Below, in pieces: positions 1 through 64,000 of a stretch of 64,000 nucleotides of DNA; the first letter of the stretch is position 1, and every line of letters begins with the position of its first letter. Made by a program: the position numbers and the translations under genes. This DNA comes from Woeseiaceae bacterium (GTDB taxonomy: Bacteria; Pseudomonadota; Gammaproteobacteria; Steroidobacterales; Woeseiaceae). Under the pieces are notes generated by a model. It was not told where the DNA came from. It ran no database searches and saw only the letters and a program-made list of their open reading frames with translations. The stretch lies in contig JANQMR010000001.1 in assembly GCA_028279985.1 (NCBI GenBank), positions 62,001 to 126,000 of the forward strand. The letters are read 5' to 3'.

Positions 1-1155
1 CCCCTTTTCGAGGATCATCATCGCCGGCTCGCGGCGGACATCGACCGTTGGGCGGCCCGAAGCATTCCGGCGATCACCGAGACCGCGGAGGCGCATCGCG
101 ACGTCGATGCCACCTGCCGGACGCTCGTAAAAACGCTGGGCGCGGCCGGCTGGCTGCGCTATGCGGTACCGGCATCAGCCGGCGGCGTGCACGAAACGCT
201 GGACGTACGCTCGCTTTGCCTGATCCGGGAAACCCTGGCGCGATACTCGGGCCTCGCCGACTTCGCCTTTGCGATGCAGGGGTTGGGCTCCGGCGCGATT
301 AGTACTTACGGCTCGGATGCGCTCAAGGAACGTTACCTGCCCGCCGTCGCCCGCGGCGAGAAGATCGCCGCATTTGCGCTGTCGGAAGAAAATGCCGGGT
401 CCGACGTCGCCGCGATGCAGACCTGTTTCAGCAACGACGGCCGGCGGTGCGTCAACGGTGAAAAGACCTGGATATCGAACGGCGGTATCGCGGATTTCTA
501 CACGCTGTTCGCACGCGAGGCAAAGGACAGCAAGCGCATCACGGCGGCCGTCGTGGACGCCGATCGTCCCGGTTTCTCGATTCGCGATCGCATCGAAGTG
601 ATTGCACCCCACCCGCTGGCGACGCTGCGGTTCGAAGACTGCGCGGTCGACGACGCCGACATCATCGGCGAGCCCGGCAGCGGCATGCGCGCGGCCCTCG
701 GCACGCTGGACATCTTTCGCACGACGGTCGGGGCCGCCGCGCTCGGTTTCTCGCGCCGCGCGCTGGACGAGGCGACCGGGCGCGCGCAGTCGCGCCGGAT
801 GTTCGGTGCCACGCTCGCCGAACAGCCCATTGCCCAGGAGCGGCTGGCGGAGATGGCCCTCGATGTCGATGCGTCCGCGCTGCTCGTTTATCGCTCCGCG
901 TGGACCAAAGACACCGGAAAAGGCCGGGTCACGCGTGAAGCGGCCATGGCGAAGCTGTTCGCGACGGACCAGGCGCAGCTCGTGATCGACAAGGCCGTAC
1001 AGCTATTCGGCGGACTCGGCGTGACGAAGGGCAGCAAGGTGGAGGAGCTGTATCGCGAGATTCGCGCGTTGCGCATTTACGAAGGCGCCTCCGAAGTGCA
1101 GAAGCTCGTCATCGCACGCGAACATCTGAAGCATCACCAGATCGGGAAGTACTGA
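1..1155 (+). CDS. Acyl-CoA dehydrogenase, 5' truncated by window edge
   Basis: The reading frame is open from base 1, so the N terminus lies outside the window; 384 residues are visible. The first residues ([17 protein letters not shown]) match the usual start of the N-terminal helical domain, so only a few residues are missing. The FAD-binding middle domain is seen in [15 protein letters not shown] and [16 protein letters not shown]. The C-terminal helical domain ends in [20 protein letters not shown], where the Glu of YEGAS is the position of the catalytic base in many family members. It should oxidise an acyl-CoA to the 2,3-enoyl-CoA and pass electrons to ETF. The RidA gene starts 1 bp after its stop, and a CoA-ester monooxygenase follows, so it probably works in ring-cleavage or beta-oxidation steps of aromatic CoA catabolism. 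The substrate is not readable. Confidence 0.93.
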
Positions 1156-1156
1156 C

Positions 1157-1558
1157 ATGCATCGTATCCTGCAACCGGAAGGCTGGCCGCGGCCGAAAGG
1201 TTATGCCAACGGCATCGCGGCCGAGGGCACCCTCGTGTTCACGGCGGGTGTCGTCGGCTGGAACGAGAACGAGGAATTCGTCGCCAAGGACCTGTGTGGA
1301 CAGCTCGAGCAGGCGCTCAGCAACACCCTGGCAATTCTTGCTGAGGCCGATGCCACGCCCGCGCACATCGTGCGGATGACCTGGTACGTCACGGACAAGC
1401 AGGAGTACGTCGACAACCGTGCCGCCATCGGCGGGATCTGGCGGCGAAAACTGGGCAGCGTTTTCCCGTGTATCGCTTGCGTCCAGGTCATTGCCCTCGT
1501 CGAGGACGAGGCCAGGATCGAGATCGAGACCACCGCCGTGGTCCCCGCACTGCCGTAG
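1157..1558 (+). CDS. RidA/YjgF/UK114-family enamine/imine deaminase
   Basis: The 133-residue protein has the size and fold signature of the RidA family, with [21 protein letters not shown] near the start, the helix with [22 protein letters not shown], and the final strand [13 protein letters not shown]. RidA proteins hydrolyse reactive enamine/imine intermediates to ketones plus ammonia. It lies between an acyl-CoA dehydrogenase and a fused monooxygenase/reductase of the 2-aminobenzoyl-CoA type. That enzyme's dearomatised product is expected to carry an amino-ene group, so a dedicated deaminase fits well (inference). The usual C-terminal catalytic Arg context (V-x-R-x-x-V) is not clearly present here, so it may belong to an Rid subgroup. 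Confidence 0.85.
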
Positions 1559-1581
1559 TCCCAGAGAGAAAGAGGAGCGTG

Positions 1582-4014
1582 ATGTCGGTACGACAGCCCA
1601 ACAAGACGACCAGAATCTCCGTGGTGGGAGGCGGCCCCGGCGGGCTGTATTTCGCGTTACTGACCAAAAAGCGCCGGCCGGACATAGAGATCGACGTGTT
1701 CGAACAAAACCGCCCGGACGATACCTTCGGTTTCGGGGTCGTTTTTTCGGACGAGACGCTGGACGAGTTCCTGAGCGCCGATCCGGAGTCCTACGAGTTG
1801 ATCCGCGAGAGCTTCGCCTACTGGACCGACATCGTCATCGAACGGCAGGGCAAGCGCACGATCATCGGCGGCAACGGTTTCGCCGGTTGCAGCCGCATGA
1901 CCTTGTTGATGCTGCTGCAGCAGCGATGCCGGGACGCAGGCGTCAGGCTGCACTTCGAAACGCGCATCGACGCCGATGAGCTCGAGGAACGGCTCGGAGA
2001 CGCCGACATCATCGTCGACGCCGGGGGCGTCAACAGCCCGATACGGGAGAAGTACCGCGATGGGTTCGGTGCGACGATTACCGAGGAGCGAAACAAGTTC
2101 GCATGGTTGGGATCCGCGACGCCTCTGGATGCCTTCACGTTCTTCTTCCGCGAAACCGAGCACGGACTGATCTGTGCGCACACCTATCAGTACGAGAAAG
2201 GGCACTCCACCTGGGTGATCGAAACCACGCCGGAATGCTGGGAGGCCACCGGTTTCGGCGAAATGGACGAGGCGGGGAGCGCCGAGGCTTTGAGCAGGAT
2301 ATTCGAAGCCGAGCTCAAGGGTCACGAGCTGATTACGAATCGCTCGTTCTGGCGCAACTTCCCGACGATCCGCTGCGAACGCTGGCATCATCGCAACATC
2401 GTTCTGCTGGGCGACTGCAAGGCCACCGCGCACTGGTCGATCGGGTCGGGCACGAAACTCGCGATGGAGTGTGCCATGGCGCTGTCGGATGCCGTCATCG
2501 AGCACGACGGCAATACCGACGCGGTTTTTCGGCAGTATGAAAACGAGCGGCGCACGCCGGTCGAGATCATCCAGCACAACGCGCAGGTGTCCCTGCGCTG
2601 GTTCGAGAACATGCCGATGCATGCGAGCAAGAGCGGCACGGCGTTTGCGTTTTCGTGCATGTCCAGGTCGAAGTCCGTCGACTGGGACAACCTGAAGCTT
2701 CGCGATCCGGCATTCCTCGAACGGGCGGAGGACGATTTCTACGAACGCTACGAGTGCGAAACCGGCCGGGACTTGAGCGGCGAACGTCCCACGCCGATGT
2801 TCACGCCGTTTACCTTGCGGGGCATGACCGTGCCCAACCGTGTCGTCGTGGCGCCGATGGCGCAATACGCGGCGGTAGACGGCAACCCGCAGCACTGGCA
2901 TTTCGCCCACCTCGGCGCCCGCGCGATGGGCGGCGCGGGGCTGGTGTTCACGGAAATGACCTGCACGGCGCCAGATGCCCGGATTACCGACGCTTGTACC
3001 GGCATCTGGAACGACGAACAAGGCGAGCGCTGGGCGCGGCTGGTCGATTTCGTCCACGGCAACACGCAAGCGAAGATCTGCATGCAGCTCGGCCACGCCG
3101 GGCGCAAGGGATCCACGAAGCCGCCGGACGAAGGCATGGATCTACCCAAAGACGCGGACAACTGGCCGCTTTATTCCGCCTCGCCGTTGCCGTACATCGA
3201 AGGTGTGTCGGCAGTGCCCGCCGAGCTGGACCGCGACAGGATGTCGGTTATCCGCGACGAGTTCGTGGCCGCCGCCGAGCGTGCCGCTGCCGCCGGCTTC
3301 GACATGCTGGAGCTGCACTGCGCGCACGGTTACCTGCTGGCGAGCTTCCTGTCGCCGCTGACCAATCGGCGCCGCGACGACTACGGCGGCCCGGTCGAGA
3401 ATCGCGTCCGTTATCCGCTGGAGGTCTTCGAGGCGGTCCGTGCGGTGTGGCCCGAGGACAAGCCCATGTCGGTGCGCCTGTCCTGTTCGGACTGGGCGCC
3501 GGGCGGAACCACGCTGGACGATCTCGTCGCGATCGGGGTGGCCTTCAAGCGGGCAGGTGCCGACATCCTGCACGCTTCCTCGGGCGAGACCGTGAAATGG
3601 CAAAAGCCCGTCTGGGGCCGGATGTGGCAGACGCCGTTCGCCGAACACCTGAAGCACCACGTCGGGCTGCCGACCATCGCCGTGGGCGACATCACCTTGC
3701 CGGCGCAGATCAACACGATCGTCGCTGACCGGCGCGCCGATCTCTGCGCGCTCGGCCGGCCGCACCTGAACAGCCCGCACTTCACGCGTCTCGCGGCAGG
3801 CCACTACGGCGTGGAAACCCAGCAATGGCCGATCCCTTACGAATCGGCTCGCTACCAGCTCTTCTCCAACGCCCGTAAGAACAATGAGAAGGCGCTGGAG
3901 CTGGCGCTGAAGGCGCGGCCGAACCGGCGCCACTATCAACAGGCGGAAGGACAGGCGGAAGGACAGGCGGAAGGACAGGTGCAAGGACACGCGGAAGGGC
4001 AGGCGGAAGGCTAG
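1582..4014 (+). CDS. Fused FAD monooxygenase / Old Yellow Enzyme reductase, 2-aminobenzoyl-CoA or salicylyl-CoA type
   Basis: The 810-residue protein has two domains. Residues about 1-395 are a class A flavin monooxygenase with the Rossmann motif VVGGGPGGLYFA and a later LGDCKATAHWSIGSG FAD-contact segment. Residues about 406-775 are an Old Yellow Enzyme barrel (MFTPFTLRGMTVPNRVVVAPM, LGHAGRKGSTKPP, LTNRRRDDYGGPVENR). This fusion is known for 2-aminobenzoyl-CoA monooxygenase/reductase of Azoarcus evansii and for salicylyl-CoA 5-hydroxylase relatives, which hydroxylate and then reduce the aromatic CoA thioester. I chose ATG 1582, preceded by AGAGGAG; the frame extends upstream but overlaps ridA. 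The last 24 residues are six copies of a QAEG-like unit coded by a 12-bp tandem repeat. The substrate could be 2-aminobenzoyl-CoA or salicylyl-CoA; the RidA neighbour favours the amino compound. Confidence 0.88.
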   Translation: MSVRQPNKTTRISVVGGGPGGLYFALLTKKRRPDIEIDVFEQNRPDDTFGFGVVFSDETLDEFLSADPESYELIRESFAYWTDIVIERQGKRTIIGGNGFAGCSRMTLLMLLQQRCRDAGVRLHFETRIDADELEERLGDADIIVDAGGVNSPIREKYRDGFGATITEERNKFAWLGSATPLDAFTFFFRETEHGLICAHTYQYEKGHSTWVIETTPECWEATGFGEMDEAGSAEALSRIFEAELKGHELITNRSFWRNFPTIRCERWHHRNIVLLGDCKATAHWSIGSGTKLAMECAMALSDAVIEHDGNTDAVFRQYENERRTPVEIIQHNAQVSLRWFENMPMHASKSGTAFAFSCMSRSKSVDWDNLKLRDPAFLERAEDDFYERYECETGRDLSGERPTPMFTPFTLRGMTVPNRVVVAPMAQYAAVDGNPQHWHFAHLGARAMGGAGLVFTEMTCTAPDARITDACTGIWNDEQGERWARLVDFVHGNTQAKICMQLGHAGRKGSTKPPDEGMDLPKDADNWPLYSASPLPYIEGVSAVPAELDRDRMSVIRDEFVAAAERAAAAGFDMLELHCAHGYLLASFLSPLTNRRRDDYGGPVENRVRYPLEVFEAVRAVWPEDKPMSVRLSCSDWAPGGTTLDDLVAIGVAFKRAGADILHASSGETVKWQKPVWGRMWQTPFAEHLKHHVGLPTIAVGDITLPAQINTIVADRRADLCALGRPHLNSPHFTRLAAGHYGVETQQWPIPYESARYQLFSNARKNNEKALELALKARPNRRHYQQAEGQAEGQAEGQVQGHAEGQAEG
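3940..4011 (+). repeat. 6 x 12-bp tandem repeat at the 3' end of the monooxygenase gene
   Basis: Six consecutive 12-bp units begin at 3940, 3952, 3964, 3976, 3988 and 4000. The first three are identical (CAGGCGGAAGGA) and the last three have one to three changes. They code for QAEG-QAEG-QAEG-QVQG-HAEG-QAEG, directly followed by the stop codon TAG, whose last base starts the next gene's GTG. Confidence 0.97.
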
Positions 4015-5480
4015 TGTGGAAACCCGCGGCGAGGATCAAGTACAGCGCAGCCGGCGGCCGTTGGCCCAGCGCCGAAGAGGCCCGGCAATCCTTGTTGTTT
4101 TCACCGTTCGAGCGGGGCCGGCTTAGCCTGGCGCAGCGTACCTGGGTACCCGCCATGGTGCCGTGGCGGGCGACCGAGGACGGTGAGGTCACGGCCGACG
4201 TACTCGACTGGTACCGGCGATTCGCGGAAGGCAAACCCGGCGCGATCGTGGTGGAGGCGACCGGTATTCGAGACATCCCGTCCGGCCCGCTGCTGCGTAT
4301 CGGCCACGATCGCTATCTGCCCGGCCTCGAGAAGCTGACCGAAACCGTCCGCGAGGCCAGCGGCGGCGAAACCCGGCTGTTCATCCAGCTCATCGATTTC
4401 CTGACGATACGGCGGCGTCCGGAGAAGACGAAGTTCCTGCAGCGGTTTCTGGCGATCACCGAAGAGATTCGCGATGCCATCGGCGCGTCCGGGTGGCCCG
4501 AGGAGAAGGTACGTAATCGCCTTTGCGAGCTGGATGAGGACAGTCTCGAAAAGGTCTTGAGCCCGCGCGATTTCGAGAGCTTCTCCCGGGGCTACCGGCA
4601 GCGGGTAACCGACGTGGAGCTGGACGAAATACGCGATCTGCCGAAGACTTTGCCCCGCCTGTTCGCCGCCGCCGCCCTGCGGGCCGAGGCCGCCGGCTTC
4701 GACGGTGTCGAACTGCACTATGCACATGCGTATACGATGGCCTCGTTCCTGTCGGCGCTGAATACGCGCAACGACGGCTACGGCGGCGCGCCGGAAAACC
4801 GGGTTCGCCTGCCCGTCGAAGTTTTGGCCGCGGTCCGGGAAAACGTCGCCGACGATTTCGTATGCGGTTGCCGAATGCTGACCGAAGATTGCATCGAGGG
4901 CGGCTCCAGCCTTGCGGATACGAGCTATTTTGCGCAACGGTTCGCGGGGGCCGGCATGGATTTCATTTCGCTGTCGCGCGGCGGAAAGTTCGAGGACGCG
5001 AAAGCGCCGCGGGTAGGGCAGGCCGTCTATCCCTATACCGGCCGGAGCGGTTACGAGTGCATGCCTGCCTATATCTCCGACGAGGCCGGACCGTTCGGGC
5101 GCAACGTCGAGCCGGGTGCCGCGATCCACGCCGCCGTCAGGCAGGCCGGCTTCGACACGCCGATCGTCATCGCCGGCGGCATTCATTCCTTCGAGCAGGC
5201 GGAAGACATCCTAGCCTCGGAGAGGGCAGACGTCGTTGCGCTGGCGCGGCAGTCGCTGGCCGACCCCGATTGGTTCACGAAAGTGAAAAGCGGTCGCGGC
5301 ACGGAAGTCCGTCTCTGCGAGTACACCAACTATTGCGAGGGTCTCGATACCAAGCACAAGATGGTCACCTGCCAGCTCTGGGACCGCGTCGATACCGACA
5401 AACCCGGCGTCAGTCTGACACCGGACGGCAAACGGCGCACGACGGCCCCTCGCTGGAGACCGGACGATATCGGCAATTGA
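4014..5480 (+). CDS. Old Yellow Enzyme-family NADH:flavin oxidoreductase
   Basis: The 488-residue protein is a TIM-barrel flavin oxidoreductase: LSLAQRTWVPAMVPWRA near the start, HYAHAYTMASFLSALNTRNDGYGGAPENR in the middle, IVIAGGIHSFEQAEDIL and ADVVALARQSLADPDW near the phosphate-binding end. Between the third and fourth barrel strands there is an extra stretch of about 70 charged residues (roughly 130-200) that is not typical of short OYEs. The GTG start at 4014 overlaps the preceding stop codon by one base, so the two are translationally coupled. It may reduce an enone/dienone-CoA formed downstream of the fused enzyme (inference). The iron-sulfur extension of 2,4-dienoyl-CoA reductases is absent. 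Confidence 0.85.
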   Translation: MWKPAARIKYSAAGGRWPSAEEARQSLLFSPFERGRLSLAQRTWVPAMVPWRATEDGEVTADVLDWYRRFAEGKPGAIVVEATGIRDIPSGPLLRIGHDRYLPGLEKLTETVREASGGETRLFIQLIDFLTIRRRPEKTKFLQRFLAITEEIRDAIGASGWPEEKVRNRLCELDEDSLEKVLSPRDFESFSRGYRQRVTDVELDEIRDLPKTLPRLFAAAALRAEAAGFDGVELHYAHAYTMASFLSALNTRNDGYGGAPENRVRLPVEVLAAVRENVADDFVCGCRMLTEDCIEGGSSLADTSYFAQRFAGAGMDFISLSRGGKFEDAKAPRVGQAVYPYTGRSGYECMPAYISDEAGPFGRNVEPGAAIHAAVRQAGFDTPIVIAGGIHSFEQAEDILASERADVVALARQSLADPDWFTKVKSGRGTEVRLCEYTNYCEGLDTKHKMVTCQLWDRVDTDKPGVSLTPDGKRRTTAPRWRPDDIGN

Positions 5481-5495
5481 CGTCGGCAAATTGTA
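5470..5495 (+). repeat. 2 x 13-bp imperfect tandem duplication over the stop codon
   Basis: TCGGCAATTGACG (5470-5482) is followed directly by TCGGCAAATTGTA (5483-5495). The first copy contains the stop codon TGA at 5478-5480. It is short and imperfect and would not be remarkable alone; it is listed because the same arrangement recurs across the window. Confidence 0.5.
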
Positions 5496-5558
5496 AGGGG
5501 TGATTGAAGTAAAGCCGTAGTCGTCGTTCCGCAGGTTTGCCGTCGGCCGGCGGCCGGT

Positions 5559-6542
5559 TCAACGGCCCCGATCGCCGCCGCGCTTCGCCAGTCGCGAAAG
5601 AATCTTTTGTCCGGCACCCGGACGCGACCAAGGGCAAATGACGATGCAGACGGCACAGCCCAAGGCCTCGCCGAAGTAGGGAATACACTTGTCGAAATCG
5701 ACGTACCATTTCTGGACGCCGCGAACGAGCTGCTTGTCGTTGGAGATCGCCTCCGGCGGACAGGCATTGGTGCAGGCCTGGCAGCGCATGCAGTAATCGT
5801 CGACACCGAATTCGTCCGGCGTGTCGCCGAGCAGGGGCATGTCGGTCGTGACCGCCGACAGCCGGAAGCGTGAACCCAGCTCGCGATTGATCAGCGAACC
5901 GTGCTTGCCGAGCTCTCCGAGGCCTGCTGCTACGGCTGCCGGGAGCATGTTGACTGCGGATGCGTAGGGGCCCTGCCAGGCTTTCGCGAAATAGCCCTGT
6001 TCGAGGATATGGTTCGCGAGCTTGCGGCACGTGCGGGCCGCCCGGTTGTACTCCTTGGCCACCACGACGGCCGCCGTCGGGTTTTCCAAACTGGGCGGCG
6101 CCTCGGCGAGCTCGTCGTACTCCATCGCCACGCCCAGCAGGATGATCCAGGGCTCCTCGACCTCGTAGCCTTCGTAAACGAACATCGGGTCCATGCGCGC
6201 GATGCCGACGATATCGGCTTCGTTGTCGAGGGCGAAACGTTTTACCTCGGCCGTCCACGCCTCTGCGCTGTTCTCCCTGACCGCAGGCGCCTGCTCCGCC
6301 GGGGCGGGACCGCGGCCGCCGGGCGGCGTCGGCGAGAAATGCCGGCTGATTTCCGGCGACTTGTGCTGATAGTCCGTAACCAGCTTCTGCAGCTTGCCGT
6401 GCGTCTGGATTTTCGGCGGGTGCCAGAAGAATGGCGAAGCCCGGCGGACGCTTTTTTCGCCGAGACCGTTGATCGTGTTGCCCGACACTTCCGGCATCGC
6501 GTCGACGAACACTTGCATCGGCTTATGCGACGGCTTCGGCAT
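5559..6542 (-). CDS. Reductive-dehalogenase/QueG-like protein with two 4Fe-4S clusters
   Basis: The 327-residue protein carries the two ferredoxin motifs of the QueG/RdhA group near its C terminus: C251-xx-C254-xx-C257-xxx-C261P and C286-x9-C296-xx-C299-xxx-C303P. Upstream is a QueG/RdhA-like domain with the AGLGELGKHG segment, the place of the conserved loop near the corrinoid in that superfamily. There is no Tat signal and no membrane anchor, so it should be cytoplasmic, unlike classical respiratory dehalogenases. It is also shorter than the self-sufficient RdhA enzymes fused to a ferredoxin reductase. I start at 6542 because a strong Shine-Dalgarno precedes it; the longer frame to 6596 would overlap iorB more. 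It overlaps iorB by 20 bp, so it is probably fed by the same ferredoxin pool. The substrate is unknown. Confidence 0.75.
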   Translation of the reverse strand: MPKPSHKPMQVFVDAMPEVSGNTINGLGEKSVRRASPFFWHPPKIQTHGKLQKLVTDYQHKSPEISRHFSPTPPGGRGPAPAEQAPAVRENSAEAWTAEVKRFALDNEADIVGIARMDPMFVYEGYEVEEPWIILLGVAMEYDELAEAPPSLENPTAAVVVAKEYNRAARTCRKLANHILEQGYFAKAWQGPYASAVNMLPAAVAAGLGELGKHGSLINRELGSRFRLSAVTTDMPLLGDTPDEFGVDDYCMRCQACTNACPPEAISNDKQLVRGVQKWYVDFDKCIPYFGEALGCAVCIVICPWSRPGAGQKILSRLAKRGGDRGR

Positions 6543-8055
6543 CCGCAGATCCTTCCTCCTTCCCCGTGAGGCGGCTGAGCGCCGCCCTGAGCGCAACGCC
6601 GTTTTCGTCGGCGAGCGCCGCGTCGTGCAGGTCGCGGGTTGCTTCGGCCGGGTTGTCCTGCCGCCTGAGCACGTCGAGGACCGCCGTAATTGCCGAGAAA
6701 TTGGCCAAGCCGCGGGCGTGGGTATCGCCGTAGCCCTTGATGAGCCGTTGCAGCGCGGCGATCTCGGTCGCGAATGCCTGATCGTAGCCTGCCGCCTCGC
6801 GAACCAGGTCGAGCCAGTTCTCGATCCGCGCGGTTTCCTGCTGGTACTTGTAGCTGGACCGGCGCAGGAATCGGAGCGACGCGATAATGTACAGCGGCAC
6901 GAAACCGCGCAGCTTGGTGGTGGGCAGGCGCCGCCCCTTGCCGAAGAATACTCCCAGTACTTTACGCGTCGTGCTCGAATCGAGTATCCACCTGGCGACG
7001 CGCGGGGGCAGCATGTCGCAGAGCTCCTCGATGCGCGGGTGCATGTACTCCGAGACGTGGACGATCTGATCGGGAGCGGCCAGCACGTCCCGGCGAAAAC
7101 GGCGGAATCTGGTCGAGCGCGTCTTCAGGTCCGCCACTCGAATCACGTCGTCGTAGGCCATCCATAACGCGAGGTGCTTCGCCACCGTGGTCGTCAGCCG
7201 GTAATCGGTGCCGCCCCGGTCCAGGGCCAGCACCGATTGCAGGCGATCCAGATAAAGCGAGCCGTAGCGCGGGTCCTGGTGATCGACGACCCGCTTGAGT
7301 CCTTCGAACGCCATTGCATGGGTCGCTTCCGGGAACTGACCGTGCAAGCGTTCGATAAGCGGCCGGACGGCCGGCGCGGGGCCTGCCGCTTGCTGTTCCT
7401 CCGTCGGCTGCGAAACCTCGGTTCGACCGTACCGTACCGCCTCGAAGCCTGCGGCGAAACCGGCCAGGTTGCTCTCTACGGCGCGTCCCTGGTCGCGGAT
7501 CACGGCCTCGAATTCGTCCCGCGCCATCGGCAGGGCATCCGAGCCGGCCAGCGCACCGAACAGCACCGAACTGATGATACTGTTCGTCGCATCGGCGCAA
7601 GCTTCCATATCGGCGATCAGAAATTTCCCGGCCGCTTTTTCGGCCGCAGCGTGAATGCTCCCGGAGCTGATGCGAGCATCGCCCATGCCGATTTTTTCGC
7701 CAATGGCATAAACGCGGTGCGACGACGCGATCAGCGTGGTTTTGGCCGTCACGAAGCCCCGGTCGATGGCGCGACCGGCTTCCATGATCTCCGACGCCAG
7801 CACGATATCGACGTCGCCCGGCACCGGCATCAGCGCCAGCACCGGGGCCTGTTGCCGTTCTTCGGCGAGGCGCTTCGGATACAGCTCGACGTAATAGACC
7901 GTGGCACCGGTCCGTTGCGCCACGCCCGGCACCGAGGTCGACTGCGCAATGAAACCCGCGCGCTCGCCGAGCTTCACGATCCAGCCCGAGAGAACGCCGC
8001 CGCCCTGGCCCCCGAGCGCCTGAATCGCGATCTTGAACGAGCGCTCCTGACTCAC
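6523..8055 (-). CDS. iorB: Indolepyruvate-type 2-oxoacid:ferredoxin oxidoreductase, beta subunit with C-terminal extension
   Basis: The first about 190 of 510 residues form the 2-oxoacid:acceptor oxidoreductase gamma-type domain, with IQALGGQGGGVLSGWIV at the start and TSVPGVAQRTGATVYYVEL after it. The remaining about 300 residues, rich in helices and with no iron-sulfur motif, correspond to the C-terminal extension (DUF6537 type) of the long bacterial IorB family; archaeal IorB proteins of about 200 residues lack it. With IorA it should oxidatively decarboxylate an aryl pyruvate to the aryl-acetyl-CoA and reduce ferredoxin. The gene lies 6 bp downstream of iorA and overlaps the Rdh-like gene. 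Indolepyruvate is the family name, not a proven substrate here. Confidence 0.9.
   Translation of the reverse strand: MSQERSFKIAIQALGGQGGGVLSGWIVKLGERAGFIAQSTSVPGVAQRTGATVYYVELYPKRLAEERQQAPVLALMPVPGDVDIVLASEIMEAGRAIDRGFVTAKTTLIASSHRVYAIGEKIGMGDARISSGSIHAAAEKAAGKFLIADMEACADATNSIISSVLFGALAGSDALPMARDEFEAVIRDQGRAVESNLAGFAAGFEAVRYGRTEVSQPTEEQQAAGPAPAVRPLIERLHGQFPEATHAMAFEGLKRVVDHQDPRYGSLYLDRLQSVLALDRGGTDYRLTTTVAKHLALWMAYDDVIRVADLKTRSTRFRRFRRDVLAAPDQIVHVSEYMHPRIEELCDMLPPRVARWILDSSTTRKVLGVFFGKGRRLPTTKLRGFVPLYIIASLRFLRRSSYKYQQETARIENWLDLVREAAGYDQAFATEIAALQRLIKGYGDTHARGLANFSAITAVLDVLRRQDNPAEATRDLHDAALADENGVALRAALSRLTGKEEGSADAEAVA
6551..6561 (-). promoter_or_regulatory. Ribosome binding site deciding the start of the Rdh-like gene
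   Basis: On the minus strand, AAGGAGGAAGG ends 8 bases before ATG 6542. It lies inside the iorB coding sequence and supports this internal start over the in-frame ATG at 6596. Confidence 0.7.
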
Positions 8056-8061
8056 GGGCGG

Positions 8062-10206
8062 TTATTCGAACGCGTAGCGGGCGCGCCGGCGGTTACGAAG
8101 TCGTTGCAAAAAGCCTATGACCGCGCCGCGGATTCGCGTGGAGGCCTTGTCCCACCGGTTCGGGTTGTAAACCAGGTCCGCGCGGTAGAACGACGGGCAC
8201 AACACGGCCGCGTGGGCGTTGCCGCCGCAGACGCCGCAGCCGACGCATTCGTTGTTCACGTGCGCCACCGGATCGTCGCGCAATGGATCCGGGTTGTCCT
8301 TGAGCGTCAGCGACGGGCAGCCGGAGAGCCGGATGCAGGCATGATCGCCGGTGCAGGTGTCCTCGTCGACACCGAAGCGTTCCCGGACCACGCGCACGCC
8401 GTCTTTTATCGCTTTCCGGCGGAGCGGCTTTTCGCGCCGCTGCCGGTTCAGCATGCACTCCGATTGCGCGACGATGACTTTCGGCCCCTTTTTCTTGGTC
8501 TTCATCGCATCGGTCATGACCTTTTTCATGCGGCCGATGTCGTAGGTGTTGACTTCCTCGACCCAGTCGACGCCCAGGCCCTTGACGGCCCTGGCGATGC
8601 GGTTGTTCGTGCTCTTGGTCTTGTTGGCGGCGCGCGAGGACAAGAGGTGCTGGCCGCCCGTCGCCGCCGAGTAGCCGTTGTCGATGATGACCAGCACGTT
8701 GTCGTTTTTGTTGAACACGGCATTGCCGACGCCGCTGGTCAGGCCGTTGTGCCAGAATCCGCCGTCGCCCATGATGCTGACGGTGCGCTGGTCGGATTCG
8801 GCCTGCAGCGCCGACGCCCCCGCCCAGCCCAGGCCGTAACCCATCGTCGTGTTGCCGATATCGAACGGCGGCAGGATCGAAAACAGGTGACAGCCGATGT
8901 CGCAGCTCACGTGAAACTTGCCGATGTCTTTTTGTACCAGCTTCATGGCCGAGAACACCGGCCGTTCCGGACAACCGGTGCAAAAACCGGCCGGCCTGGC
9001 CGGCACGGTTGCCGCGACGGCTTTGGTATCGGTGTCGTTCAGGCGGCTCGCGCCGTTCGCCGGCTTGCGTTCCAGGCCCGGTGCGAACTCGTCGAGGAAC
9101 GCGGCTACGCCCTTTTGCAGTACCTGGCCGGTGTACTCCCCGGCTTTGGGGAACACGCCTTTGCCGACGACCCTGGCATCGACGCCGGCGTTCTTGAGGA
9201 TCGAGTTGACTGCCTGCTCCAGGTATTCCGGCTGGCCCTCCTCGATCATCAGGACCGCCGACTTCCGCCGGCAGAAGTCGACGACCTCCGACTCGATCAA
9301 CGGGTAGGCGACGTTGAGGCAATAGATCGGCAACTCGGTATTGCCGAAGCTGTCGGCGAGCCCTAGCAGTTCGAGTGCCCGCACCATGGCGTTGTAGAGC
9401 CCGCCCTGGACGATGATGCCGATGTCGCCATGCTCGCCGCCCATGAACTCGTTCAGTTTTTGCTCCTGAATGAAACGGATGGCGGCGGGCCAGCGGTCCT
9501 CGATCTTTTCCACTTCGTGCACGAAGTTGGACGGGGGCAGCACGACGCGGCTGTAGTCGCGCTGCGGGTTTTCCATCGCGTCCCGTAGCGTGAACGCCGG
9601 TGTTACGTTGTCTTTCGCGACGAAGGAGCCGTAAACGTGGCAGGCGCGGATTCTGAGCTCCAGCATCACCGGCGTGTTCGAAGCTTCCGACAGCTCGAAG
9701 CCGCGCTCCACCATCTCGGTAATGGACTCGAGGTTCGGCCGCGGATCCAGCAGCCACATTTGCGACTTCATCGCAAACGCGTGGGTGCGCTCCTGCATGA
9801 TCGACGAGCCTTCGCCGTAGTCCTCGCCGACGATCACGAGGCAGCCGCCGATCACGCCGCTCGAAGTTACGCTTGCCAGCGCATCGGATGCCACGTTGGT
9901 CCCGACCGTCGATTTCCAGGTGACCGCGCCGCGCAGCGGATAGTTGACCGAGGCGGCCAGCATGGCTGCTGCTGCTGCTTCGCTGGCGCTGGCTTCGAAG
10001 TGCACTTTCAGCTCACCGAGAATCTCCTCGGCGTCCGCGAGCACGTCCATCAGGTGCGATATAGGCGCGCCCTGGTAGCCGCCGACGTAGGAGACGCCGG
10101 ATTGCAGCAGGGCTTTGGTAACGGCCAGTATGCCTTCGCCGTGGAATACCTCGCCCGCGCCGATTTTCAGATCCTTGACTTCTTTTGCAAATGAACGTTC
10201 TGCCAT
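8062..10206 (-). CDS. iorA: Indolepyruvate-type 2-oxoacid:ferredoxin oxidoreductase, alpha subunit
   Basis: The 714-residue protein has the expected order: an N-terminal pyrimidine-binding domain (VGGYQGAPISHLMDVL, HFEASASEAAAAAMLAASVNYPL), a central transketolase-C-like domain, a TPP-binding domain (CTGCPERPVFSAM, IMGDGGFWHNGL, VLVIIDNGYSAATGG) and a C-terminal ferredoxin region with C-x5-C-x4-CP and NECVGCGVCGGNAHAAVLCP. TPP, Mg and 4Fe-4S clusters are therefore all predicted. Together with IorB it makes aryl-acetyl-CoA from aryl pyruvate, typically from tryptophan, phenylalanine or tyrosine. Nearby genes include an aromatic-CoA monooxygenase and a kynurenine formamidase-like cyclase, so aromatic amino acid breakdown is plausible (inference). 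A 12-bp tandem array lies just upstream. Confidence 0.93.
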   Translation of the reverse strand: MAERSFAKEVKDLKIGAGEVFHGEGILAVTKALLQSGVSYVGGYQGAPISHLMDVLADAEEILGELKVHFEASASEAAAAAMLAASVNYPLRGAVTWKSTVGTNVASDALASVTSSGVIGGCLVIVGEDYGEGSSIMQERTHAFAMKSQMWLLDPRPNLESITEMVERGFELSEASNTPVMLELRIRACHVYGSFVAKDNVTPAFTLRDAMENPQRDYSRVVLPPSNFVHEVEKIEDRWPAAIRFIQEQKLNEFMGGEHGDIGIIVQGGLYNAMVRALELLGLADSFGNTELPIYCLNVAYPLIESEVVDFCRRKSAVLMIEEGQPEYLEQAVNSILKNAGVDARVVGKGVFPKAGEYTGQVLQKGVAAFLDEFAPGLERKPANGASRLNDTDTKAVAATVPARPAGFCTGCPERPVFSAMKLVQKDIGKFHVSCDIGCHLFSILPPFDIGNTTMGYGLGWAGASALQAESDQRTVSIMGDGGFWHNGLTSGVGNAVFNKNDNVLVIIDNGYSAATGGQHLLSSRAANKTKSTNNRIARAVKGLGVDWVEEVNTYDIGRMKKVMTDAMKTKKKGPKVIVAQSECMLNRQRREKPLRRKAIKDGVRVVRERFGVDEDTCTGDHACIRLSGCPSLTLKDNPDPLRDDPVAHVNNECVGCGVCGGNAHAAVLCPSFYRADLVYNPNRWDKASTRIRGAVIGFLQRLRNRRRARYAFE

Positions 10207-10245
10207 GACAACCCTGCAATCGCTACGTCAGTGGACGGCAACGAT

Positions 10246-10317
10246 CGTGAATATCCTCGTGAATGCTCCCGAGAAAGTTCCAGGAAAAGTTCCAGGAAAA
10301 ATTCCCGGAAAAGCTCT
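10246..10317. repeat. 6 x 12-bp degenerate tandem array in the iorA / MaoC divergent intergenic region
   Basis: Six 12-bp units start at 10246, 10258, 10270, 10282, 10294 and 10306. The two most similar are AGGAAAAGTTCC and AGGAAAAATTCC; the flanking ones diverge progressively (CGTGAATATCCT at the edge). The array lies 40 bp upstream of the iorA start and 79 bp upstream of the MaoC gene start. Two-fold symmetry of TTCC/GGAA within units means it could also be read as a series of short palindromes, so a regulator-binding array is possible. Confidence 0.85.
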
Positions 10318-10395
10318 CGTCGTTGAGTCCCGTGAAACGGTGTTATCATCCGGCCCAAGCATCATCAGCCCCCCAGCTTCGGGCGACCCACCGCA

Positions 10396-10860
10396 ATGAA
10401 AATTGACGCGCGGCGAAAGCCGCTTCTCGCGTTCGAGGACTTCGAGCCCGGACAAGTCTTCGAACTGCCCGACTACGCCGTGTCGGAGGTCGACATTCTC
10501 CGCTTCGCGAGGGAATTCGACCCGCAGCCGATTCATACCGACCCCGCGCACGCCGCCGGGACCGAGATGGGCGGCCTGATCGCCAGCGGTTGGCACACCG
10601 CCGCGATTTTCATGCGTATGCAATGCGACAGCTTCCTGCTCGACACGAGTTCCATCGTCTCACCGGGCGTCGACGAGATTCGCTGGCTGCGGCCGCTTCG
10701 TCCCGGCGACGTCCTCGGCGGCTCGGTCGAAGTAACGAAGGTGGCCGCGTCCAGGTCGAAGCCCGATCGCGGGACCGTCTATTGCAAAGCCGCCGTCGTC
10801 AATCAGCACGGCGAGGTCATCATGACGGTCACGACGCGCAACATCTACAGGCGCCGTTAG
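10396..10860 (+). CDS. MaoC-family (R)-specific enoyl-CoA hydratase-like protein
   Basis: The 154-residue protein is a single hot-dog domain: FEDFEPGQVFELPDYAVSEVDILRFAREFDPQPIHTDPAHA matches the MaoC hydratase signature, where Asp and His of the D-P-x-x-x-H stretch (DPQPIH) are the catalytic pair. GLIASGWHTAAIFMRM is the following substrate-tunnel helix. It should hydrate a trans-2-enoyl-CoA or act on a related CoA ester. It is transcribed divergently from iorA and convergent with the cyclase gene, so it is not in either operon. The role is probably in the same aromatic or acyl-CoA catabolism. Confidence 0.88.
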   Translation: MKIDARRKPLLAFEDFEPGQVFELPDYAVSEVDILRFAREFDPQPIHTDPAHAAGTEMGGLIASGWHTAAIFMRMQCDSFLLDTSSIVSPGVDEIRWLRPLRPGDVLGGSVEVTKVAASRSKPDRGTVYCKAAVVNQHGEVIMTVTTRNIYRRR

Positions 10861-10898
10861 GGCTTCAACAGGGATCACTTGCATCGTGCCGGCAGGTC

Positions 10899-11687
10899 TC
10901 AGTCTCCGGCCACCAGCGCTATGACGCGCAGCGGACTGCCGGAACCCTCTTCGATCTTCAGCGGCGAGGCGACGACGACCGCGCCGAAAGTCGGCAGCTT
11001 GTCGAGGTTCCTGAGACACTGCAGGCCGTATCGGCCGTTCCCGTGCAGGATATTGTGCGCGGGATACGGCGGGTCGAATACGTGACCTTGCCCGGCGTCG
11101 GTGCCGATCGTTTCGACGCCCAGTCCCCTGCAGTCGCGTTCGTGCACGAGGAACTCGATGGCGCTGGGGTCGGGGCCCGGCGTGTGCGCACCGTCCTCGC
11201 GCATGTTGGTATATGCGTCCGTGCCGACTTTTTCGGCCCAGCCGGTATGAAACAATGCCCAGGACTGCGGCGGTATCTGCCCGTGTTGCGCTTCCCAGTC
11301 GCGGATATGTTCCGCCGTCAGTACGAAGTCCGGATCGGCTGCGCATTCGGCGGTGAAGTCCATGACCACCGCAGGGCCGATGAAGTCACTGGCCGGCAGC
11401 TTGTCGACGGTACCGTTCGGCAGCTCCTTGCCCGTAACCCAGTGCACCGGCGCATCGAAATGCGTGCCGGTATGTTCGTTCATGCTGATGTTATTCCAGT
11501 ACCACATCGGTCCCTTGTCGTCGTACGTCGAAATCGTCTCCCGTTTGAAAGGAGCGCACTGGGCGAATTCCTCGGGCAAGGTCAGCACCGGGAAGTCCGG
11601 CGACAGGACGTTGGTGAGGTCGATCACTTCGATAGCGCTGCTGGCGATCTGACTGACGAGGTTTTCCAGAGTGGCTGCACTGCTCAT
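10899..11687 (-). CDS. Cyclase-family protein (kynurenine formamidase-like metal hydrolase)
   Basis: The 262-residue protein has the cyclase-family metal-binding signature NEHTGTHFDAPVHW (pattern H-x-G-T-H-x-D-x-P-x-H), preceded by the typical DLTNVLSPDFPV. Family members include KynB kynurenine formamidase and enzymes opening lactone or formamide rings; the metal is usually Zn or Mn. KynB proteins are about 210 residues, so this longer member may have another substrate. Context with iorA/iorB and a 2-aminobenzoyl-CoA-type monooxygenase makes a link to tryptophan/kynurenine/anthranilate breakdown attractive but unproven. The SD, AAGGA 7 bases upstream of the ATG, lies within a tandem repeat. 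Confidence 0.85.
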   Translation of the reverse strand: MSSAATLENLVSQIASSAIEVIDLTNVLSPDFPVLTLPEEFAQCAPFKRETISTYDDKGPMWYWNNISMNEHTGTHFDAPVHWVTGKELPNGTVDKLPASDFIGPAVVMDFTAECAADPDFVLTAEHIRDWEAQHGQIPPQSWALFHTGWAEKVGTDAYTNMREDGAHTPGPDPSAIEFLVHERDCRGLGVETIGTDAGQGHVFDPPYPAHNILHGNGRYGLQCLRNLDKLPTFGAVVVASPLKIEEGSGSPLRVIALVAGD

Positions 11688-11688
11688 T

Positions 11689-11732
11689 GCTCGGTCCTTA
11701 TGCTGCTCGATCCTTATGCTTGATCTTTATGG
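11689..11732 (-). repeat. 16-bp tandem duplication containing the Shine-Dalgarno of the cyclase gene
   Basis: Read on the plus strand, GCTCGGTCCTTATGCT (11689-11704) is followed by GCTCGATCCTTATGCT (11705-11720) and a partial third copy (TGATCTTTATGG, to 11732). On the minus strand each full unit contains ATAAGGA, which in the first unit is the Shine-Dalgarno for the ATG at 11687. Directly beyond it is a second small duplication, GGGTTTTTCG twice from 11731. Confidence 0.85.
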
Positions 11733-11839
11733 GTTTTTCGGGGTTTTTCTGGACGGGTCCGCCTTCGACGAAGGATAGTAGCATTGTCTCTTGGCGCGGG
11801 CTCGCACAATGCGTTGCGCAAAACGGCATCGAGAGTGTG

Positions 11840-12445
11840 CTAGGCGTTCTCGACGGATGACGCGCGTGGTCGAAGCGCCCGGAATCCTGCCTCGGTTTGA
11901 CCCTCGGGCAGCTTGTCGCGAACGTGACGGTCGAGCTCGATGGGCCAGGTATTCAGCATGCTGCCGAGGGTGACGTAGACGCCGTAAACCAGGATCAGGT
12001 CCATGACCTGGCGGGTGCTGAAGTGTTCGTCCAGGCGGGCGAGCGTATCGGGGGAGATCGCGAGGCCCGAGGCCAGATCGTCCACGGCCGCGAGCAGGGC
12101 CGCTTCGGCCGGCGGCCAGTCGTCCATCGCGCCGCTCCCGACTCGTTCGATTTCATCGACGGTCAGGCCTGCGTCTAGGCCGCGCTCGACGTGAGAGCCC
12201 CATTCGTACCAACATTGCATATGCAGCGCGACGCGCAGGATGACGAGCTCGGTATTGCGGCGGCCGAGGTCGCCGCCGGCAACGGAGTAGTTGCGCAGGT
12301 CCCACCATGCCCTCAAGAGCGCCGGGTGATGCGCGAGCAGCGCATGCACGTTGAGCGGGCGGCCGTCCATGTCCTCGATGACGCCTGCGAGGGATTCATC
12401 CCAGTCGGCAGCCGGCAACGGGTGGGGGAACTGAGTATCGTCCAT
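11840..12445 (-). CDS. Carboxymuconolactone decarboxylase (AhpD-like) family protein
   Basis: The 201-residue protein is helical throughout and contains RRNTELVILRVALHMQCWYEWGSHVERG, the CMD/AhpD core in which an acidic residue, Cys and His are spaced as E-x(n)-C-x5-H. In this branch (C-W-Y-E-W-G-S-H) the second Cys of the AhpD CxxC is absent, so thiol peroxidase activity is unlikely. Members are often found in aromatic or steroid degradation clusters, with unresolved reactions. It is on the same strand as the cyclase gene with 152 bp between. Confidence 0.8.
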   Translation of the reverse strand: MDDTQFPHPLPAADWDESLAGVIEDMDGRPLNVHALLAHHPALLRAWWDLRNYSVAGGDLGRRNTELVILRVALHMQCWYEWGSHVERGLDAGLTVDEIERVGSGAMDDWPPAEAALLAAVDDLASGLAISPDTLARLDEHFSTRQVMDLILVYGVYVTLGSMLNTWPIELDRHVRDKLPEGQTEAGFRALRPRASSVENA

Positions 12446-12531
12446 GTTCGGTATTCTCCCGGGCTTGGTTGCAAAGATGGTTGGTTACAAAGATGATTCT
12501 GCCGCTCGGCAGTGCGGTCTGGTGTGTATTG

Positions 12532-12573
12532 TCTATGGAATCAGGTCTGCGGAACCAAGTCTATGGAGCCAGG
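12532..12573. repeat. 3 x 14-bp tandem repeat between the CMD and MocR genes
   Basis: TCTATGGAATCAGG (12532-12545), TCTGCGGAACCAAG (12546-12559) and TCTATGGAGCCAGG (12560-12573) follow each other without gap. The array is 16 bp downstream of the MocR stop and 87 bp upstream of the CMD start. A looser direct repeat (GCAAAGATGGTTGGT / ACAAAGATG) lies at about 12472-12495. Confidence 0.8.
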
Positions 12574-12588
12574 GTCCGTCGACAGTCC

Positions 12589-14031
12589 CTAAGCCGCCAT
12601 GCGTGTCACTGCTGCGCCCAGCCAGCGCATTGCGTCGTCGGTGGCCTCGCGCCACGGGTGGCCGAAGCTCAGCCGGATGTAGTTTTCGTAACAGCCGCAG
12701 GGCGAGAAGATATGTCCCGGTGCGATGCTAATACCGGCATCGATCGCGTCGTCGAACAGCCGTTCCGCATCGGCCTTGCGCGGCAGTTCCAGCCACAACA
12801 CCGACCCGCCTTCCGGTTTCGAAGTGCGTGTTTCCGCCGGAAAACTCTCGGCGACGAGGGCGCTCATGCGTTCGGCATTCCGCTTGAGTTCCGGGCGTAG
12901 GACCTTGAGATGCCGGTTGTAGTCGCCGCCCGCCAGAAACTCGGCCAGTGTCAGTTGTTGCAGCAGGCCCGAGGAGCAGGAGAACGCCCGTTTCAGATTC
13001 GCAATCGCATCGACCCGGCCCCCGGCGACGACCCAGCCGATCCGGTAACCGGGCGCCACGGTCTTGGAGAAGGAGCCGCAGGTCAGCGCGCGGACCTTGT
13101 TGCCGACGAATTGTGCCGGCTGCGGCCGCTGTCCGTCGAAACGCAAATCGCCGTAGACATCGTCTTCGATCAGCGGGATGTCTTTTTCTTCGAGCAATGC
13201 CAGCAGGTCGCGCCGATCCGCATCGGACATCGTCACGCCCAGCGGATTACCGAGCGTCGTCGAGAAAACGCAGGCCTTGACCGGATGTTCTTCGAGCGTG
13301 CGGGCAAGGGCGGATAGCGTTACGCCGTCCTCGGGACAGGTGTCCACTTCGACGGCAAGCATGCCGAGTCCGTCGATCAGCTCCAGGAGCCCGTGATAGG
13401 TCGGCGTCTCGACGGCAATGACGTCGCCTGAAGACGCGACCGATTTCAGCGACAGCAACAAAGCCTCCTGGCCGCCGTTGGTGATGCAGATCGTGTCAGG
13501 GTCCACGTTCGCGCCGATCGTATCGAGATAGTGATAGGCGATCTGCCGCCGGAGCGAGGGTTCGCCCAGCGTCGATGCATAACCCAGGCTGCGCTCCTCG
13601 GCGCGCGCCATGACCCGTTTCATCGCCCGGTGCAGGGCCTTGGCGGCGGGCCGTGCCATCGTCGGGTTGGCAATACCGAAAGGCACGAGACCGGGTTGGT
13701 TGATACCGTCGTAGACCCGCTCCATCAGCGAACGGCAGTTCAGGCACGCCGGTGGACGGTCGGCCGCACGGGTGATCGGTACCAGTTCGTTGCGACCGAA
13801 ATGACGGACGTAAAAGCCCGACTGGGGCCGCGATTCGATCCGTCGCTGGCGCTCGAGCTCGACATAAGCCTGGCGGACCGTGGGCACGCTGACGCCGGCA
13901 GCATGACTCATCTTGCGCAGAGACGGCAGGCGGTCGCCCGGGCGCAAGGTGCCCGATTCGATGTTTTCTGCAATCAAGTCAATGACTTGTCGATACAGAT
14001 ACGGGCTGTTTTCGCAGTCGTTCCGCAACAT
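12589..14031 (-). CDS. MocR/GntR-family regulator with aminotransferase-like domain
   Basis: The 480-residue protein has an N-terminal GntR winged helix (residues about 8-75: LYRQVIDLIAENIESGTLRPGDRLPSLRKMSHAAGVSVPTVRQAYVELE) and a fold-type I PLP domain. The PLP lysine is K323 in GSFSKTVAPGYRIGW, with IEDDVYGDLRF supplying the Asp before it. MocR regulators sense PLP or amino compounds, often controlling adjacent transport or amine metabolism. It is divergent from the small ORF and EamA exporter, which are the likely targets along with itself. Half-site-like TATAACAG repeats lie just upstream. Confidence 0.9.
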   Translation of the reverse strand: MLRNDCENSPYLYRQVIDLIAENIESGTLRPGDRLPSLRKMSHAAGVSVPTVRQAYVELERQRRIESRPQSGFYVRHFGRNELVPITRAADRPPACLNCRSLMERVYDGINQPGLVPFGIANPTMARPAAKALHRAMKRVMARAEERSLGYASTLGEPSLRRQIAYHYLDTIGANVDPDTICITNGGQEALLLSLKSVASSGDVIAVETPTYHGLLELIDGLGMLAVEVDTCPEDGVTLSALARTLEEHPVKACVFSTTLGNPLGVTMSDADRRDLLALLEEKDIPLIEDDVYGDLRFDGQRPQPAQFVGNKVRALTCGSFSKTVAPGYRIGWVVAGGRVDAIANLKRAFSCSSGLLQQLTLAEFLAGGDYNRHLKVLRPELKRNAERMSALVAESFPAETRTSKPEGGSVLWLELPRKADAERLFDDAIDAGISIAPGHIFSPCGCYENYIRLSFGHPWREATDDAMRWLGAAVTRMAA

Positions 14032-14032
14032 G

Positions 14033-14072
14033 ACTGTATAGGTAAGCTTTTACAGTTATTGTAGCTGTTATA
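14033..14072 (-). promoter_or_regulatory. Possible MocR operator: three related half-sites upstream of its start
   Basis: On the minus strand, TATAACAG, ATAACTGT and TATACAGT occur within 40 bases immediately upstream of the MocR ATG in an AT-rich stretch. The first two are in inverted arrangement. MocR proteins commonly bind repeated half-sites next to their own gene, which is the basis for the guess. Confidence 0.35.
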
Positions 14073-14129
14073 GCCTCAGAATCGGCGTATCGTCAAGTCT
14101 CGACGTAAGCGACGGAGGAGGGTCGGACG

Positions 14130-14357
14130 ATGAATTGCACTGCTATCGAGGGCCGTTGCGAGCCCATGTTAGAGTCCGATCGAAACGCCTGCGACGATAG
14201 TGCCTGCCGGGTGAACGACAGTTCGCGTGGTGCGTTGGACAAGGGTTCGCTGGACAGGCTTGTGGACCTGTCGTTGATGCTGTTTCGTTACCGTTTCATC
14301 CGCGCCGAGTTGTTCGAGCGTGCGATGCGCGAGTTGGGACGGCGAGAGTCGAGATGA
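14130..14357 (+). CDS. Small hypothetical protein, coupled to the EamA gene
   Basis: This 75-residue frame begins with ATG after GACGGAGGAGG (a good Shine-Dalgarno) and ends in an ATGA overlap with the exporter gene. The product has five Cys residues in its first half and an amphipathic, Arg-rich C-terminal half (LVDLSLMLFRYRFIRAELFERAMRELGRRE). I recognise no family. The strong ribosome site and the overlap argue that it is translated; it could be a leader protein for the exporter. Confidence 0.55.
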   Translation: MNCTAIEGRCEPMLESDRNACDDSACRVNDSSRGALDKGSLDRLVDLSLMLFRYRFIRAELFERAMRELGRRESR

Positions 14358-15334
14358 ACAGCGTCATTCTCTACCTGATCACCGTGCTCGTCTGGGGATC
14401 GACCTGGTTTGCGATCGAGTTCCAGCTCGGCGTCGTGGCGCCCGAGGTGTCGATCGTATACCGCTACGCTGCGGCGTCGTTACTGCTTTTCGGCTGGTGC
14501 GTGCTGACCCGACGCAGCCTGGCGTTTTCTTTGCGACAACACCTCTGGTTTGCGCTGCTCGGTGCGTTGTTGTTCGGGATCAACTACGTGTTGGCCTATC
14601 GCGCGCAGATACACATCACGTCGGCGCTGACGGCGATTCTGTTTTCGACGATGTTGTGGCTCAACATCATCAATGCCAGGCTGTTTTTCGGCACCCGCGT
14701 GGGCCGCGAGGTGCTCGCGGGCGCCGTGCTGGGCATCGTCGGTATCGTTGCGCTGTTTGCGCCGCAGATCGGCGAGCTGTCGTTCAGCGACGGAACCCTG
14801 ATCGGCTCGCTGCTGGTGATCGCCAGCGCGCTGGTTGCATCCTTCGGCAACATCGCCGCGCAGGCGGCGCAAGAAGCGAAACTCCCGATCATCCAGTCGA
14901 ATGCCTGGGGCATGTGTTACGGGGCTGTGATTACCGCCGCGATCGCCCTGTTTCAGGGACACCCGTTCGTTTTCGATTTCTCGGCGGCCTACGTCGTGTC
15001 GCTGGCTTATCTGACGGTCTTCGGATCGATCATCGCCTTCGGCGCCTACCTGACGCTGCTGGGACGCATCGGCGCGCACCGCGCGGGTTATGCGATGGTC
15101 GCCTTCCCGGTCGTCGCGTTGGTCCTGTCGGTGGCCTTCGAAGGCTTGAAAATCGACCTGCCGATGCTGTTGGGCATCTGTTGCGTGTTGTGCGGCAACC
15201 TGCTGGTCCTGGCCAAGGGTTCGTCGCGCCGGCGAACGGAGAGTGGGCCGCCTATGGCACGGACGGCACGGTATCCGCGCTGGTTTCCCCGCGCGCTGAA
15301 TCGGCGCCGACCCGCCGGATGTCCTCGACGATGA
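14354..15334 (+). CDS. EamA/DMT-superfamily transporter
   Basis: The 326-residue protein has ten predicted membrane helices in two EamA halves (ILYLITVLVWGSTWFAIEFQ at the start of the first; a second VWG-like repeat around SLLVIASALVASFGNIAAQAA). The family exports amino acids and related metabolites. The divergent MocR gene suggests an amine or amino acid as ligand. The last about 30 residues are Arg/Pro-rich and coded inside the opposite-strand RND gene, with an 83-bp convergent overlap; the conserved protein ends at about residue 295, so this tail may be a recent loss of the original stop. Confidence 0.88.
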   Translation: MNSVILYLITVLVWGSTWFAIEFQLGVVAPEVSIVYRYAAASLLLFGWCVLTRRSLAFSLRQHLWFALLGALLFGINYVLAYRAQIHITSALTAILFSTMLWLNIINARLFFGTRVGREVLAGAVLGIVGIVALFAPQIGELSFSDGTLIGSLLVIASALVASFGNIAAQAAQEAKLPIIQSNAWGMCYGAVITAAIALFQGHPFVFDFSAAYVVSLAYLTVFGSIIAFGAYLTLLGRIGAHRAGYAMVAFPVVALVLSVAFEGLKIDLPMLLGICCVLCGNLLVLAKGSSRRRTESGPPMARTARYPRWFPRALNRRRPAGCPRR

Positions 15335-18300
15335 CCGCCGCGGCGGGCGTCACGAACAGCACCATCAAACCCGAAATCAGAATGCCGAAACCCAGGCTCA
15401 CGCCCATCGGGATCAGGAACTGCGCCTGCGGGCTTTTCTCGAACAACAGCGGTGTGAGTCCCAGCGCGGTCGTCAGGGTCGTCAGGACGACCGGCCGGAA
15501 CCGGCGCGCCGCCGAAACGGCCGCCGCGTCGATCGGCGATACACCGGCATCGCGATGCCGGTTGTAAAGGTCGATCAGCACGACGGAGGCGTTGACCGCC
15601 ACCCCGGCCAAGGCGACGATCCCGAAGATCGACACGAACGACAGCGGAAAGCCCAATACGAAGTGGCCCAGTATCGCGCCCGCGACACCCAGCGGTATCG
15701 ATACCAGGACCGCCAGCGGCTGCAGATACGAGCGAAGCTGGGTCGCGATCATCGCGAAGATCACCAGTAACACGACGACGAAGGCGCTGCCGATGTCGGC
15801 CAGGTCTTCGTTCTGTTCACGAGTCGTGCCCGCGCGTACCCACCGTAATCCGGGGTAGGCCGCTTCGAGTTCCGGCATGACGGTCTCGACGATCGTCGCG
15901 TTGGCCGTGTTTGGCGTGCTGACGGCCTCATCCACGTCGGCGCTGACGGTGACGACGCGGCGGCCGTCGATACGTTCGATCGAGGAATAGGCGCGGCTTT
16001 CCTCGACGCGGGCGACGGTCATCAGCGGCGCGCGGCCGCCGTCCGGCAGCCGTACGCGAAAGTCGTCGAGTGCTTCCAGTGTGGCGCGGGTGGATTCGGG
16101 GTAACGCACGTAGACACGGACTTCTTCGCGTCCGCGCTGGATTCGTTGCACTTCTTCGCCGAAGAAACCCTGTCGGACCTGCACCGCCACGTCGGCCGGC
16201 CTGAGGCCCGCGGCCTGGCCGGCCGGGGTCAACTCGAACACGAGCTGTCGTTTGCCGAGATCGAAACTGTCTTCGATCTGGTTGACTCCGGCGACCCTCT
16301 CCAGCCGCTCTTTCATGGCCTCGGCGGCGGCGATGAGCTGGGTTTCGTCCTGGTGCGCGAGCTCGAACTCGATATCGTCGCCGAATCTCGCGGCGGTCGC
16401 CGTGAACGTCACGCGCTCGGCGCCTTCGACGGTCCCGAGCTCGCTGCGCCAACGGCGTTCGATTTCGGCCGCAGGCATGCGGCGCTTGCCGTAGGGTGTG
16501 AGCTCTATCTGCACCTGGCCTATGTTCTCGGCAGTCGAAAAACCATTGTCCGCGCCGGGGCCGATACCGCGGGCGGCGATTCCGCCGCTGGTGGTCGTGA
16601 CCGAGACGAACAGTTCCTCGCCCGTCTCGCCGCGGACCGTGTCGGCGACTTGCCGCGCGGCTTCCGCCATGCGTCCGACTGCCGCATCGGTGCGTTCGAA
16701 GGGTGTGCCTTCGGGCATCGTCACGCTGGCCGACATGTTGTTGCCTTCGATCTGCGGGAAAAAAATGAACCGCACCTGTCCGTTCTGCACGAGGCCGATA
16801 CAGAGTATGAAAAATGCCGTCGCAAGCCCGAGGGTCGCATAACGCCAGCGTGCCGCGAAGCGGACGCCGGGCTCGACCCACTCGTCGCGTATCCTGGCGA
16901 CACCGGCGGCAACCTTACCCTGGATACGTTTCAGCGGCCCGCGGGACCAAGATCCGCCGTGACGCAGGTGGGCGGGCAGTATGCAGAACGCCTCGAGCAG
17001 GGACACGAGGAGAACGCTGATGACCACCAGCGGTATTGCCCGGGTCACGTCGCCGAAAGTGCCGCCGGTGACCAGCAGCGGCAAGAATGCCGCGATTGTC
17101 GTCGCAACGCCGACGACCACCGGGGCGAGCACGCCGTGAGCGCCGCGCTTGGCGGCAAGCTCGCCGGCGTAGCCGCGTTCTCTTTCGGCATCGATGTTCT
17201 CGCCGATGACGATCGCATCGTCGACCACGAGGCCCAGGACGATGATCAGGCCGAACAAGGACACCATCGTGACCGTGACGCCGAGCGAACCGAAGAGCAG
17301 GAAGCCGCCCATGAAGGCGGTTGCGATGCCGACGCTGACCCAGACCGCGAGTTTCAGGTCCAGCATCAACACCAGGAACATGAATACCAGGGCGAAGCCA
17401 AAGAGCCCGTTTCTGAGCAGGAGGTTGACGCGTTCGCGCAGCAATTGCGTCTCGTCGCTGAACTCGACGAGCGCGACGCCCGGCGGGGTTGAATAGCCGG
17501 CCAGGAAGCGGTCCACGGCGGCTTTGACGGCGAGCACGTCCTCGGCTTCGGCGCGCAATACCTCGACGAACACGGCCGGTCGGCCGTTGTACAGGTTGGT
17601 GAGTCTTTCGCGGACGAAACCGTCCCGCACCTCGGCCACGTCGGCGAGTGTAATCATCGAGCCATCGGGCAAGGTACGCACGACGATGGACTCGAATGCC
17701 GCGCCGTCCTGCCGTTTCTGGTTGGTGCGCAACAGGATCTCGCCGGAACCCGAGACGATGGAGCCGCCGGCGAGATCCAGCGACGATCGACGTACGGCGT
17801 CCGCCACGTCGGCGAAGCTCATGTCGTAGCGGCGCAAGGTCGCTTCGCTGACCTCGATCGAGATCTCGTAGTCCCGATCGCCGATCAACGAGACCAGCGA
17901 GATGTCCGGTTGCGTCAACAGGTCACGCTCGATCTCCTCCGCCGCGCGCCTCAAACCCGCTTCACCGACGTCGCCTACGACGGCGAGCGTCACGACTCCG
18001 CCCGTCGGTCTGGGGGCGACGACGGTCGCTTTCTCGGCATTCTCGGGCGGAAAGTCGCTCAGCCCGTCCACGGCCGTTTCGACGTCTTCCTTCACTTGTT
18101 GACGGTCGGCGAAGTCGCTGGTTTCTATCGTGATGGAACCGAAGTCTTCGGACGCCGTCGAGCTCACCCGCTTGACGCCGTCGATACCCAGCACGGCCTC
18201 TTCGACCCGGCGCGTGATGCCTTCCTCGACCTCGGCGGGCGTTGCGCCCGGAAACGGTACCGCCACCGTGACGGTACCCGGCGAAATCGTCGGGAAGACC

Positions 18301-18431
18301 TGCGTCGGCAGGCGCATGGCAGAAAGCGCACCGCCGACGAGGAGCACGATCATGATCAGGTTTGCGGCGACCGGGTTGTAGATGAACCAGGAGAGCAGGC
18401 CCCGTTTGTCCTCGTTGTACTCCTTGTTCAC
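15252..18431 (-). CDS. RND efflux permease (AcrB/HAE family)
   Basis: The 1059-residue inner-membrane protein has the RND layout: one N-terminal helix (NLIMIVLLVGGALSAM), a large periplasmic loop with FPGATPAEVEEGITRRVEEAV, helices 2-6, a second periplasmic loop and a final helix bundle. The proton-relay aspartates are in GLVVDDAIVIGENI of helix 4. The C-terminal half repeats the motif as GVAVNASVVLIDLYN, where the charged pair is absent as usual. It follows the adaptor gene by 8 bp and should form a tripartite pump with it; no outer-membrane factor gene is in the window. It overlaps the EamA gene convergently. Confidence 0.94.
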   Translation of the reverse strand: MNKEYNEDKRGLLSWFIYNPVAANLIMIVLLVGGALSAMRLPTQVFPTISPGTVTVAVPFPGATPAEVEEGITRRVEEAVLGIDGVKRVSSTASEDFGSITIETSDFADRQQVKEDVETAVDGLSDFPPENAEKATVVAPRPTGGVVTLAVVGDVGEAGLRRAAEEIERDLLTQPDISLVSLIGDRDYEISIEVSEATLRRYDMSFADVADAVRRSSLDLAGGSIVSGSGEILLRTNQKRQDGAAFESIVVRTLPDGSMITLADVAEVRDGFVRERLTNLYNGRPAVFVEVLRAEAEDVLAVKAAVDRFLAGYSTPPGVALVEFSDETQLLRERVNLLLRNGLFGFALVFMFLVLMLDLKLAVWVSVGIATAFMGGFLLFGSLGVTVTMVSLFGLIIVLGLVVDDAIVIGENIDAERERGYAGELAAKRGAHGVLAPVVVGVATTIAAFLPLLVTGGTFGDVTRAIPLVVISVLLVSLLEAFCILPAHLRHGGSWSRGPLKRIQGKVAAGVARIRDEWVEPGVRFAARWRYATLGLATAFFILCIGLVQNGQVRFIFFPQIEGNNMSASVTMPEGTPFERTDAAVGRMAEAARQVADTVRGETGEELFVSVTTTSGGIAARGIGPGADNGFSTAENIGQVQIELTPYGKRRMPAAEIERRWRSELGTVEGAERVTFTATAARFGDDIEFELAHQDETQLIAAAEAMKERLERVAGVNQIEDSFDLGKRQLVFELTPAGQAAGLRPADVAVQVRQGFFGEEVQRIQRGREEVRVYVRYPESTRATLEALDDFRVRLPDGGRAPLMTVARVEESRAYSSIERIDGRRVVTVSADVDEAVSTPNTANATIVETVMPELEAAYPGLRWVRAGTTREQNEDLADIGSAFVVVLLVIFAMIATQLRSYLQPLAVLVSIPLGVAGAILGHFVLGFPLSFVSIFGIVALAGVAVNASVVLIDLYNRHRDAGVSPIDAAAVSAARRFRPVVLTTLTTALGLTPLLFEKSPQAQFLIPMGVSLGFGILISGLMVLFVTPAAAVIVEDIRRVGADSARGETSADTVPSVP

Positions 18432-18439
18432 GGCGCGTT

Positions 18440-19600
18440 CTACTGCGTCCCTCGCGTCGCGTCGCTGGACGCGGCGAGACCGGTATCGGCTTGAGCCTGG
18501 ACCGGCAGCCCCGCACGGGCGTTGGGCGGCGGGATTGCAACCACCCCGTCGGCCGGGTCGAACGCGGCGACGATCGCCGTTCGCTCGTCGTTGCCCAGGA
18601 CGTCGACCAGCCGCTGCTGGAGGCGGCCGTCCTCGACGACCCAGAGCCGATCGCGTGACGTGAGGGCTGCGCTCGGCACGCGAAAGGTATCGGGCATATC
18701 CGCGCCTGCGATCTCGACCGTGACGAATTCGCCGACCGTCAATGCCGCCGTGTCCGCGGCACCGATGTAGAGCGTGGCGAGCCGGGTGCGTTCGTCTAGC
18801 GCCGCCGCCTTGCGCAGCACGACGCCGGCGATCTCCCCATCACCGGGGCCGCCGGCGAGAATCGTGGCGCTGCGGCCGACCGCAGTGCCGATCAATGCCA
18901 ACTCGTCATTCGATACCGGAACCGCGATTTCGACGCTGTCCAGTGAGAACAGCGTGCCCACTGCGGCGTTGCCGCCCACGACCTGGCCGACGCCGAGCCG
19001 GGTGTCGAGCACCCGTGCGTCGAACGGGGCGCGGACCACGGTGCGGCCCAGCGAGAGCTCGGCGGCGCGCCTGGCCGCTTCTCCGCTTCGAATGCGCGCC
19101 TCGGCGGCTGCAATCTGCGGCACGCGTGCGATCAGGTCGGGAATCTGGCGGTCCGGAAACTGCCCGTCCCAGACCTGCTTCTCGGCGGCCGCTTCGGCTT
19201 CGAGCAGGGCGAGATCGCTGCGGGCGCCTTCGATCTCTGCCAGCGTGGTTTCGACCGAGAGCTCGTAGTCCGACGGGTCGATCCTGAACAGGACCTCGCC
19301 TTCGGCAACGGCCGCGCCGGGCCGAAACCGCGGAGTAACCTCGACGACACGCCCGGATACCTGCGGAATGAGGTCGGTGACGACGCCTGCTTCGACGACA
19401 CCGTTCAGCCTTACGACCGGCCGGTAGGTTTCCGGCGCCGGTCGTACGATCGAGATCGTCGGTCCCGCTGAAGCCGGCAGCGGCGGTCTCTCCGGTGCCT
19501 CCGGTCTCAAGGCCATCGATAACAGCACGGCCGAACCGACCACGCCGATCACGAAGACTAGCTGCAGCAGCCCGGCATGACGTTGAAGGCTGGATATCAT
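18440..19600 (-). CDS. RND efflux periplasmic adaptor (membrane fusion protein)
   Basis: The 386-residue protein starts with a single membrane anchor (LLQLVFVIGVVGSAVLLSMAL), then a barrel-sandwich/lipoyl half (VEAGVVTDLIPQVSGRVVEVTPRFRPGAAVAEGEVLFRIDP), an alpha-hairpin rich in Glu/Ala (about residues 105-165), the second lipoyl half (RTVVRAPFDARVLDTRLGVGQVVGG) and beta-barrel domain. This is the HlyD/AcrA family. It is the first gene of the efflux operon, 8 bp before the permease. Substrates cannot be deduced. Confidence 0.92.
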   Translation of the reverse strand: MISSLQRHAGLLQLVFVIGVVGSAVLLSMALRPEAPERPPLPASAGPTISIVRPAPETYRPVVRLNGVVEAGVVTDLIPQVSGRVVEVTPRFRPGAAVAEGEVLFRIDPSDYELSVETTLAEIEGARSDLALLEAEAAAEKQVWDGQFPDRQIPDLIARVPQIAAAEARIRSGEAARRAAELSLGRTVVRAPFDARVLDTRLGVGQVVGGNAAVGTLFSLDSVEIAVPVSNDELALIGTAVGRSATILAGGPGDGEIAGVVLRKAAALDERTRLATLYIGAADTAALTVGEFVTVEIAGADMPDTFRVPSAALTSRDRLWVVEDGRLQQRLVDVLGNDERTAIVAAFDPADGVVAIPPPNARAGLPVQAQADTGLAASSDATRGTQ

Positions 19601-19739
19601 GGTTTCGTCGCCATGGTTTCGATCGAATTCCTAAAGCGCGAACGGGAGCATGCAGGATACTACGCCCGGTGTCTGTTTCCCTTTGTAACTTTGCAATTCT
19701 TAACGATAAATTCGAGGGCTGCAGAGTGGCTCCCGTCAA

Positions 19740-19785
19740 AAATAGCGCCATAAATAGCGCCATTGTTTAGAGAATGTTTAGAGAA
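19740..19785. repeat. Two adjacent but different tandem duplications (12 bp x 2, 11 bp x 2)
   Basis: AAATAGCGCCAT occurs exactly twice in tandem (19740-19751, 19752-19763), and is followed without gap by TGTTTAGAGAA exactly twice (19764-19774, 19775-19785). Both pairs are perfect. They lie in the divergent region between the efflux adaptor and the histidine kinase, 43 bp before the kinase start. Confidence 0.97.
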
Positions 19786-19827
19786 TTTCGGGTTCCGGGT
19801 CGCCTTTGAGACAATGTCCTGATTCAT

Positions 19828-21462
19828 ATGCAAGCGAGCTCCCACGGGATGCCTTACAGGCTCAGCACAAACGCCAGTTCCGTGACGACCCGGATCCGGG
19901 TTGCGACCGCCGGTTCCGCGGTTCTGCTGTTTCTGCTTGCCGCCTTGTTCTACGGCACGGTGCAGCGGTACCAGTATCTGCTGACCCGCAGCGAACTCGC
20001 ACACGACGTACTGCTCAACTACCTCACCGTCTCGGACCACACCTACCGCAAACTCAATGCGATGGGCGAGATCGTCGCCCAAGGCAGGGTCGAGGACCAC
20101 CAGGAACGCTATTCCAATGCCGCCTCGCTCCGTGCCGCGCTCACCAAGGTCAGGCAGAGCATTGCAGCCGAGGTGGCTTTCGTGCAAGACCCCGCCGAAA
20201 GTGAAGAGCTGGATCACCTGGTGGAGATCGAACGGCTTTCCGAGCAGATCATCGCGGCCAGCACGCGTATCCGCAGCGACGTGGGGCTCGGCCGGCTCGC
20301 CGAAGGCCGCCGGGAACTCACGCACTTGCGCAGCGAGGCCATCGCCGGCCGGTTCAGCGAGCTGATCGACATCGCGCTCGAGGATGAACGCCGCGAGGTG
20401 GTGGCTACCGAGCAGGCGGCGCAACGCCTGGGGAGTCAAATCACCTGGGCGTTGCCGGTCGCGGTGCTGGTGACTTTTGCCTTCGGCATTCTCGTCACCG
20501 TGCTGATTTCGGGGAGTATCACGCGGGCCGTCGATGTTCTGCGTCGCACGGCGCTCGCCTATGCATCCGGCGATTTCGACTACCGCACCGACCAGCTCTA
20601 CGAGCGGGAATTCGCCGAGCTCGGCGATGCTTTCGATCGCATGGGCGAGGAGCTGTCGCGGCGTCGCGACGCGGCCGTCAAGCAGGCACGAGATCTCGAA
20701 GCACTGGTCGGCGAACGTACCCAGGGCCTGCGCGAAACGAACGATCGGCTCGCGCTCGCCGATCGCAGCCGGCGCAGGCTGCTGGCCGACATCAGCCACG
20801 AGCTCAGGACGCCCTTGACCGTCATCCACGGCGAAGCGGAGATGGCCCTGCGCGGCGAAGCCAAGGAAAGGGGCGAATACGTCGAGGCGCTGGAGCGGAT
20901 TCGCGAGCAGGCGCTGCACACGAACCGCCTGGTGGACGACTTGCTGTTCGTCGCGCGGGCCGAGGAGGGGCATGCGCGAATCGACAAACGCGCCGTGGCG
21001 GTGGTGGGGATACTCAAGGCGGTCTGCGCCGATTTCAGCACTGCCGCGGAAAGCAAGCAGATCGACCTCCAGTCCGAATTCGCCGACGAGTACATCGTGG
21101 TTTACGGTGACAGCGACCGCCTGCGCCAGGTGTTCGCCATTCTGATCGACAATGCGATCCGTTACACTGAGACCGAGGGCCATGTACGCGTCGGACTGAC
21201 ACTCGCCGGGAGCGGCGTCGAGATCACGGTACAGGACGACGGCATCGGACTGAGCGAAGAGGACGCAGAACAAGTGTTCTATCGGTTCTACCGCGGATCG
21301 AATGCGCAACGTGCCGCCAAAGGCACCGGGCTCGGCCTGCCGGTGGCCAAAGCGATCGTCGAGGCGCACGAAGGTCGTATCTCGCTGACCGGAACCCCGG
21401 GTGAAGGTGCGACGGCGACGGTGTGGTTACCGGCCGAGGACAGCATCCGGGCCATTGCGTGA
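19828..21462 (+). CDS. Sensor histidine kinase
   Basis: The 544-residue protein has a membrane helix at about 27-46, an external helical segment of about 160 residues, a second helix at about 208-232, a HAMP linker, a HisKA domain with phospho-acceptor H324 in LADISHELRTPLTV, and a HATPase domain (IDNAIRYTE, DDGIGLSEED, GTGLGLPVAKAIVEAH). ATG 19849 is an alternative start that would remove seven residues. The response regulator follows after 34 bp. The sensory segment has no recognisable domain; the operon that follows the regulator (hydrolase, porin, ABC protein) is the most likely target. Confidence 0.93.
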   Translation: MQASSHGMPYRLSTNASSVTTRIRVATAGSAVLLFLLAALFYGTVQRYQYLLTRSELAHDVLLNYLTVSDHTYRKLNAMGEIVAQGRVEDHQERYSNAASLRAALTKVRQSIAAEVAFVQDPAESEELDHLVEIERLSEQIIAASTRIRSDVGLGRLAEGRRELTHLRSEAIAGRFSELIDIALEDERREVVATEQAAQRLGSQITWALPVAVLVTFAFGILVTVLISGSITRAVDVLRRTALAYASGDFDYRTDQLYEREFAELGDAFDRMGEELSRRRDAAVKQARDLEALVGERTQGLRETNDRLALADRSRRRLLADISHELRTPLTVIHGEAEMALRGEAKERGEYVEALERIREQALHTNRLVDDLLFVARAEEGHARIDKRAVAVVGILKAVCADFSTAAESKQIDLQSEFADEYIVVYGDSDRLRQVFAILIDNAIRYTETEGHVRVGLTLAGSGVEITVQDDGIGLSEEDAEQVFYRFYRGSNAQRAAKGTGLGLPVAKAIVEAHEGRISLTGTPGEGATATVWLPAEDSIRAIA

Positions 21463-21496
21463 CGGATGCCGGTCCGGTGGTAACAGGACGTAGATC

Positions 21497-22198
21497 ATGC
21501 GCATACTGGTAGTCGAAGACGACGACCGCATCGCGGATTTTCTCGTGCGTGCGCTCAAGTCCGAGGGGCATACCTGTGTCCGCGTCGGCGACGGTCGCGA
21601 AGCCCTGACGCTCGGCCAGGAAGCGGATTTCGAGTTGATCATTCTGGACCTGATGCTGCCCGGCATGCATGGCCTCGAGGTCTGCCAGGAATTACGCATG
21701 CGCAAAATCCATACTCCGATCGTCATGTTGACCGCGATGGACGGCGTGGACGACGTCATCCGGGGCCTGCGCATGGGCGCCGACGACTACATCAAAAAGC
21801 CCTTTGTCATCGACGAGCTTCTCGCGCGCATCGAAGCCGTGACCCGCCGCGGCGCGGAAAACGCCCGGCCGCTGCAGGTACTAGAGGTAGCCGACCTGCG
21901 GCTCGACCGCCGATCGATGCAGGTGACGGTGGCCGGGAACGCGATCGAGCTCACCGCCAAGGAGCTCGCCGTGCTGGAGCTGCTCTTGTCCAGTCCGGGC
22001 CGCCTGTTCAGCCGCGAGCGCATACTGAGCAACGTCTGGGGGATGGACATGGACCCGATGACCAATGTCGTCGACGTTTATGTCGGTAAATTGCGACGCA
22101 AGATCGACGCAGACCGCAAGAACTCCCTGATCGAGACCGTACGCGGCCTCGGCTACCGTCTGAACGACGGCCCGACCGACCGCCTGAACGACGTTTAG
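21497..22198 (+). CDS. OmpR/PhoB-family response regulator
   Basis: The 233-residue protein has a receiver domain with acidic pocket EDDD, phospho-acceptor D51 (FELIILDLMLPGMHG) and the switch/Lys segment DDYIKKPF, then an OmpR winged helix (LTAKELAVLELLLSSPGRLFSRERILSNVWG, VVDVYVGKLRRKID). It is paired with the kinase just upstream. The last residues, RLNDGPTDRLNDV, hold a partial 24-bp-spaced duplication (CGTCTGAACGACG at 22157 and CGCCTGAACGACG at 22181) directly before the stop. Confidence 0.94.
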   Translation: MRILVVEDDDRIADFLVRALKSEGHTCVRVGDGREALTLGQEADFELIILDLMLPGMHGLEVCQELRMRKIHTPIVMLTAMDGVDDVIRGLRMGADDYIKKPFVIDELLARIEAVTRRGAENARPLQVLEVADLRLDRRSMQVTVAGNAIELTAKELAVLELLLSSPGRLFSRERILSNVWGMDMDPMTNVVDVYVGKLRRKIDADRKNSLIETVRGLGYRLNDGPTDRLNDV

Positions 22199-22354
22199 GC
22201 AATTTTCATTTTTGTTTTAGTCCGGCTTCATCGCCGGGACAGCGGCCGTTCATTTGCCGCAAGTAATCTGGCTTCCGACGGTGACGCGGTGCGGTCGTCG
22301 TCTTTGTTGGAGTTTTTCCGCAATCTCATCCGCAACCACATACGGAGCGTAAAC

Positions 22355-23443
22355 ATGACAACGGTTTCGGCAAGCGTAGTTCAGCGGTCGGGCAACCGGG
22401 TGACGTATCTCCCGGGTTTCGAACCGCAGGGACTGCCGGCCGGCACGAAATGGGCGTTCGTGACCCGTAACGTGCCCCAAGGCAAGGTCGTCAACACCGC
22501 GACACTGGCGGGCAGGGCACCCGTCGCCGGGGATCTCGTGCTCGCGCGGGTGGAGCGTATCGCGCAGCACACGCGCATCCAGCTCAGGAACGGCCGCCGC
22601 TCGTTACTCTACAAGGGCGACCACGTCGTGGTCGTGTACGGCAACCGCTACGCACCCGATCAGTTCGAGGCGGAAATCCCGGCCGATCTGGATCTGTGTC
22701 ACCTGGTCGCAGCCGGCGGCGTCGCCGCCAAGGCGGTGTCGAAACACACGCGGCTCAAATGGCCGACGACGATCCGGCCGGTCGGTTTCTGCGTGGACGA
22801 GTCCGGCGATGTCGTCAACCTCAGGCGCTTCGGTCTGCACCGTACGGTCGCGCACGAGGCGGCGCGCAAGCCGGTCGTCGCGGTGCTCGGTACCTCGATG
22901 AACTCGGGCAAGACCACGGCGGTTGCGGCGCTGGTCAAGGGCCTCACGGCCGCCGGCCATCGTGTCGCGGCGGTCAAGGCAACCGGTACCGGCTCCGGCA
23001 ACGACCTTTGGGCCTACGAGGATGCCGGCGCCGCGAGGGCGCTGGATTTCACCGATGCCGGATACCCGTCCACCTATCGCGTATCTCGGACAGAGATCCA
23101 GGACTGTTTCGAACGTTTGCTGTCGGCATGCCTGGCGGATTCCGCTATCGATGTCACCGTGGTCGAAATTGCCGACGGCTTGTTGCACTTCGAGACCGCG
23201 GAGCTGGTTGCATCCGGCGCTTTCGCCAGCCAGGTCGATCACGTCGTGTTCGCGGCGGGTGAGGCGATGGGTGCTGCCGCAGGCGTCGAGCGGCTTAGGC
23301 AGGTTGGCATCGAGCCGCTGGCGGTCAGCGGTGTCCTGACGGCGTCCACGCTGGCGATTGCCGAGGCCGCGGCCGTCACCGGCGTTCCGGTCCTGGGCAA
23401 AAGCGATCTCGAATCGCCGCGGATCGCGAAGCTGGTGGGCTGA
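22355..23443 (+). CDS. P-loop NTPase of unknown function (MobB/DUF1611-like C-terminal domain)
   Basis: The 362-residue protein has an N-terminal half with beta-rich character and no motif that I recognise, then from about residue 175 a P-loop domain: VAVLGTSMNSGKTTAVAALVKGLTAAGHRVAAVKATGTGSGNDLW. The Walker A is G-T-S-M-N-S-G-K-T-T and the following VKATGTG-ND segment resembles MobB, dethiobiotin synthetase and DUF1611 proteins. IDVTVVEIADGLL could be Walker B. I chose ATG 22355, preceded by CGGAG at good spacing; a longer frame starts at 22289. It is the first gene of an operon with an ABC protein, hydrolase and porin. The function is unknown. Confidence 0.7.
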   Translation: MTTVSASVVQRSGNRVTYLPGFEPQGLPAGTKWAFVTRNVPQGKVVNTATLAGRAPVAGDLVLARVERIAQHTRIQLRNGRRSLLYKGDHVVVVYGNRYAPDQFEAEIPADLDLCHLVAAGGVAAKAVSKHTRLKWPTTIRPVGFCVDESGDVVNLRRFGLHRTVAHEAARKPVVAVLGTSMNSGKTTAVAALVKGLTAAGHRVAAVKATGTGSGNDLWAYEDAGAARALDFTDAGYPSTYRVSRTEIQDCFERLLSACLADSAIDVTVVEIADGLLHFETAELVASGAFASQVDHVVFAAGEAMGAAAGVERLRQVGIEPLAVSGVLTASTLAIAEAAAVTGVPVLGKSDLESPRIAKLVG

Positions 23444-23450
23444 CGGGCCG

Positions 23451-25181
23451 ATGCAGATTCACGGAGTCCAGGGACCGCTGTCCCGGGTGCACAGGCCGCT
23501 TTTGGCAACCCTGGTCATCCTCGGCATCTTGCAGGCGGCTTCGCTGGTCGGCGTGGCGCTGATCACCCAAAGCCTGGTCGCCGGTATGGTCGGTGACGGC
23601 GACGCGGCCGGTCCGGGTGCGATCGGACTGGCGTTGCTGCTCGTATTGGCCGTGGGCGGTCCCGCGGCGCGGTGGCTGGAGCGCCTTCTCGCGGAACGGC
23701 TCGGCAACCGGTACGTACACGCGGTTCGCCTGCGCCTGTTCGATGCGCTGACCCTCGGGCAAGTGCCGGTCGGACGCACGCCAGGCGCGCGCCGCCAACA
23801 CGGCATACAGCTCGTGCGCTTTTCCAACGACCTGACGGCCCTGCGCCAATGGGTGTCCCTGGGTCTGGCGCGATTGATCGGCACGAGCCTGTTCTTGTCG
23901 GGCGTCGTGGTTGCGGTGTTGCTGATCGACACGCGAGTCGCGGCGCTCGTCGCCGCCTTACTGGCGCTGGCCGTGGGCGCCACGCTCGCGATCGGTATCG
24001 GTTTTGAAAAAAGCGTCAGGCTGACCCGCCGGCGCCGCGGCCGTATCGCCAACGCGGTATCGGACGCTTTGCAAAACACCGCGAATCTCGCGACCTTCGG
24101 CCGCACCGGCCGCGAACGCAAGCGCCTTGCGCGCTTGAGCCTCGAACTCGGCGACGCCTTGGAAAAACGCGGGTTCTGGATCGGTGCGCTGCGCGGGTTT
24201 ACGGATTTCGCGCATCGCCTGATCATGATTTCGGTGCTGCTGGCCGGTGCGCTGTGGCTTGCCGCCGGCACCTTGTCGATCGGTGGGCTGCTGGCCGTGC
24301 TCGGCGTCAGCGCGATGCTGGGCGGGCCGCTGCGTGAGCTCGGCCGGGTATTCGAGTACTGGAAAAGCGCCGGGGTCGGCGCCGAGAAGCTGAATGCGGC
24401 GATCGAAGCGCGGCCCGTCACGGCCGTGCACCGAAAACGGCTTGCGGAAGGCCGCGGCAAGCTCGTCGTCGAGGCGCTGGACATTCCCGGCGTATTGACC
24501 ACGCCGGTATTGCGCGCGAGGGCGGGTGAGCGCGTTGCGATCACCGGCGTCAACGGCGCAGGCAAGAGTACGCTGTTGCGGGCGATTGCCGGACTCTCCC
24601 CGGTTCGGTCGGGCTGCGTGCGCCTGGACAAGGTCGAGACCCGGCGCCTGCATTCGCGGGACCGGCGGCGGGCGATCGGTACCGCCGCCAACGCGGACGG
24701 ACTGGTGACGGGATCGATCAGCAAGAACGTGCGGTATCGCTGGCCATCCGCGCCGGCCGCCGCAGTCGACGAGGCCTGTAAAACGGCGGGCCTCGACAGT
24801 CTCGTTGCCGGGCTGGATCGCGGCGTCGCAACGCGGATCGGTCCGGGGGGCGCAGGCCTTTCGGCCGGTGAGGCGGCCAGAGTCAAGCTGGCGCGCGCCG
24901 TCATCGGCGAGCCCAGGTTGCTGCTGTTCGACGAAATCGAGTCGGGGCTGGACCGACGCGGCCGGCAGGCCTTGTCGCGGCTCCTGGAGCATTACCCGGG
25001 CACGGTCGTTTTCGCCACCCATGATAACGAGCTCGTAAGCGGCGCGGACCAGGTCTGGCACGTCGCCGACGGTAAAGTGACCGCGGACCTGATGAATCCG
25101 GACCGGGCCAAAGTCGCCGGCGGCGGCGAGGTGGCCCGGACGCTGAAGATTGCAGATCGATCCAAGGTCGTTTCCCTATGA
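23451..25181 (+). CDS. ABC transporter, fused permease and ATPase
   Basis: The 576-residue protein has a type IV ABC exporter membrane domain (helices at about 17-38, 48-70, 135-180 and 245-300) and a C-terminal ATPase with Walker A GVNGAGKST, signature LSAGEAARVKLARA, Walker B RLLLFDEIESGLD and switch His in FATHDNE. The ATPase is short, with few residues before Walker A. It starts 7 bp after the P-loop gene and overlaps the hydrolase gene by 4 bp. As a half-transporter it should act as a homodimer. Substrate unknown. Confidence 0.88.
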   Translation: MQIHGVQGPLSRVHRPLLATLVILGILQAASLVGVALITQSLVAGMVGDGDAAGPGAIGLALLLVLAVGGPAARWLERLLAERLGNRYVHAVRLRLFDALTLGQVPVGRTPGARRQHGIQLVRFSNDLTALRQWVSLGLARLIGTSLFLSGVVVAVLLIDTRVAALVAALLALAVGATLAIGIGFEKSVRLTRRRRGRIANAVSDALQNTANLATFGRTGRERKRLARLSLELGDALEKRGFWIGALRGFTDFAHRLIMISVLLAGALWLAAGTLSIGGLLAVLGVSAMLGGPLRELGRVFEYWKSAGVGAEKLNAAIEARPVTAVHRKRLAEGRGKLVVEALDIPGVLTTPVLRARAGERVAITGVNGAGKSTLLRAIAGLSPVRSGCVRLDKVETRRLHSRDRRRAIGTAANADGLVTGSISKNVRYRWPSAPAAAVDEACKTAGLDSLVAGLDRGVATRIGPGGAGLSAGEAARVKLARAVIGEPRLLLFDEIESGLDRRGRQALSRLLEHYPGTVVFATHDNELVSGADQVWHVADGKVTADLMNPDRAKVAGGGEVARTLKIADRSKVVSL

Positions 25182-25237
25182 GTAGTTCCCCCATGAGTAG
25201 TTTCCCCACGAGTAGTTTCCCCACGAGTAGTCTCCCT
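25178..25237 (+). repeat. 4 x 15-bp tandem repeat spanning the hydrolase start codon
   Basis: The units are ATGAGTAGTTCCCCC (25178), ATGAGTAGTTTCCCC (25193), ACGAGTAGTTTCCCC (25208) and ACGAGTAGTCTCCCT (25223); a decayed fifth begins at 25238 with ATGAGAAG. The first unit contains the stop of the preceding gene (TGA at 25179). The repeat therefore multiplies the overlapping stop/start junction. Confidence 0.97.
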
Positions 25238-26098
25238 ATGAGAAGCCACATGAAAAACCACGTCGAAACAACCCGGAGCACGGTTCCGCCGGAGCCGATG
25301 ATCCGGCGTACCTTACCCGGCTACGCCGACTTCTCGTATCTCGCTTGGCTGAGTCCAGACCCGGACCCGAGGCGTTTCCTCGTTCTGGTGCACGGGATAG
25401 CACGGCAGGCGGACTACATCATGCGCGCGTTCGTCGGTGCCGCCGAACGTTACAATTATTCACTGCTGGCGCCGGTTTTCACGTACCGGACTTATCCCGA
25501 CTATCAGCGCCTGGGCCGTAGCGGGCTCGGCGAGCGCGCCGATCTCGCTTTCATGGGCATGATCGACGACGCGGCGCAGCGGCTCGGCATGGCGCCGGAG
25601 TTCGACCTGTTCGGGTTCTCCGGCGGCGCACAGTTCGCCCACCGGCTGGCCTACGCTCATCCCGGCGTCGCCCGATCCATTGTCCTGGCGGCCGCGGGCT
25701 GGTACACGCCGCCCGACGACTCACGCAAGCGATTTCCTTACGGCTTGCGGCGGACCCGCCGATTGCCCGGTGCGAGATTCGACGCCGACGGCATCCTCTC
25801 GACGCCGACTTTGACCATGGTCGGCGATCGCGACACGCAACGGGACGACATGCTGCGACAGCGTGACGGCGTCGATCGCGTGCAGGGCGGCCACCGTCTG
25901 GCGAGAGCTCGCTGGTTCCATCGAACGCTCAGCCAACTGACGATACAACGCGGTTTGGTCGATCGCCACGAGTTCCTGGAACTTCCCGACACCGGACACG
26001 ATTTCGCAACCGCCGTGCAGGCAGGCGGCCTGGTAGAAGCCACGCTCTCGTTCTGCGACAGGCAGGCGCAGCCTTATCCCGAGGAGAAACTCGCATGA
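25178..26098 (+). CDS. Alpha/beta hydrolase with repetitive N terminus
   Basis: The 306-residue frame begins in an ATGA overlap with the ABC gene. After about 40 residues the hydrolase fold appears: FLVLVHGIARQADYIM (oxyanion strand), LFGFSGGAQFAHRLAY (nucleophile Ser in G-F-S-G-G) and LPDTGHDF (His). An acid residue is likely in MVGDRDTQ. The first 20 residues are coded by 15-bp repeats (MSSSP-MSSFP-TSSFP-TSSLP). The repeats hold two in-frame ATGs and another follows, so translation may start at 25178, 25193, 25238 or 25250. No signal peptide is clear. A related polyhydroxybutyrate depolymerase-like or lipase-like activity is possible. Confidence 0.82.
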   Translation: MSSSPMSSFPTSSFPTSSLPMRSHMKNHVETTRSTVPPEPMIRRTLPGYADFSYLAWLSPDPDPRRFLVLVHGIARQADYIMRAFVGAAERYNYSLLAPVFTYRTYPDYQRLGRSGLGERADLAFMGMIDDAAQRLGMAPEFDLFGFSGGAQFAHRLAYAHPGVARSIVLAAAGWYTPPDDSRKRFPYGLRRTRRLPGARFDADGILSTPTLTMVGDRDTQRDDMLRQRDGVDRVQGGHRLARARWFHRTLSQLTIQRGLVDRHEFLELPDTGHDFATAVQAGGLVEATLSFCDRQAQPYPEEKLA

Positions 26099-27204
26099 AG
26101 ATTCACCACCAGATCGCGGTCCTGGCCTTGTGTGCCCTGGCCAAACCGGCGCTGGCCGACGACGGAGCGTGGTCGTTCGATGTCGGCGGCCTGCTGCATA
26201 CCGACAGCGTGAGCTTCAGCGACGATCTCACGCTGATCGAAAGCGACACCGATTTCCGCCGCGCCAGGCTCAGGACCCGGGCCGAATACGGTGACTGGCG
26301 GCTGAGGGCTGACTACGAGTTCGGCCTGGCCGAAGGCTGGCGCAGCGCCCTCGTCGAGTACCGTGGATTTCGCAAGCAGCGAATCGTCGTCGGCAATCAG
26401 GTTGCGCCGTTTTCGATGGAAGACCTGACCGGATCGCGTCATTTGTCGTTGACCGAGCGCTCGATCGCGAGCGCGCTGAGTCCTGGCATGTCGCTCGGCG
26501 CCTCGTGGCGTACCTGGCGGGACCGCTGGAGCCTGCACGCCGGTGTGTTCGGCGATGAGTTGAGCGATCTGGACCGGCGCAAGTTGCCGGGCACCAGTGC
26601 CGTCGGCCGCTTCACCTTTGCGCCGGTGCTCGGCCGCGGCTCGGTGCTGCATCTCGGCATCGCAGCCGAGGCGCGCAGTGTGGACAGCGGCAAGGCCGTT
26701 CGCCTGCGCGCGCGTCCCGGAAGCCGGCTGACGAATGTGCGGCTCGCGGACACCCGGTCCATAGCCGGGATCGACGATTCGACGTTGTTGGGCCTGGAGG
26801 CCGCGTGGGCGTACGATCGCTTCAAGCTGCAGGGCGAGTATGCGAGCCTGAGTCTGAGCGGTGCGTCCGAGTCGTTTTCGTTTGCCTCGAACTACCTTTC
26901 CGCGAGCTACCTGATCGGCGCCGAGCCGTACCGTTATCGCGCGAGCCGCGGCAACTTCCGGAGCGTGGAACCCGAAAGTAAATGGGGGGCGCTGGAACTG
27001 ACCGCGCGTGTCGCCAACCTGGATCTAGACGACGGCAGCGCACGGGGCGGTGAGCATCGGGAACTGACGTTCGGCGTCAATTACATCTTCGATCGCCACA
27101 TGCGCCTGATGTTGACGCATTCGGAAATCGGCGCGCGGCCTAACCGTGACGGTTTGGATGAGGATGTTTCAGTTACGGCGGTTCGCCTGCAGCTTTCTTT
27201 TTAA
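26095..27204 (+). CDS. OprO/OprP-family outer-membrane porin
   Basis: The 369-residue protein has a Sec signal peptide (MKIHHQIAVLALCALAKPALA, cleavage after ALA at residue 21) and a beta-barrel pattern of alternating aromatic/hydrophobic residues ending in RLQLSF with a terminal Phe. TDFRRARLRTRAEYGDWRLRADYEFG and GNQVAPFSMEDLTGSRHLSLTERS match the phosphate-selective porin O/P family; many such proteins do not carry phosphate. Its gene overlaps the hydrolase gene by 4 bp and is the last of the operon, followed by a strong terminator. Confidence 0.85.
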   Translation: MKIHHQIAVLALCALAKPALADDGAWSFDVGGLLHTDSVSFSDDLTLIESDTDFRRARLRTRAEYGDWRLRADYEFGLAEGWRSALVEYRGFRKQRIVVGNQVAPFSMEDLTGSRHLSLTERSIASALSPGMSLGASWRTWRDRWSLHAGVFGDELSDLDRRKLPGTSAVGRFTFAPVLGRGSVLHLGIAAEARSVDSGKAVRLRARPGSRLTNVRLADTRSIAGIDDSTLLGLEAAWAYDRFKLQGEYASLSLSGASESFSFASNYLSASYLIGAEPYRYRASRGNFRSVEPESKWGALELTARVANLDLDDGSARGGEHRELTFGVNYIFDRHMRLMLTHSEIGARPNRDGLDEDVSVTAVRLQLSF

Positions 27205-27227
27205 GGCGCGTAATCGACGAAGCCTCG

Positions 27228-27259
27228 GCCCCACGCCGGTTGACGGCGTGGGGCTTTTT
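27228..27259 (+). terminator. Rho-independent terminator after the porin gene
   Basis: GCCCCACGCCG (27228-27238), a 5-base loop and the perfect complement CGGCGTGGGGC (27244-27254) are followed by TTTTT. It closes the 22355-27204 operon. Confidence 0.92.
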
Positions 27260-27276
27260 GCCGGCAGATTTCCTGT

Positions 27277-28770
<1,494 letters not shown>

Positions 28771-28791
28771 GTATCAGGTTCCTGGATTCAG

Positions 28792-29583
28792 CTAGCCTTG
28801 GATCCAGTACATGCCGAGTCCCAAGCGCATGTTACCGGTCGCGTCTTCGTCTTCGTGTTCGTTCAGCCATTCATCGACGCGCTCCAGAAACGACTGGCCT
28901 TCGCGGTCGAGGAACTTCTTGAATTCGGGTAGCTTGTCGGGCGCAATTCGCGTGTTGGTTGCACGGCGTTCGAATCGCGCTTGCTGGTCGGCCGAACGAT
29001 GCAGGTTGTACGCGATCGTCTCGCCGAGATCCTCCATCACGCTGCCCGATCGTTCCATCTGTTCCGGATCCATCAGCACGGGCATGTAATAACGGGTTTG
29101 CGCGATCAGGGCGCCGTTGGAATCTTCAACGACGGCGCCGACATGTTTGAGCTCCTTGAGCATGGTCGAGGGCGCAACGCCGCCGCTGTAGTTTGCACAG
29201 AGTGCTTCGAAAGAGGGCGAGGCGCCGGCAGCGGCCAATCTGAGCGGCTCGCCCAAGGAATCCGTGTAATCCCGGTCCGAGAACCAGCCGCTCAGTACAC
29301 GCGAGGCGGAGTTCATGCGCTCGAATGTCACGATTTCCTCCCGCTCGAGCATGTCGCGGATTCGCCGGACCTCACGGCGTGTCATGCCGGTCAGAATCGC
29401 CACCCGCGAAATGTTCGTCGGCCGTCCGCGGATACCGAACTCCTGGGAGGCCACCTCGACGTAGGTCAGCTTTCCGACCTTGGTGAGCTCTTTCCAGGTT
29501 ACGCCGGCACGCAATAGAATCCGTGCAACTGGACGAAACAGCAAGCGAAACGCGTGTAATGCCGGAGATTGATAGTTTTCCAT
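28792..29583 (-). CDS. DUF6502-family protein
   Basis: The 263-residue protein (from ATG 29583) resembles DUF6502: ALHAFRLLFRPVARILLRAGVTWKELTKVGKLTYVEVA, then a helix-turn-helix-like region ISRVAILTGMTRREVRRIRDMLER. It is likely a DNA-binding regulator controlling itself and the DUF5666 gene. An ATG at 29625 would add 14 residues (MLVSSPLLIYIVPI) but has no ribosome site. With ATG 29583 there is also no Shine-Dalgarno, and a -10-like TATATT lies 10 bases upstream, so the transcript may be leaderless. Confidence 0.8.
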   Translation of the reverse strand: MENYQSPALHAFRLLFRPVARILLRAGVTWKELTKVGKLTYVEVASQEFGIRGRPTNISRVAILTGMTRREVRRIRDMLEREEIVTFERMNSASRVLSGWFSDRDYTDSLGEPLRLAAAGASPSFEALCANYSGGVAPSTMLKELKHVGAVVEDSNGALIAQTRYYMPVLMDPEQMERSGSVMEDLGETIAYNLHRSADQQARFERRATNTRIAPDKLPEFKKFLDREGQSFLERVDEWLNEHEDEDATGNMRLGLGMYWIQG

Positions 29584-29610
29584 TATTGGAACAATATATA
29601 TCAATAATGG
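29580..29610 (-). promoter_or_regulatory. Inverted repeat and -10-like box over the DUF6502 start
   Basis: CCATTATTG (29580-29588) and CAATAATGG (29602-29610) are perfect 9-bp inverted arms separated by 13 AT-rich bases. The ATG at 29583 is inside one arm, and TATATT on the minus strand lies between the arms. This is what an autorepressor operator would look like; the regulator would be DUF6502 itself (inference). Confidence 0.5.
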
Positions 29611-29775
29611 AGAGCTAACAAGCATCGATTAGCCGGCGCATAGCGTGATTTCAGACCTGTCTGTACGAGGTTCCATTAGGCCATCCTTAACTGTACCGGG
29701 GATGAACTTCCGTAAGCTCTTATTTGGGTGGTCGCATTGGCCGAGATACGCACGGCGCGCGGCCGAAGCCGCCAA

Positions 29776-29803
29776 TTGATTCCCCAGAGCAGGCGGGTAT
29801 ACT
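29776..29803 (+). promoter_or_regulatory. Sigma70-type promoter for the tRNA genes
   Basis: TTGATT (29776-29781), a 16-bp spacer and TATACT (29798-29803) precede tRNA-Cys by about 60 bases. The rest of 29626-29867 shows no gene. Confidence 0.55.
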
Positions 29804-29867
29804 GCCGGACCTCGGCGCGTGTGCTATCTGGCGTGCCGCCCGGCACCGACACCGGGCTCCCCTCGAT

Positions 29868-29941
29868 GGCTAGGTGGCAGAGTGGTTATGCAGCGGCCTG
29901 CAAAGCCGTGGACGCCGGTTCGATTCCGACCCTAGCCTCCA
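29868..29941 (+). tRNA. tRNA-Cys (anticodon GCA)
   Basis: The 7-bp acceptor stem GGCTAGG pairs with CCTAGCC, followed by T and an encoded CCA. The anticodon arm CGGCCTGCAAAGCCG carries GCA at 29900-29902; the T arm holds GGTTCGATTCC. It closely matches the E. coli tRNA-Cys layout. Confidence 0.95.
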
Positions 29942-30021
29942 TTTCCTGCCGGGTGTTAACCGGCCCCGGTCCCTTACTCGGTGGCCAAGTGGTACCCTTG
30001 CGCCGCGAACACTGGCCGCAC

Positions 30022-30108
30022 GCCCGGGTGGCGGAATTGGTAGACGCTGCGGACTTAAAATCCGCTGACCGAAAGGTCGTGCCGGTTCGAGTCCGGCTCC
30101 GGGCACCA
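30022..30108 (+). tRNA. tRNA-Leu (anticodon UAA)
   Basis: The acceptor stem GCCCGGG pairs with TCCGGGC, followed by A and an encoded CCA at 30106-30108. The anticodon loop CTTAAAA gives UAA at 30056-30058. A long variable arm (TGACCGAAAGGTCG) and the T arm GGTTCGAGTCC are present, as in class II tRNAs. It lies 80 bp after tRNA-Cys, and its 3' end borders the low-G+C block. Confidence 0.95.
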
Positions 30109-30279
30109 TCTAGGAATTCAGTAACTTAAGTATCGTCGGTCCCGCTACCTCTACAGCCCAGTATCTGGGGGTACTACGGCTTAATATTGCGGGTTGCTCT
30201 TACTCGCGCGAATCAATCGTATCCGGCGGCGAATCACGCAAGTGGCCTTGCCAATCCCGCTGCCATTAAATCTGGAAGC

Positions 30280-30314
30280 GGTGGCGGGGCTTTAACCCAA
30301 AGCGGAACGCCACC
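30280..30314. other. Nested hairpin in the gene-free stretch after tRNA-Leu
   Basis: GGTGGCG (30280-30286) pairs with CGCCACC (30308-30314), and inside it GCTTT (30289-30293) pairs with AAAGC (30299-30303). No T-run follows on either strand, so it is not a classical terminator. It could be the 3' end structure of the convergent gene at 30352. Confidence 0.35.
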
Positions 30315-30351
30315 AGGACTAAAAGACACAGTCGCGTCATGTATCGCATTC

Positions 30352-31311
30352 TCATTGTGCGGCCAGATTCGCGACCAGATTATCGCTCGCGCGGGAGATC
30401 ACATCCCTCGCCGCTTTCTCGTAAAGCGCGTTGTCGACAGACACAGTGATGTTCTGACGGGAGTCGGAGCCGAACTGAGATTGATCTTTGTCCATTGTGG
30501 CAAATGGTTCACCTGTCCAGGCATTTTTCTCGATCATGATGCGCCCGCTCTTGCGTTCGGAATGGTATGCCTTGATATCGGAACCCCACATGATTTGCAG
30601 ACCCGGTGCAAAGCTGGTCTGTGCCGTCACATCCCCGCGTCCCGCGATCCCGTAATACTCCCGTGCTTCTGCGGCGATGTGACCATAAGCCAGGACATAG
30701 TCGACTACCAAAACCGGCACGCCAAGCTCGCGCGCCGACGTGCCATACATGTGCGGAATGGGCTTATTGCCTATTCTGGGCGCGATCAGTTGTGTGCCGG
30801 TTGGTGAAAATGTCAGGTCTTGGACGTTTTTATTGAAAAGTTTTCTGTATGTAGAGTAATTCCTTTCAGGTCCATCGATAAAATTGGTCATTGGCATTTC
30901 CGCGCCACGTGCTTTGGCCTGTGCGGCAGCGGCATCCGTTTCGATCACTGTGATGCCGTTATCTTCCAGTGTTGCAACAAAATCCTCATACGCAGCATCC
31001 GTGATTGCCTGCATGGTTTCATGGCTCAGGCCAACGAGTTCCGTCGCTGTCGTCGAAGAGGCCTTGCGGGCGAAGCGATTACTTCTTTGGGTCGAGGCCA
31101 CGGCGCTTTTTTCATCCGCAACGACAAAACTCATGGCAAAATGCGGCACCAGAACCTGGTCAATGCCTCTTAAGTTTTTCGGCTTCTCGATCTTGACCGT
31201 GCCATCTTGCGGATACTCCTCGGCGCCGGCAACATGAGCGCTCTGCAGGGTGATCATCAGTACCCCCGCGATAACGGATATGGCAACTTTCTTCAGGTTG
31301 TGCAGTTTCAC
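30352..31311 (-). CDS. Secreted hypothetical protein
   Basis: The 319-residue protein has a signal peptide (KKVAISVIAGVLMITLQSAHVAGA, cleavage near residue 30). The mature part starts with KPKNLRGIDQVLVPHFAMSFVV and alternates alpha and beta segments, with a middle region VPVLVVDYVLAYGHIAAEAREYYGIAGRGDVTAQTSFAPGLQIMWG. I recognise no family. It is downstream of the kinase gene on the same strand with a 169-bp gap that holds a strong palindrome, so it is likely a separately regulated target. Confidence 0.75.
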   Translation of the reverse strand: MKLHNLKKVAISVIAGVLMITLQSAHVAGAEEYPQDGTVKIEKPKNLRGIDQVLVPHFAMSFVVADEKSAVASTQRSNRFARKASSTTATELVGLSHETMQAITDAAYEDFVATLEDNGITVIETDAAAAQAKARGAEMPMTNFIDGPERNYSTYRKLFNKNVQDLTFSPTGTQLIAPRIGNKPIPHMYGTSARELGVPVLVVDYVLAYGHIAAEAREYYGIAGRGDVTAQTSFAPGLQIMWGSDIKAYHSERKSGRIMIEKNAWTGEPFATMDKDQSQFGSDSRQNITVSVDNALYEKAARDVISRASDNLVANLAAQ

Positions 31312-31422
31312 GGATGCTCTCCCTTAAAGCCCTTGATGTCCTTTGGTGTCAGTTCGATTCATCGACGACGGCACCGCCGCAAACGCCTTACGAATAGCTT
31401 GCAGCATGAGAAACGCGGATAC

Positions 31423-31440
31423 ATCCCCCTAAAGGGGGAT
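31423..31440. promoter_or_regulatory. Perfect palindrome upstream of the secreted-protein gene
   Basis: ATCCCCC (31423-31429), TAAA and GGGGGAT (31434-31440) form a perfect 7-bp dyad 112 bp upstream of the ATG at 31311 and 41 bp past the kinase stop. There is no T-run on either side, so an operator is more likely than a terminator. Confidence 0.5.
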
Positions 31441-31480
31441 AGCTACACTTGGTTTGCCGCCATCATTGCGGCACGCCAGG

Positions 31481-32833
31481 TCAGCCGTCGGTAGCTGCTT
31501 CGACGGTCACGCGGGCGCCGCTGCCGGTGTTTTGTGCGCTGACCTGCCAGCCATGATGCGTTGCGATCGCTTTGACGAAAGCAAGGCCAAGGCCTGCCGT
31601 GTAAGCGTGGGCGGTATCTGCCCGGCGGTTCGCGAAGCGTTCGAAGGCAAGACTTTTAAAGCCTTCCGGAAAGCCGGGCCCGGTGTCAGTGACGGTTAAT
31701 TGGAAGCGTCCGCGAATCAACTCTGAACGGACGATGATTTCACCGCCGGCTGGAGTCAGCCTGAGGGCATTATCGAGCAGGTTTGCAAGGAGCCGTCTCA
31801 TCGAAGCAGGGTTGCAGCTAATCGTCAATTCCTGCGGTGAGACGATGAATGAGAGTGTTATGTCTGCTTCTTCAGCGGCAGCATCATACAGGGTCTGCAT
31901 CTGATGCATCAGGCCGGCCAGGGCGACATCTTGAAACCGGGACCGATCTGCGCGTCTGGCATCAAGAGCGGAGATTTCCAGCACGTCGTCGATCGTCTTG
32001 GCCAAACTGCGCAACTCGGCCTGTGTCTGCTCTATGTCCGTTTTGTAGGAGGGCGGTAGCTCCCGCGAAAGGCGGGCATTGGCGCGCGCAAGCGGGATTT
32101 TCAGTTCATGGGCTATTTGAGCTGCGGCCGACTTGTGATGACTAAGCGCGGCTTGTAGGCTGTCTACCATGTTATTAATCTGTGTAGAGATGTAAGAGAG
32201 TTCGTCATTGCCCCTTTGATTAATCCGCTGTGTCAGATCGCCCGTGCTAATGGCATCGCATTGTGTTGCGATGCGCTGCACGCGACCAGAGACCTGCCGG
32301 GTCAAGAAGGCCGCTGTTGCGATCATCAATGCGCCCAGGAGCAGTAACGCGACGGCGGCAATAGCGATTAACTGACGCAGGTCTGCCATGCGGACGTCGG
32401 CATTGCGGGCAACGATGAGCTGTGCGCCGTCGCGAAGAACGGTGCCGCGCATATACCATGAGCCGCCAACGCTTTCGGGCAAGGTCACGATTTGTGCCTG
32501 TGACGTTGATAAGTCGAGGGGCGGCCATGCCTGCAGGTTTCCGAGAATGGCCTCTTCAGGCCCGCTCCGGTATCCGATGAGCCGGTCCGGTGCCGTCAGC
32601 GGATCGAACTGTAGTTGCGTGGCAAGTGCGGCTTTAAAATCGGTTTCTCTCTTATGTTCGTGTAGCGCGATAAGAGCGGCCATGTCTGCGTCGACCAGAC
32701 GTTTCAAGGACCGCTGGCTTTCAGCTACGAATACGATGCTCACGATTAGGACGATTACAATAAAACCGATGAATGTAATCGCGCTTAGTACTGCCAGCCC
32801 ACGACGAAACACAGATGTTCGTTTCTCTGTCAT
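31481..32833 (-). CDS. Sensor histidine kinase
   Basis: The 450-residue protein has membrane helices at about 15-37 and 155-178, a short periplasmic domain of about 115 residues, HAMP (about 180-232), HisKA with H242 in AAAQIAHELKIPLARANARL, and HATPase (LLDNALRLTP, DTGPGFPEGF, GLGLAFVKAIATHHGW). Its start overlaps the response regulator stop by 4 bp (ATGA). It probably senses an envelope signal. Confidence 0.92.
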   Translation of the reverse strand: MTEKRTSVFRRGLAVLSAITFIGFIVIVLIVSIVFVAESQRSLKRLVDADMAALIALHEHKRETDFKAALATQLQFDPLTAPDRLIGYRSGPEEAILGNLQAWPPLDLSTSQAQIVTLPESVGGSWYMRGTVLRDGAQLIVARNADVRMADLRQLIAIAAVALLLLGALMIATAAFLTRQVSGRVQRIATQCDAISTGDLTQRINQRGNDELSYISTQINNMVDSLQAALSHHKSAAAQIAHELKIPLARANARLSRELPPSYKTDIEQTQAELRSLAKTIDDVLEISALDARRADRSRFQDVALAGLMHQMQTLYDAAAEEADITLSFIVSPQELTISCNPASMRRLLANLLDNALRLTPAGGEIIVRSELIRGRFQLTVTDTGPGFPEGFKSLAFERFANRRADTAHAYTAGLGLAFVKAIATHHGWQVSAQNTGSGARVTVEAATDG

Positions 32834-33507
32834 GCATCAAAATCCAGACAGAAACCGACGCCGCGGCGTGTGCGGAGCGGGTTTTCCTTTCCATTCCGAT
32901 CGAGTTTGCGCCGCAGTCTGCCGATATTCACATCGACAACGTTGGTTCCGGGGTTAAAGTCGAAACCCCAGACGTCACGTAAAAGCATGTCTCGCGTAAC
33001 CACATCGCCGCTATGATCAAGAAAGTATTTGAGGAGATCGAACTCCTTGGGGCTCAGGGGGATATGATTGCCATCAAGATGTGCCGTACGTGCACTGACA
33101 CTGAGTTCCAGTGGCCCCAATACCCTGATTTCCGGCTGTGCCGTCATTCTTGAACGGCGGCTCAGGGCGCTCACACGGGCGAGCAGTTCCCCATCGTCAA
33201 AAGGCTTTGTCAGATAGTCATCGGCGCCCGCATTAAGCCCTTCGATCCTGCTTTCGGTCCCGCCGAGCGCTGACAGGATAAGGACAGGCACTTCCAGTTT
33301 CAGCCGTTGCAGGGTTTTGAGCAGGCCGATACCATCGCCATCGGGCAGGCCGCGGTCCATGATGATGATGTCAGCAGGGGTGGACTGAAGATGCGTCAGC
33401 GCCGCCGCTCTGGATTGGACATGCGTTATTTGCCAGTCATGAGGGGCCAGCACGTGAATGATCTGGCCGGCAATGATGCTGTCGTCTTCAACCAGCAAGA
33501 GCTGCAT
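32830..33507 (-). CDS. OmpR-family response regulator
   Basis: From ATG 33507 the protein has 225 residues: a receiver with acidic pair EDD and phospho-acceptor D51 (ADIIIMDRGLPDGDG), Lys in DDYLTKPF, and an OmpR winged helix (LSPKEFDLLKYFLDHSGDVVTRDMLLRDVWGFDFNPGTNVVDVNIGRLRRKLD). The frame is open further upstream to 34116, but that part is antisense to the divergent secreted-protein gene and carries no receiver sequence. It is first in the operon with the kinase and divergent from the 33652 gene. Confidence 0.92.
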   Translation of the reverse strand: MQLLLVEDDSIIAGQIIHVLAPHDWQITHVQSRAAALTHLQSTPADIIIMDRGLPDGDGIGLLKTLQRLKLEVPVLILSALGGTESRIEGLNAGADDYLTKPFDDGELLARVSALSRRSRMTAQPEIRVLGPLELSVSARTAHLDGNHIPLSPKEFDLLKYFLDHSGDVVTRDMLLRDVWGFDFNPGTNVVDVNIGRLRRKLDRNGKENPLRTRRGVGFCLDFDA

Positions 33508-33542
33508 TTGTCTGATGTATCCAACGGAAACAAGGACGGCTG

Positions 33543-33558
33543 CGCATTGTACAGTGCG
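33543..33558. promoter_or_regulatory. Near-perfect palindrome between response regulator and divergent secreted gene
   Basis: CGCATTGTACAGTGCG is a 16-bp palindrome with one mismatched pair. It sits 35 bp upstream of the regulator start and 94 bp before the divergent ATG. A TTGACA -35-like box follows at 33575-33580 on the plus strand. It could be the operator of this regulator. Confidence 0.45.
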
Positions 33559-33651
33559 ACTCACACGCAAGAAAAAGACTTGACAGAAATGCAGATTAGG
33601 ACAGCTAAAAAGCCTGTGGGCAGAGATCATCAAATAGTGCGGAGCGGGCGG

Positions 33652-34218
33652 ATGAAGGCAGCCTTGACGGTTGCCGCGCTCGCGATCGCTGGGGCGTTGG
33701 CCTTGACTGGCTCGCCGGTGCATGCCGGTACGCCGCAAAGCCATGAAGATATTCTCGCGGCGATTGCCCTGGCTGATGAGGCCGAACGTAGCGGAAACCA
33801 AGACGGCTATACTGAAGCGGCCCGCATCTGGCGCGGTCTTGGGGCCGCTGCGCTGACCCAGGACGATCAGGACCTCGCCGAACTGTGGTGGGACGAGACA
33901 CGAATCCGGGACGAACTCCCGTCGCGCGGAGCCGTGAGCGGGCCGGGGGTGCGCCGGGCAAGCCTCGCTGCGGGCGGTGCTGAAGAATTGAGTCTGGCCT
34001 TTTATGCCGGGCAGGTTGCCGTTCTTACGCTGCGGGCCCATGACAACACCCGGTATACTCTGCGCGCCAAAGACAGTGACGAGAAACTGGTGTGTGACGG
34101 CGTTTCCGATGGCCATGCCTATACCTGTCGCTGGACGCCGCTTTGGACTGGCAGCGTTGAGATAAACGTCTCAAACACCTCATCTACGGATGGGCGATAT
34201 ACGTTGATTGTCAATTAG
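33652..34218 (+). CDS. Secreted hypothetical protein with PPC-like C-terminal domain
   Basis: The 188-residue protein has a signal peptide (MKAALTVAALAIAGALALTGSPVHA, 25 residues). A short helical, TPR-like segment follows (HEDILAAIALADEAERSGNQDGYTEAARIWRGLG). The last about 85 residues resemble a beta-sandwich of the bacterial prepeptidase C-terminal kind: RYTLRAKDSDEKLVCDGVSDGHAYTCRWTPLWTGSVEINVSN. Two Cys residues there could pair. GGAG before ATG 33652 supports the start; the frame is open upstream but antisense to the regulator. Such domains often accompany CHAT proteins. Confidence 0.68.
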   Translation: MKAALTVAALAIAGALALTGSPVHAGTPQSHEDILAAIALADEAERSGNQDGYTEAARIWRGLGAAALTQDDQDLAELWWDETRIRDELPSRGAVSGPGVRRASLAAGGAEELSLAFYAGQVAVLTLRAHDNTRYTLRAKDSDEKLVCDGVSDGHAYTCRWTPLWTGSVEINVSNTSSTDGRYTLIVN

Positions 34219-34393
34219 ACTGGCAGCTACAAGTCGCGTTCTCATCCTCCTTCGCGGGGATAAGGCGCCAGGATCAGACGTTTTTCCATGACAATGGCAG
34301 TTAGAATAGGGACTGTATGGCTTTCTAACAGAGGATGTTAATCGGTAACCCGCCTGTATTGCGTCTATCGTATCCGGACAGGAGGGCGGAGCC

Positions 34394-35044
34394 ATGTCAC
34401 CACTTGACGGACTTAAAAAACCCCACAGCCCAAATGCGCAGATGGCTGAGGCTGTGCTGGAAGTGATGGACTGGCCATTGCTGGTTGTCGATGTTCATGG
34501 GAACAGTCTTTACATGAATAAATCCTTCGAGGCCTTACGGTCCCAGCATGAAGGGATTGGCGGTGAAGCGCGGATTTACTTTCGCAATCGTGAAGCCACC
34601 GCCACCTTGAAGAAGGTGCTCGAGCAGTGCCGCGCGGGTTTGGAGCAACCCTCCAACCGCAACAAGACCCGGCATTTTCATGTCAGTTTCGACGATGTGC
34701 TGCCGCCTCTGCAAGTAACCTGCAAACCAGTCCCCGGTATGATCTCTATCTTGATTACCATACGGCTGATTGAGAACGTGTCGCCAACACCGCAAACAGG
34801 TGCCGTATTAATGGATGTGTACCGCCTGACCCATGCCGAGGCGGCATGTGCCTGCTACATGGCGCGCGGGTTGTCCTGTCAGCAGGTTGCTCAGTTGCGC
34901 CGGGTTTCTGCGGAAACTGTACGCAGTCAATTCAAGGCCGTCCGCCGGAAACTTGGCGTCAGCACAACCGGCGAAGCAATTGCCCGTATTCTATCGTTCG
35001 TTCAGCCCCTCCCGGGCACGGACCTAGACTATCTGCCGACATAG
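34394..35044 (+). CDS. PAS-like / LuxR-type helix-turn-helix regulator
   Basis: The 216-residue protein begins with a PAS-like fold (MAEAVLEVMDWPLLVVDVHGNSLYMNKSFEALR) and ends with a LuxR DNA-binding domain: LTHAEAACACYMARGLSCQQVAQLRRVSAETVRSQFKAVRRKLGVSTTGEAIARI. There is no receiver or autoinducer domain. The start follows AGGAGGGCGGAGCC, a strong ribosome site. It converges with the CHAT gene, overlapping by 16 bp, and may regulate it or the secreted protein upstream. Confidence 0.85.
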   Translation: MSPLDGLKKPHSPNAQMAEAVLEVMDWPLLVVDVHGNSLYMNKSFEALRSQHEGIGGEARIYFRNREATATLKKVLEQCRAGLEQPSNRNKTRHFHVSFDDVLPPLQVTCKPVPGMISILITIRLIENVSPTPQTGAVLMDVYRLTHAEAACACYMARGLSCQQVAQLRRVSAETVRSQFKAVRRKLGVSTTGEAIARILSFVQPLPGTDLDYLPT

Positions 35045-37956
35045 ACGAACGGTGCCCATATGGCCGGATGCCGGGCATTTGGTATTGAGGTGTTCTGCAT
35101 GAGTTTGAGCGCGGCCTTGCGCAGGTTTTCGGCAGGTGACCTATTGTCATCAGACGAGGCCGTCAGCGTATTGACCGTCAGGAAAGCCGCTGCATCGTCG
35201 CGTACCGCCCAATGTGACGCCAGCAGGCGCTTACCCCCTGCATAAAGAAAGGCGGTAGCCAGCCCTGTAAGCCCGTCACCGGTTGGGGTCTCGCTTGCGG
35301 CTGTATTGCAGGCAGACAGGACAACCCAGTCGGCATTGAGGCGCAGAGTCGTTATTTCGCTTAGCGACAAAATCCCGTCGTGGCGCTCCGTCGGTGTCAG
35401 GACCAGGGCCGGCTGAGCAAGGCCCTCGAGTTCCCCTGAGACTAGGCCATGGGTTGCAAAAGTCAGCATATCAACGTCCTGAAGGTTGAGAGCATAGAAC
35501 GCATCTTCCGTTGCTGCGGCACCTGTCAGCACGACCTGGGTTTCCGGGCCGAGCAGGCGGGCGAGGTCCTGCAGCTCTTTCGCAGCGACCGGAAGGGCAG
35601 GTAGATTTTCTACCGATTGCCGGTCAAGCGGTGATCGCAGCATGGTAATCGAGGGCCTGTCTGTTACGTCCGCACTTGTTGCAGGGGCGCCGATGGCAAC
35701 CAGATTGTCGATTTTAGGCGGGCTGCGCATGCCTCTTTTCTGCAGGCTTTGCAGGGCTGGCAGTGTCGTCAGCGCATACCGGTTGATCAGCCAGTCCGGC
35801 ATTTCCTGCGAGGGGGCTGCCGGGGCCAGCACTGAGAACGGCAGCGCGCTCAGCGATCCATTGGCGACAAGGAGCAAGCTCGATTTGTCAGCAAGCCGGG
35901 TTCGCGTTTCGTCTGTAAAAATCTCATTGTAAAGTCGAGCCGAAGCCTCGTGGTCAAACGATAGGCCGGCCCGTGCAGGATTGAGGCTTGCACGCAGGTC
36001 GCGAACTGTCTTCTCGAGTTCTTTGCCGGCGATGTCCATTTCATGCATCGCGGCACCGTCTGCGGTAATCACGAACAGGACAGAACGCAGGTCGGTTTGT
36101 ACAGAAACAAGTAAAGCTTCTTCACTGCTCAAGGCATCTTGGGCCTCACTTAGAGCAATGGGTCTAGCTGGAGCGAAGGCATCATCACCCAACGCTCTTT
36201 TCAGTTGTCCGTTTATGCGGGCAAAGTCTTGCTCAGCCTGCTGTCGTTGAACAATCAGGTCTTTCAGGCGTGGTGAGTCGGTTTCTTCCTCCCGTGCCGC
36301 GGCGGAGCGGACTGCTCCGGCATACTCGAAGAAAAGCCGCTGGCGTCGCAAGACCAAATCCTGTTGCCGGCGTAGTAGATCTTCCGCAGGCGTACCGGCG
36401 ACAGACTGACGCAAGGCTGCTTTTTGAACGGCCTGCCCGGTAACGCCGGCCAGCACATTCTGGGCAGCGATGAAAGCCGTCTCCAGGTCATCGCGTTGGT
36501 AGGCACTTTCCAGATACCACATTGCACTGTCGGCCCGGGTTTGTGCGAGGAACACATTCATGGTGCCTGCGGACGCATAGGTCGCTTGCTCGGTCGAGAC
36601 CTGGTCCATCATCGCGGTGATGCGCTTAGCTGACGCTGTCTCCCCGCTTGATGCCGCAATGGCCGCAGCCATTATTTTTGCCTGCAGGCGGCGGGGGTCG
36701 GCGGCATCAAGCAGTCGCTCTTCGCGTGTGATGACATCGCGGATGAGCAGGGTAGCCGCTTCTGGGTTGCCGGCCATGTATTCACGCTCTGCCAGTCGTG
36801 TAGCACCATCGATCCGGTCACGGTGTAAATCTGTGAATTCTGCTTTGCGCAGGTCGTTGATGTTCCGCAAAGCTTGAAGGTCGCCAGTCAGAAGCGACAA
36901 TCTTTCGCGGGCGAGCAGGGTACGATCCGCGGTCGGGCCGAGCGCCTTTTCCAGACCGGCCGCACTTGCTGAAAACAGCGCTTCGGCAGGCTCGTATTTG
37001 CCTTGCGCCTGCAGTGTTTCTCCCAAAATCCGAAGATATGTCAGTGTCTGATGGTTTTCACGGCCAAAGCCCTTCTCGGCAATGTCAACGGCGCGGCGTG
37101 CGATCATCTCAGCTTCACGGGGGCGGTCTGTCTGCAGTAGCAACAGCGCAAGGTTCGACAGGTTCTGCGATTGATAGGGGTGGCCGGGCGGCAAGATTTC
37201 CCGGTGCCGCTCAGCGGCAATGCGCGCAGCATTCAGCGCTTCTGCAATCCGACCGCTGCGCAACAGGAAAACAACCCGGTTACCGTAGTAGACGGCGGCA
37301 TTAGGCGGAATTCGTTCAAGCCGGTCAGCCAGGCTGACGGAGATTTCGATCAGGCGCACAGCCTCAGCAGTGTTGCCGAGTTCAGATTCGAGGTTCGCCA
37401 GGTTGGAGTATGCCGCGGCGAGTTCCGAACTTGGCGTATCTCCATATTCTTCTTTACGCAGATCAAGTAGCTGCTGTGCAACAGGATACGCTTCCCGGTG
37501 GCGGCCCTGATACTGATAGAACACAATCAGTGCATTATAGGCATCGGCCAGGTTTGCCCTGTATTGGGCACCGCCACGGCGTAAGGCCTCGACGGCACCT
37601 TCAGCTATGGCAATCGCTTTGTCATGCCGGCCGAGAAAGAAATAGCCGCCGGCAGTTTCCAACTCATAAGTTGTAAGCTGAGGGTGGCCGGATTGATAAT
37701 ACTGTGCCGCATAATCGCGCAACGCCGTCCACGCATCGATAGATTTCTGCGGCTTGGTTGACATGTCGACGGCATCGGCGTTGGCACGCATTTCTTCGAG
37801 CTTTTCTGCAACTTCCGGTGAAGGTGCGATTTCAGCGACTGGTGTGGTGATCTCGGAGCCGGGTGTGGCCGGACTGACCGCACATGCACCAAGCAGCGTC
37901 AGGACCGCAAACGCGCGGATGGACAAGCCGCGTTGTTCAAAGTCTGTGTTTCTCAT
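35029..37956 (-). CDS. TPR-CHAT (caspase-like) lipoprotein
   Basis: The 975-residue protein starts at ATG 37956 with a lipoprotein signal (AFAVLTLLGAC), so it is probably anchored to a membrane facing the periplasm. About residues 60-560 are a TPR superhelix (repeats such as ALAAAYSNLANLESELGNTAEAVRLIEISVSL and NLSNLALLLLQTDRPREAEMIARRAVDIAEKGFG). About 580-640 is a coiled coil. The C-terminal CHAT domain has the caspase-type dyad H836 (TFATHGL) and C883 (WVVLSACNTAAS) and ends LLASHWAVRDDAAAFL. CHAT proteins cleave proteins after partner activation; most known ones are cytoplasmic, so a lipidated one is notable. It lies 57 bp downstream of the 38014 gene on the same strand. Confidence 0.9.
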   Translation of the reverse strand: MRNTDFEQRGLSIRAFAVLTLLGACAVSPATPGSEITTPVAEIAPSPEVAEKLEEMRANADAVDMSTKPQKSIDAWTALRDYAAQYYQSGHPQLTTYELETAGGYFFLGRHDKAIAIAEGAVEALRRGGAQYRANLADAYNALIVFYQYQGRHREAYPVAQQLLDLRKEEYGDTPSSELAAAYSNLANLESELGNTAEAVRLIEISVSLADRLERIPPNAAVYYGNRVVFLLRSGRIAEALNAARIAAERHREILPPGHPYQSQNLSNLALLLLQTDRPREAEMIARRAVDIAEKGFGRENHQTLTYLRILGETLQAQGKYEPAEALFSASAAGLEKALGPTADRTLLARERLSLLTGDLQALRNINDLRKAEFTDLHRDRIDGATRLAEREYMAGNPEAATLLIRDVITREERLLDAADPRRLQAKIMAAAIAASSGETASAKRITAMMDQVSTEQATYASAGTMNVFLAQTRADSAMWYLESAYQRDDLETAFIAAQNVLAGVTGQAVQKAALRQSVAGTPAEDLLRRQQDLVLRRQRLFFEYAGAVRSAAAREEETDSPRLKDLIVQRQQAEQDFARINGQLKRALGDDAFAPARPIALSEAQDALSSEEALLVSVQTDLRSVLFVITADGAAMHEMDIAGKELEKTVRDLRASLNPARAGLSFDHEASARLYNEIFTDETRTRLADKSSLLLVANGSLSALPFSVLAPAAPSQEMPDWLINRYALTTLPALQSLQKRGMRSPPKIDNLVAIGAPATSADVTDRPSITMLRSPLDRQSVENLPALPVAAKELQDLARLLGPETQVVLTGAAATEDAFYALNLQDVDMLTFATHGLVSGELEGLAQPALVLTPTERHDGILSLSEITTLRLNADWVVLSACNTAASETPTGDGLTGLATAFLYAGGKRLLASHWAVRDDAAAFLTVNTLTASSDDNRSPAENLRKAALKLMQNTSIPNARHPAIWAPFVYVGR

Positions 37957-38013
37957 GAGTTCCCCATCCTTGCGACGTTGAGGCGGCAACAGTTGCTTCC
38001 GCAAGCTGAGCGA

Positions 38014-39069
38014 CTATTTTTGGACTTGTTGAGAGTTGCCGGCCGAAGTTTCCACCCCCATCGGCAGCGGAAAGACACAGCAATTTTGGTTTTCGTCCAG
38101 TAAGGCCAGCGCAAATCTCTCGGCTGCTTGCCGCTGGGGAGGGAACAAGACGGCGAACTCGGAATCCAGAAGCTGTCGATATTTCTCGTAGGCTTTCTGA
38201 AGATGAGGTAACTCTGAATTTTGGGATGCCGCTTCTGACGCCAACTGAACGAATGCAGCGTAGTATCCCGCCGATTTCACCAGGTCGCTCGGATCGCCGC
38301 CGTTCTCGAAGTCCTGTTTCTTGACCGCGCCAAGCTCCATCAAGGATAGCGGTTCGCCTTCTCGCCAGATGTCCAGAACGAGATTCTCGCGCTCTTCGCC
38401 AGACAGCGTTCTAGAGAATGCAAGTCTTGCCGACAGCGAGTCTGCGCCGTTAACGATCGCGGTTTTTAGCCATTCCTCCGCACGCCCGCGGTTTTCCATC
38501 GGTATGTCATTGCAGGCGTGATACCGCCTCACGAACGCATCTGCGGTTGCGACAATGGTCGCCTCAGTCGGATTGCTGATATACGCATACACAATCTCGT
38601 TGTTTCTCAGCACGGGTATCTCGTAGGTTGCGTGCATGCGGTCCAGGTAGGACTGAAACTCTTCCTCAGAGATAGGGGGTAGCGCAGCCCGGCAGAACCG
38701 CATTCTGTTGAACAAGACCATCGCGGCATCTGCATCACCTGCCATGGCCATAGACTCTAGATCGTCGTAGCCCAAGCCGACGATATCGACCGGAAATTCG
38801 TCCCGGGTCCGTTCTCTGAATTTGCGAACGACAGAAACCCCGGTGGGGATACTTCCGGTACTTTGCTTTTCTCGACTTTCCTTTTCTTGACCTTCCAAGG
38901 GTGCGACGAATTGCACGCGCCCTTCATCGACGAGCGGTTTATTCTCGGCTCCTCGATTTTCCGGACGAACCAAGCCAGATTGCGGAAGATTTCCCATAAC
39001 TACGATGGCCAAGCCCCCCACAACGATTGCGGAAATCAGCCAGAAGGCGTTGGTCTTTCGTCTGAACAT
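38014..39069 (-). CDS. Membrane-anchored hypothetical protein with helical repeats
   Basis: The 351-residue protein has one N-terminal helix (FWLISAIVVGGLAIVVMGNLP) and no charged cleavage site, so it should be anchored with the rest in the periplasm. After a low-complexity linker rich in Glu/Lys/Ser (about 40-75) it is helical, with a Sel1-like look in DDLESMAMAGDADAAMVLFNRMRFC and GRAEEWLKTAIVNGADSLSARLAFSRTL. I recognise no family with certainty. It is transcribed just before the CHAT gene, a possible partner or substrate. Confidence 0.68.
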   Translation of the reverse strand: MFRRKTNAFWLISAIVVGGLAIVVMGNLPQSGLVRPENRGAENKPLVDEGRVQFVAPLEGQEKESREKQSTGSIPTGVSVVRKFRERTRDEFPVDIVGLGYDDLESMAMAGDADAAMVLFNRMRFCRAALPPISEEEFQSYLDRMHATYEIPVLRNNEIVYAYISNPTEATIVATADAFVRRYHACNDIPMENRGRAEEWLKTAIVNGADSLSARLAFSRTLSGEERENLVLDIWREGEPLSLMELGAVKKQDFENGGDPSDLVKSAGYYAAFVQLASEAASQNSELPHLQKAYEKYRQLLDSEFAVLFPPQRQAAERFALALLDENQNCCVFPLPMGVETSAGNSQQVQK

Positions 39070-39269
39070 GGTGTCCGGGCGGATTACCTGTTTGGCAAAT
39101 AGAGTACCTGTTCAATCTTCAGAAAACACAGAGATTCGGATGTTCCGATACCCACTGACCCGGTATATCGTCGGTTTTGACTGATAGACCATCCGCCGGG
39201 AAAGTCGCAGGGGGTAAGTTTCTTGAGAGGCTCTGTTGAGATAGGCATTGTGAAATGCCGAACGTCGGT

Positions 39270-39284
39270 ATATGCTCAGCATAT
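39270..39284 (+). promoter_or_regulatory. Palindromic VapB operator over the start codon
   Basis: ATATGC-TCA-GCATAT is a perfect 6-bp inverted repeat ending in the start codon of vapB (ATG 39283). Autorepression through a palindrome at this position is usual for toxin-antitoxin operons. Confidence 0.65.
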
Positions 39285-39531
39285 GCCAAAACGAGAGACT
39301 TCCGTGCATACGGCAAGATTGTTTACCAACGGCCGCAGCCAGGCCGTACGCATACCCAAAAGTCTGGCCTTTGAGGGTATCAGCGAAGTCGTGATCCGAA
39401 AGGATGGCAATCGACTGATTCTGGAACCGGCGCGTAAGAACTGGAAGTCGCTGGCCGAGGTTGGGACCGCGGACGACGACTTCCTGGTCGAACGGCCGGA
39501 CGTGATGCAGGACGACCGAGTCCGATTCTAA
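39283..39531 (+). CDS. vapB: VapB-type antitoxin
   Basis: The 82-residue protein begins with an AbrB/SpoVT swapped-hairpin domain (TARLFTNGRSQAVRIPKSLAFEGISEVVIRKDGNRLILEPA), the DNA-binding part of VapB antitoxins. The tail (FLVERPDVMQDDRVRF) should bind and block the toxin. I start at ATG 39283; upstream in-frame codons would interrupt the operator. Stop and toxin start share one base. Confidence 0.9.
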   Translation: MPKRETSVHTARLFTNGRSQAVRIPKSLAFEGISEVVIRKDGNRLILEPARKNWKSLAEVGTADDDFLVERPDVMQDDRVRF

Positions 39532-39944
39532 TGCTGTACATGCTGGACACGGACGTCTGCAGCTACCTGATGAAACGGATGCCGGACCATCTGCTGTCGA
39601 AGCTGCAGAAGGCCGTCGAGGACGGCCATACGATCTGCCTGTCGGTAATCACCTACTCGGAGTTGCGTCTGGGGGCGGCGCGTTCGAATGCGGCGTCGAA
39701 GTACCATCGTTTGATTGACGAGTTATCCGACCGTCTGGATTTCGTTGCAGACTGGACAACGAAAGAAGCCGATCGCTTCGCCGAGTTGCAGGCCGGCCTG
39801 ATGGCCGGAGGTTCTCCCATCGGTCGAAACGACGCGATGATAGCGGCACACGCCCTGGCGCTCGAGGCGGTGCTGGTGACAAACAATCAGAAACACTTCG
39901 GCCGAGTTTCCGGCCTGAAGGTTTTGAACTGGATCGACCCGTAA
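39531..39944 (+). CDS. vapC: VapC-type PIN-domain ribonuclease toxin
   Basis: The 137-residue PIN protein carries the acidic metal site: D6 (MLDTDVCSYL), E44 (TYSELRLG) and D101 (GRNDAMIAAHAL), with N119 after VTNN. VapC toxins cut initiator tRNA or rRNA; the closest-looking group by motif is VapC of the MvpA type. It is coupled to vapB by a TAATG overlap. It lies about 200 bp beyond the end of the low-G+C block, but its G+C resembles the backbone. Confidence 0.92.
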   Translation: MLYMLDTDVCSYLMKRMPDHLLSKLQKAVEDGHTICLSVITYSELRLGAARSNAASKYHRLIDELSDRLDFVADWTTKEADRFAELQAGLMAGGSPIGRNDAMIAAHALALEAVLVTNNQKHFGRVSGLKVLNWIDP

Positions 39945-39979
39945 CCAATCGATCGGTTATTTGTCGAACGCGGTCGGTC

Positions 39980-40828
39980 TTACCCTCCGGGCTTCAAAGC
40001 CATGACCCGCCCCGCAAGGGTCTTGAGCAGCTCGATCAACAACCACAGCAGTCCCAGCGGCAGCAGTATCGTCTCCAGCACGAAGACCGCGATCAGCACG
40101 ACGATATGCTCGCTGGCGTTGGAAGCCGCCTGCTTTAGCCGGTCGAGCCGGTCCGTCACATTCATCGCCTGCAGCGACTCGTCGATGGCCTCGCCGATCC
40201 GGTCGATCCAGCTCCGATCGTCGGGCCTCGTTTCGTGCGCGGTCTGCTCCAGCGCTTCGATCTCCGACTGCGTTGCCCGCAAGGCCTCGGTGGCTGCCGC
40301 CTGCTGCGGCGCCAGAAACAGGTCGAACACGGTGTTGGTACCGATGGTCAGCAAGGGCACGGCGAATCGAATGAAGAACATGACCAGAAACACCCGCAAC
40401 AGCAGCGGGCCGTAACGGCTCTGCGCCACGCCGCGAATCCACAATGCCGCCAGTGCGGCCGCCGAGGCGGCCACGAACGAGGCCGTTACCGCCCAGGAAC
40501 CGGCAATGTTCAACAACAGGATCTGCAGGCCGATCGATGAAGCGGCGATCAGCATGATGCCGGAAAAACGCTCCACCAGATCGTTGACCGGGTCGAGGAT
40601 CTGACCGACGCTCATCGTCACGCCGACGCCGCCCGGCTCTACGGCAACCTCGGTTCCCTGGGCAACCGAGATCACGCCATTGAGTGTTCGGGAAACGGCA
40701 AAGGTGACCAGCGCCCGTTTCAGCGCTTCCTCGGCAAACGCTTCCGACACCTTGTCCACCGCGCCGGTCAGGGCCGCGATACCGGCTGCGACCGCAAGCA
40801 GGGACCAGAGTATTCTGCGCCTGTCCAT
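39980..40828 (-). CDS. Membrane protein of unknown function
   Basis: The 282-residue protein has an N-terminal helix (ILWSLLAVAAGIAALTGAV), helices at about 85-107, 110-132 and 145-168, a soluble coiled stretch (about 175-235: AAATEALRATQSEIEALEQ, RIGEAIDESLQAMNVTDRLDRL) and a last helix (HIVVLIAVFVLETILLPLGLLWLLIELL). I do not recognise the family. The first 34 bases of the gene have a near copy 72 bp upstream. Confidence 0.75.
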   Translation of the reverse strand: MDRRRILWSLLAVAAGIAALTGAVDKVSEAFAEEALKRALVTFAVSRTLNGVISVAQGTEVAVEPGGVGVTMSVGQILDPVNDLVERFSGIMLIAASSIGLQILLLNIAGSWAVTASFVAASAAALAALWIRGVAQSRYGPLLLRVFLVMFFIRFAVPLLTIGTNTVFDLFLAPQQAAATEALRATQSEIEALEQTAHETRPDDRSWIDRIGEAIDESLQAMNVTDRLDRLKQAASNASEHIVVLIAVFVLETILLPLGLLWLLIELLKTLAGRVMALKPGG

Positions 40829-40900
40829 TCACGCAGTGCCTGTCCATGCGCGGACACATGCGCGGACAAGCAGGGGCCGGAGTATTCTGTGCCTGTCCAT
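40795..40900 (-). repeat. Duplicated gene start: two 34-bp copies 72 bp apart
   Basis: 40795-40828 (the first 34 bases of the membrane-protein gene, including its ATG) and 40867-40900 match at 31 of 34 positions. The upstream copy also begins with ATG and keeps the codons for M-D-R-x-R-I-L in frame for a few residues. Between them are smaller repeats: GCGGACA and CCTGTCCAT occur several times. Confidence 0.95.
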
Positions 40901-41019
40901 GCACGCATGAGAGCATACCGCGCCGAGCGACATCAAGCCGTTACGCGTGAATGTAGCGGCGGCGCGACAAGCACGCCGGCGTCTGCCAGAATCCGGGTTT
41001 TCCCGGGTACCCGCGATCG

Positions 41020-41628
41020 ATGGCCAAGCTGTATTTCTATTACTCGTCGATGAATGCTGGCAAGTCCACCTCGCTGCTGCAGTCGAGTTACAACTACAAG
41101 GAACGCGGCATGCGCACGCTGGTCCTGGCGCCGGAGCTCGACGACCGGTACGGCAGCGGCAAGGTGACGTCCAGAATCGGCCTCGAAGCCGAGGCCACGA
41201 CCTTCCGCGCAGACGACAACCTGCTCGAGCTGATCGAAAGCCGCGTGGTCGATGAGCCGCTACACTGCGTGCTGATCGACGAGGCGCAGTTCCTGAGCAA
41301 ACGGCAGGTTTTCGAACTGGGCGAGGTCACCGACACCCTGGACATCCCGGTACTGGCTTACGGTTTGCGCACCGACTTCCAGGGTGAGCCTTTCGAAGGC
41401 AGCAAGTACCTGCTCGCCTGGGCGGACAACCTCAAGGAGCTGAAGGCGATCTGCCATTGCGGGAAGAAGGCGACGATGGTGATTCGTATGGACGAGCACG
41501 GCAACGCGGTCCGGGAAGGCTCGCAAATCCAGATTGGCGGCAACGACCGCTACGTGTCGATGTGCCGGCGGCACTTCAAGAAGAACTACTACAAGAAGAA
41601 CTACGGCAAGAAGAACTACTGCGGCTGA
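41020..41628 (+). CDS. tdk: Thymidine kinase
   Basis: The 202-residue protein is a type II thymidine kinase: Walker A in [14 protein letters not shown] (residues 8-20), the Mg-binding DEAQF at 87-91, the lid/nucleoside part [26 protein letters not shown], and Zn ligands in ICHCGKKA and the late MCRRHF. It phosphorylates thymidine for salvage. The last 16 residues ([16 protein letters not shown]) are three copies of a 15-bp repeat. The tail overlaps the opposite AAA-FHA gene by 13 bp. Confidence 0.96.
41578..41622 (+). repeat. 3 x 15-bp tandem repeat at the end of tdk
   Basis: Units AAGAAGAACTACTAC (41578), AAGAAGAACTACGGC (41593) and AAGAAGAACTACTGC (41608) code for KKNY plus one variable residue. 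One codon later the gene stops. Confidence 0.97.
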
Positions 41629-42917
41629 CCGGACTGGCCCCGGCCCGTCGCCGGCAGGTCGTCATGGTCTATATGCAGCTCCAGCGTATTCTCCGCCGCC
41701 AGCAGGCTGCGCATGTCGTCGAGCGTTCTCATGATCGACGTATCGGCGACTTCCTGCCCATAGGGCGAGGTACGCCGGGTGGCGTGCGGGTCGGAGAACT
41801 TGATGCGATAGTGGCCCAGGGAAACGACGTCGTCGTGTACCAGGACATAATTCGACACCCGCCTGGAATTGACGAAGGTGCCGTTGGTGCTGTTCAGGTC
41901 CATCAGAAACGTCGCGCTGTCGTTCCGCGCGAGCAAGACATGGTGGCGGCTGATGAACCTGCTGTCGATGCAGAGATCGTTGTGCTCGGAGCGGCCGATC
42001 AGAAGTCGCGGTTTTTCGAAGTGTACGGTTTCGATCGTTTTGCCGTCGTGGCTTAGGACCAGCTTCGGCGTCTCCGGCGAGCCGTCCGGCTGCTCCGCCT
42101 GACGTGCCGGTGTCTCGTCCCGGGTCGCCGGGGGCAGGGCCGGGCGTTCGACGGCGGAGCCCGGGACCGGCAGCGTTTCTGCGCGAGCCAGCGCCAGCAG
42201 CGCAACGCGGTCGAGGATGCCGGGCCAGCCGCCCGAGGCACGCCATAGCTCGTTGCACACCGGACCGGGAAACACCAGACCGGGCGCCAGGCTCCCCGCC
42301 GCACGCAGTTTCTCGTGCAGGTAGTCGCGCGCTTCCTCGGCCTGCATCGGGCCCAGGTGGAAATCGACCGCGACCCGCCTGGCGATACGGCTCATCTCCC
42401 GAGGCGCCAGCAACGGCTGTAGCGCCCGGTCGCTGGCCAGCACCAATATCAGGGCGAAAGTGCGGCGCACGCGAAGCTCGGCCAGCTCGCAAAGTGCGCG
42501 CAAGGCGCTTCTGTTGAGCGCGTGAACGTTCTCGACGACCAGCAGGGGCGGCCGTCGCGAAGTCGCCTGCTGCAGCGCGAACACCCGCAACATGCCGAGC
42601 AGTTCGTTCGCCGAATCGCAGTCGAGCTCGTAGCCGAACTGGCCCAGCGCGGACTCGAGCAAAACGGTGGTATTCAGGCCCTTACCGTCGACGATGGCGA
42701 CGGAACGGTCGTTTTCCTGGGCTTCGGCGAAGCGCCTGACGATCGTGGACTTACCCGACAAACTGGGTCCTTGCAGCAGCGCGAGGCCGCGCTGGTCGGA
42801 TAGCGCCTCGTGCAGCGCCTTCAGCGCCTGCCGGTGGGATGCATAGTCATGGATCGACAGCGGCCTGCCGTGTGTCCGAAACGGTTGTAGTTTCAGTCCA
42901 GCCGTTGCCAGATCCAT
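41616..42917 (-). CDS. ExeA-like AAA ATPase fused to an FHA domain
   Basis: The 433-residue protein (from ATG 42917; 17 more residues are possible upstream) has an N-terminal AAA domain of the ExeA/MshM type: [39 protein letters not shown] (Walker [10 protein letters not shown]) and [18 protein letters not shown] as Walker B. From about residue 295 an FHA domain follows, with [30 protein letters not shown] and [14 protein letters not shown], the phosphothreonine pocket. The FHA domain implies control by a Ser/Thr kinase, none of which is in the window. No secretion or pilus genes lie beside it, so the target is unknown. Confidence 0.85.
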
Positions 42918-43123
42918 GTCCGTCCCATACCTCGTAGCTGAGCCCCGTCGCCGGCGCGCCACTGTCACGCACGGCGACGATACCGATGTCGATTCTGTTT
43001 GGTCCCGGCGGTCGCGTTTGGGTGTTGTAATGACCGGGCATTTCAGTCTACGGTCGCGCCCTGGATCTTGTAAACCGCCGCTCGACGGATCGCTTGGGCA
43101 TCAAAGACACCCGGCAATAATCG

Positions 43124-43175
43124 AAATCTGACATTAAGTTTTATCCATAAATGTCTGTAAAAAAAGAATATCTTT
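43124..43175 (+). promoter_or_regulatory. AT-rich patch, likely ccm promoter region
   Basis: In an otherwise G+C-rich gap, 43124-43175 is strongly AT-rich, with CATAAA and TGTAAA as -10/-35-like elements and a dyad AAAGA-ATA-TCTTT at 43163-43175, directly before ccmA. No element fits a consensus well. I see no gene in 42918-43181. Confidence 0.3.
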
Positions 43176-43181
43176 ACCGGC

Positions 43182-43835
43182 ATGGTCGGCTGTCGGCATT
43201 CGGCGACAGGACCTAAGCCATTGACTGCAAAGTTGTCCGGCCGGGACCTCACGCTGTTTCGGGGCGAGAGATGCCTTTTCAAACGTTTGAATTTTGCGCT
43301 GAATCCGGGCGAGATGCTGCTGCTCGAAGGCGCCAACGGCAGTGGCAAGACCAGTCTGTTGAAAGCCATCCTCGGCATGCTGGAGCTCGAGACCGGCGAG
43401 GTGTCCTGGAACGGCGAGCCGGTACGAAACCGGCGGCAGCGCTTTCACGCCGCGCTGGCCTGGATGGCGCACCGGGTCGGTTTCAAGGCCGATCTGACCT
43501 TGCTGGAGAATCTCGAATTCGAGCGGGCACTGCGACCGCAGCGCGGTGACGACATCGTCAGCGTGCTCGAACGTCTGGGAATCGAACGCCTGCGACAACT
43601 GCCGATGCGTTCGCTATCCGCCGGTCAGCAGCGCCGTGCGGCGCTGGCGCGGATGCTCATTGCCGACGTGCCGCTTTGGCTGATGGACGAGCCGTTCACC
43701 AACCTGGACCGCGCAGGCCGGGCGCTGGTGTTCAAGCTCGTCCGCGAGCATCTCGGGCGCGGCGGAATGTGTGTCGTGGCGGCCCACCAGGACGTCGACA
43801 TCGACGCGACCATCCATAGGATCGAGCTGCGGTGA
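43182..43835 (+). CDS. ccmA: Heme exporter ATPase CcmA
   Basis: The 217-residue protein is an ABC ATPase with Walker A EGANGSGKTSLLKAILGML, signature MRSLSAGQQRRAALARML, Walker B PLWLMDEPFTNLD and the switch His in VVAAHQD. With CcmB and CcmC it drives release of holo-CcmE. A TTG at 43221 (MTAKLSGRDL) is an alternative, more typical start. It opens the ccm operon, and the next gene overlaps by 4 bp. Confidence 0.95.
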   Translation: MVGCRHSATGPKPLTAKLSGRDLTLFRGERCLFKRLNFALNPGEMLLLEGANGSGKTSLLKAILGMLELETGEVSWNGEPVRNRRQRFHAALAWMAHRVGFKADLTLLENLEFERALRPQRGDDIVSVLERLGIERLRQLPMRSLSAGQQRRAALARMLIADVPLWLMDEPFTNLDRAGRALVFKLVREHLGRGGMCVVAAHQDVDIDATIHRIELR

Positions 43836-44668
43836 AAGTCCCGAATGATCCAAAGGGACCGCCGGGACAGGGTCGAACGGCCATGCCGCCCCCGACCGAC
43901 GGCAACGGACGCCCGACAGCGGATCGCGCGGCGATGAAAGACGCGGATGCGGACCTTGGTGAAGACGAAGACCGCATCTTCCTGTCGAACATGCCGGGCC
44001 TGATGGCGGGACTTGCCGCCAGCACCCGGCGCGACCTGGTGCTGGCCTGGAAACGGCCCGGCGATGTCCTCAATCCCCTGTTTTTTTTCGTCATGGTCCT
44101 GATCCTGTTTCCGCTGGCGCTCGGCCCGAGCGCGGAGCAGTTGCAGGCAATCGGCCCCGGCGTCGTCTGGGTTGCGGCGCTGCTGGCAATGCTGATCTCG
44201 CTCAACAGCCTGTTTTCGGCGGACTACGAGGACGGCAGCCTGGAGCAGTGGCTGGTCAGTCCGCAGCCCTTGCCGGTGCTGGCGCTGGGCAAGTCGGTCG
44301 CGCACTGGATGACCAGCGGGCTGCCGCTGGTCCTGTTGTCGCCGCTTTTGGCCGCGACCTACGGCCTGCCGGCCAAGGTCATCGTCGTGCTGCTTGTGAC
44401 CCTGTCGTTGGGCACGATCATCCTGAGTCTGCTAGGGTCCATCGGTGCCGCGTTGACGGTCGGCTTGCATCGCGGTACGGCCCTGTTGAGCCTGCTGGTT
44501 CTGCCCCTGGCGATGCCGGTGCTGTTGCTCGGCTCGAACAGCGTGTCGCTGGCTGCGGGGAACGAAACCCATACGGCGGGAGTCTGGGCATTGGCGGCCT
44601 ATGCGACAGCGGCAATCAGCCTTGCGCCCTATGCCACGGCCGCTGCGCTGCGAATCAGTAACGAGTAA
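43832..44668 (+). CDS. ccmB: Heme exporter membrane subunit CcmB
   Basis: The 278-residue protein has six predicted helices after about 60 hydrophilic residues (LNPLFFFVMVLILFPLALG, SADYEDGSLEQWLVSPQPLPVLALGKSVAHW are CcmB hallmarks). GTG 43832 overlaps the ccmA stop. CcmB proteins are normally about 220 residues, so the 55-residue Pro/Asp-rich N-terminal extension (MKVPNDPKGPPGQGRTAM) may be spurious, with the true start at an internal ATG such as 43883 or 43934. Confidence 0.93.
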   Translation: MKVPNDPKGPPGQGRTAMPPPTDGNGRPTADRAAMKDADADLGEDEDRIFLSNMPGLMAGLAASTRRDLVLAWKRPGDVLNPLFFFVMVLILFPLALGPSAEQLQAIGPGVVWVAALLAMLISLNSLFSADYEDGSLEQWLVSPQPLPVLALGKSVAHWMTSGLPLVLLSPLLAATYGLPAKVIVVLLVTLSLGTIILSLLGSIGAALTVGLHRGTALLSLLVLPLAMPVLLLGSNSVSLAAGNETHTAGVWALAAYATAAISLAPYATAAALRISNE

Positions 44669-44678
44669 CATTACACGG

Positions 44679-45431
44679 ATGTGGACCTGGTTTCATAAGC
44701 TCGCGTCGCCACCGCATTTCTATCGGCTGGCCAAAGCGCTTAGCCCGTGGTTTCTGGTACCCGGGCTCGCGTTGATTGCCTACGGGACTTTTACCGGTTT
44801 GTTCATCGCGCCGCCGGATTACCAGCAGGGCGATGCCTACAGGATCATTTACGTGCACGTGCCGTCGGCTTACCTGTCGCAGATGGCCTATACGGTGATG
44901 GCGATCGCCGGCGGCATCGGCCTGATCTGGCGCATGAAGCTCTCGCACGCGGTCGCGGCGGCCGTGGCGCCGCTCGGCGCCTGGTTCACGTTTCTGTCGC
45001 TGGCCACCGGCTCGATCTGGGGCCGGCCGATGTGGGGCACCTGGTGGGAATGGGGCGACCCCCGCATGATGTCGCAACTGATTCTGTTGTTCCTGTACCT
45101 AGGTTACATGGCGCTTAGAGCTTCCATCGACGATACCGCCAAGGCCGACAAGGCGAGCGCCGTGCTCGCGCTCGTCGGCGTGATCAACCTGGTCATCGTG
45201 CGTTATTCCGTGGAGTGGTGGAGCTCCCTGCACCAGGGTCAGACGATTCTCGCCGAGGGTGGGCCGGCGATCGACGCCGAGATGTTGTATCCGCTGCTGG
45301 CCAACATCCTGGGTTTTGCGCTGGTTTTCGGCTCCTTGCTGCTCAGGCGGGTGCGCACCGAGGTCTTGTACCGGGAACGCCGCACCCGCTGGGTTCGTGA
45401 AATGATCTTGTCACCACAAGGGCAAACCTGA
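44679..45431 (+). CDS. ccmC: Heme handling protein CcmC
   Basis: The 250-residue protein has six helices and the tryptophan-rich periplasmic heme site WGRPMWGTWWEWGDPRMMSQLI, with the flanking heme-ligand His residues in YVHVPSAYLSQ and WWSSLHQGQ. It loads heme on CcmE. ATG 44679 is chosen over an in-frame upstream start because it gives the family length. Its stop overlaps an ATG that begins a degenerate 50-bp repeat. Confidence 0.95.
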   Translation: MWTWFHKLASPPHFYRLAKALSPWFLVPGLALIAYGTFTGLFIAPPDYQQGDAYRIIYVHVPSAYLSQMAYTVMAIAGGIGLIWRMKLSHAVAAAVAPLGAWFTFLSLATGSIWGRPMWGTWWEWGDPRMMSQLILLFLYLGYMALRASIDDTAKADKASAVLALVGVINLVIVRYSVEWWSSLHQGQTILAEGGPAIDAEMLYPLLANILGFALVFGSLLLRRVRTEVLYRERRTRWVREMILSPQGQT

Positions 45432-45580
45432 TGGAAGCGGCTCCGGTGAGAACGTACGGTACCGACCTGGGTCGAAGCCGGCGGAAGCGGCAACGATGAC
45501 GAAATACGATACCCGCGAGGGTGAAGCCTGATGGAAGCGATCGCGATGGACAAGTACGGCGCGTACGTCTGGTCTTGTTT
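45431..45580 (+). repeat. Degenerate 50-bp tandem units leading into ccmD
   Basis: Units begin at 45431, 45481 and 45531, exactly 50 bp apart. The first starts ATGGAAGCGG, the second GCGGAAGCGG, the third (the ccmD start) ATGGAAGCGA. Units one and two agree at about two thirds of positions; the third keeps the first 9 bases and a later TACGG. The ATG of unit one opens a frame that stops after 22 codons (TGA 45497). Confidence 0.75.
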
Positions 45581-45692
45581 CGCGCTGACCTTCGTGGTTT
45601 ATGCCATCAACGAATGGCGGGCACGCGCAAGGCACCGCCGCATCTACCGGGACATCGAGGTTCGCGTCAAGGCGCTGGAGACTCGGCCTTGA
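45531..45692 (+). CDS. ccmD: Small heme-exporter protein CcmD
   Basis: The 53-residue protein (MEAIAMDKYGAYVWSCF at the start) has one membrane helix (YVWSCFALTFVVYAINEW), then a basic cytoplasmic tail (RARARHRRIYRDIEVRVKAL). Size, topology, the Y-x-x-Y/W-x-x-F pattern and place between ccmC and ccmE identify it. CcmD is needed to release holo-CcmE from CcmABC. GAGGG lies 9 bases before its ATG. Confidence 0.93.
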   Translation: MEAIAMDKYGAYVWSCFALTFVVYAINEWRARARHRRIYRDIEVRVKALETRP

Positions 45693-45720
45693 GGGCCGAC
45701 GGCAGCGGGAGTGGGGGCAA

Positions 45721-46194
45721 ATGAAACCTAGACAGCAAAGGATGCTTGCCGTGGGCCTGGCACTGGCAGGGCTCGCGATTGCGACCGCACTGACGTTACG
45801 CGCGTTTCAGGACAACATGATGTTCTTCATCGACATCTCGGACGTGGTCGCCGGCGAGTACCCCGAAGCGCGCAATTTCCGGATCGGCGGGCTGGTCGTC
45901 GACGACAGCATCGAGCGCGAGCCGGATTCCCTGGAAATCCGCTTCCGCGTCACCGACACGCGTTGCGAGCTGCCGGTTTCGTATACGGGCGTGTTGCCCG
46001 ACCTGTTCCGCGAAGGGCAGGGCGTTGTTGCGATCGGCAGGCTCGACGATTCCGAAACATTCGTGGCCGACAGAATACTCGCGAAACACGACGAGAACTA
46101 CATGGCCCCCGAAGTCGCCGAGATGCTGGCCAAGCACGCCGAGGGCAAGGCCGCGATGGCGGCCCGCGGCACGGCGGAGTGCAACCCGACATGA
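45721..46194 (+). CDS. ccmE: Heme chaperone CcmE
   Basis: The 157-residue protein has an N-terminal anchor (MLAVGLALAGLAIATALTL), an OB-fold (FRIGGLVVDDSIEREP, GVLPDLFREGQGVVAIG) and the heme-binding His123 in LAKHDENYMAPE with Tyr127. Heme binds covalently to this His and is passed to CcmF. It starts at ATG 45721 after GGGGGCAA and overlaps ccmF by 4 bp. Confidence 0.96.
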   Translation: MKPRQQRMLAVGLALAGLAIATALTLRAFQDNMMFFIDISDVVAGEYPEARNFRIGGLVVDDSIEREPDSLEIRFRVTDTRCELPVSYTGVLPDLFREGQGVVAIGRLDDSETFVADRILAKHDENYMAPEVAEMLAKHAEGKAAMAARGTAECNPT

Positions 46195-48179
46195 TTCCCG
46201 AGATCGGACATTTTGCGCTGATTCTGGCGCTGTCTTTGGCCCTGTTTCAGGGGATCGTTCCGCTGATCGGTGCGCATCGCAACGATGCGGCGATGATGGC
46301 GGTCGGCCGCACGGCCGCAAACGGCCAGCTGGTGTTCGTCGCGTTCGCTTTCGGCGCCTTGGTCTGGGCGTTTCTGCAAAGCGATTTCTCGGTCGAATAC
46401 GTCGCCAACAACTCGCAACTGGCATTGCCCACCATTTACAAGATTTCCGCCGTGTGGGGCGCGCACGAAGGTTCGCTGGTCTTGTGGATACTGATTCTCA
46501 GTATCTGGACCGTGGCCGTGGGCCGTTTCAGTCGCAATCTGCCCGACTCGTTCGTCGCGCGCGTGCTCGGCGTGTTGGGCTTGTTGTCGACCGGCTTTCT
46601 GCTGTTTACGCTGTTCACCTCCAATCCGTTCACGCGGCTCTCGCCACCGCCGCCGGACGGCGCGGACTTGAATCCGCTGTTGCAGGACCCGGGGCTTGCG
46701 ATACATCCGCCGCTGTTGTACGTCGGTTACGTCGGCTTTTCGGTTGCGTTCGCTTTTGCAATCGCGGCGATGTTGAGCGGCAACCTGGATCGCAAGTGGG
46801 CCAAATGGACACGGCCCTGGACGACGGCGGCCTGGTTGTTCCTGACGATAGGCATCGCACTCGGAAGCTGGTGGGCCTACTACGAGCTCGGTTGGGGCGG
46901 CTGGTGGTTCTGGGATCCGGTCGAGAACGCCTCGTTCATGCCCTGGCTGGTCGGGACCGCATTGATTCACTCGCTGGCCGTGACCGAGAAACGCGGCCTG
47001 TTCAAGAGCTGGACACTGCTTCTGGCCATCGCTGCATTCTCGCTGAGCCTCCTCGGCACGTTCCTGGTCCGATCCGGCATCCTGGTGTCGGTGCACGCCT
47101 TCGCCATCGATCCGACCCGGGGTTATTTCATCCTGGCCTTTCTCGGCGTCGTGGTCCTTTCCGCCCTGGTCCTTTACGCCTGGCGTGCGCCGGGCCTGGA
47201 TTCGGCCGCGGGCTTCAAGCCGGTTTCCCGCGAGACCTCGCTGCTGCTCAACAACGTGCTGCTGGTGATTGCCGCGGCCCTGGTTTTCATCGGGACGCTG
47301 GCACCGCTGGTGGTCGAAGTCATGAACGCGGGCAAGATTTCGGTGGGTGCACCCTGGTTCAACGTGGCCTTTGCGATACCGATGTTGCCGCTGCTGTTCT
47401 TGATGGGGCTCGGCATGCACACGGCGTGGCGCATCCAGCCCGCTTCACCGTTGTGGCGCATGCTGAAGCTGCCGGCGATCATCGGCGTCGTCGCCGGTAT
47501 CGCGGTTCCGGGCATCATCTACGGCAGTTTCGGGCCCCTGGTCGTCGTCGGCAGCATCGCGGCCTTCTGGCTGATGGCCTCGTCGCTGGTGCAGCCGATT
47601 CGTGCCTGGCGGCGCGCGCCCGGGGCCCCGGGACTGACGCGCTCGATGCTTGGCATGAACGTGGCGCATTTCGGCGTCGGCCTCTTCACCCTCGGCGTCA
47701 CTGCCGTCATGACCTTCGGCATCGAGACCGACCGGAGCCTGAGTCCGGGCCAGGCGGTCGAAGTCGGCGGCTATCGTTTCGAAATGCGCGAACTGACCGA
47801 TGTCGAGGGGCCGAATTACTCGGCGCGCGAGGCATTGATCGAAATCCGCAAGAACGGCAACTTCGTTGGCGAGGTGCGGCCGCAAAAACGCCGCTATCTG
47901 GTGCAGCAGAGTCCGATGACGGAGGCCGGGATTCTGGTGCGGTGGAACAAGGACCTGTTCGTCGCGCTCGGTGATCCGATCGGCGCCGAGTCCTGGAGTG
48001 TCAGGCTGCAATACAAGCCGCTGATTCGTCTCATCTGGCTCGGCTGCCTGATCATGGCGCTGGGCGGCGCGATCGCGGCCAGCGACCGGCGGTATTGGGC
48101 GACGGAGCGGATTACCGCCCGGGCGCCGGAAGATGCGGCGAAACCGGCGGGCGAGCCGGTTGCGGGGCCGGCTGCATGA
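46191..48179 (+). CDS. ccmF: Cytochrome c heme lyase subunit CcmF
   Basis: The 662-residue protein has about 15 helices and the heme-handling WWD motif (GWGGWWFWDPVENASFMPW). Further hallmarks are IHPPLLYVGYVGF and, near the end, SLSPGQAVEVGGYRFEMRELTDVEGPNYSAREALIEI of the large periplasmic loop. ATG 46191 overlaps the ccmE stop. It ligates heme to apocytochromes with CcmH and CcmI. Confidence 0.97.
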   Translation: MIPEIGHFALILALSLALFQGIVPLIGAHRNDAAMMAVGRTAANGQLVFVAFAFGALVWAFLQSDFSVEYVANNSQLALPTIYKISAVWGAHEGSLVLWILILSIWTVAVGRFSRNLPDSFVARVLGVLGLLSTGFLLFTLFTSNPFTRLSPPPPDGADLNPLLQDPGLAIHPPLLYVGYVGFSVAFAFAIAAMLSGNLDRKWAKWTRPWTTAAWLFLTIGIALGSWWAYYELGWGGWWFWDPVENASFMPWLVGTALIHSLAVTEKRGLFKSWTLLLAIAAFSLSLLGTFLVRSGILVSVHAFAIDPTRGYFILAFLGVVVLSALVLYAWRAPGLDSAAGFKPVSRETSLLLNNVLLVIAAALVFIGTLAPLVVEVMNAGKISVGAPWFNVAFAIPMLPLLFLMGLGMHTAWRIQPASPLWRMLKLPAIIGVVAGIAVPGIIYGSFGPLVVVGSIAAFWLMASSLVQPIRAWRRAPGAPGLTRSMLGMNVAHFGVGLFTLGVTAVMTFGIETDRSLSPGQAVEVGGYRFEMRELTDVEGPNYSAREALIEIRKNGNFVGEVRPQKRRYLVQQSPMTEAGILVRWNKDLFVALGDPIGAESWSVRLQYKPLIRLIWLGCLIMALGGAIAASDRRYWATERITARAPEDAAKPAGEPVAGPAA

Positions 48180-48706
48180 CGCGATACCTGGTGCCGATCG
48201 GCCTGTTTGCGCTGCTGCTTCCGGTGTTCATCGTCGGCTTGACGCGCGATCCCTCGGAGCTGCCGTCGCCTTTTCTGAACAATCCGGCGCCGGAATTTGC
48301 CTTGCCGTCCTTGACCGATCCCGGCAGTGAAGTCGGATCGGCGGATTACGCGGGGGAGTTCGCGCTGGTCAACGTGTGGGCGACCTGGTGTGTCGGTTGC
48401 CGCGAGGAACACGGTTTTCTGATGGAATTGGCGCAAAGCGGCGCAATACCGGTTTACGGCATCAACTGGCGCGACAATCGCCCCGATGCGCTGAACTGGC
48501 TCGATCGGCTCGGCGATCCCTACGTGTTTTCCGCCTTCGACGCCGACGGGCGGGTCGGTATCGACTGGGGCGTGTACGGCGCGCCGGAGACTTTCCTGCT
48601 CGACCCGAGCGGGATCGTCTTGCACAAGCACCTGGGTCCGTTGGATTATCAGATCTGGCAACGCGATTTCGCGCCGTTGCTGGGTAGCGCAGAGGCCGCG
48701 CGATGA
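48176..48706 (+). CDS. ccmG: Thiol:disulfide interchange protein CcmG/DsbE
   Basis: The 176-residue protein has an N-terminal anchor (YLVPIGLFALLLPVFIVGL), then a thioredoxin fold with active site W-C72-V-G-C75 and the CcmG-specific GVYGAPETFLLDPSG with cis-Pro region. It reduces the CxxCH motifs of apocytochromes. ATG 48176 overlaps the ccmF stop by 4 bp. Confidence 0.96.
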   Translation: MTRYLVPIGLFALLLPVFIVGLTRDPSELPSPFLNNPAPEFALPSLTDPGSEVGSADYAGEFALVNVWATWCVGCREEHGFLMELAQSGAIPVYGINWRDNRPDALNWLDRLGDPYVFSAFDADGRVGIDWGVYGAPETFLLDPSGIVLHKHLGPLDYQIWQRDFAPLLGSAEAAR

Positions 48707-48733
48707 GATGTTTATCGGCAATATGGTAACGGC

Positions 48734-48769
48734 GAGATATTGATCGAGATGTTGACCGAGATATCGACA
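48734..48769 (+). repeat. 3 x 12-bp tandem repeat spanning the ccmH start
   Basis: GAGATATTGATC (48734), GAGATGTTGACC (48746) and GAGATATCGACA (48758) follow without gap. The second unit holds the ATG at 48749, and the first holds the TTG at 48740 in the same frame. Confidence 0.85.
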
Positions 48770-49210
48770 ACAAGACGTCTGCTCGTGTCTTGCGCTGTAC
48801 TATTGTTCGGGCTACCGGCGGCGGCGATCGACGCCGGCAAGGCTTTCGACGACCCGGCGCTGCAGGCGCGTTACGAGAAACTCATCGAGGAAGTGCGTTG
48901 CCTCAAATGCCAGAACCAGAACATCAGGGATTCGAATGCCTTTCTCGCCTCGGATCTGCGGCGGGAAATTCGCCGCATGCTCGCCGAAGGCATGAGCGAC
49001 GACGAGATATTCGACTTCCTGGTCACCCGCTACGGCGAGTTTGCGCTTTACCGGCCGCGCATGCAGGGTAAAACGCTGGTGCTGTGGCTCGCGCCCCTGC
49101 TGTTGCTCGTCGCCGGTACCGGCGTGCTCGTGGCGATACTCAGGCGGCGCATGAGCATGCCGATCGACGACGACGAGGCGCTCGACAATACGGTGGCCGG
49201 GCGGGACTGA
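48749..49210 (+). CDS. ccmH: Cytochrome c maturation protein CcmH
   Basis: The 153-residue protein has a signal peptide (RRLLVSCAVLLFGLPAAAIDA), the apocytochrome-reducing motif R-C51-L-K-C54-Q, the typical LASDLRREIRRMLAEGMSDDEIFDFLVTRYGEFALYRP, and a C-terminal helix (LWLAPLLLLVAGTGVLVAI). ATG 48749 gives a good signal peptide; a TTG three codons upstream is the alternative, both within the tandem repeat. It is followed by ccmI after 6 bp. Confidence 0.95.
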   Translation: MLTEISTTRRLLVSCAVLLFGLPAAAIDAGKAFDDPALQARYEKLIEEVRCLKCQNQNIRDSNAFLASDLRREIRRMLAEGMSDDEIFDFLVTRYGEFALYRPRMQGKTLVLWLAPLLLLVAGTGVLVAILRRRMSMPIDDDEALDNTVAGRD

Positions 49211-49216
49211 CGAATC

Positions 49217-50230
49217 GTGTTCTGGCTCGCCTTGACCGTCATGGGGCTGATTGCGGCCGCGTATGTCGCAATGCCGCTGTGGTCGAATGCCTCGCCCCGC
49301 CGTCCGCTGGGCGTGGGCTCGGCGCTGGCGGTGCTGGCGGCCTCCGGTGTGGTTTATGCGGTTATCGGCAGCCCCGATGTGCCGTCCGGGCGGGGTGAGC
49401 TGCTGACGCCCCAGGATCTGCCGGCGGTCGAGGAGATGATTGCGGGCCTGGCCGCAAGACTCGAAGCCGAGCCCGGCGATCTGAACGGGTGGCAAATGCT
49501 AGGCCGCTCCTACATGACGATCGGCCGGTATGCCGAAGCCGCGGCGGCTTACGAGCGCGCCGCCGAACTCGAGTCCTCGCGCAATCCGAATACGCTCGTC
49601 GCACGCGGCGAGGCTTTGCTCGCCTCCGGCGGGCAGAACCTGACCCCCGAGATCGTCTCACTGTTCGAAAGTGCGCTGGCGCTCGACCCCAACCAGCCGG
49701 CGGCCTTGTTCTGGACCGGCATTGCGTCCGCCAACCGCGGCGACGTCGCGCAAGCGGCCGATCGCTGGGAGCGGCTGCTGGGCACCAATCCGCCGCCGCA
49801 TATTCGTGAGATCATCGACCAGCGGGTCGCCGAATGGCGGGGCGAACCCGCGCCTGTCGTCGAGGCGGCACCGATCGAGCAACCCGGCACGGTCGTCGCT
49901 GCCAGCGTCGCGCTGTCCGATGCCGCCGCGGCAGGTCTTTCCGGGGATGCGACGGTCTTCATCATTGCGCGAGACCCGGCGCAACCGTCGCCGCCGATTG
50001 CCGTGATCCGGCGGCGGGTATCCGAGTTACCGGCCGTGGTCTTACTCGGCGATGCCGACTCGATGATTCCCGGCCGTTCGCTGTCCGCGTTTGCCGAGTT
50101 CGAGCTGGTCGCCCGGATTTCGGTGTCGGGCCAGCCTGCCGTGCAAAGCGGCGACTGGTTCGGCAGCCTGCTCGTGCGGCCGGCGGAGAACAGCGACGTT
50201 TCGTTGTCGATCGATCACCGGGTACCCTAG
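49217..50230 (+). CDS. ccmI: Apocytochrome chaperone CcmI
   Basis: The 337-residue protein starts with GTG and has two N-terminal helices (FWLALTVMGLIAAAYVAM; ALAVLAASGVVYAVIG), a TPR domain (NGWQMLGRSYMTIGRYAEAAAAYERAAEL, ALFWTGIASANRGDVAQAADRWERLL) and a C-terminal beta domain (FIIARDPAQPSPPIAVIRRRVSELPAVVLLGDADSMIPGR). It holds apocytochromes for CcmF/H. Its stop codon TAG (50228-50230) is the end of the inserted inverted-repeat element. Confidence 0.93.
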   Translation: MFWLALTVMGLIAAAYVAMPLWSNASPRRPLGVGSALAVLAASGVVYAVIGSPDVPSGRGELLTPQDLPAVEEMIAGLAARLEAEPGDLNGWQMLGRSYMTIGRYAEAAAAYERAAELESSRNPNTLVARGEALLASGGQNLTPEIVSLFESALALDPNQPAALFWTGIASANRGDVAQAADRWERLLGTNPPPHIREIIDQRVAEWRGEPAPVVEAAPIEQPGTVVAASVALSDAAAAGLSGDATVFIIARDPAQPSPPIAVIRRRVSELPAVVLLGDADSMIPGRSLSAFAEFELVARISVSGQPAVQSGDWFGSLLVRPAENSDVSLSIDHRVP

Positions 50231-50497
50231 GGCCTGCTAACGCCATGCGCATGATCCCTGTTGAGTCCCCAATGGCGCCAATCAAGGCGCGAGGAGCGTG
50301 GTTTGGTCATTCCAAATGAGCGACGAGCAACGCGGAGTGGCGCCATTGGGGACTCAACCCGGACGGCCGCTGCTGTATTGCCGCCCAGCCGCGTTGTCAG
50401 TCGCTTATGTAGAATGACTACACTGCGCTCCTTCCGCCTTGCTGGACGGCAATACAGCAGCGGCAGGGACCATACGCATGGCGTTAGCAGGCCCTAG
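50227..50497. mobile_element. 271-bp MITE-like element with nested inverted repeats
   Basis: The ends, 50227-50260 and 50464-50497, are 34-bp inverted repeats with two mismatches (outer part CTAGGGCCTGCTAACGCC). Inside are two perfect hairpin stems: 50260-50280 with 50338-50358 (21 bp) and 50367-50383 with 50447-50463 (17 bp). The two loops are themselves diverged inverted copies of one sequence (shared words GTCATTC, AGCGAC and CAACGCGG). It has no coding capacity. The terminal CTAG is palindromic and could be a 4-bp target duplication as made by IS5-type transposases (inference). It fills the whole gap between ccmI and the next gene. Confidence 0.85.
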
Positions 50498-51867
50498 TGT
50501 CCCATCACGTCGGTGACCAAAAACCCACCTGGTCATCGGGCCTGACGTTCATCCTAGCCGCCATCGGCGCGGCCGTGGGCCTGGGTAACATCTGGAAGTT
50601 CCCGTATATCGTCGGCGTCAGCGGCGGCGGGGCCTTCGTGCTCATTTACGTCGCCTGCGTCCTGTTCGTCGCGATCCCTATCCTGGTCGGTGAGTTGCTC
50701 ATCGGCCGCGTCGGAAACGGCAGCCCGCCGGTTGCGATGGCGGCCGTTGCCCGCGAGTCGAAACGCTCCCGCTGGTGGTCTGCCGTCGGTTGGCTGGGAG
50801 CGCTGACGGGTTACCTGATCGCCACCTATTACAGTGTGATTGCCGGTTGGACCTTGTTGTACGTTTTCAAGGCGGGCGGCGACTTCGGCGGCGCCGCGCC
50901 GGCGGAGGTTGCCGCTCAGTTCGACGACGTGCTGGCCGACCCGCTGCTGATGACGGTCTGGCACACGGTCTTCATCGGCATCGCCTTGTTCATCGTCGGA
51001 CGCGGCCTCAACGGCGGCATCGAGCGAACCGTCAAGTTATTGATGCCGTCCCTGTTCGCCATGATGCTGGTCATGATCGTTTATGCCGCCGTTGCCGGCG
51101 ATTTCCCTCGGGCGGTGGATTTCCTGTTCAGCGCCGATTTCAGCAGGATCGACGGCGAGGTCGTGCTCGCCGCCGTCGGGCAGGCCTTTTTCTCGATCGG
51201 CGTCGCGATGGGACTGATGATGGCCTACGGTGCCTACGTACCGAGGAATGTCCCGCTGACCCGGTCGGCTTTCATCATCGCGGGCGCCGACACGGCGGTT
51301 GCCCTGCTTGCCGGCCTGATGATCTTCCCGCTGGTTTTTGCCAACGGTCTGGACCCGGCCGAGGGGCCGGGGCTGATTTTCGTCACCCTGCCTACGGCCT
51401 TCGCCGGGATGCCGGGCGGTGCGGTTTTCGGGGCGTTTTTCTTTTTGCTGCTGGCGTTTGCCGCGATCACGTCGATCATCGCGATCATAGAGCCGATCGT
51501 CGCGTATGCGGAGGACCGGTGGGCCATGCGCCGCCTCGACAGTTGCCTGTTGTTCGGAACCGGGGCGTGGCTGCTCGGTCTTGCGACGGTGTTCTCGTTC
51601 AACCTCTGGAAGGACTTCAAGCCGCTGGCCTCCATCGAACCGTTCGCCGATGTAACGGTTTTCGGACTGATCGACTATGTCACGGCCAATGTCATGATGC
51701 CGATCGGCGGTATCCTGATCGCGGTATTCGTGGGCTGGCGCATGAGCCGGCTGACTCTCGGCAACGAGCTCGCTATCGGGGGGGTACTCTTCAAGGGCTG
51801 GCTGTTCTTGATTCGTTTCGTCGCGCCGCTGGCGATACTAGGTATCTTCATCGCCAACCTGACGTGA
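50497..51867 (+). CDS. NSS/SNF-family sodium-dependent transporter
   Basis: The 456-residue protein has 11 predicted helices and the NSS hallmarks: WSSGLTFILAAIGAAVGLGNIWKFPYIVG in helix 1 (unwound sodium/substrate site), a long helix 6 region with VGQAFFSIGVAMGLMMAYGAYVP, and FAAITSIIAIIEPIVAYAED in helix 8. It should import an amino acid or similar with sodium. The only usable start is GTG 50497 because TAG lies four codons upstream; its first base is the last base of the MITE-like element. No ribosome site is obvious. Confidence 0.92.
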   Translation: MSHHVGDQKPTWSSGLTFILAAIGAAVGLGNIWKFPYIVGVSGGGAFVLIYVACVLFVAIPILVGELLIGRVGNGSPPVAMAAVARESKRSRWWSAVGWLGALTGYLIATYYSVIAGWTLLYVFKAGGDFGGAAPAEVAAQFDDVLADPLLMTVWHTVFIGIALFIVGRGLNGGIERTVKLLMPSLFAMMLVMIVYAAVAGDFPRAVDFLFSADFSRIDGEVVLAAVGQAFFSIGVAMGLMMAYGAYVPRNVPLTRSAFIIAGADTAVALLAGLMIFPLVFANGLDPAEGPGLIFVTLPTAFAGMPGGAVFGAFFFLLLAFAAITSIIAIIEPIVAYAEDRWAMRRLDSCLLFGTGAWLLGLATVFSFNLWKDFKPLASIEPFADVTVFGLIDYVTANVMMPIGGILIAVFVGWRMSRLTLGNELAIGGVLFKGWLFLIRFVAPLAILGIFIANLT

Positions 51868-51992
51868 TTGAACGGTGTGGCCCGTACGGTAGTGCTCTTA
51901 GTGGTGCTGCGGAGTTCGTCAGGGAGCCGGTCGACTATCAAGGCCGGGATTCAGCGCGGTGCGCGCATGCTTCCGGTCGTGCTCGACCGCCG

Positions 51993-53333
51993 TCAATTCA
52001 GCGCCAGGTTTTCGAGGATTGCGGCGATGCGTTCCACCCAATCGCGATGTTCCGGCTTCATCAGCACGGAACGCAGGCAGGTCACGGTTTCGGTATCGGC
52101 AACGAGATCGGGGTGTCGCGCCCGAACGCGGTCCGCCGGCAGGTCGATCAGCGCGAGATGTAAACCCTCCGATGCCGCGGCGTCGAACACGCGCCTCGCG
52201 AGGTTGCCGGCGGTCGATGTCCGGTCGGCGCGGACTGCGTAGACGACGATGTCGAGTTCCGGTGCGCTCATCGGGAGAAAACGATCGCCGCCTTCCAGGC
52301 GAGCGTGGAAATCCCGCGCCGCCTGCAGGCAATCGTCGAGCATGCGCGAGAACGCACCGTCTCGTTCGTAGGGCAGGAGTTGCTGCGTGGCCCACAACGC
52401 GACCGCGGCCGCACCCGGCCGCGAGCATTCCAGGCTGATCTCACCCAGATGCAATTCCGCCGAGCTGAAGTAGGTGTACGGTGAATCGTGCCGGTAGAAG
52501 CGTCCGACCGTCGGGTCCCGAAACAGCACGCAGCCGCAGCCGTAGGGCTGCAGGCCGTGTTTATGGGGATCGACGACGATCGAGTCGACTTCCGAGAGTG
52601 CGTCGAAGCTTGCGCGCGTCTCGGCGTCGAGCAGGCTCGCCAGCGTGAAGTAACCGCCGTAGGCGGCGTCGGCGTGTACCCGCACGTCGTGGGCGCGTGC
52701 GAGCTCGAGGATACGCGGCAACCGGTCCACCGCGCCCGAACCGGTGGTGCCCATGGTTGCGACGACGGAGCCGACGTTTCCTTCCGCGAGCAGCCGTCCC
52801 AGCTCGCCGACATCCATCCGGCCGTCGCTGTCCGTGCCGACGGCCGCAAACGGGAGGCCCAGCACCTCGCAGAGGCGTCGATGCGTGTAATGCGCTTCGG
52901 TCGAAGCGACGATGCGTTTTCCGGGGTGCAACCTGCCCGCCACCCACAGGGCTTCGAGATTGGCCATCGTGCCGCCGCCGGTGAGATGCCCGAGCGGCGC
53001 CCGCCAGCCGAACATCTGTCCCAGCGCGCCGATACATTCGATCTCCAGGGCCGAGCTTGCGCGGCCGCCGTCGAGCGCATGATTGTTCGGATTGACCCAC
53101 AGGGAAAGCGCATATGCGATGCGGGCTACGGGATGCGGCGGCTTGAGCATCTGACCCGCGTAGAGCGGATGATGATACGGGTAGTTGTCGCGCATCCGGC
53201 GCGCCACCTCATCGATGACCCGCCCCGCGGTTTCGGGATCGAGCTCGGGCGAAAAATCCGGCAGCTCGCGGTAACCCTCCGCCAGGGTGTCCAGCGCCGC
53301 CTTGAGCAGCTCGAGTTCCCGGTGATTGATCAT
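51993..53333 (-). CDS. PLP-dependent group II amino acid decarboxylase
   Basis: The 446-residue protein is a fold-type I decarboxylase: TGGGTMANLEALW, H148 stacking over PLP (STEAHYT), D222 in HADAAYGGYF and the PLP lysine K258 in VVDPHKHGLQPYGCG. This places it with glutamate/aromatic amino acid decarboxylases and related aspartate or cysteine sulfinate enzymes; the substrate is not clear. It converges with the NSS transporter gene, which may bring in its substrate, but the two are not in one operon. The 125 bp between them hold no gene. Confidence 0.9.
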   Translation of the reverse strand: MINHRELELLKAALDTLAEGYRELPDFSPELDPETAGRVIDEVARRMRDNYPYHHPLYAGQMLKPPHPVARIAYALSLWVNPNNHALDGGRASSALEIECIGALGQMFGWRAPLGHLTGGGTMANLEALWVAGRLHPGKRIVASTEAHYTHRRLCEVLGLPFAAVGTDSDGRMDVGELGRLLAEGNVGSVVATMGTTGSGAVDRLPRILELARAHDVRVHADAAYGGYFTLASLLDAETRASFDALSEVDSIVVDPHKHGLQPYGCGCVLFRDPTVGRFYRHDSPYTYFSSAELHLGEISLECSRPGAAAVALWATQQLLPYERDGAFSRMLDDCLQAARDFHARLEGGDRFLPMSAPELDIVVYAVRADRTSTAGNLARRVFDAAASEGLHLALIDLPADRVRARHPDLVADTETVTCLRSVLMKPEHRDWVERIAAILENLALN

Positions 53334-53591
53334 GGTCGTGTTCCCGGTCGAGCGCGGAGCTTAACGCAATTCGGGGCATACCGCGTCACCATCGGGTCAT
53401 GGATCGATTGCGATTTCAATCACGTCGTGATTACCACAAAAACCGCGTTGAACACGCGTGTCGTCAGTCCAAATACACGACATAAGCCGGCGCTGACCGG
53501 GCAGCCGGCCGTCACACCCGGTCGCTTCGGTCGAAGTGCCTCGAGTTTTTGTGTATTTTCTGCGGTCTTCGCGCTGCCGGGAACCGGGACG

Positions 53592-55241
53592 ATGAATACC
53601 ACCAGAATCTTGCTGTTGAGCTGTTTCGTGAGCTGTCTTGGCGTGCTGGGCGCCTGTTCGAAGACGGCGGACCCGGCGCCCGAAGCCGATTTTGCCCCCC
53701 AGGCCGACGCGGCCGACGGTTCCGTGGACGATACGGCGACGAAACTGAAGCCGGCCGAAGGTATCGACTGGTTCGAAGGCAGCGTGGCGGAGGCGTTTGC
53801 CGCGGCGAAGACGCAGGGTAAGCCGCTGTACCTGTACTGGGGCGCCGTCTGGTGTCCGCCCTGCCACGCGATTCGGGAAACGGTGTTCAGCACACCGGAG
53901 TTCCGCGAGCGTTCGAAGCTGTTCATACCGGTTTACCTGGACGGCGACACCGACAACGCGCAACGTTACGGCGAGCGTTTCGGGGTGATGGGCTATCCGA
54001 CGATGATCGTTTTCGACGCCGACGGCCACGAGATCACGCGTATCCCGAACGGTATCGACATGCTGGCGTATGCCAACGTGCTGGATTTGACCCTGGGCAG
54101 CGCGACATCGGCCAGTGCGCTGGTCGAGACGGTAATGGCCGATCCTATGGCCGATCCTATGGCCGATCGAATCACGCTGGGCAGCGGCGATTGTGCGATG
54201 CTCGCCTACCACGCGTGGGGGCAGGACACGAGCATACTCGAAGGTGTCGACCGGCCCCGGGCGATGCGACGGATCTACGAGGCCTGTCCCGAAGCACTGG
54301 GCAAGGAACGGACGCTTCTTTACATGGCCTGGCTCGACGCCTTGCTCCAGGCGGCGGAAACGCCTGCGGACGTCGGACTGGATGCGGAACGCCGGCGGGA
54401 AGCCGTCGATCTCCTCACGTCCGTGCTGGCGGATCCCGAACGCTCGAAGACGGTGCTGGTGAGCCTGATTTATTCCGGCGCCGACATCACGGCCGCGCTG
54501 ACCGAACCAGGGAGCCCGGAGCGTGCATCGCTTACGTCCGCGTTCCTCGAGGCTTACGAGCGTTTCGCGGCGGACGAAACCGTCTACAAGCGCGAGCGGA
54601 TTTATACCCTGCGCGGACGCCTCGCATTCGAACGCATCGAAGACCCGGAATCGCCGCCATCAACGGAAATCAGACAAGCCATCGTCGACATGGTCGAATG
54701 GGCCGATGCGTCCACCCCGGGGGTCCACCAGCGGCAGCCGATCGTCAACGCGCTGGGTAACCTGCTCGACGACGCCGGCATGGACGAGCTCGCCAAACCG
54801 CTGTTACTGGCCGAGCTCGAAAAGTCCAGGCAGCCGTACTATTACATGCCCGATCTCGCCGGCATCGAGCAGCGTGCGGGTAACATCGACCTAGCAATCG
54901 AATGGTTGCGCAAGGGTTACGAGACTGCCAAGGGGCCGGCGACCCGATTCCAGTGGGGCCATTATTACCTGAGCGGCCTGCTCGACATGGCCCCGGATGA
55001 CAGCGTGCTGATTCACGATACCACCGTGCGGATGATCGAGGAGCTGCAAAAAAGCGGTGGACTGTATCACCGGCCCAAACGTCAGCTCGAGCAGCTCGAA
55101 TCCGAGTTGATTGCCTGGGGCAGGGCGACTGGCGGCGACGCCGAGCTGTTCCGAATCCGCGAATCGGTGATGCGCGTTTGTGCTCTTGACGCGAGCGCCA
55201 ATTCCCGCGCGGCCTGCGAGGCGTTTCTGGAATCCGCCTGA
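53592..55241 (+). CDS. Thioredoxin-like lipoprotein with helical C-terminal region
   Basis: The 549-residue protein begins with a lipoprotein signal ending LGAC22. Residues about 58-160 are a thioredoxin fold with W-C88-P-P-C91-H, cis-Pro in GVMGYPTMIVF. From about 180 to the end it is helical and TPR-like (AGMDELAKPLLLAELEKSRQPYYYMPDLAGIEQRAGNIDLAIEWLRKGYE). An internal 12-bp triplication (ADPMADPMADR) links the two. The open frame extends upstream to 52488 but is antisense to the decarboxylase. A periplasmic disulfide-handling role with a peptide-binding arm is likely. The next lipoprotein gene follows with no gap. Confidence 0.82.
   Translation: MNTTRILLLSCFVSCLGVLGACSKTADPAPEADFAPQADAADGSVDDTATKLKPAEGIDWFEGSVAEAFAAAKTQGKPLYLYWGAVWCPPCHAIRETVFSTPEFRERSKLFIPVYLDGDTDNAQRYGERFGVMGYPTMIVFDADGHEITRIPNGIDMLAYANVLDLTLGSATSASALVETVMADPMADPMADRITLGSGDCAMLAYHAWGQDTSILEGVDRPRAMRRIYEACPEALGKERTLLYMAWLDALLQAAETPADVGLDAERRREAVDLLTSVLADPERSKTVLVSLIYSGADITAALTEPGSPERASLTSAFLEAYERFAADETVYKRERIYTLRGRLAFERIEDPESPPSTEIRQAIVDMVEWADASTPGVHQRQPIVNALGNLLDDAGMDELAKPLLLAELEKSRQPYYYMPDLAGIEQRAGNIDLAIEWLRKGYETAKGPATRFQWGHYYLSGLLDMAPDDSVLIHDTTVRMIEELQKSGGLYHRPKRQLEQLESELIAWGRATGGDAELFRIRESVMRVCALDASANSRAACEAFLESA
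54135..54170 (+). repeat. 3 x 12-bp tandem repeat between domains
   Basis: ATGGCCGATCCT occurs at 54135 and 54147, and ATGGCCGATCGA at 54159. It codes for MADP-MADP-MADR at the border of the thioredoxin domain and the helical region. Confidence 0.95.
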
Positions 55242-55832
55242 ATGAGCCGTACGGCGCTCCTGGCAACGCTTGCCATGCTGGTACTCGCCGGCTGCGGCAG
55301 CAAGGGTCCGGTGCTCACGCCCAAAGACGCCCAGGCACCTGCGAACGTCGACTTCTCTGGCTCCTGGCGGCTACGCCCGGCTTTTGCCGATACGAACCGG
55401 CGTTTCGACGAGATCGCGGGCCGGGCGGCAGAAGACGGCAACCCGTTGATACGCACCCGGGACCGCGCAGCGGAAAGCCGCCGCGCCGGGCGGCGCGCGG
55501 GCTCATTGTTGCACGTGTTTCTGGAGACCGGCAGCACGCTCAAGATCACCCAGACCGACCACGGGGTGTTCATCAGTTTCGATCGCGCCGTCGTCGAGGA
55601 GTACGAGTTCGGTGAACACGGTGTCGTGAGCGTCGGCGAGGTCACCGCGGAACGTGCCGCCGGTTGGGAGGGGACGCGATTTGTCGTCGAGACCGCCGAC
55701 GGTGACGACGCGAGGTTGACCGAGACCTATACGCTCGGCGCCGACGACGAAGTGTTGGTTCGTTCCGTGCGGCTGGTCTTGCGAAAACAGCCGCCGGTGG
55801 AACTCGAACAGGTGTTCGACCGGGTCGAATAG
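55242..55832 (+). CDS. Hypothetical lipoprotein
   Basis: The 196-residue protein has a lipobox (ATLAMLVLAGC, Cys at 18). The mature part starts with a Pro-rich linker, then VDFSGSWRLRPAFADTNRRFDEI, an opening often seen in small lipocalin-like proteins, and ends with beta strands (FVVETADGDDARLTETYTLGADDEVLVRSVRLVLRKQPP). No named family is certain. It begins on the base after the preceding stop and is likely cotranscribed. Confidence 0.78.
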   Translation: MSRTALLATLAMLVLAGCGSKGPVLTPKDAQAPANVDFSGSWRLRPAFADTNRRFDEIAGRAAEDGNPLIRTRDRAAESRRAGRRAGSLLHVFLETGSTLKITQTDHGVFISFDRAVVEEYEFGEHGVVSVGEVTAERAAGWEGTRFVVETADGDDARLTETYTLGADDEVLVRSVRLVLRKQPPVELEQVFDRVE

Positions 55833-55899
55833 CGACGCGCGAAAACCCGCAACGCCGCGACACGGGAAGCGGACCGGAGAAGCGGCTCGAGTGTGAGGG

Positions 55900-56628
55900 T
55901 CAGCGCTCCGTCGGCTCGTAACTGACCAGCGCCGCTTGAAAATTGCGCTTGCCTTTGCGGTGTTGTTCGATCAGTACCGGCAGGTAGTCGAGTTCCTTCG
56001 CGCACCACAAGGTCGTCACGCGGCTCGATCCCCGTCCCTGGTGAGAGATACCGACGACATCGTAGGAGCCGGCAGGTACCTGGACGCGTTTCTCTCCGAC
56101 CTGTCGAACGAGCAGCGGCTTGAGTTCGTCGATGTCGAACAACAGGTATTCGCCGGCTGTCTTTCCGGTCATCAGGTCGTGCATCAGCTCGTATTGAATC
56201 GATACCCGATCGTGTACGAAGCGGTCCAGCAGTTGCTCTATTTCCTCACCGTTGATTTCCCCGGCCATCTGGCCGGTCGTCCAGTCGAAACGCAGATTGG
56301 CGCGGGTCTTGTCTTTGGTGATCGTATCGACCGAGGTGTAATGTACCGGCAGCACGCCGTCGTCGCCGTGGCTGAACTCGGAGGTCTCGTGGATCTCGCC
56401 GTTGCTCAAGAGATTGGCGAGGCCTCTCGGCTCGACCCGGTGGTCGGCCGAATAACCGGTGTCGGTGGTTCGTAGCTCGGTCGTCAGCCGGCCGCTCAGG
56501 ACGCTGATTTTCACCTTGTATTGCGCCCTGTGCGGCGTCAGCGTCTCGACGGCCGGCGCGAGCGGCGCAGCCGTCGCCAGCACGGCCGCCAGCGCGAAGC
56601 AGGCGCCGGTTTTCCGTTTCAGCCGCAT
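55900..56628 (-). CDS. DUF3108-family exported protein
   Basis: The 242-residue protein (ATG 56628) has a signal peptide (MRLKRKTGACFALAAVLATAAPLAPAVE) and the DUF3108 beta-strand pattern: HRAQYKVKISVLSGRLTTELRTTDTGYSADHRVEPRGLANLL, DFTTG-like FDWTTGQM, and CAKELDYLPVLIEQHRKGKRNFQAAL. The open frame continues upstream through the acyltransferase gene and is not used. It starts 10 bp after the acyltransferase stop, in an operon. DUF3108 proteins are periplasmic or surface-exposed with unknown role. Confidence 0.87.
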   Translation of the reverse strand: MRLKRKTGACFALAAVLATAAPLAPAVETLTPHRAQYKVKISVLSGRLTTELRTTDTGYSADHRVEPRGLANLLSNGEIHETSEFSHGDDGVLPVHYTSVDTITKDKTRANLRFDWTTGQMAGEINGEEIEQLLDRFVHDRVSIQYELMHDLMTGKTAGEYLLFDIDELKPLLVRQVGEKRVQVPAGSYDVVGISHQGRGSSRVTTLWCAKELDYLPVLIEQHRKGKRNFQAALVSYEPTER

Positions 56629-56638
56629 GCTCTTGCTC

Positions 56639-57385
56639 TCAGGTAGATTGCAACGCTTTTTCGCATTCTTCACTGACAGACATGACCGCAGCCTGAACGT
56701 TCTGCCGGTGCGCTTCGAGATCGTCGAGTCTCGCGTCTCCGGGAACCGAATAGGGCGTGCCGACCCCGACGACGATCCGCGCGAAGGGTTTGGGCACGAT
56801 GAAACCGTCCCAGGTCTCGAGCCGCCAGGCACGGCTGGCCGCGTATCCCAACGGAACGATCGGCGTCCCGGCAATACGCGCCATCAGCACCACGCCCGGC
56901 TTGAATTCGTGCATCGGTCCGCGCGGGCCGTCCGCCGTCGTGACGATCGAATAACCGCGTTTGATCATCGCCTGCTGGTCGCGCAGCGCCAGGGTACCGC
57001 TGACGTTGGCGGAGCCGCGGATCACTTCCGCGCCCCAGGAGCGTGCGATGCGTTCGGGAACTTCGCCGTCGACCGACGAGGACACCAGGAAACAGGCCTT
57101 GAAGCCCCGACGGATCCAGCTTCGAATCCGGGGCGCGCATACCAGGTGATTCTGGTGCCAGTAACAGGGGGCGCAGACCGTGCCGTCGCGTATGATCGCA
57201 TCGATGTGCTCCTGCCCGATCGCCGGCTGATAACGGTATGTCGCATTCAGGCTCCAGATCAGGGCACGCAGCAGCGGTTCATAGACGCGGTAGGCCAGGC
57301 GCCTGCCGAAAGACATGCTGCGCGACGAGGCAGGGCTGCGGCGTGCTTCGACCGATGTGTAGTCGATGCCTGTTTTGTTGCTCAC
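56639..57385 (-). CDS. Lysophospholipid acyltransferase-like protein (DUF374)
   Basis: The 248-residue protein belongs to the DUF374 branch of LPLAT acyltransferases: CAPCYWHQNHLVCAPRIRS supplies the His of the (H-x4-D-like) site in altered form, FLVSSSVDGEVPERIARSWGAEVIRGSANVSG and IVTTADGPRGPMHEFKPGVVLMARIAGTPIVPLGYAASRAW are the family core. It likely transfers an acyl chain onto a lipid A precursor or phospholipid. It is divergent from the P450/acyl-AMP ligase operon, a setting that suggests lipid work. Confidence 0.88.
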   Translation of the reverse strand: MSNKTGIDYTSVEARRSPASSRSMSFGRRLAYRVYEPLLRALIWSLNATYRYQPAIGQEHIDAIIRDGTVCAPCYWHQNHLVCAPRIRSWIRRGFKACFLVSSSVDGEVPERIARSWGAEVIRGSANVSGTLALRDQQAMIKRGYSIVTTADGPRGPMHEFKPGVVLMARIAGTPIVPLGYAASRAWRLETWDGFIVPKPFARIVVGVGTPYSVPGDARLDDLEAHRQNVQAAVMSVSEECEKALQST

Positions 57386-57519
57386 GCAGTCACTCCATCT
57401 CGGGTAATCCAGGCCGTCGGCCGCGGTCTCGCGAGCTGCCGGCGCGAAGAGTTTGCAGTATCCGTTCCAGGCCGGTCAATGTAGAATGCCGCGGCACCAG
57501 CCGGCGCCCACCCGACGTA

Positions 57520-58926
57520 ATGAACGACACTTCGATCGACTACCGACGCCCACCCGGTCCCGTCCGGCCCGTCGCCCTCGGCGTGGACCCCGAGACCCTG
57601 GCGGCGCTCGAGGCCTTGCGCGAGCGTTTCGGCAACATCGTCAGCGTCGAAAAGCCGAGTGGGCGGATCGCCTATTTCGTCAATGAACCGGAGGAGGTCA
57701 GGCGCATCCTGGTGCGGCGGCACGGCAAGTACAAGAAGGGGCCGGGATTCGAGCGCGTGAAGATGCTGCTCGGGAACGGCATCATCGTCAGCGACGGCGA
57801 CGTCTGGCGGCGCGCGCGGACGATGATACAGCCGGCCTTCAAGGTGCAAAACGTCCACCGCCTGATACCGGCGATGGTCGCCTGCTGCGACAAGCGCGCC
57901 GCGGCCTGGGCGGCGGTGGCCGACGCCGGCGGTACGCTCGACATCACGGCCGAGACCAGCGCGTTCGCACTGGAGCTGATACTCGTCAGTATCTTCGGCG
58001 ACGACTACGAAAGCCGGATCGCATCCCTGCCGGAGAATCCGTTTTCGTTTCTCGCCAGCGATTCGGTGCGTGACCTCGGCGTGGTCATGAAAGCGCGGGC
58101 GCTGCGCCGTTTCCTGAGTGAGATCATCGCGGCGCGCCGCGCGTCGGATATCGACCGGAGATTCGATTTCCTGGCGATGTATCTGTCGGCCACCGACAGG
58201 CAGGGTGCGGGTTTCACCGACGAAGAGTTGCTGGACGAGTTGATCACGCTGATCGTCGCCGGTTTCGAAACCTCGGCGAATACCTTGAACTGGGCCTGGT
58301 ATCTCCTCGCAGGGCATCCCGGGGTCGAAGCGCGGTTGATAGAGGAAGCGGAGCGCCTGCTGCCGAACGCCGGCGCCGTGAACGCGGACAGCATTTCGGC
58401 CATGGTATACACCCAGCAGGTCATCGAGGAAACCCTGAGGCTGTATCCGCCGGTGTGGCTTTTCACCCGCAGGGCGCTGGCCGATGACGCACTCGACGAT
58501 TACGACGTGCCTCGCGACGCCGACATTTACCTGTCTCCGTACCTGTTGCACCGTACCGAGGCGTTCTGGGAGGACCCGGATCGATTCGACCCGGACCGTT
58601 TCGAAAGCAGTCCCGGACGGTCGCAGCGCGAGCGGCCGTATTTCCCGTTTTCCCTCGGGCCCAGGCGTTGTCTCGGCGAGTACTTTTCGTTTCTGGAGAT
58701 GAAGATCCATCTGGGATTGTTGTTGCCGCGCTTCCGGATGCTGCGGCTCGACGACGAGGACCCGGGGCTCGAGCTGGGGATCAACCTGAGGTCCAAACGC
58801 AATATCCGGCTCAGACCCGAGCGGCGCGTTCGGCAACGACACGCCCGGCCCAAGAGTATCCGGTCCAAGAACGTCCGATCCAAGAACGTCCGATCCAAAA
58901 ACCTCCGATCCAAGAACGTCCGATAA
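57520..58926 (+). CDS. Cytochrome P450 with repetitive C terminus
   Basis: The 468-residue protein has the P450 marks: I-helix AGFETSANTLNWAW (247-260), ExxR in E304-T-L-R307, and heme-binding FPFSLGPRRC384LGE. It is closest in layout to bacterial CYP4/CYP102-like fatty acid or terpenoid hydroxylases. ATG 57520 gives a normal N terminus; the frame is open upstream. The last about 26 residues are five copies of a five-residue unit (RPKSI-RSKNV-RSKNV-RSKNL-RSKNV-R). The stop TAA overlaps the next ATG. Redox partners are not in the window. Confidence 0.92.
   Translation: MNDTSIDYRRPPGPVRPVALGVDPETLAALEALRERFGNIVSVEKPSGRIAYFVNEPEEVRRILVRRHGKYKKGPGFERVKMLLGNGIIVSDGDVWRRARTMIQPAFKVQNVHRLIPAMVACCDKRAAAWAAVADAGGTLDITAETSAFALELILVSIFGDDYESRIASLPENPFSFLASDSVRDLGVVMKARALRRFLSEIIAARRASDIDRRFDFLAMYLSATDRQGAGFTDEELLDELITLIVAGFETSANTLNWAWYLLAGHPGVEARLIEEAERLLPNAGAVNADSISAMVYTQQVIEETLRLYPPVWLFTRRALADDALDDYDVPRDADIYLSPYLLHRTEAFWEDPDRFDPDRFESSPGRSQRERPYFPFSLGPRRCLGEYFSFLEMKIHLGLLLPRFRMLRLDDEDPGLELGINLRSKRNIRLRPERRVRQRHARPKSIRSKNVRSKNVRSKNLRSKNVR
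58846..58920 (+). repeat. 5 x 15-bp tandem repeat at the 3' end of the P450 gene
   Basis: Units at 58846, 58861, 58876, 58891 and 58906: CGATCCAAGAACGTC is the consensus, with one to four changes in the others. The array ends two codons before the gene end, where CGATAATGA holds both the stop and the next start. Confidence 0.97.
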
Positions 58927-60869
58927 TGAAACGCTACGACACGATGGTCGATCTGCTCGCCGAGGCGAGCGGCAAGGACCGCCACATTCGGTTCATCGAC
59001 GGCGAGCGCGAAGAATCCGAGCTCGGTTTCGGAGCGCTGTACGAGCGCGCCGGCGCGCTATTGGGCGCGCTGCAGGCCAGGGGCATGGCGCCCGGCGACG
59101 AGCTGGTGATCTTCTCGAAGTCGAACCGGAGTTTCGTGATCGCCTACTGGGCGGCGATGCTCGGCGGTATCGTGCCGGTTCCGGTGGCGGTCGGCATCAG
59201 CGACGAGCACCGCCACAAGCTGTTTCGCATCCTGAGGCAATTGCGCCGCGGCACGCTGTTTACCGATCTCGGTTTGCTCCAGCGTCTGCGAAGTTTTGCG
59301 ACCGAGAACGGTTTTGAAGACATCGAGGGTTTTCTGGACAGCCGCAGCGTGTTGATCGGCGACGTCCAGCCGGACACACAGGGCGAGATCCATGCCGCGT
59401 CTCCGGACGATCTCGCCTTCATCCAGTATTCGTCGGGTTCGACCAGCGATCCCAAAGGGGTTTGCCTGACCCACCGCAATCTCTGCACCAACATACGCGC
59501 GATCGTCGAAGGGCTGAACTGGCACGCAGCCGATCGAAGCCTGAGCTGGATGCCCTTGACCCACGACATGGGCCTGATCGGTTATCACCTGAGCACGCTT
59601 GCCGCCGGAATGAACCACGCGGTCATGGATACCAACGTTTTCGTTAGGCGTCCGCTGCTCTGGATGAGCAAGGCGAGTGAGCTCAGGGCCACGCAACTGT
59701 GTTCGCCGAATTTCGGCTACAAGCACTTTCTTAAGCTCTATCAACGCAAGGGACTGCCCGATATCGATCTTTCCTGCGTCGAGCTGATACTCAACGGCGC
59801 GGAGCCGATATCCTGGGAGCTTTGCGAGACGTTTCTGGCGGCGCTGGCGCCGCATGGCCTCAAACGTACGGCCATGTTTCCGGTCTACGGCCTCGCCGAG
59901 GCGACCGTCGGCGTGTCCTTGAGCCCGGTGGGGAGAGAGTACGAGCGCATCGTCGTGGATCGCCACAGCCTGAACGTCGGCGAGCCTTGCCTGGCGGCCG
60001 AGCCCGGCGACGCCGACGCGGTGAGCTTCGTCAAGGTCGGCCGCGCGATTCGCGACGTCGAGATTCGCATTGCCGACGATGACGATCGTTTGCTGGATGA
60101 CGGACGGGTCGGCCACATCCAGTTGCGCGGCGCGAGCGTGACGCGGGAAATCTACGGTGACGGCGAGGCGACCGCGGCCTTGTTCACGGCGGACGGCTGG
60201 CTCAAGACCGGCGACGTGGGTGTCCAGGCCGGCGGCGAACTGGTCGTCACCGGCCGGCAAAAAGACATCCTGATCGTCAATGGGCAGAATTATTATCCGC
60301 ATGATCTCGAGGAAATCCTTGCCGGGATCGACGGCCTCGAGCTCGGCAAGGTGGTCGTCGCCGGGGCGACGCCGTCGAAGAGCCAGACCGAGGAACTCCT
60401 GGTTTTCGTCCTGTATCGCCGGGGTCTGGACGACTTTCGTCCGATCGTCGAACGCGTCCGGCAGGTTCTGGGCGAGCGTACGGGCCTCGAAGTCGACCAC
60501 GTGATTCCGGTTGCGAAAATTCCGAAGACAACCAGCGGTAAGGTACAGCGGGTACATCTCTTGAGCGACTATCTCGACGGCGCCTTCGACGAAGCGCTGG
60601 CGGTGCTCGTACCCGCGGCGGCGGAGATGGACGAAGATCCGTTGGTGGCGGAGCTCGAAGGCATCTGTCGCGAGTTTTCCAAGGAGCGCCGTATCGGTCC
60701 GGACGACAACCTGTTCGAAGTCGGCGTCAGCTCGCTGACCCTGACCGAGATCGTGCTGGCCGTGGACGAGCGTTATCCCGGCAAGCTGGATATCAGCGAC
60801 CTGTTCGACTACCCCACGCTGCGCGAGATTGCGGCGTTCTTGCGGCAAAAGGCCGGGGCGACCGGCTGA
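58926..60869 (+). CDS. Fatty acyl-AMP ligase with C-terminal acyl carrier domain
   Basis: The 647-residue protein is an adenylate-forming enzyme: FIQYSSGSTSDPKGVCLTHRN is the P-loop, SWMPLTHDMGLIGYHL is typical of fatty acyl-AMP ligases, VYGLAEATVGVS follows, TADGWLKTGDVG and the C-terminal lobe ITTSGK (KIPKTTSGKVQR) complete it. Residues about 575-640 are an acyl carrier domain with the phosphopantetheine Ser603 in DDNLFEVGVSSLTLTEI. It should activate a fatty acid as acyl-AMP and load its own carrier. It is coupled to the P450 gene by a one-base overlap. Confidence 0.93.
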   Translation: MKRYDTMVDLLAEASGKDRHIRFIDGEREESELGFGALYERAGALLGALQARGMAPGDELVIFSKSNRSFVIAYWAAMLGGIVPVPVAVGISDEHRHKLFRILRQLRRGTLFTDLGLLQRLRSFATENGFEDIEGFLDSRSVLIGDVQPDTQGEIHAASPDDLAFIQYSSGSTSDPKGVCLTHRNLCTNIRAIVEGLNWHAADRSLSWMPLTHDMGLIGYHLSTLAAGMNHAVMDTNVFVRRPLLWMSKASELRATQLCSPNFGYKHFLKLYQRKGLPDIDLSCVELILNGAEPISWELCETFLAALAPHGLKRTAMFPVYGLAEATVGVSLSPVGREYERIVVDRHSLNVGEPCLAAEPGDADAVSFVKVGRAIRDVEIRIADDDDRLLDDGRVGHIQLRGASVTREIYGDGEATAALFTADGWLKTGDVGVQAGGELVVTGRQKDILIVNGQNYYPHDLEEILAGIDGLELGKVVVAGATPSKSQTEELLVFVLYRRGLDDFRPIVERVRQVLGERTGLEVDHVIPVAKIPKTTSGKVQRVHLLSDYLDGAFDEALAVLVPAAAEMDEDPLVAELEGICREFSKERRIGPDDNLFEVGVSSLTLTEIVLAVDERYPGKLDISDLFDYPTLREIAAFLRQKAGATG

Positions 60870-60904
60870 AGCCGCGTGCCGGCGCCGGAAACGTGGACAC
60901 GCGG

Positions 60905-60926
60905 ATGACCGACTCATGACTGACTC
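60905..60926 (+). repeat. 2 x 11-bp duplication over the KAS III start codon
   Basis: ATGACCGACTC (60905-60915) and ATGACTGACTC (60916-60926) are adjacent and differ by one base. Only the second ATG is in frame with the KAS III gene; 11 bp puts the first out of frame. Confidence 0.9.
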
Positions 60927-61896
60927 AGGGGCACCTCACTCGAGGATTACCGGTACCGGCGCCTGTCTGCCGGCACGCGTCGTGACCAACCACGATCTCG
61001 CGCAGATCATGGATACGTCCGACGAGTGGATTCGCGAACGCACCGGTATCAAGCGCCGGCACCTGGTCGAGGGCGAGACCGCGGGCGACCTGGGGCTGGT
61101 TGCCGCGAAAAACGCGATTGAAATGGCCGGCATAGCGCCGGATGCGATCGACCTGATCGTCGTCGCCACGACGACCCCGGACAAGGTGTTTCCCGGAACC
61201 GCCTGCATCATCCAGCGGCGGCTGGGTATCGGCGGCTGTGCCGCGTTCGACGTGCAGGCGGCGTGCAGCGGATTCGTCTACGGCCTGGACATTGCCGACC
61301 GGCAGATACGTACCGGCGGTGCGCGCGTCGCGTTGATCATCGGCGCGGAGACGCTGTCGAAAATCGTCAATTGGGAAGACCGCGGTACCGCGGTGTTGTT
61401 CGGCGACGGTGCCGGCGCGGTGGTTCTCGAGGCATCGGAGCAGGAAGGCGTGATATCCACTCACATACATGCCGACGGTCGTTACGCGGACTTGCTCGAA
61501 GTGCCGCAAGGTATCTCGAGCGGCTACGATGCGGTTCGCGCGGAGCGGGCTTTCATCACGATGCAGGGGAATGCGGTGTTCAAACGCGCGGTCGCCACGC
61601 TGGACTCGATGGCGCGTGAAACCTTGGACGCCAACGGCATCGATCGTCACGACATCGATTGGCTGGTGCCGCATCAGGCCAATCTCAGGATCATCGCGGC
61701 GGCGGCCAGAAAACTGGATTTGCCGATGGAGCGGGTGATCGTCACCGTCGACGAGCACGCCAATACCAGCGGGGCTTCGATTCCGCTGGCGCTGGACGCC
61801 GCGGTGCGTGACGGGCGCATCGGCGCCGGCGATCTGTTGCTGTTCGAGGCCTTCGGCGCCGGTTTTACCTGGGGGTCGGCGCTGGTCCGCTTCTAA
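60916..61896 (+). CDS. fabH: Beta-ketoacyl-ACP synthase III family protein
   Basis: The 326-residue protein has the KAS III triad C117 (DVQAACSGFVYGL), H253 (WLVPHQANLRII) and N283 (DEHANTSGASIPLAL), and the FabH start RITGTGACLPARVVTNHDLAQIMDTSDEWIRERTGIKRRH. It joins an acyl group to malonyl-ACP. Fatty acid synthesis genes (plsX, fabD, acpP) are not beside it; it follows a fatty acyl-AMP ligase-ACP, so it may be a pathway-specific paralog rather than housekeeping FabH. Confidence 0.92.
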   Translation: MTDSGAPHSRITGTGACLPARVVTNHDLAQIMDTSDEWIRERTGIKRRHLVEGETAGDLGLVAAKNAIEMAGIAPDAIDLIVVATTTPDKVFPGTACIIQRRLGIGGCAAFDVQAACSGFVYGLDIADRQIRTGGARVALIIGAETLSKIVNWEDRGTAVLFGDGAGAVVLEASEQEGVISTHIHADGRYADLLEVPQGISSGYDAVRAERAFITMQGNAVFKRAVATLDSMARETLDANGIDRHDIDWLVPHQANLRIIAAAARKLDLPMERVIVTVDEHANTSGASIPLALDAAVRDGRIGAGDLLLFEAFGAGFTWGSALVRF

Positions 61897-61944
61897 GGGT
61901 CGCATTCGACATAAAGTCGGCGATTTAACTGTTTTCGGCAAAAT

Positions 61945-61997
61945 TAGTGTGATCTGCGTCACATTTTGGCTTCCTGGCTGTCTCTATACTGCGGCAA
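61945..61997 (+). promoter_or_regulatory. Class II CRP-dependent promoter
   Basis: TGTGA-TCTGCG-TCACA (61948-61963) matches the CRP consensus in both arms. TATACT (61985-61990) is a good -10 box. The predicted start near 61997 puts the operator centre at about -41.5, the class II position. No good -35 box is present, as expected for such promoters. The next gene starts at 62045. Confidence 0.8.
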
Positions 61998-62044
61998 AAC
62001 CACGCTGTCGCCGATTGCCGACAGTATTGGTTGGGAAAGCGACT

Positions 62045-62269
62045 ATGAGCAAGGAATTCAAGGACATCGAATTCAAGGACATCGAATTCAAAGACGAATT
62101 CGAGGACATCCCGCTGTCCGAATCCAACGTCTCGCTGAAACTCGAGGCGATTCGGCGGCGTTGCTCCGAGTTGCTGGACGAACCGGACCTCTTGAACGAG
62201 CTGTCACTCGAAGAATCGGACGACATGCCGATTCGGGTACCCGGCCGCGATCCCTACAACCACAGCTAG
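62045..62269 (+). CDS. Small acidic protein, CRP-controlled
   Basis: The 74-residue protein begins MSKEFKDIEFKDIEFKDEFEDIP, a region made of repeated E-F-K-D-I units, and is acidic and helical afterwards (LKLEAIRRRCSELLDEPDLLNELSLEE), ending MPIRVPGRDPYNHS. It has one Cys, no signal peptide and no membrane segment. GGGAAAG before the ATG may serve as ribosome site. I recognise no family. The CRP site upstream makes it likely to be a real, carbon-status-regulated gene. Confidence 0.72.
   Translation: MSKEFKDIEFKDIEFKDEFEDIPLSESNVSLKLEAIRRRCSELLDEPDLLNELSLEESDDMPIRVPGRDPYNHS
62054..62110 (+). repeat. Tandem repeat of 15 bp at the start of the small protein
   Basis: GAATTCAAGGACATC occurs at 62054 and 62069, followed by a 12-bp version (GAATTCAAAGAC at 62084) and GAATTCGAGGACATC at 62096. 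All keep the frame. Confidence 0.95.
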
Positions 62270-62373
62270 TGATCTGCGGGACAGGCCCTAGCACAACCGC
62301 GCTCGTTCGCCGCCCGTCGTCTCGCCGCCGCGGCCCCAGGGTTTGGCAAGCTGTCACGGAATCCACCGGCTTT

Positions 62374-63171
62374 TCAGCGGCGCGTGTCGTTCACCGCCTC
62401 CTCGACACGGCGGATATCCGCCCGTAACTCGACGATCTCGCGGCGCAGCGCTTCACGTTCGTCGTGCGCGATGTGCTCGGCCGCCTCGGCGCTGGTGCGG
62501 TCTCGTGCGTGGACGTTCTGCATCGAGTTGACGATCAGCGCAATGAACAGGTTCAGTACCGCAAAGCTGGTGACGATGACGAACGGCACGAAAAACGCCC
62601 AGGCGTAAGGGTAGACCTCCATCACCGGCCGTACGATGCCCATCGACCAGCTCTCCAGGGTCATGATCTGGAACAGGCTGTACATCGATTCGCCGATCGT
62701 GCCGAACCATTGCGGAAACGTGTCGCCGAAAAGCTTGGTCGCCATCACACCGGCGATGTAGAACACCAGCAGCAGCACGGCGACGATCGATCCCATGCCC
62801 GGCAATGCGCTGATCAGCGCACCGACCACCGTGCGCATCTGCGGCACGACGGACACGAGTCTCAGCACACGCAATATCCTGAGCGCGCGCAACACCGACA
62901 AGGGCCCCGCCGCCGGCAACCAGGCGATGGTCACGATCGCGAAGTCGAACAGGTTCCAGCCGCTGGTGAAAAACCGCGCACGATACACCCACAGTTTGAG
63001 CGCAATCTCTACCGTGAAGATCCACAACGCCGTCCGATCGATGGCGACCAGCAGGCCGCCCGCGCGATCCATCGCGGCAGGCCAGGTCTCGAGGCCCAGC
63101 GTGATTGCATTGATCGCGATCACGGCTGTGATCGTAACGTTGAACCAGCGTGATTCGACGATTTGGCGCAC
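62374..63171 (-). CDS. Bacterial voltage-gated sodium channel (NaChBac-like)
   Basis: The 265-residue protein has the six-helix layout of a single-domain channel: S1 ([20 protein letters not shown]), S2-S3, S4 with four arginines at i+3 spacing (R95, R98, R101, R104 in [13 protein letters not shown]), S5, a pore helix and filter TLESWSM (171-177), identical to the TLESW filter of NaChBac-type sodium channels, and S6 ([21 protein letters not shown]). The cytoplasmic tail is a coiled coil (about 235-265) that should make the tetramer. It likely carries sodium for motility or pH response. The gene stands alone; 62270-62373 holds no gene. Confidence 0.94.
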
Positions 63172-63273
63172 CGGGATTCTCCTTCCCGAGGAAACCCGCG
63201 AACTTTGTCGTCAGTGCCGGAGGCTGTCAACGTGGTAGCGCCGCGTCGAGCGGCGATAGAGTGCTACTATTGT

Positions 63274-63313
63274 CAAATCGCCGAGCCAAATCGCCGAGTC
63301 AGTACCGCCGAGC
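63274..63313 (+). repeat. 3 x 13/14-bp tandem repeat upstream of the Mo-hydroxylase operon
   Basis: CAAATCGCCGAGC (63274-63286), CAAATCGCCGAGT (63287-63299) and CAGTACCGCCGAGC (63300-63313) follow in tandem, 78 bp before the small-subunit start. Nothing else coding lies in 63172-63390. Confidence 0.9.
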
Positions 63314-63390
63314 AGTATTTCCAATATCGACAATCACTCGGCGACGCCGGCCCGGGAGCCGGCATGCGAACATCGAAATCGGGGAGTGTC

Positions 63391-63849
63391 ATGGCATTGG
63401 ATCTTACGATCAACGGTAAAGCGCACACGCTGGACGTGGACCCGGCAATGCCGTTGTTGTGGGCCATCCGCGACGTCGCCGGGCTGACCGGCACCAAGTA
63501 CGGTTGCGGCAAGGCCTTGTGCGGCGCTTGTGTCGTGCACCTCGACGGCCAGCCGGTACGGTCCTGCAACTTCCCGGTCTCGGCAGCCGCCGGGCGGGCG
63601 ATCACGACGATCGAGGGCCTCTCCGAGGACGGCAATCACCCGGTGCAGCGCGCCTGGCGGGCGCTCAATGTCCCGCAATGCGGTTACTGCCAGTCGGGCC
63701 AGATCATGAGCGCGGCGGCTTTACTGGAACGAAATCCCGAACCCAGCGATGCCGATATCGATACGGCGATGAGCGGCAACATCTGCCGCTGCGGCACTTA
63801 CACCCGGATCCGCCAGGCTATTCGCAAGGCAGCGGAGGAACTCGCATGA
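63391..63849 (+). CDS. (2Fe-2S) small subunit of a xanthine-dehydrogenase-family molybdenum enzyme
   Basis: The 152-residue protein has an N-terminal plant-type ferredoxin cluster ([17 protein letters not shown] with a later SC) and a C-terminal helical cluster ([31 protein letters not shown]), the usual IorA/CoxS/XdhS arrangement. It passes electrons from the molybdenum subunit. GGGGAG precedes ATG 63391. It overlaps the next gene by 4 bp. Its short, signal-less form next to a Tat-signal large subunit suggests export as a complex. Confidence 0.94.
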
Positions 63850-64000
63850 GCAGGATCGAGAGAATCAGCCGGCGCGAGTTCCTTGACCGGACCGGTAGGG
63901 CCGGCGGCGGGCTGGTGCTCGCCCTGACCCTGACGGCTTGCGGCCGGTCGGATCGGGAGACGCCGCCCGCCGGCGGTGTCACGGCGTCGTCCGGTAGTAC
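63846..64000 (+). CDS. Molybdenum-binding large subunit, isoquinoline 1-oxidoreductase type (3' truncated)
   Basis: Only the first 51 residues are visible: [21 protein letters not shown], a twin-arginine signal (S-R-R-E-F-L) followed by a hydrophobic stretch with ALTLTACG. Such a Tat-exported start directly after a (2Fe-2S) subunit is typical of the isoquinoline/aldehyde oxidoreductase beta subunits, which are periplasmic and often use c-type cytochromes. The identity is inferred from position and signal only. Confidence 0.75.

What the first reader, a model, noticed from the sequence alone, without database searches (positions are those of the whole stretch)
3940..63313. Recurring short tandem duplications at gene boundaries across the high-G+C backbone
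At more than fifteen sites a 10-16 bp word is repeated two to six times directly at a start codon, a stop codon or in a short intergenic gap (3940, 5470, 10246, 11689, 12532, 19740, 25178, 41578, 48734, 58846, 60905, 62054, 63274; larger units at 40795 and 45431; one inside a gene at 54135). Word sequences are unrelated between sites. Repeats inside genes have unit lengths of 12 or 15, outside also 11, 13, 14 and 16. That is what a general duplication process filtered by frame would leave. Sites are concentrated where proteins tolerate extra residues or where initiation is set, so they can alter N or C termini, ribosome sites or spacing. I know of no named element class that fits.
Basis: partly seen in the sequence, partly recalled or inferred. 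Interest (0 to 1): 0.8.

Follow-up and report, generated by a model that had tools for sequence, protein, structure and literature searches.

The report
Species-specific burst of short tandem duplications
One uncultured bacterium is strewn with small head-to-tail DNA duplications of a narrow size (11-16 letters), roughly twenty times more often than its relatives, which points to an unusual mutation process in this lineage rather than to a set of functional elements.

Summary
A 1.06 Mb sample (26%) of the window's genome holds 120 near-exact tandem arrays in or across intergenic DNA; shuffling gives about 2. Of these, 101 have units of 11-16 bp: 6.8 per 10 kb of intergenic DNA, against 0.38 in the nearest relative held, 0.23 in 30 other genomes of the genus and 0.49 in seven of the order. 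In matched amounts of intergenic DNA, exact pairs of 5-10 bp are about as common here as in relatives, but exact 11-16 bp pairs number 64 against 3. No edge motif was significant, and 29 of 39 exact arrays show only chance-level matching at their edges. Inside genes, 55 of 56 such arrays are in frame, with an excess near protein ends. At the two sites that align clearly, the relative has one copy or none. 'Gene boundary' is mostly tolerance. I read this as a lineage-specific duplication mutator, then stepwise expansion and decay. The chemistry is unknown; a staggered break filled in and rejoined fits best. Pol IV (dinB) is a remnant here but present in 12 of 12 relatives checked: a lead, not a demonstrated cause.

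The parts
3939..4010 (+). 6 x 12 bp in frame at the 3' end of a coding sequence (QAEG repeats before the stop); one QAEG and a stop at the same place in relative G005
   Evidence: TRF; detector; alignment with G005
5455..5482 (+). imperfect pair of a ~15 bp word at a stop codon (weak; seen by eye only)
   Evidence: sequence shown; no TRF row
10246..10312 (.). 3 x 12 bp array (10274-10312) and, just before it, a decayed ~13-14 bp pair (by eye), in a divergent gap; ~90 bp absent from G005
   Evidence: alignment
11688..11749 (.). 16 bp pair running into 13 bp and 10 bp pairs, intergenic
   Evidence: 16 bp pair; the others TRF only
12465..12571 (.). 16 bp pair (12465-12495) and weak 14 bp x 3 (12531-12571), intergenic
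   Evidence: TRF only
19740..19786 (.). two different exact pairs side by side: 12 bp x 2 then 11 bp x 2
25170..25242 (+). 15 bp x 4.5 starting in the ATGA stop/start overlap of two frames; repeats a start codon
   Evidence: not clearly alignable in G005
40795..40903 (.). ~34 bp word twice, ~74 bp apart, with an exact 12 bp pair at 40845-40868 between
   Evidence: by eye; 12 bp pair
41573..41620 (+). 15 bp x 3 in frame at the 3' end of a thymidine kinase gene
   Evidence: Pfam TK
45427..45539 (.). ~50 bp x 2.3, mostly intergenic (outside the 11-16 bp class)
   Evidence: TRF
48733..48768 (.). 12 bp x 3, intergenic
54135..54168 (+). 12 bp x 2.8 exact, in frame, inside a gene
58845..58924 (+). 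15 bp x 5 in frame at the 3' end of a P450 gene
   Evidence: Pfam p450
60905..60927 (+). 11 bp x 2, one mismatch, in a short gap
   Evidence: TRF
62054..62110 (+). 15 bp x 3 and a broken fourth copy at the 5' end of a short gene
63274..63317 (.). 13 bp x 2 overlapping a 14 bp pair, intergenic
   Evidence: TRF

Best explanation
This lineage has, or recently had, a high rate of one kind of mutation: head-to-tail duplication of a random 11-16 bp stretch. In most exact arrays the first duplication shows no matching bases at its edges beyond chance (shown for 29 of 39). The step that best fits is a break with ends staggered by about 11-16 bases, both ends filled in and rejoined (inferred). Once two identical copies exist, ordinary slippage or recombination between them adds copies one at a time, and point mutations slowly erode them (the similarity gradient is shown; the enzymes are inferred). 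Selection removes duplications from reading frames unless they are in frame, with an excess near protein ends, so survivors collect between genes (shown). The arrays need have no function. Which gene change raised the rate is unknown; loss of DNA polymerase IV is the one repair-gene difference unique to this genome that I found, among eight families searched.
For: Rate: 101 noncoding 11-16 bp arrays in 147.7 kb of intergenic DNA, against 5 in 154.7 kb pooled over 38 relatives; in-frame 12/15 bp coding arrays 6.0 per 100 kb, against 0, 0.38 and 1.24. Size: exact pairs in 145 kb here against 151 kb in 38 relatives are 5 bp 142/137, 6 bp 54/52, 7 bp 25/17, 8 bp 6/13, 9 bp 7/7, 10 bp 1/0, but 11-16 bp 64/3. 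Lag spectrum: self-matches at lags 11-16 are about 8-30 times the shuffle here; in the six relatives with usable spectra they are near it or at most about sixfold on single-digit counts. Edges: 19/6/4 of 39 exact arrays extend 0/1/2 bases past the unit, in proportions close to those of random positions. No significant edge motif in 60 contexts from 30 arrays. Stepwise growth: adjacent copies differ by 9.6%, non-adjacent by 16.9%. Frame: 55 in, 1 out in genes; 39 in, 62 out outside; P 2e-15. Orthologous gaps with arrays: median 147 bp here, 60.5 bp in G005 (12 gaps). dinB remnant only here, 1 of 13 genomes.
Against: No strain-level data, so ongoing duplication is inferred, not seen. Ten of 39 exact arrays extend 4-13 bases past the unit, where about 3 of 39 extending 3 or more are expected; these may be partial third copies or duplications born at matching bases, and I cannot tell which. 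Rejoining filled-in ends normally uses Ku, and no Ku is found here, nor an ATP-dependent ligase. Random staggered breaks should also give more units under 11 bp; the sharp lower limit is unexplained. Pol IV loss is one difference among many untested ones, and the listings (the last showing 10 of 44 papers) hold no title that links it to such duplications.
Confidence: 0.6

Rival explanations
1. Ordinary replication slippage or flap misligation, raised by loss of a repair function: the nascent strand re-pairs at a short repeat 11-16 bases back.
For: Explains tandem form and later in-register growth; a repair-gene loss (dinB) exists; 10 of 39 exact arrays extend 4-13 bases past the unit, more than chance.
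Against: Most exact arrays (29 of 39) show only chance-level edge matching. A general rise of slippage should raise short units too, but exact pairs of 5-10 bp are as common as in relatives. PolA with its 5' nuclease motifs and MutS are present. Confidence lowered from 0.2 to 0.15.
Confidence: 0.15
2. Footprints of a cut-and-paste mobile element: insertion makes an 11-16 bp target duplication and excision leaves both copies behind.
For: Target duplications have narrow sizes and no microhomology; insertions survive mainly between genes (general knowledge).
Against: Self-comparison of 766 kb found only paired matches, many at contig ends, and no family of three or more copies (80% or more over 60 bp); the genome has three partial DDE_Tnp_1 matches, one below the cut-off; the symmetric edge context shows no significant motif. 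Most of the genome was not self-compared.
Confidence: 0.12
3. Selected functional elements (operators, ribosome-site spacers, terminators) that happen to be repeated.
For: Mild excess near gene ends (P 0.014), nearer to stops in gaps up to 400 bp (P 0.04); slightly fewer gaps with two arrays than expected (7 against 13.2).
Against: Words are unrelated; the relative with the same flanking genes lacks them at the sites that align, and neither of its two noncoding arrays lies in the 12 orthologous gaps; coding arrays rise as well.
Confidence: 0.05
4. Assembly artefact or relaxed selection alone.
For: Short-read style assembly with contig ends that share mostly 99 bp; a small population could tolerate more junk.
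Against: Copies carry point differences and graded similarity; the 11-16 bp arrays are at most 84 bp long, shorter than 99; G005 has a similar median gap length (154 against 160 bp) yet almost no arrays; relaxed selection should let through 5-10 bp pairs as well, which are not raised.
Confidence: 0.03

Closest known systems
Bacterial minisatellites / VNTR loci (recalled; e.g. MLVA markers)
   Same: Tandem units of 10-60 bp, degenerate copies, often between genes, in-frame inside genes
   Different: As recalled, usually sporadic with mixed unit sizes; here about 100 noncoding loci in a quarter of one genome with a sharp 11-16 bp window, rare in the relatives sampled
Short tandem repeats (unit 1-9 bp), surveyed in 49,192 bacterial genomes in PMC12699852 (passages read)
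   Same: Head-to-tail repeats, enriched outside genes
   Different: The unit length lies wholly above the surveyed range, so that survey would not have seen these; units up to 10 bp are not raised here
Target-site duplications of transposons (recalled)
   Same: Blunt duplication of a fixed-size word
   Different: No inserted element found; no significant motif; copies grow to six or more
RecA-independent tandem-repeat rearrangement in E. coli (PMC8378479, passages read)
   Same: Plausible route for changing copy number after the first duplication
   Different: That work, in the passages seen, concerns 101 bp repeats and deletion; it does not address the first duplication

Membership tests
Bacterial minisatellite (VNTR) | Tandem array of units above ~9 bp with 2 or more copies | tested here: met
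   120 noncoding/mixed and 77 coding arrays, unit 8-60 bp, most above 9
Bacterial minisatellite (VNTR) | Copy number varies among strains | not testable with these tools
   one genome per species held
Slippage-born repeat | Matching bases at the duplication edge | tested here: not met
   for most: 29 of 39 exact arrays have 0-2 extra bases, as chance gives; 10 of 39 have 4-13 and could be either
Transposon target-site duplication footprint | Occupied copies of an element flanked by the same length of direct repeat | tested here: inconclusive
   no repeated family in self-comparison of the 766 kb sample; flanking repeats of single elements not tested; 26% of the genome read in all
Transposon target-site duplication footprint | Blunt, fixed-size duplication of target | tested here: met
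   size window 11-16 bp and chance-level edge matching in 29 of 39 exact arrays
Dispersed intergenic repeat family (REP, MITE, heptad repeats) | Shared sequence among sites | tested here: not met
   words differ between the 62 intergenic arrays listed; unit k-mers near background apart from a mild A+T and CTA/CCTA-type excess
Ku/LigD end-joining product | Ku gene in the genome | tested here: not met
   no PF02735 match in own genome; no PF01068 match; genome 96.6% complete

The most novel reading that the evidence does not exclude
An enzyme in this lineage makes double-strand cuts staggered by 11-16 bases at random sequence, and the ends are filled and joined without Ku, so the cell carries an active, size-defined duplication engine that continually adds short repeats between genes and at protein ends.
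Probability: 0.25. Interest if true: 0.85.

Novelty: new variant of a known kind. Interest (0 to 1): 0.62.

Why it matters
Short insertions in bacteria are usually attributed to slippage at existing repeats (general knowledge). A lineage with a sharply size-limited duplication signature, mostly without edge homology and with no rise of shorter repeats, would be a natural mutator whose cause could be found by comparing it with near relatives. It also gives a graded series of steps, from one copy to two to six to decay, for how minisatellites and new protein tails are born. If loss of Pol IV is the cause, it would assign that polymerase a protective role that I did not see described in the listings.

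Tried and rejected
Loss of the PolA 5' nuclease: rejected, full-length PolA with its aspartate motifs (motifs recalled) is present (the alignment held only own and G005, because four other loci were cut). Loss of MutS: rejected (G057 lacks a match yet shows no noncoding arrays in 40 kb). Ku gain: rejected. ATP-dependent ligase gain: rejected (own lacks it, G005 and three others have it). DDE_Tnp_1 burst: not supported. Reverse transcriptase burst: one partial match only. CRISPR: a locus with an array and a full-profile Cas1 match is present here and in none of the 12 relatives searched (own and G005 also share a partial Cas1-like frame). Spacer integration does not, to my knowledge, give 11-16 bp duplications, so I set it aside. 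Enrichment beside starts as such: no. Restriction to the high-G+C backbone: not supported. An earlier wording of mine, that exact duplications fall almost entirely at 11-16 bp, was too strong: exact pairs of 6-9 bp also exceed the dinucleotide shuffle (6: 54 against 33; 7: 25 against 8; 9: 7 against 0.4), but about equally in the relatives.

Limits. Gene calls come from my own simple caller: 43 of 48 E. coli stops recovered, 22 of 25 starts within 30 nt. For relatives it was trained on as little as 5-20 kb each. Rows dropped: L079 (221 bp, not counted) and L167 (2.8 kb, caller failed); the G028 spectrum was spoiled by a run of N and is ignored. The termini count (22 of 54) counted two arrays twice; one search corrects it to 20 of 54. 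One of 55 coding arrays of 12/15 bp was not assigned to a gene and is left out there. Paper searches: of which I saw listings (some capped) and abstract starts; passages of PMC8378479, PMC12699852 and PMC9684475 were read. Nothing that I saw describes this pattern; most subscription papers are not held.

Full report
What was checked. The window is G000:C35:62001-126000 of a 4.10 Mb, 40-contig genome, 96.6% complete. TRF gives 57 rows in the window at score 30. TRF has a row starting within 15 bp of 13 sites and a neighbouring row for two more; 5470 has none.

More than chance, and genome-wide. Forty stretches (39 other contigs and the start of C35) plus the window, 766 kb in all, hold 149 arrays against 24.6 in shuffles that permute synonymous codons within genes and keep dinucleotides between genes. 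In the larger sample (1.06 Mb, 894 called genes) there are 97 intergenic, 23 mixed and 77 coding arrays, against 1.7, 0 and 34.7 in shuffles. Placement: 115 of 197 arrays touch a zone of 60 bp either side of a start or stop, against 38.5 by random placement, never above 59 in 2000 trials. Most of this is simply the intergenic excess. Inside gaps of 120-600 bp the outer 60 bp on each side carry 48 arrays in 33.8 kb and the middle 29 in 34.9 kb (P 0.014).

Size. Exact pairs by unit length, this genome (145 kb intergenic) / 38 relatives pooled (151 kb): 5 bp 142/137, 6 bp 54/52, 7 bp 25/17, 8 bp 6/13, 9 bp 7/7, 10 bp 1/0, 11 bp 11/0, 12 bp 21/1, 13 bp 11/1, 14 bp 10/1, 15 bp 8/0, 16 bp 3/0, 17-18 bp 0/0. 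So short pairs, which also exceed the shuffle at 6-9 bp, are ordinary and not raised; the excess of this genome is confined to 11-16 bp, apart from a few much longer units. The lag spectrum, which needs no array threshold, shows the same hump and further peaks at 24-32. Inside genes the 11-16 bp units are 55 in frame and 1 out of frame; outside they are 39 and 62.

Lineage specificity. Noncoding arrays of 11-16 bp: own genome 101 in 147.7 kb of intergenic DNA; G005 (85% identical over a 2.1 kb conserved gene) 1 in 26.4 kb; 30 other same-genus genomes 2 in 87.5 kb; 7 same-order genomes 2 in 40.8 kb. Controls, noncoding or mixed arrays of any unit: E. coli K-12 0 in 6.6 kb, one Novosphingobium plasmid 1 (15 bp) in 5.1 kb, one B. 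multivorans plasmid 0 in 4.9 kb. Most relatives were sampled by one or two stretches of up to 20 kb, so a moderate rise in any one of them could be missed.

Direct comparison. Where window 1-11604 aligns with G005 at 80-82%, the 12 bp x 6 array at 3939 is a single QAEG followed by a stop, and about 90 bp including the 10274 array are missing. Over 56 orthologous gaps, of which 55 were used in the length test, the 12 with arrays have median 147 bp here and 60.5 bp in G005 (P 0.010). The 43 without have 31 and 9 bp (P 0.027), so some older growth may have decayed beyond detection. Neither of the two noncoding arrays found in G005 lies in those 12 gaps. At several other arrays, such as 25178, the gap could not be aligned clearly.

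Anatomy of the event. Of 39 exact noncoding arrays (unit 10-17 bp), 29 extend 0-2 bases beyond the unit (19/6/4), in proportions close to those of a duplication at a random place. The other 10 extend 4-13 bases, where about 3 of 39 extending 3 or more are expected. They may be partial third copies or may have started at matching bases; the data do not separate these. Sixty edge contexts from 30 arrays show no significant motif; the strongest column has chi-square 11.3 at 3 df among 12 columns. Units are A+T richer than other intergenic DNA and CTA/CCTA-type words are mildly over-represented. In 11-16 bp arrays of three or more copies, adjacent copies differ by 9.6% and non-adjacent by 16.9%: growth is stepwise and spread over time. 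37 of 101 arrays are exact, so some are probably young. In genes, 20 of 54 arrays of 12 or 15 bp lie within 90 nt of an end against 17.5% expected (P 0.0005).

Mechanism. A first step of fixed size and, in most exact arrays, without edge homology fits a staggered break, filled in and rejoined, better than slippage. It is inferred, and two facts stand against an easy version: no Ku and no ATP-dependent ligase. A footprint of a cut-and-paste element would look the same, but no repeated element family was found in the part compared. I searched eight protein families for differences. PolA, MutS and the second Y-family polymerase are present. The canonical DinB found in 12 of 12 relatives at E 1.3e-53 or better is reduced here to about 37 recognisable codons between a polyprenyl synthetase gene and an AAA ATPase gene. 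Both the remnant and the arrays are young enough to read, but this is one coincidence in one lineage, and a full-profile Cas1 is another.

Verdict. The finding is real, particular to this genome among those sampled, and best read as a mutational signature; the elements need have no function. It differs from bacterial minisatellites as I know them in number, narrow unit size and rarity in relatives. The cause is open and testable.

Noticed in passing
L198:1216-1323 (own contig C3, minus strand): Remnant of dinB (DNA polymerase IV): about 37 codons with a frame break; an IMS-domain gene at E 1.3e-53 or better in 12 of 12 same-genus relatives searched.
   Followed up: partly
window 45427-45539; L031:6949-7081; L051:15505-15690; L135:4534-4636; L140:18872-19041; L144:1306-1423; L037:17453-17653: A second, smaller size class of tandem units at 47-53 bp (six found by the detector, plus the window one by TRF); none of the own noncoding units lies between 27 and 46 bp. 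The L037 one is coding and looks rich in histidine and aspartate by eye.
   Followed up: no
L194:1-3858 (own contig C34): CRISPR array (14 copies of a ~32 nt repeat) beside a Cas1 gene and frames that look like cas2, cas4 and cas3 by eye; one spacer-repeat unit is present twice in a row.
   Followed up: partly
window gaps and own sample: Fewer gaps with two or more arrays than expected (7 against 13.2). The detector drops overlapping arrays, which may explain it.
   Followed up: partly
window 19740-19786; L024:3435-3500; L021:11161-11259: Two arrays of different words lie side by side or nearly so.
   Followed up: no
window 30000-40000: Stretch of lower G+C (0.55-0.57) with poor codon scores after two tRNA genes (29868, 30022), possibly acquired; only one weak coding array there.
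   Followed up: no
starts of own contigs (e.g. L015/L031, L016/L030): Contig ends share mostly exact 99 bp, the mark of a short-read assembly broken at repeats; one end carries a reverse-transcriptase fragment (L186).
   Followed up: partly
window 1582-5480: Two adjacent genes each with an Oxidored_FMN domain.
   Followed up: no
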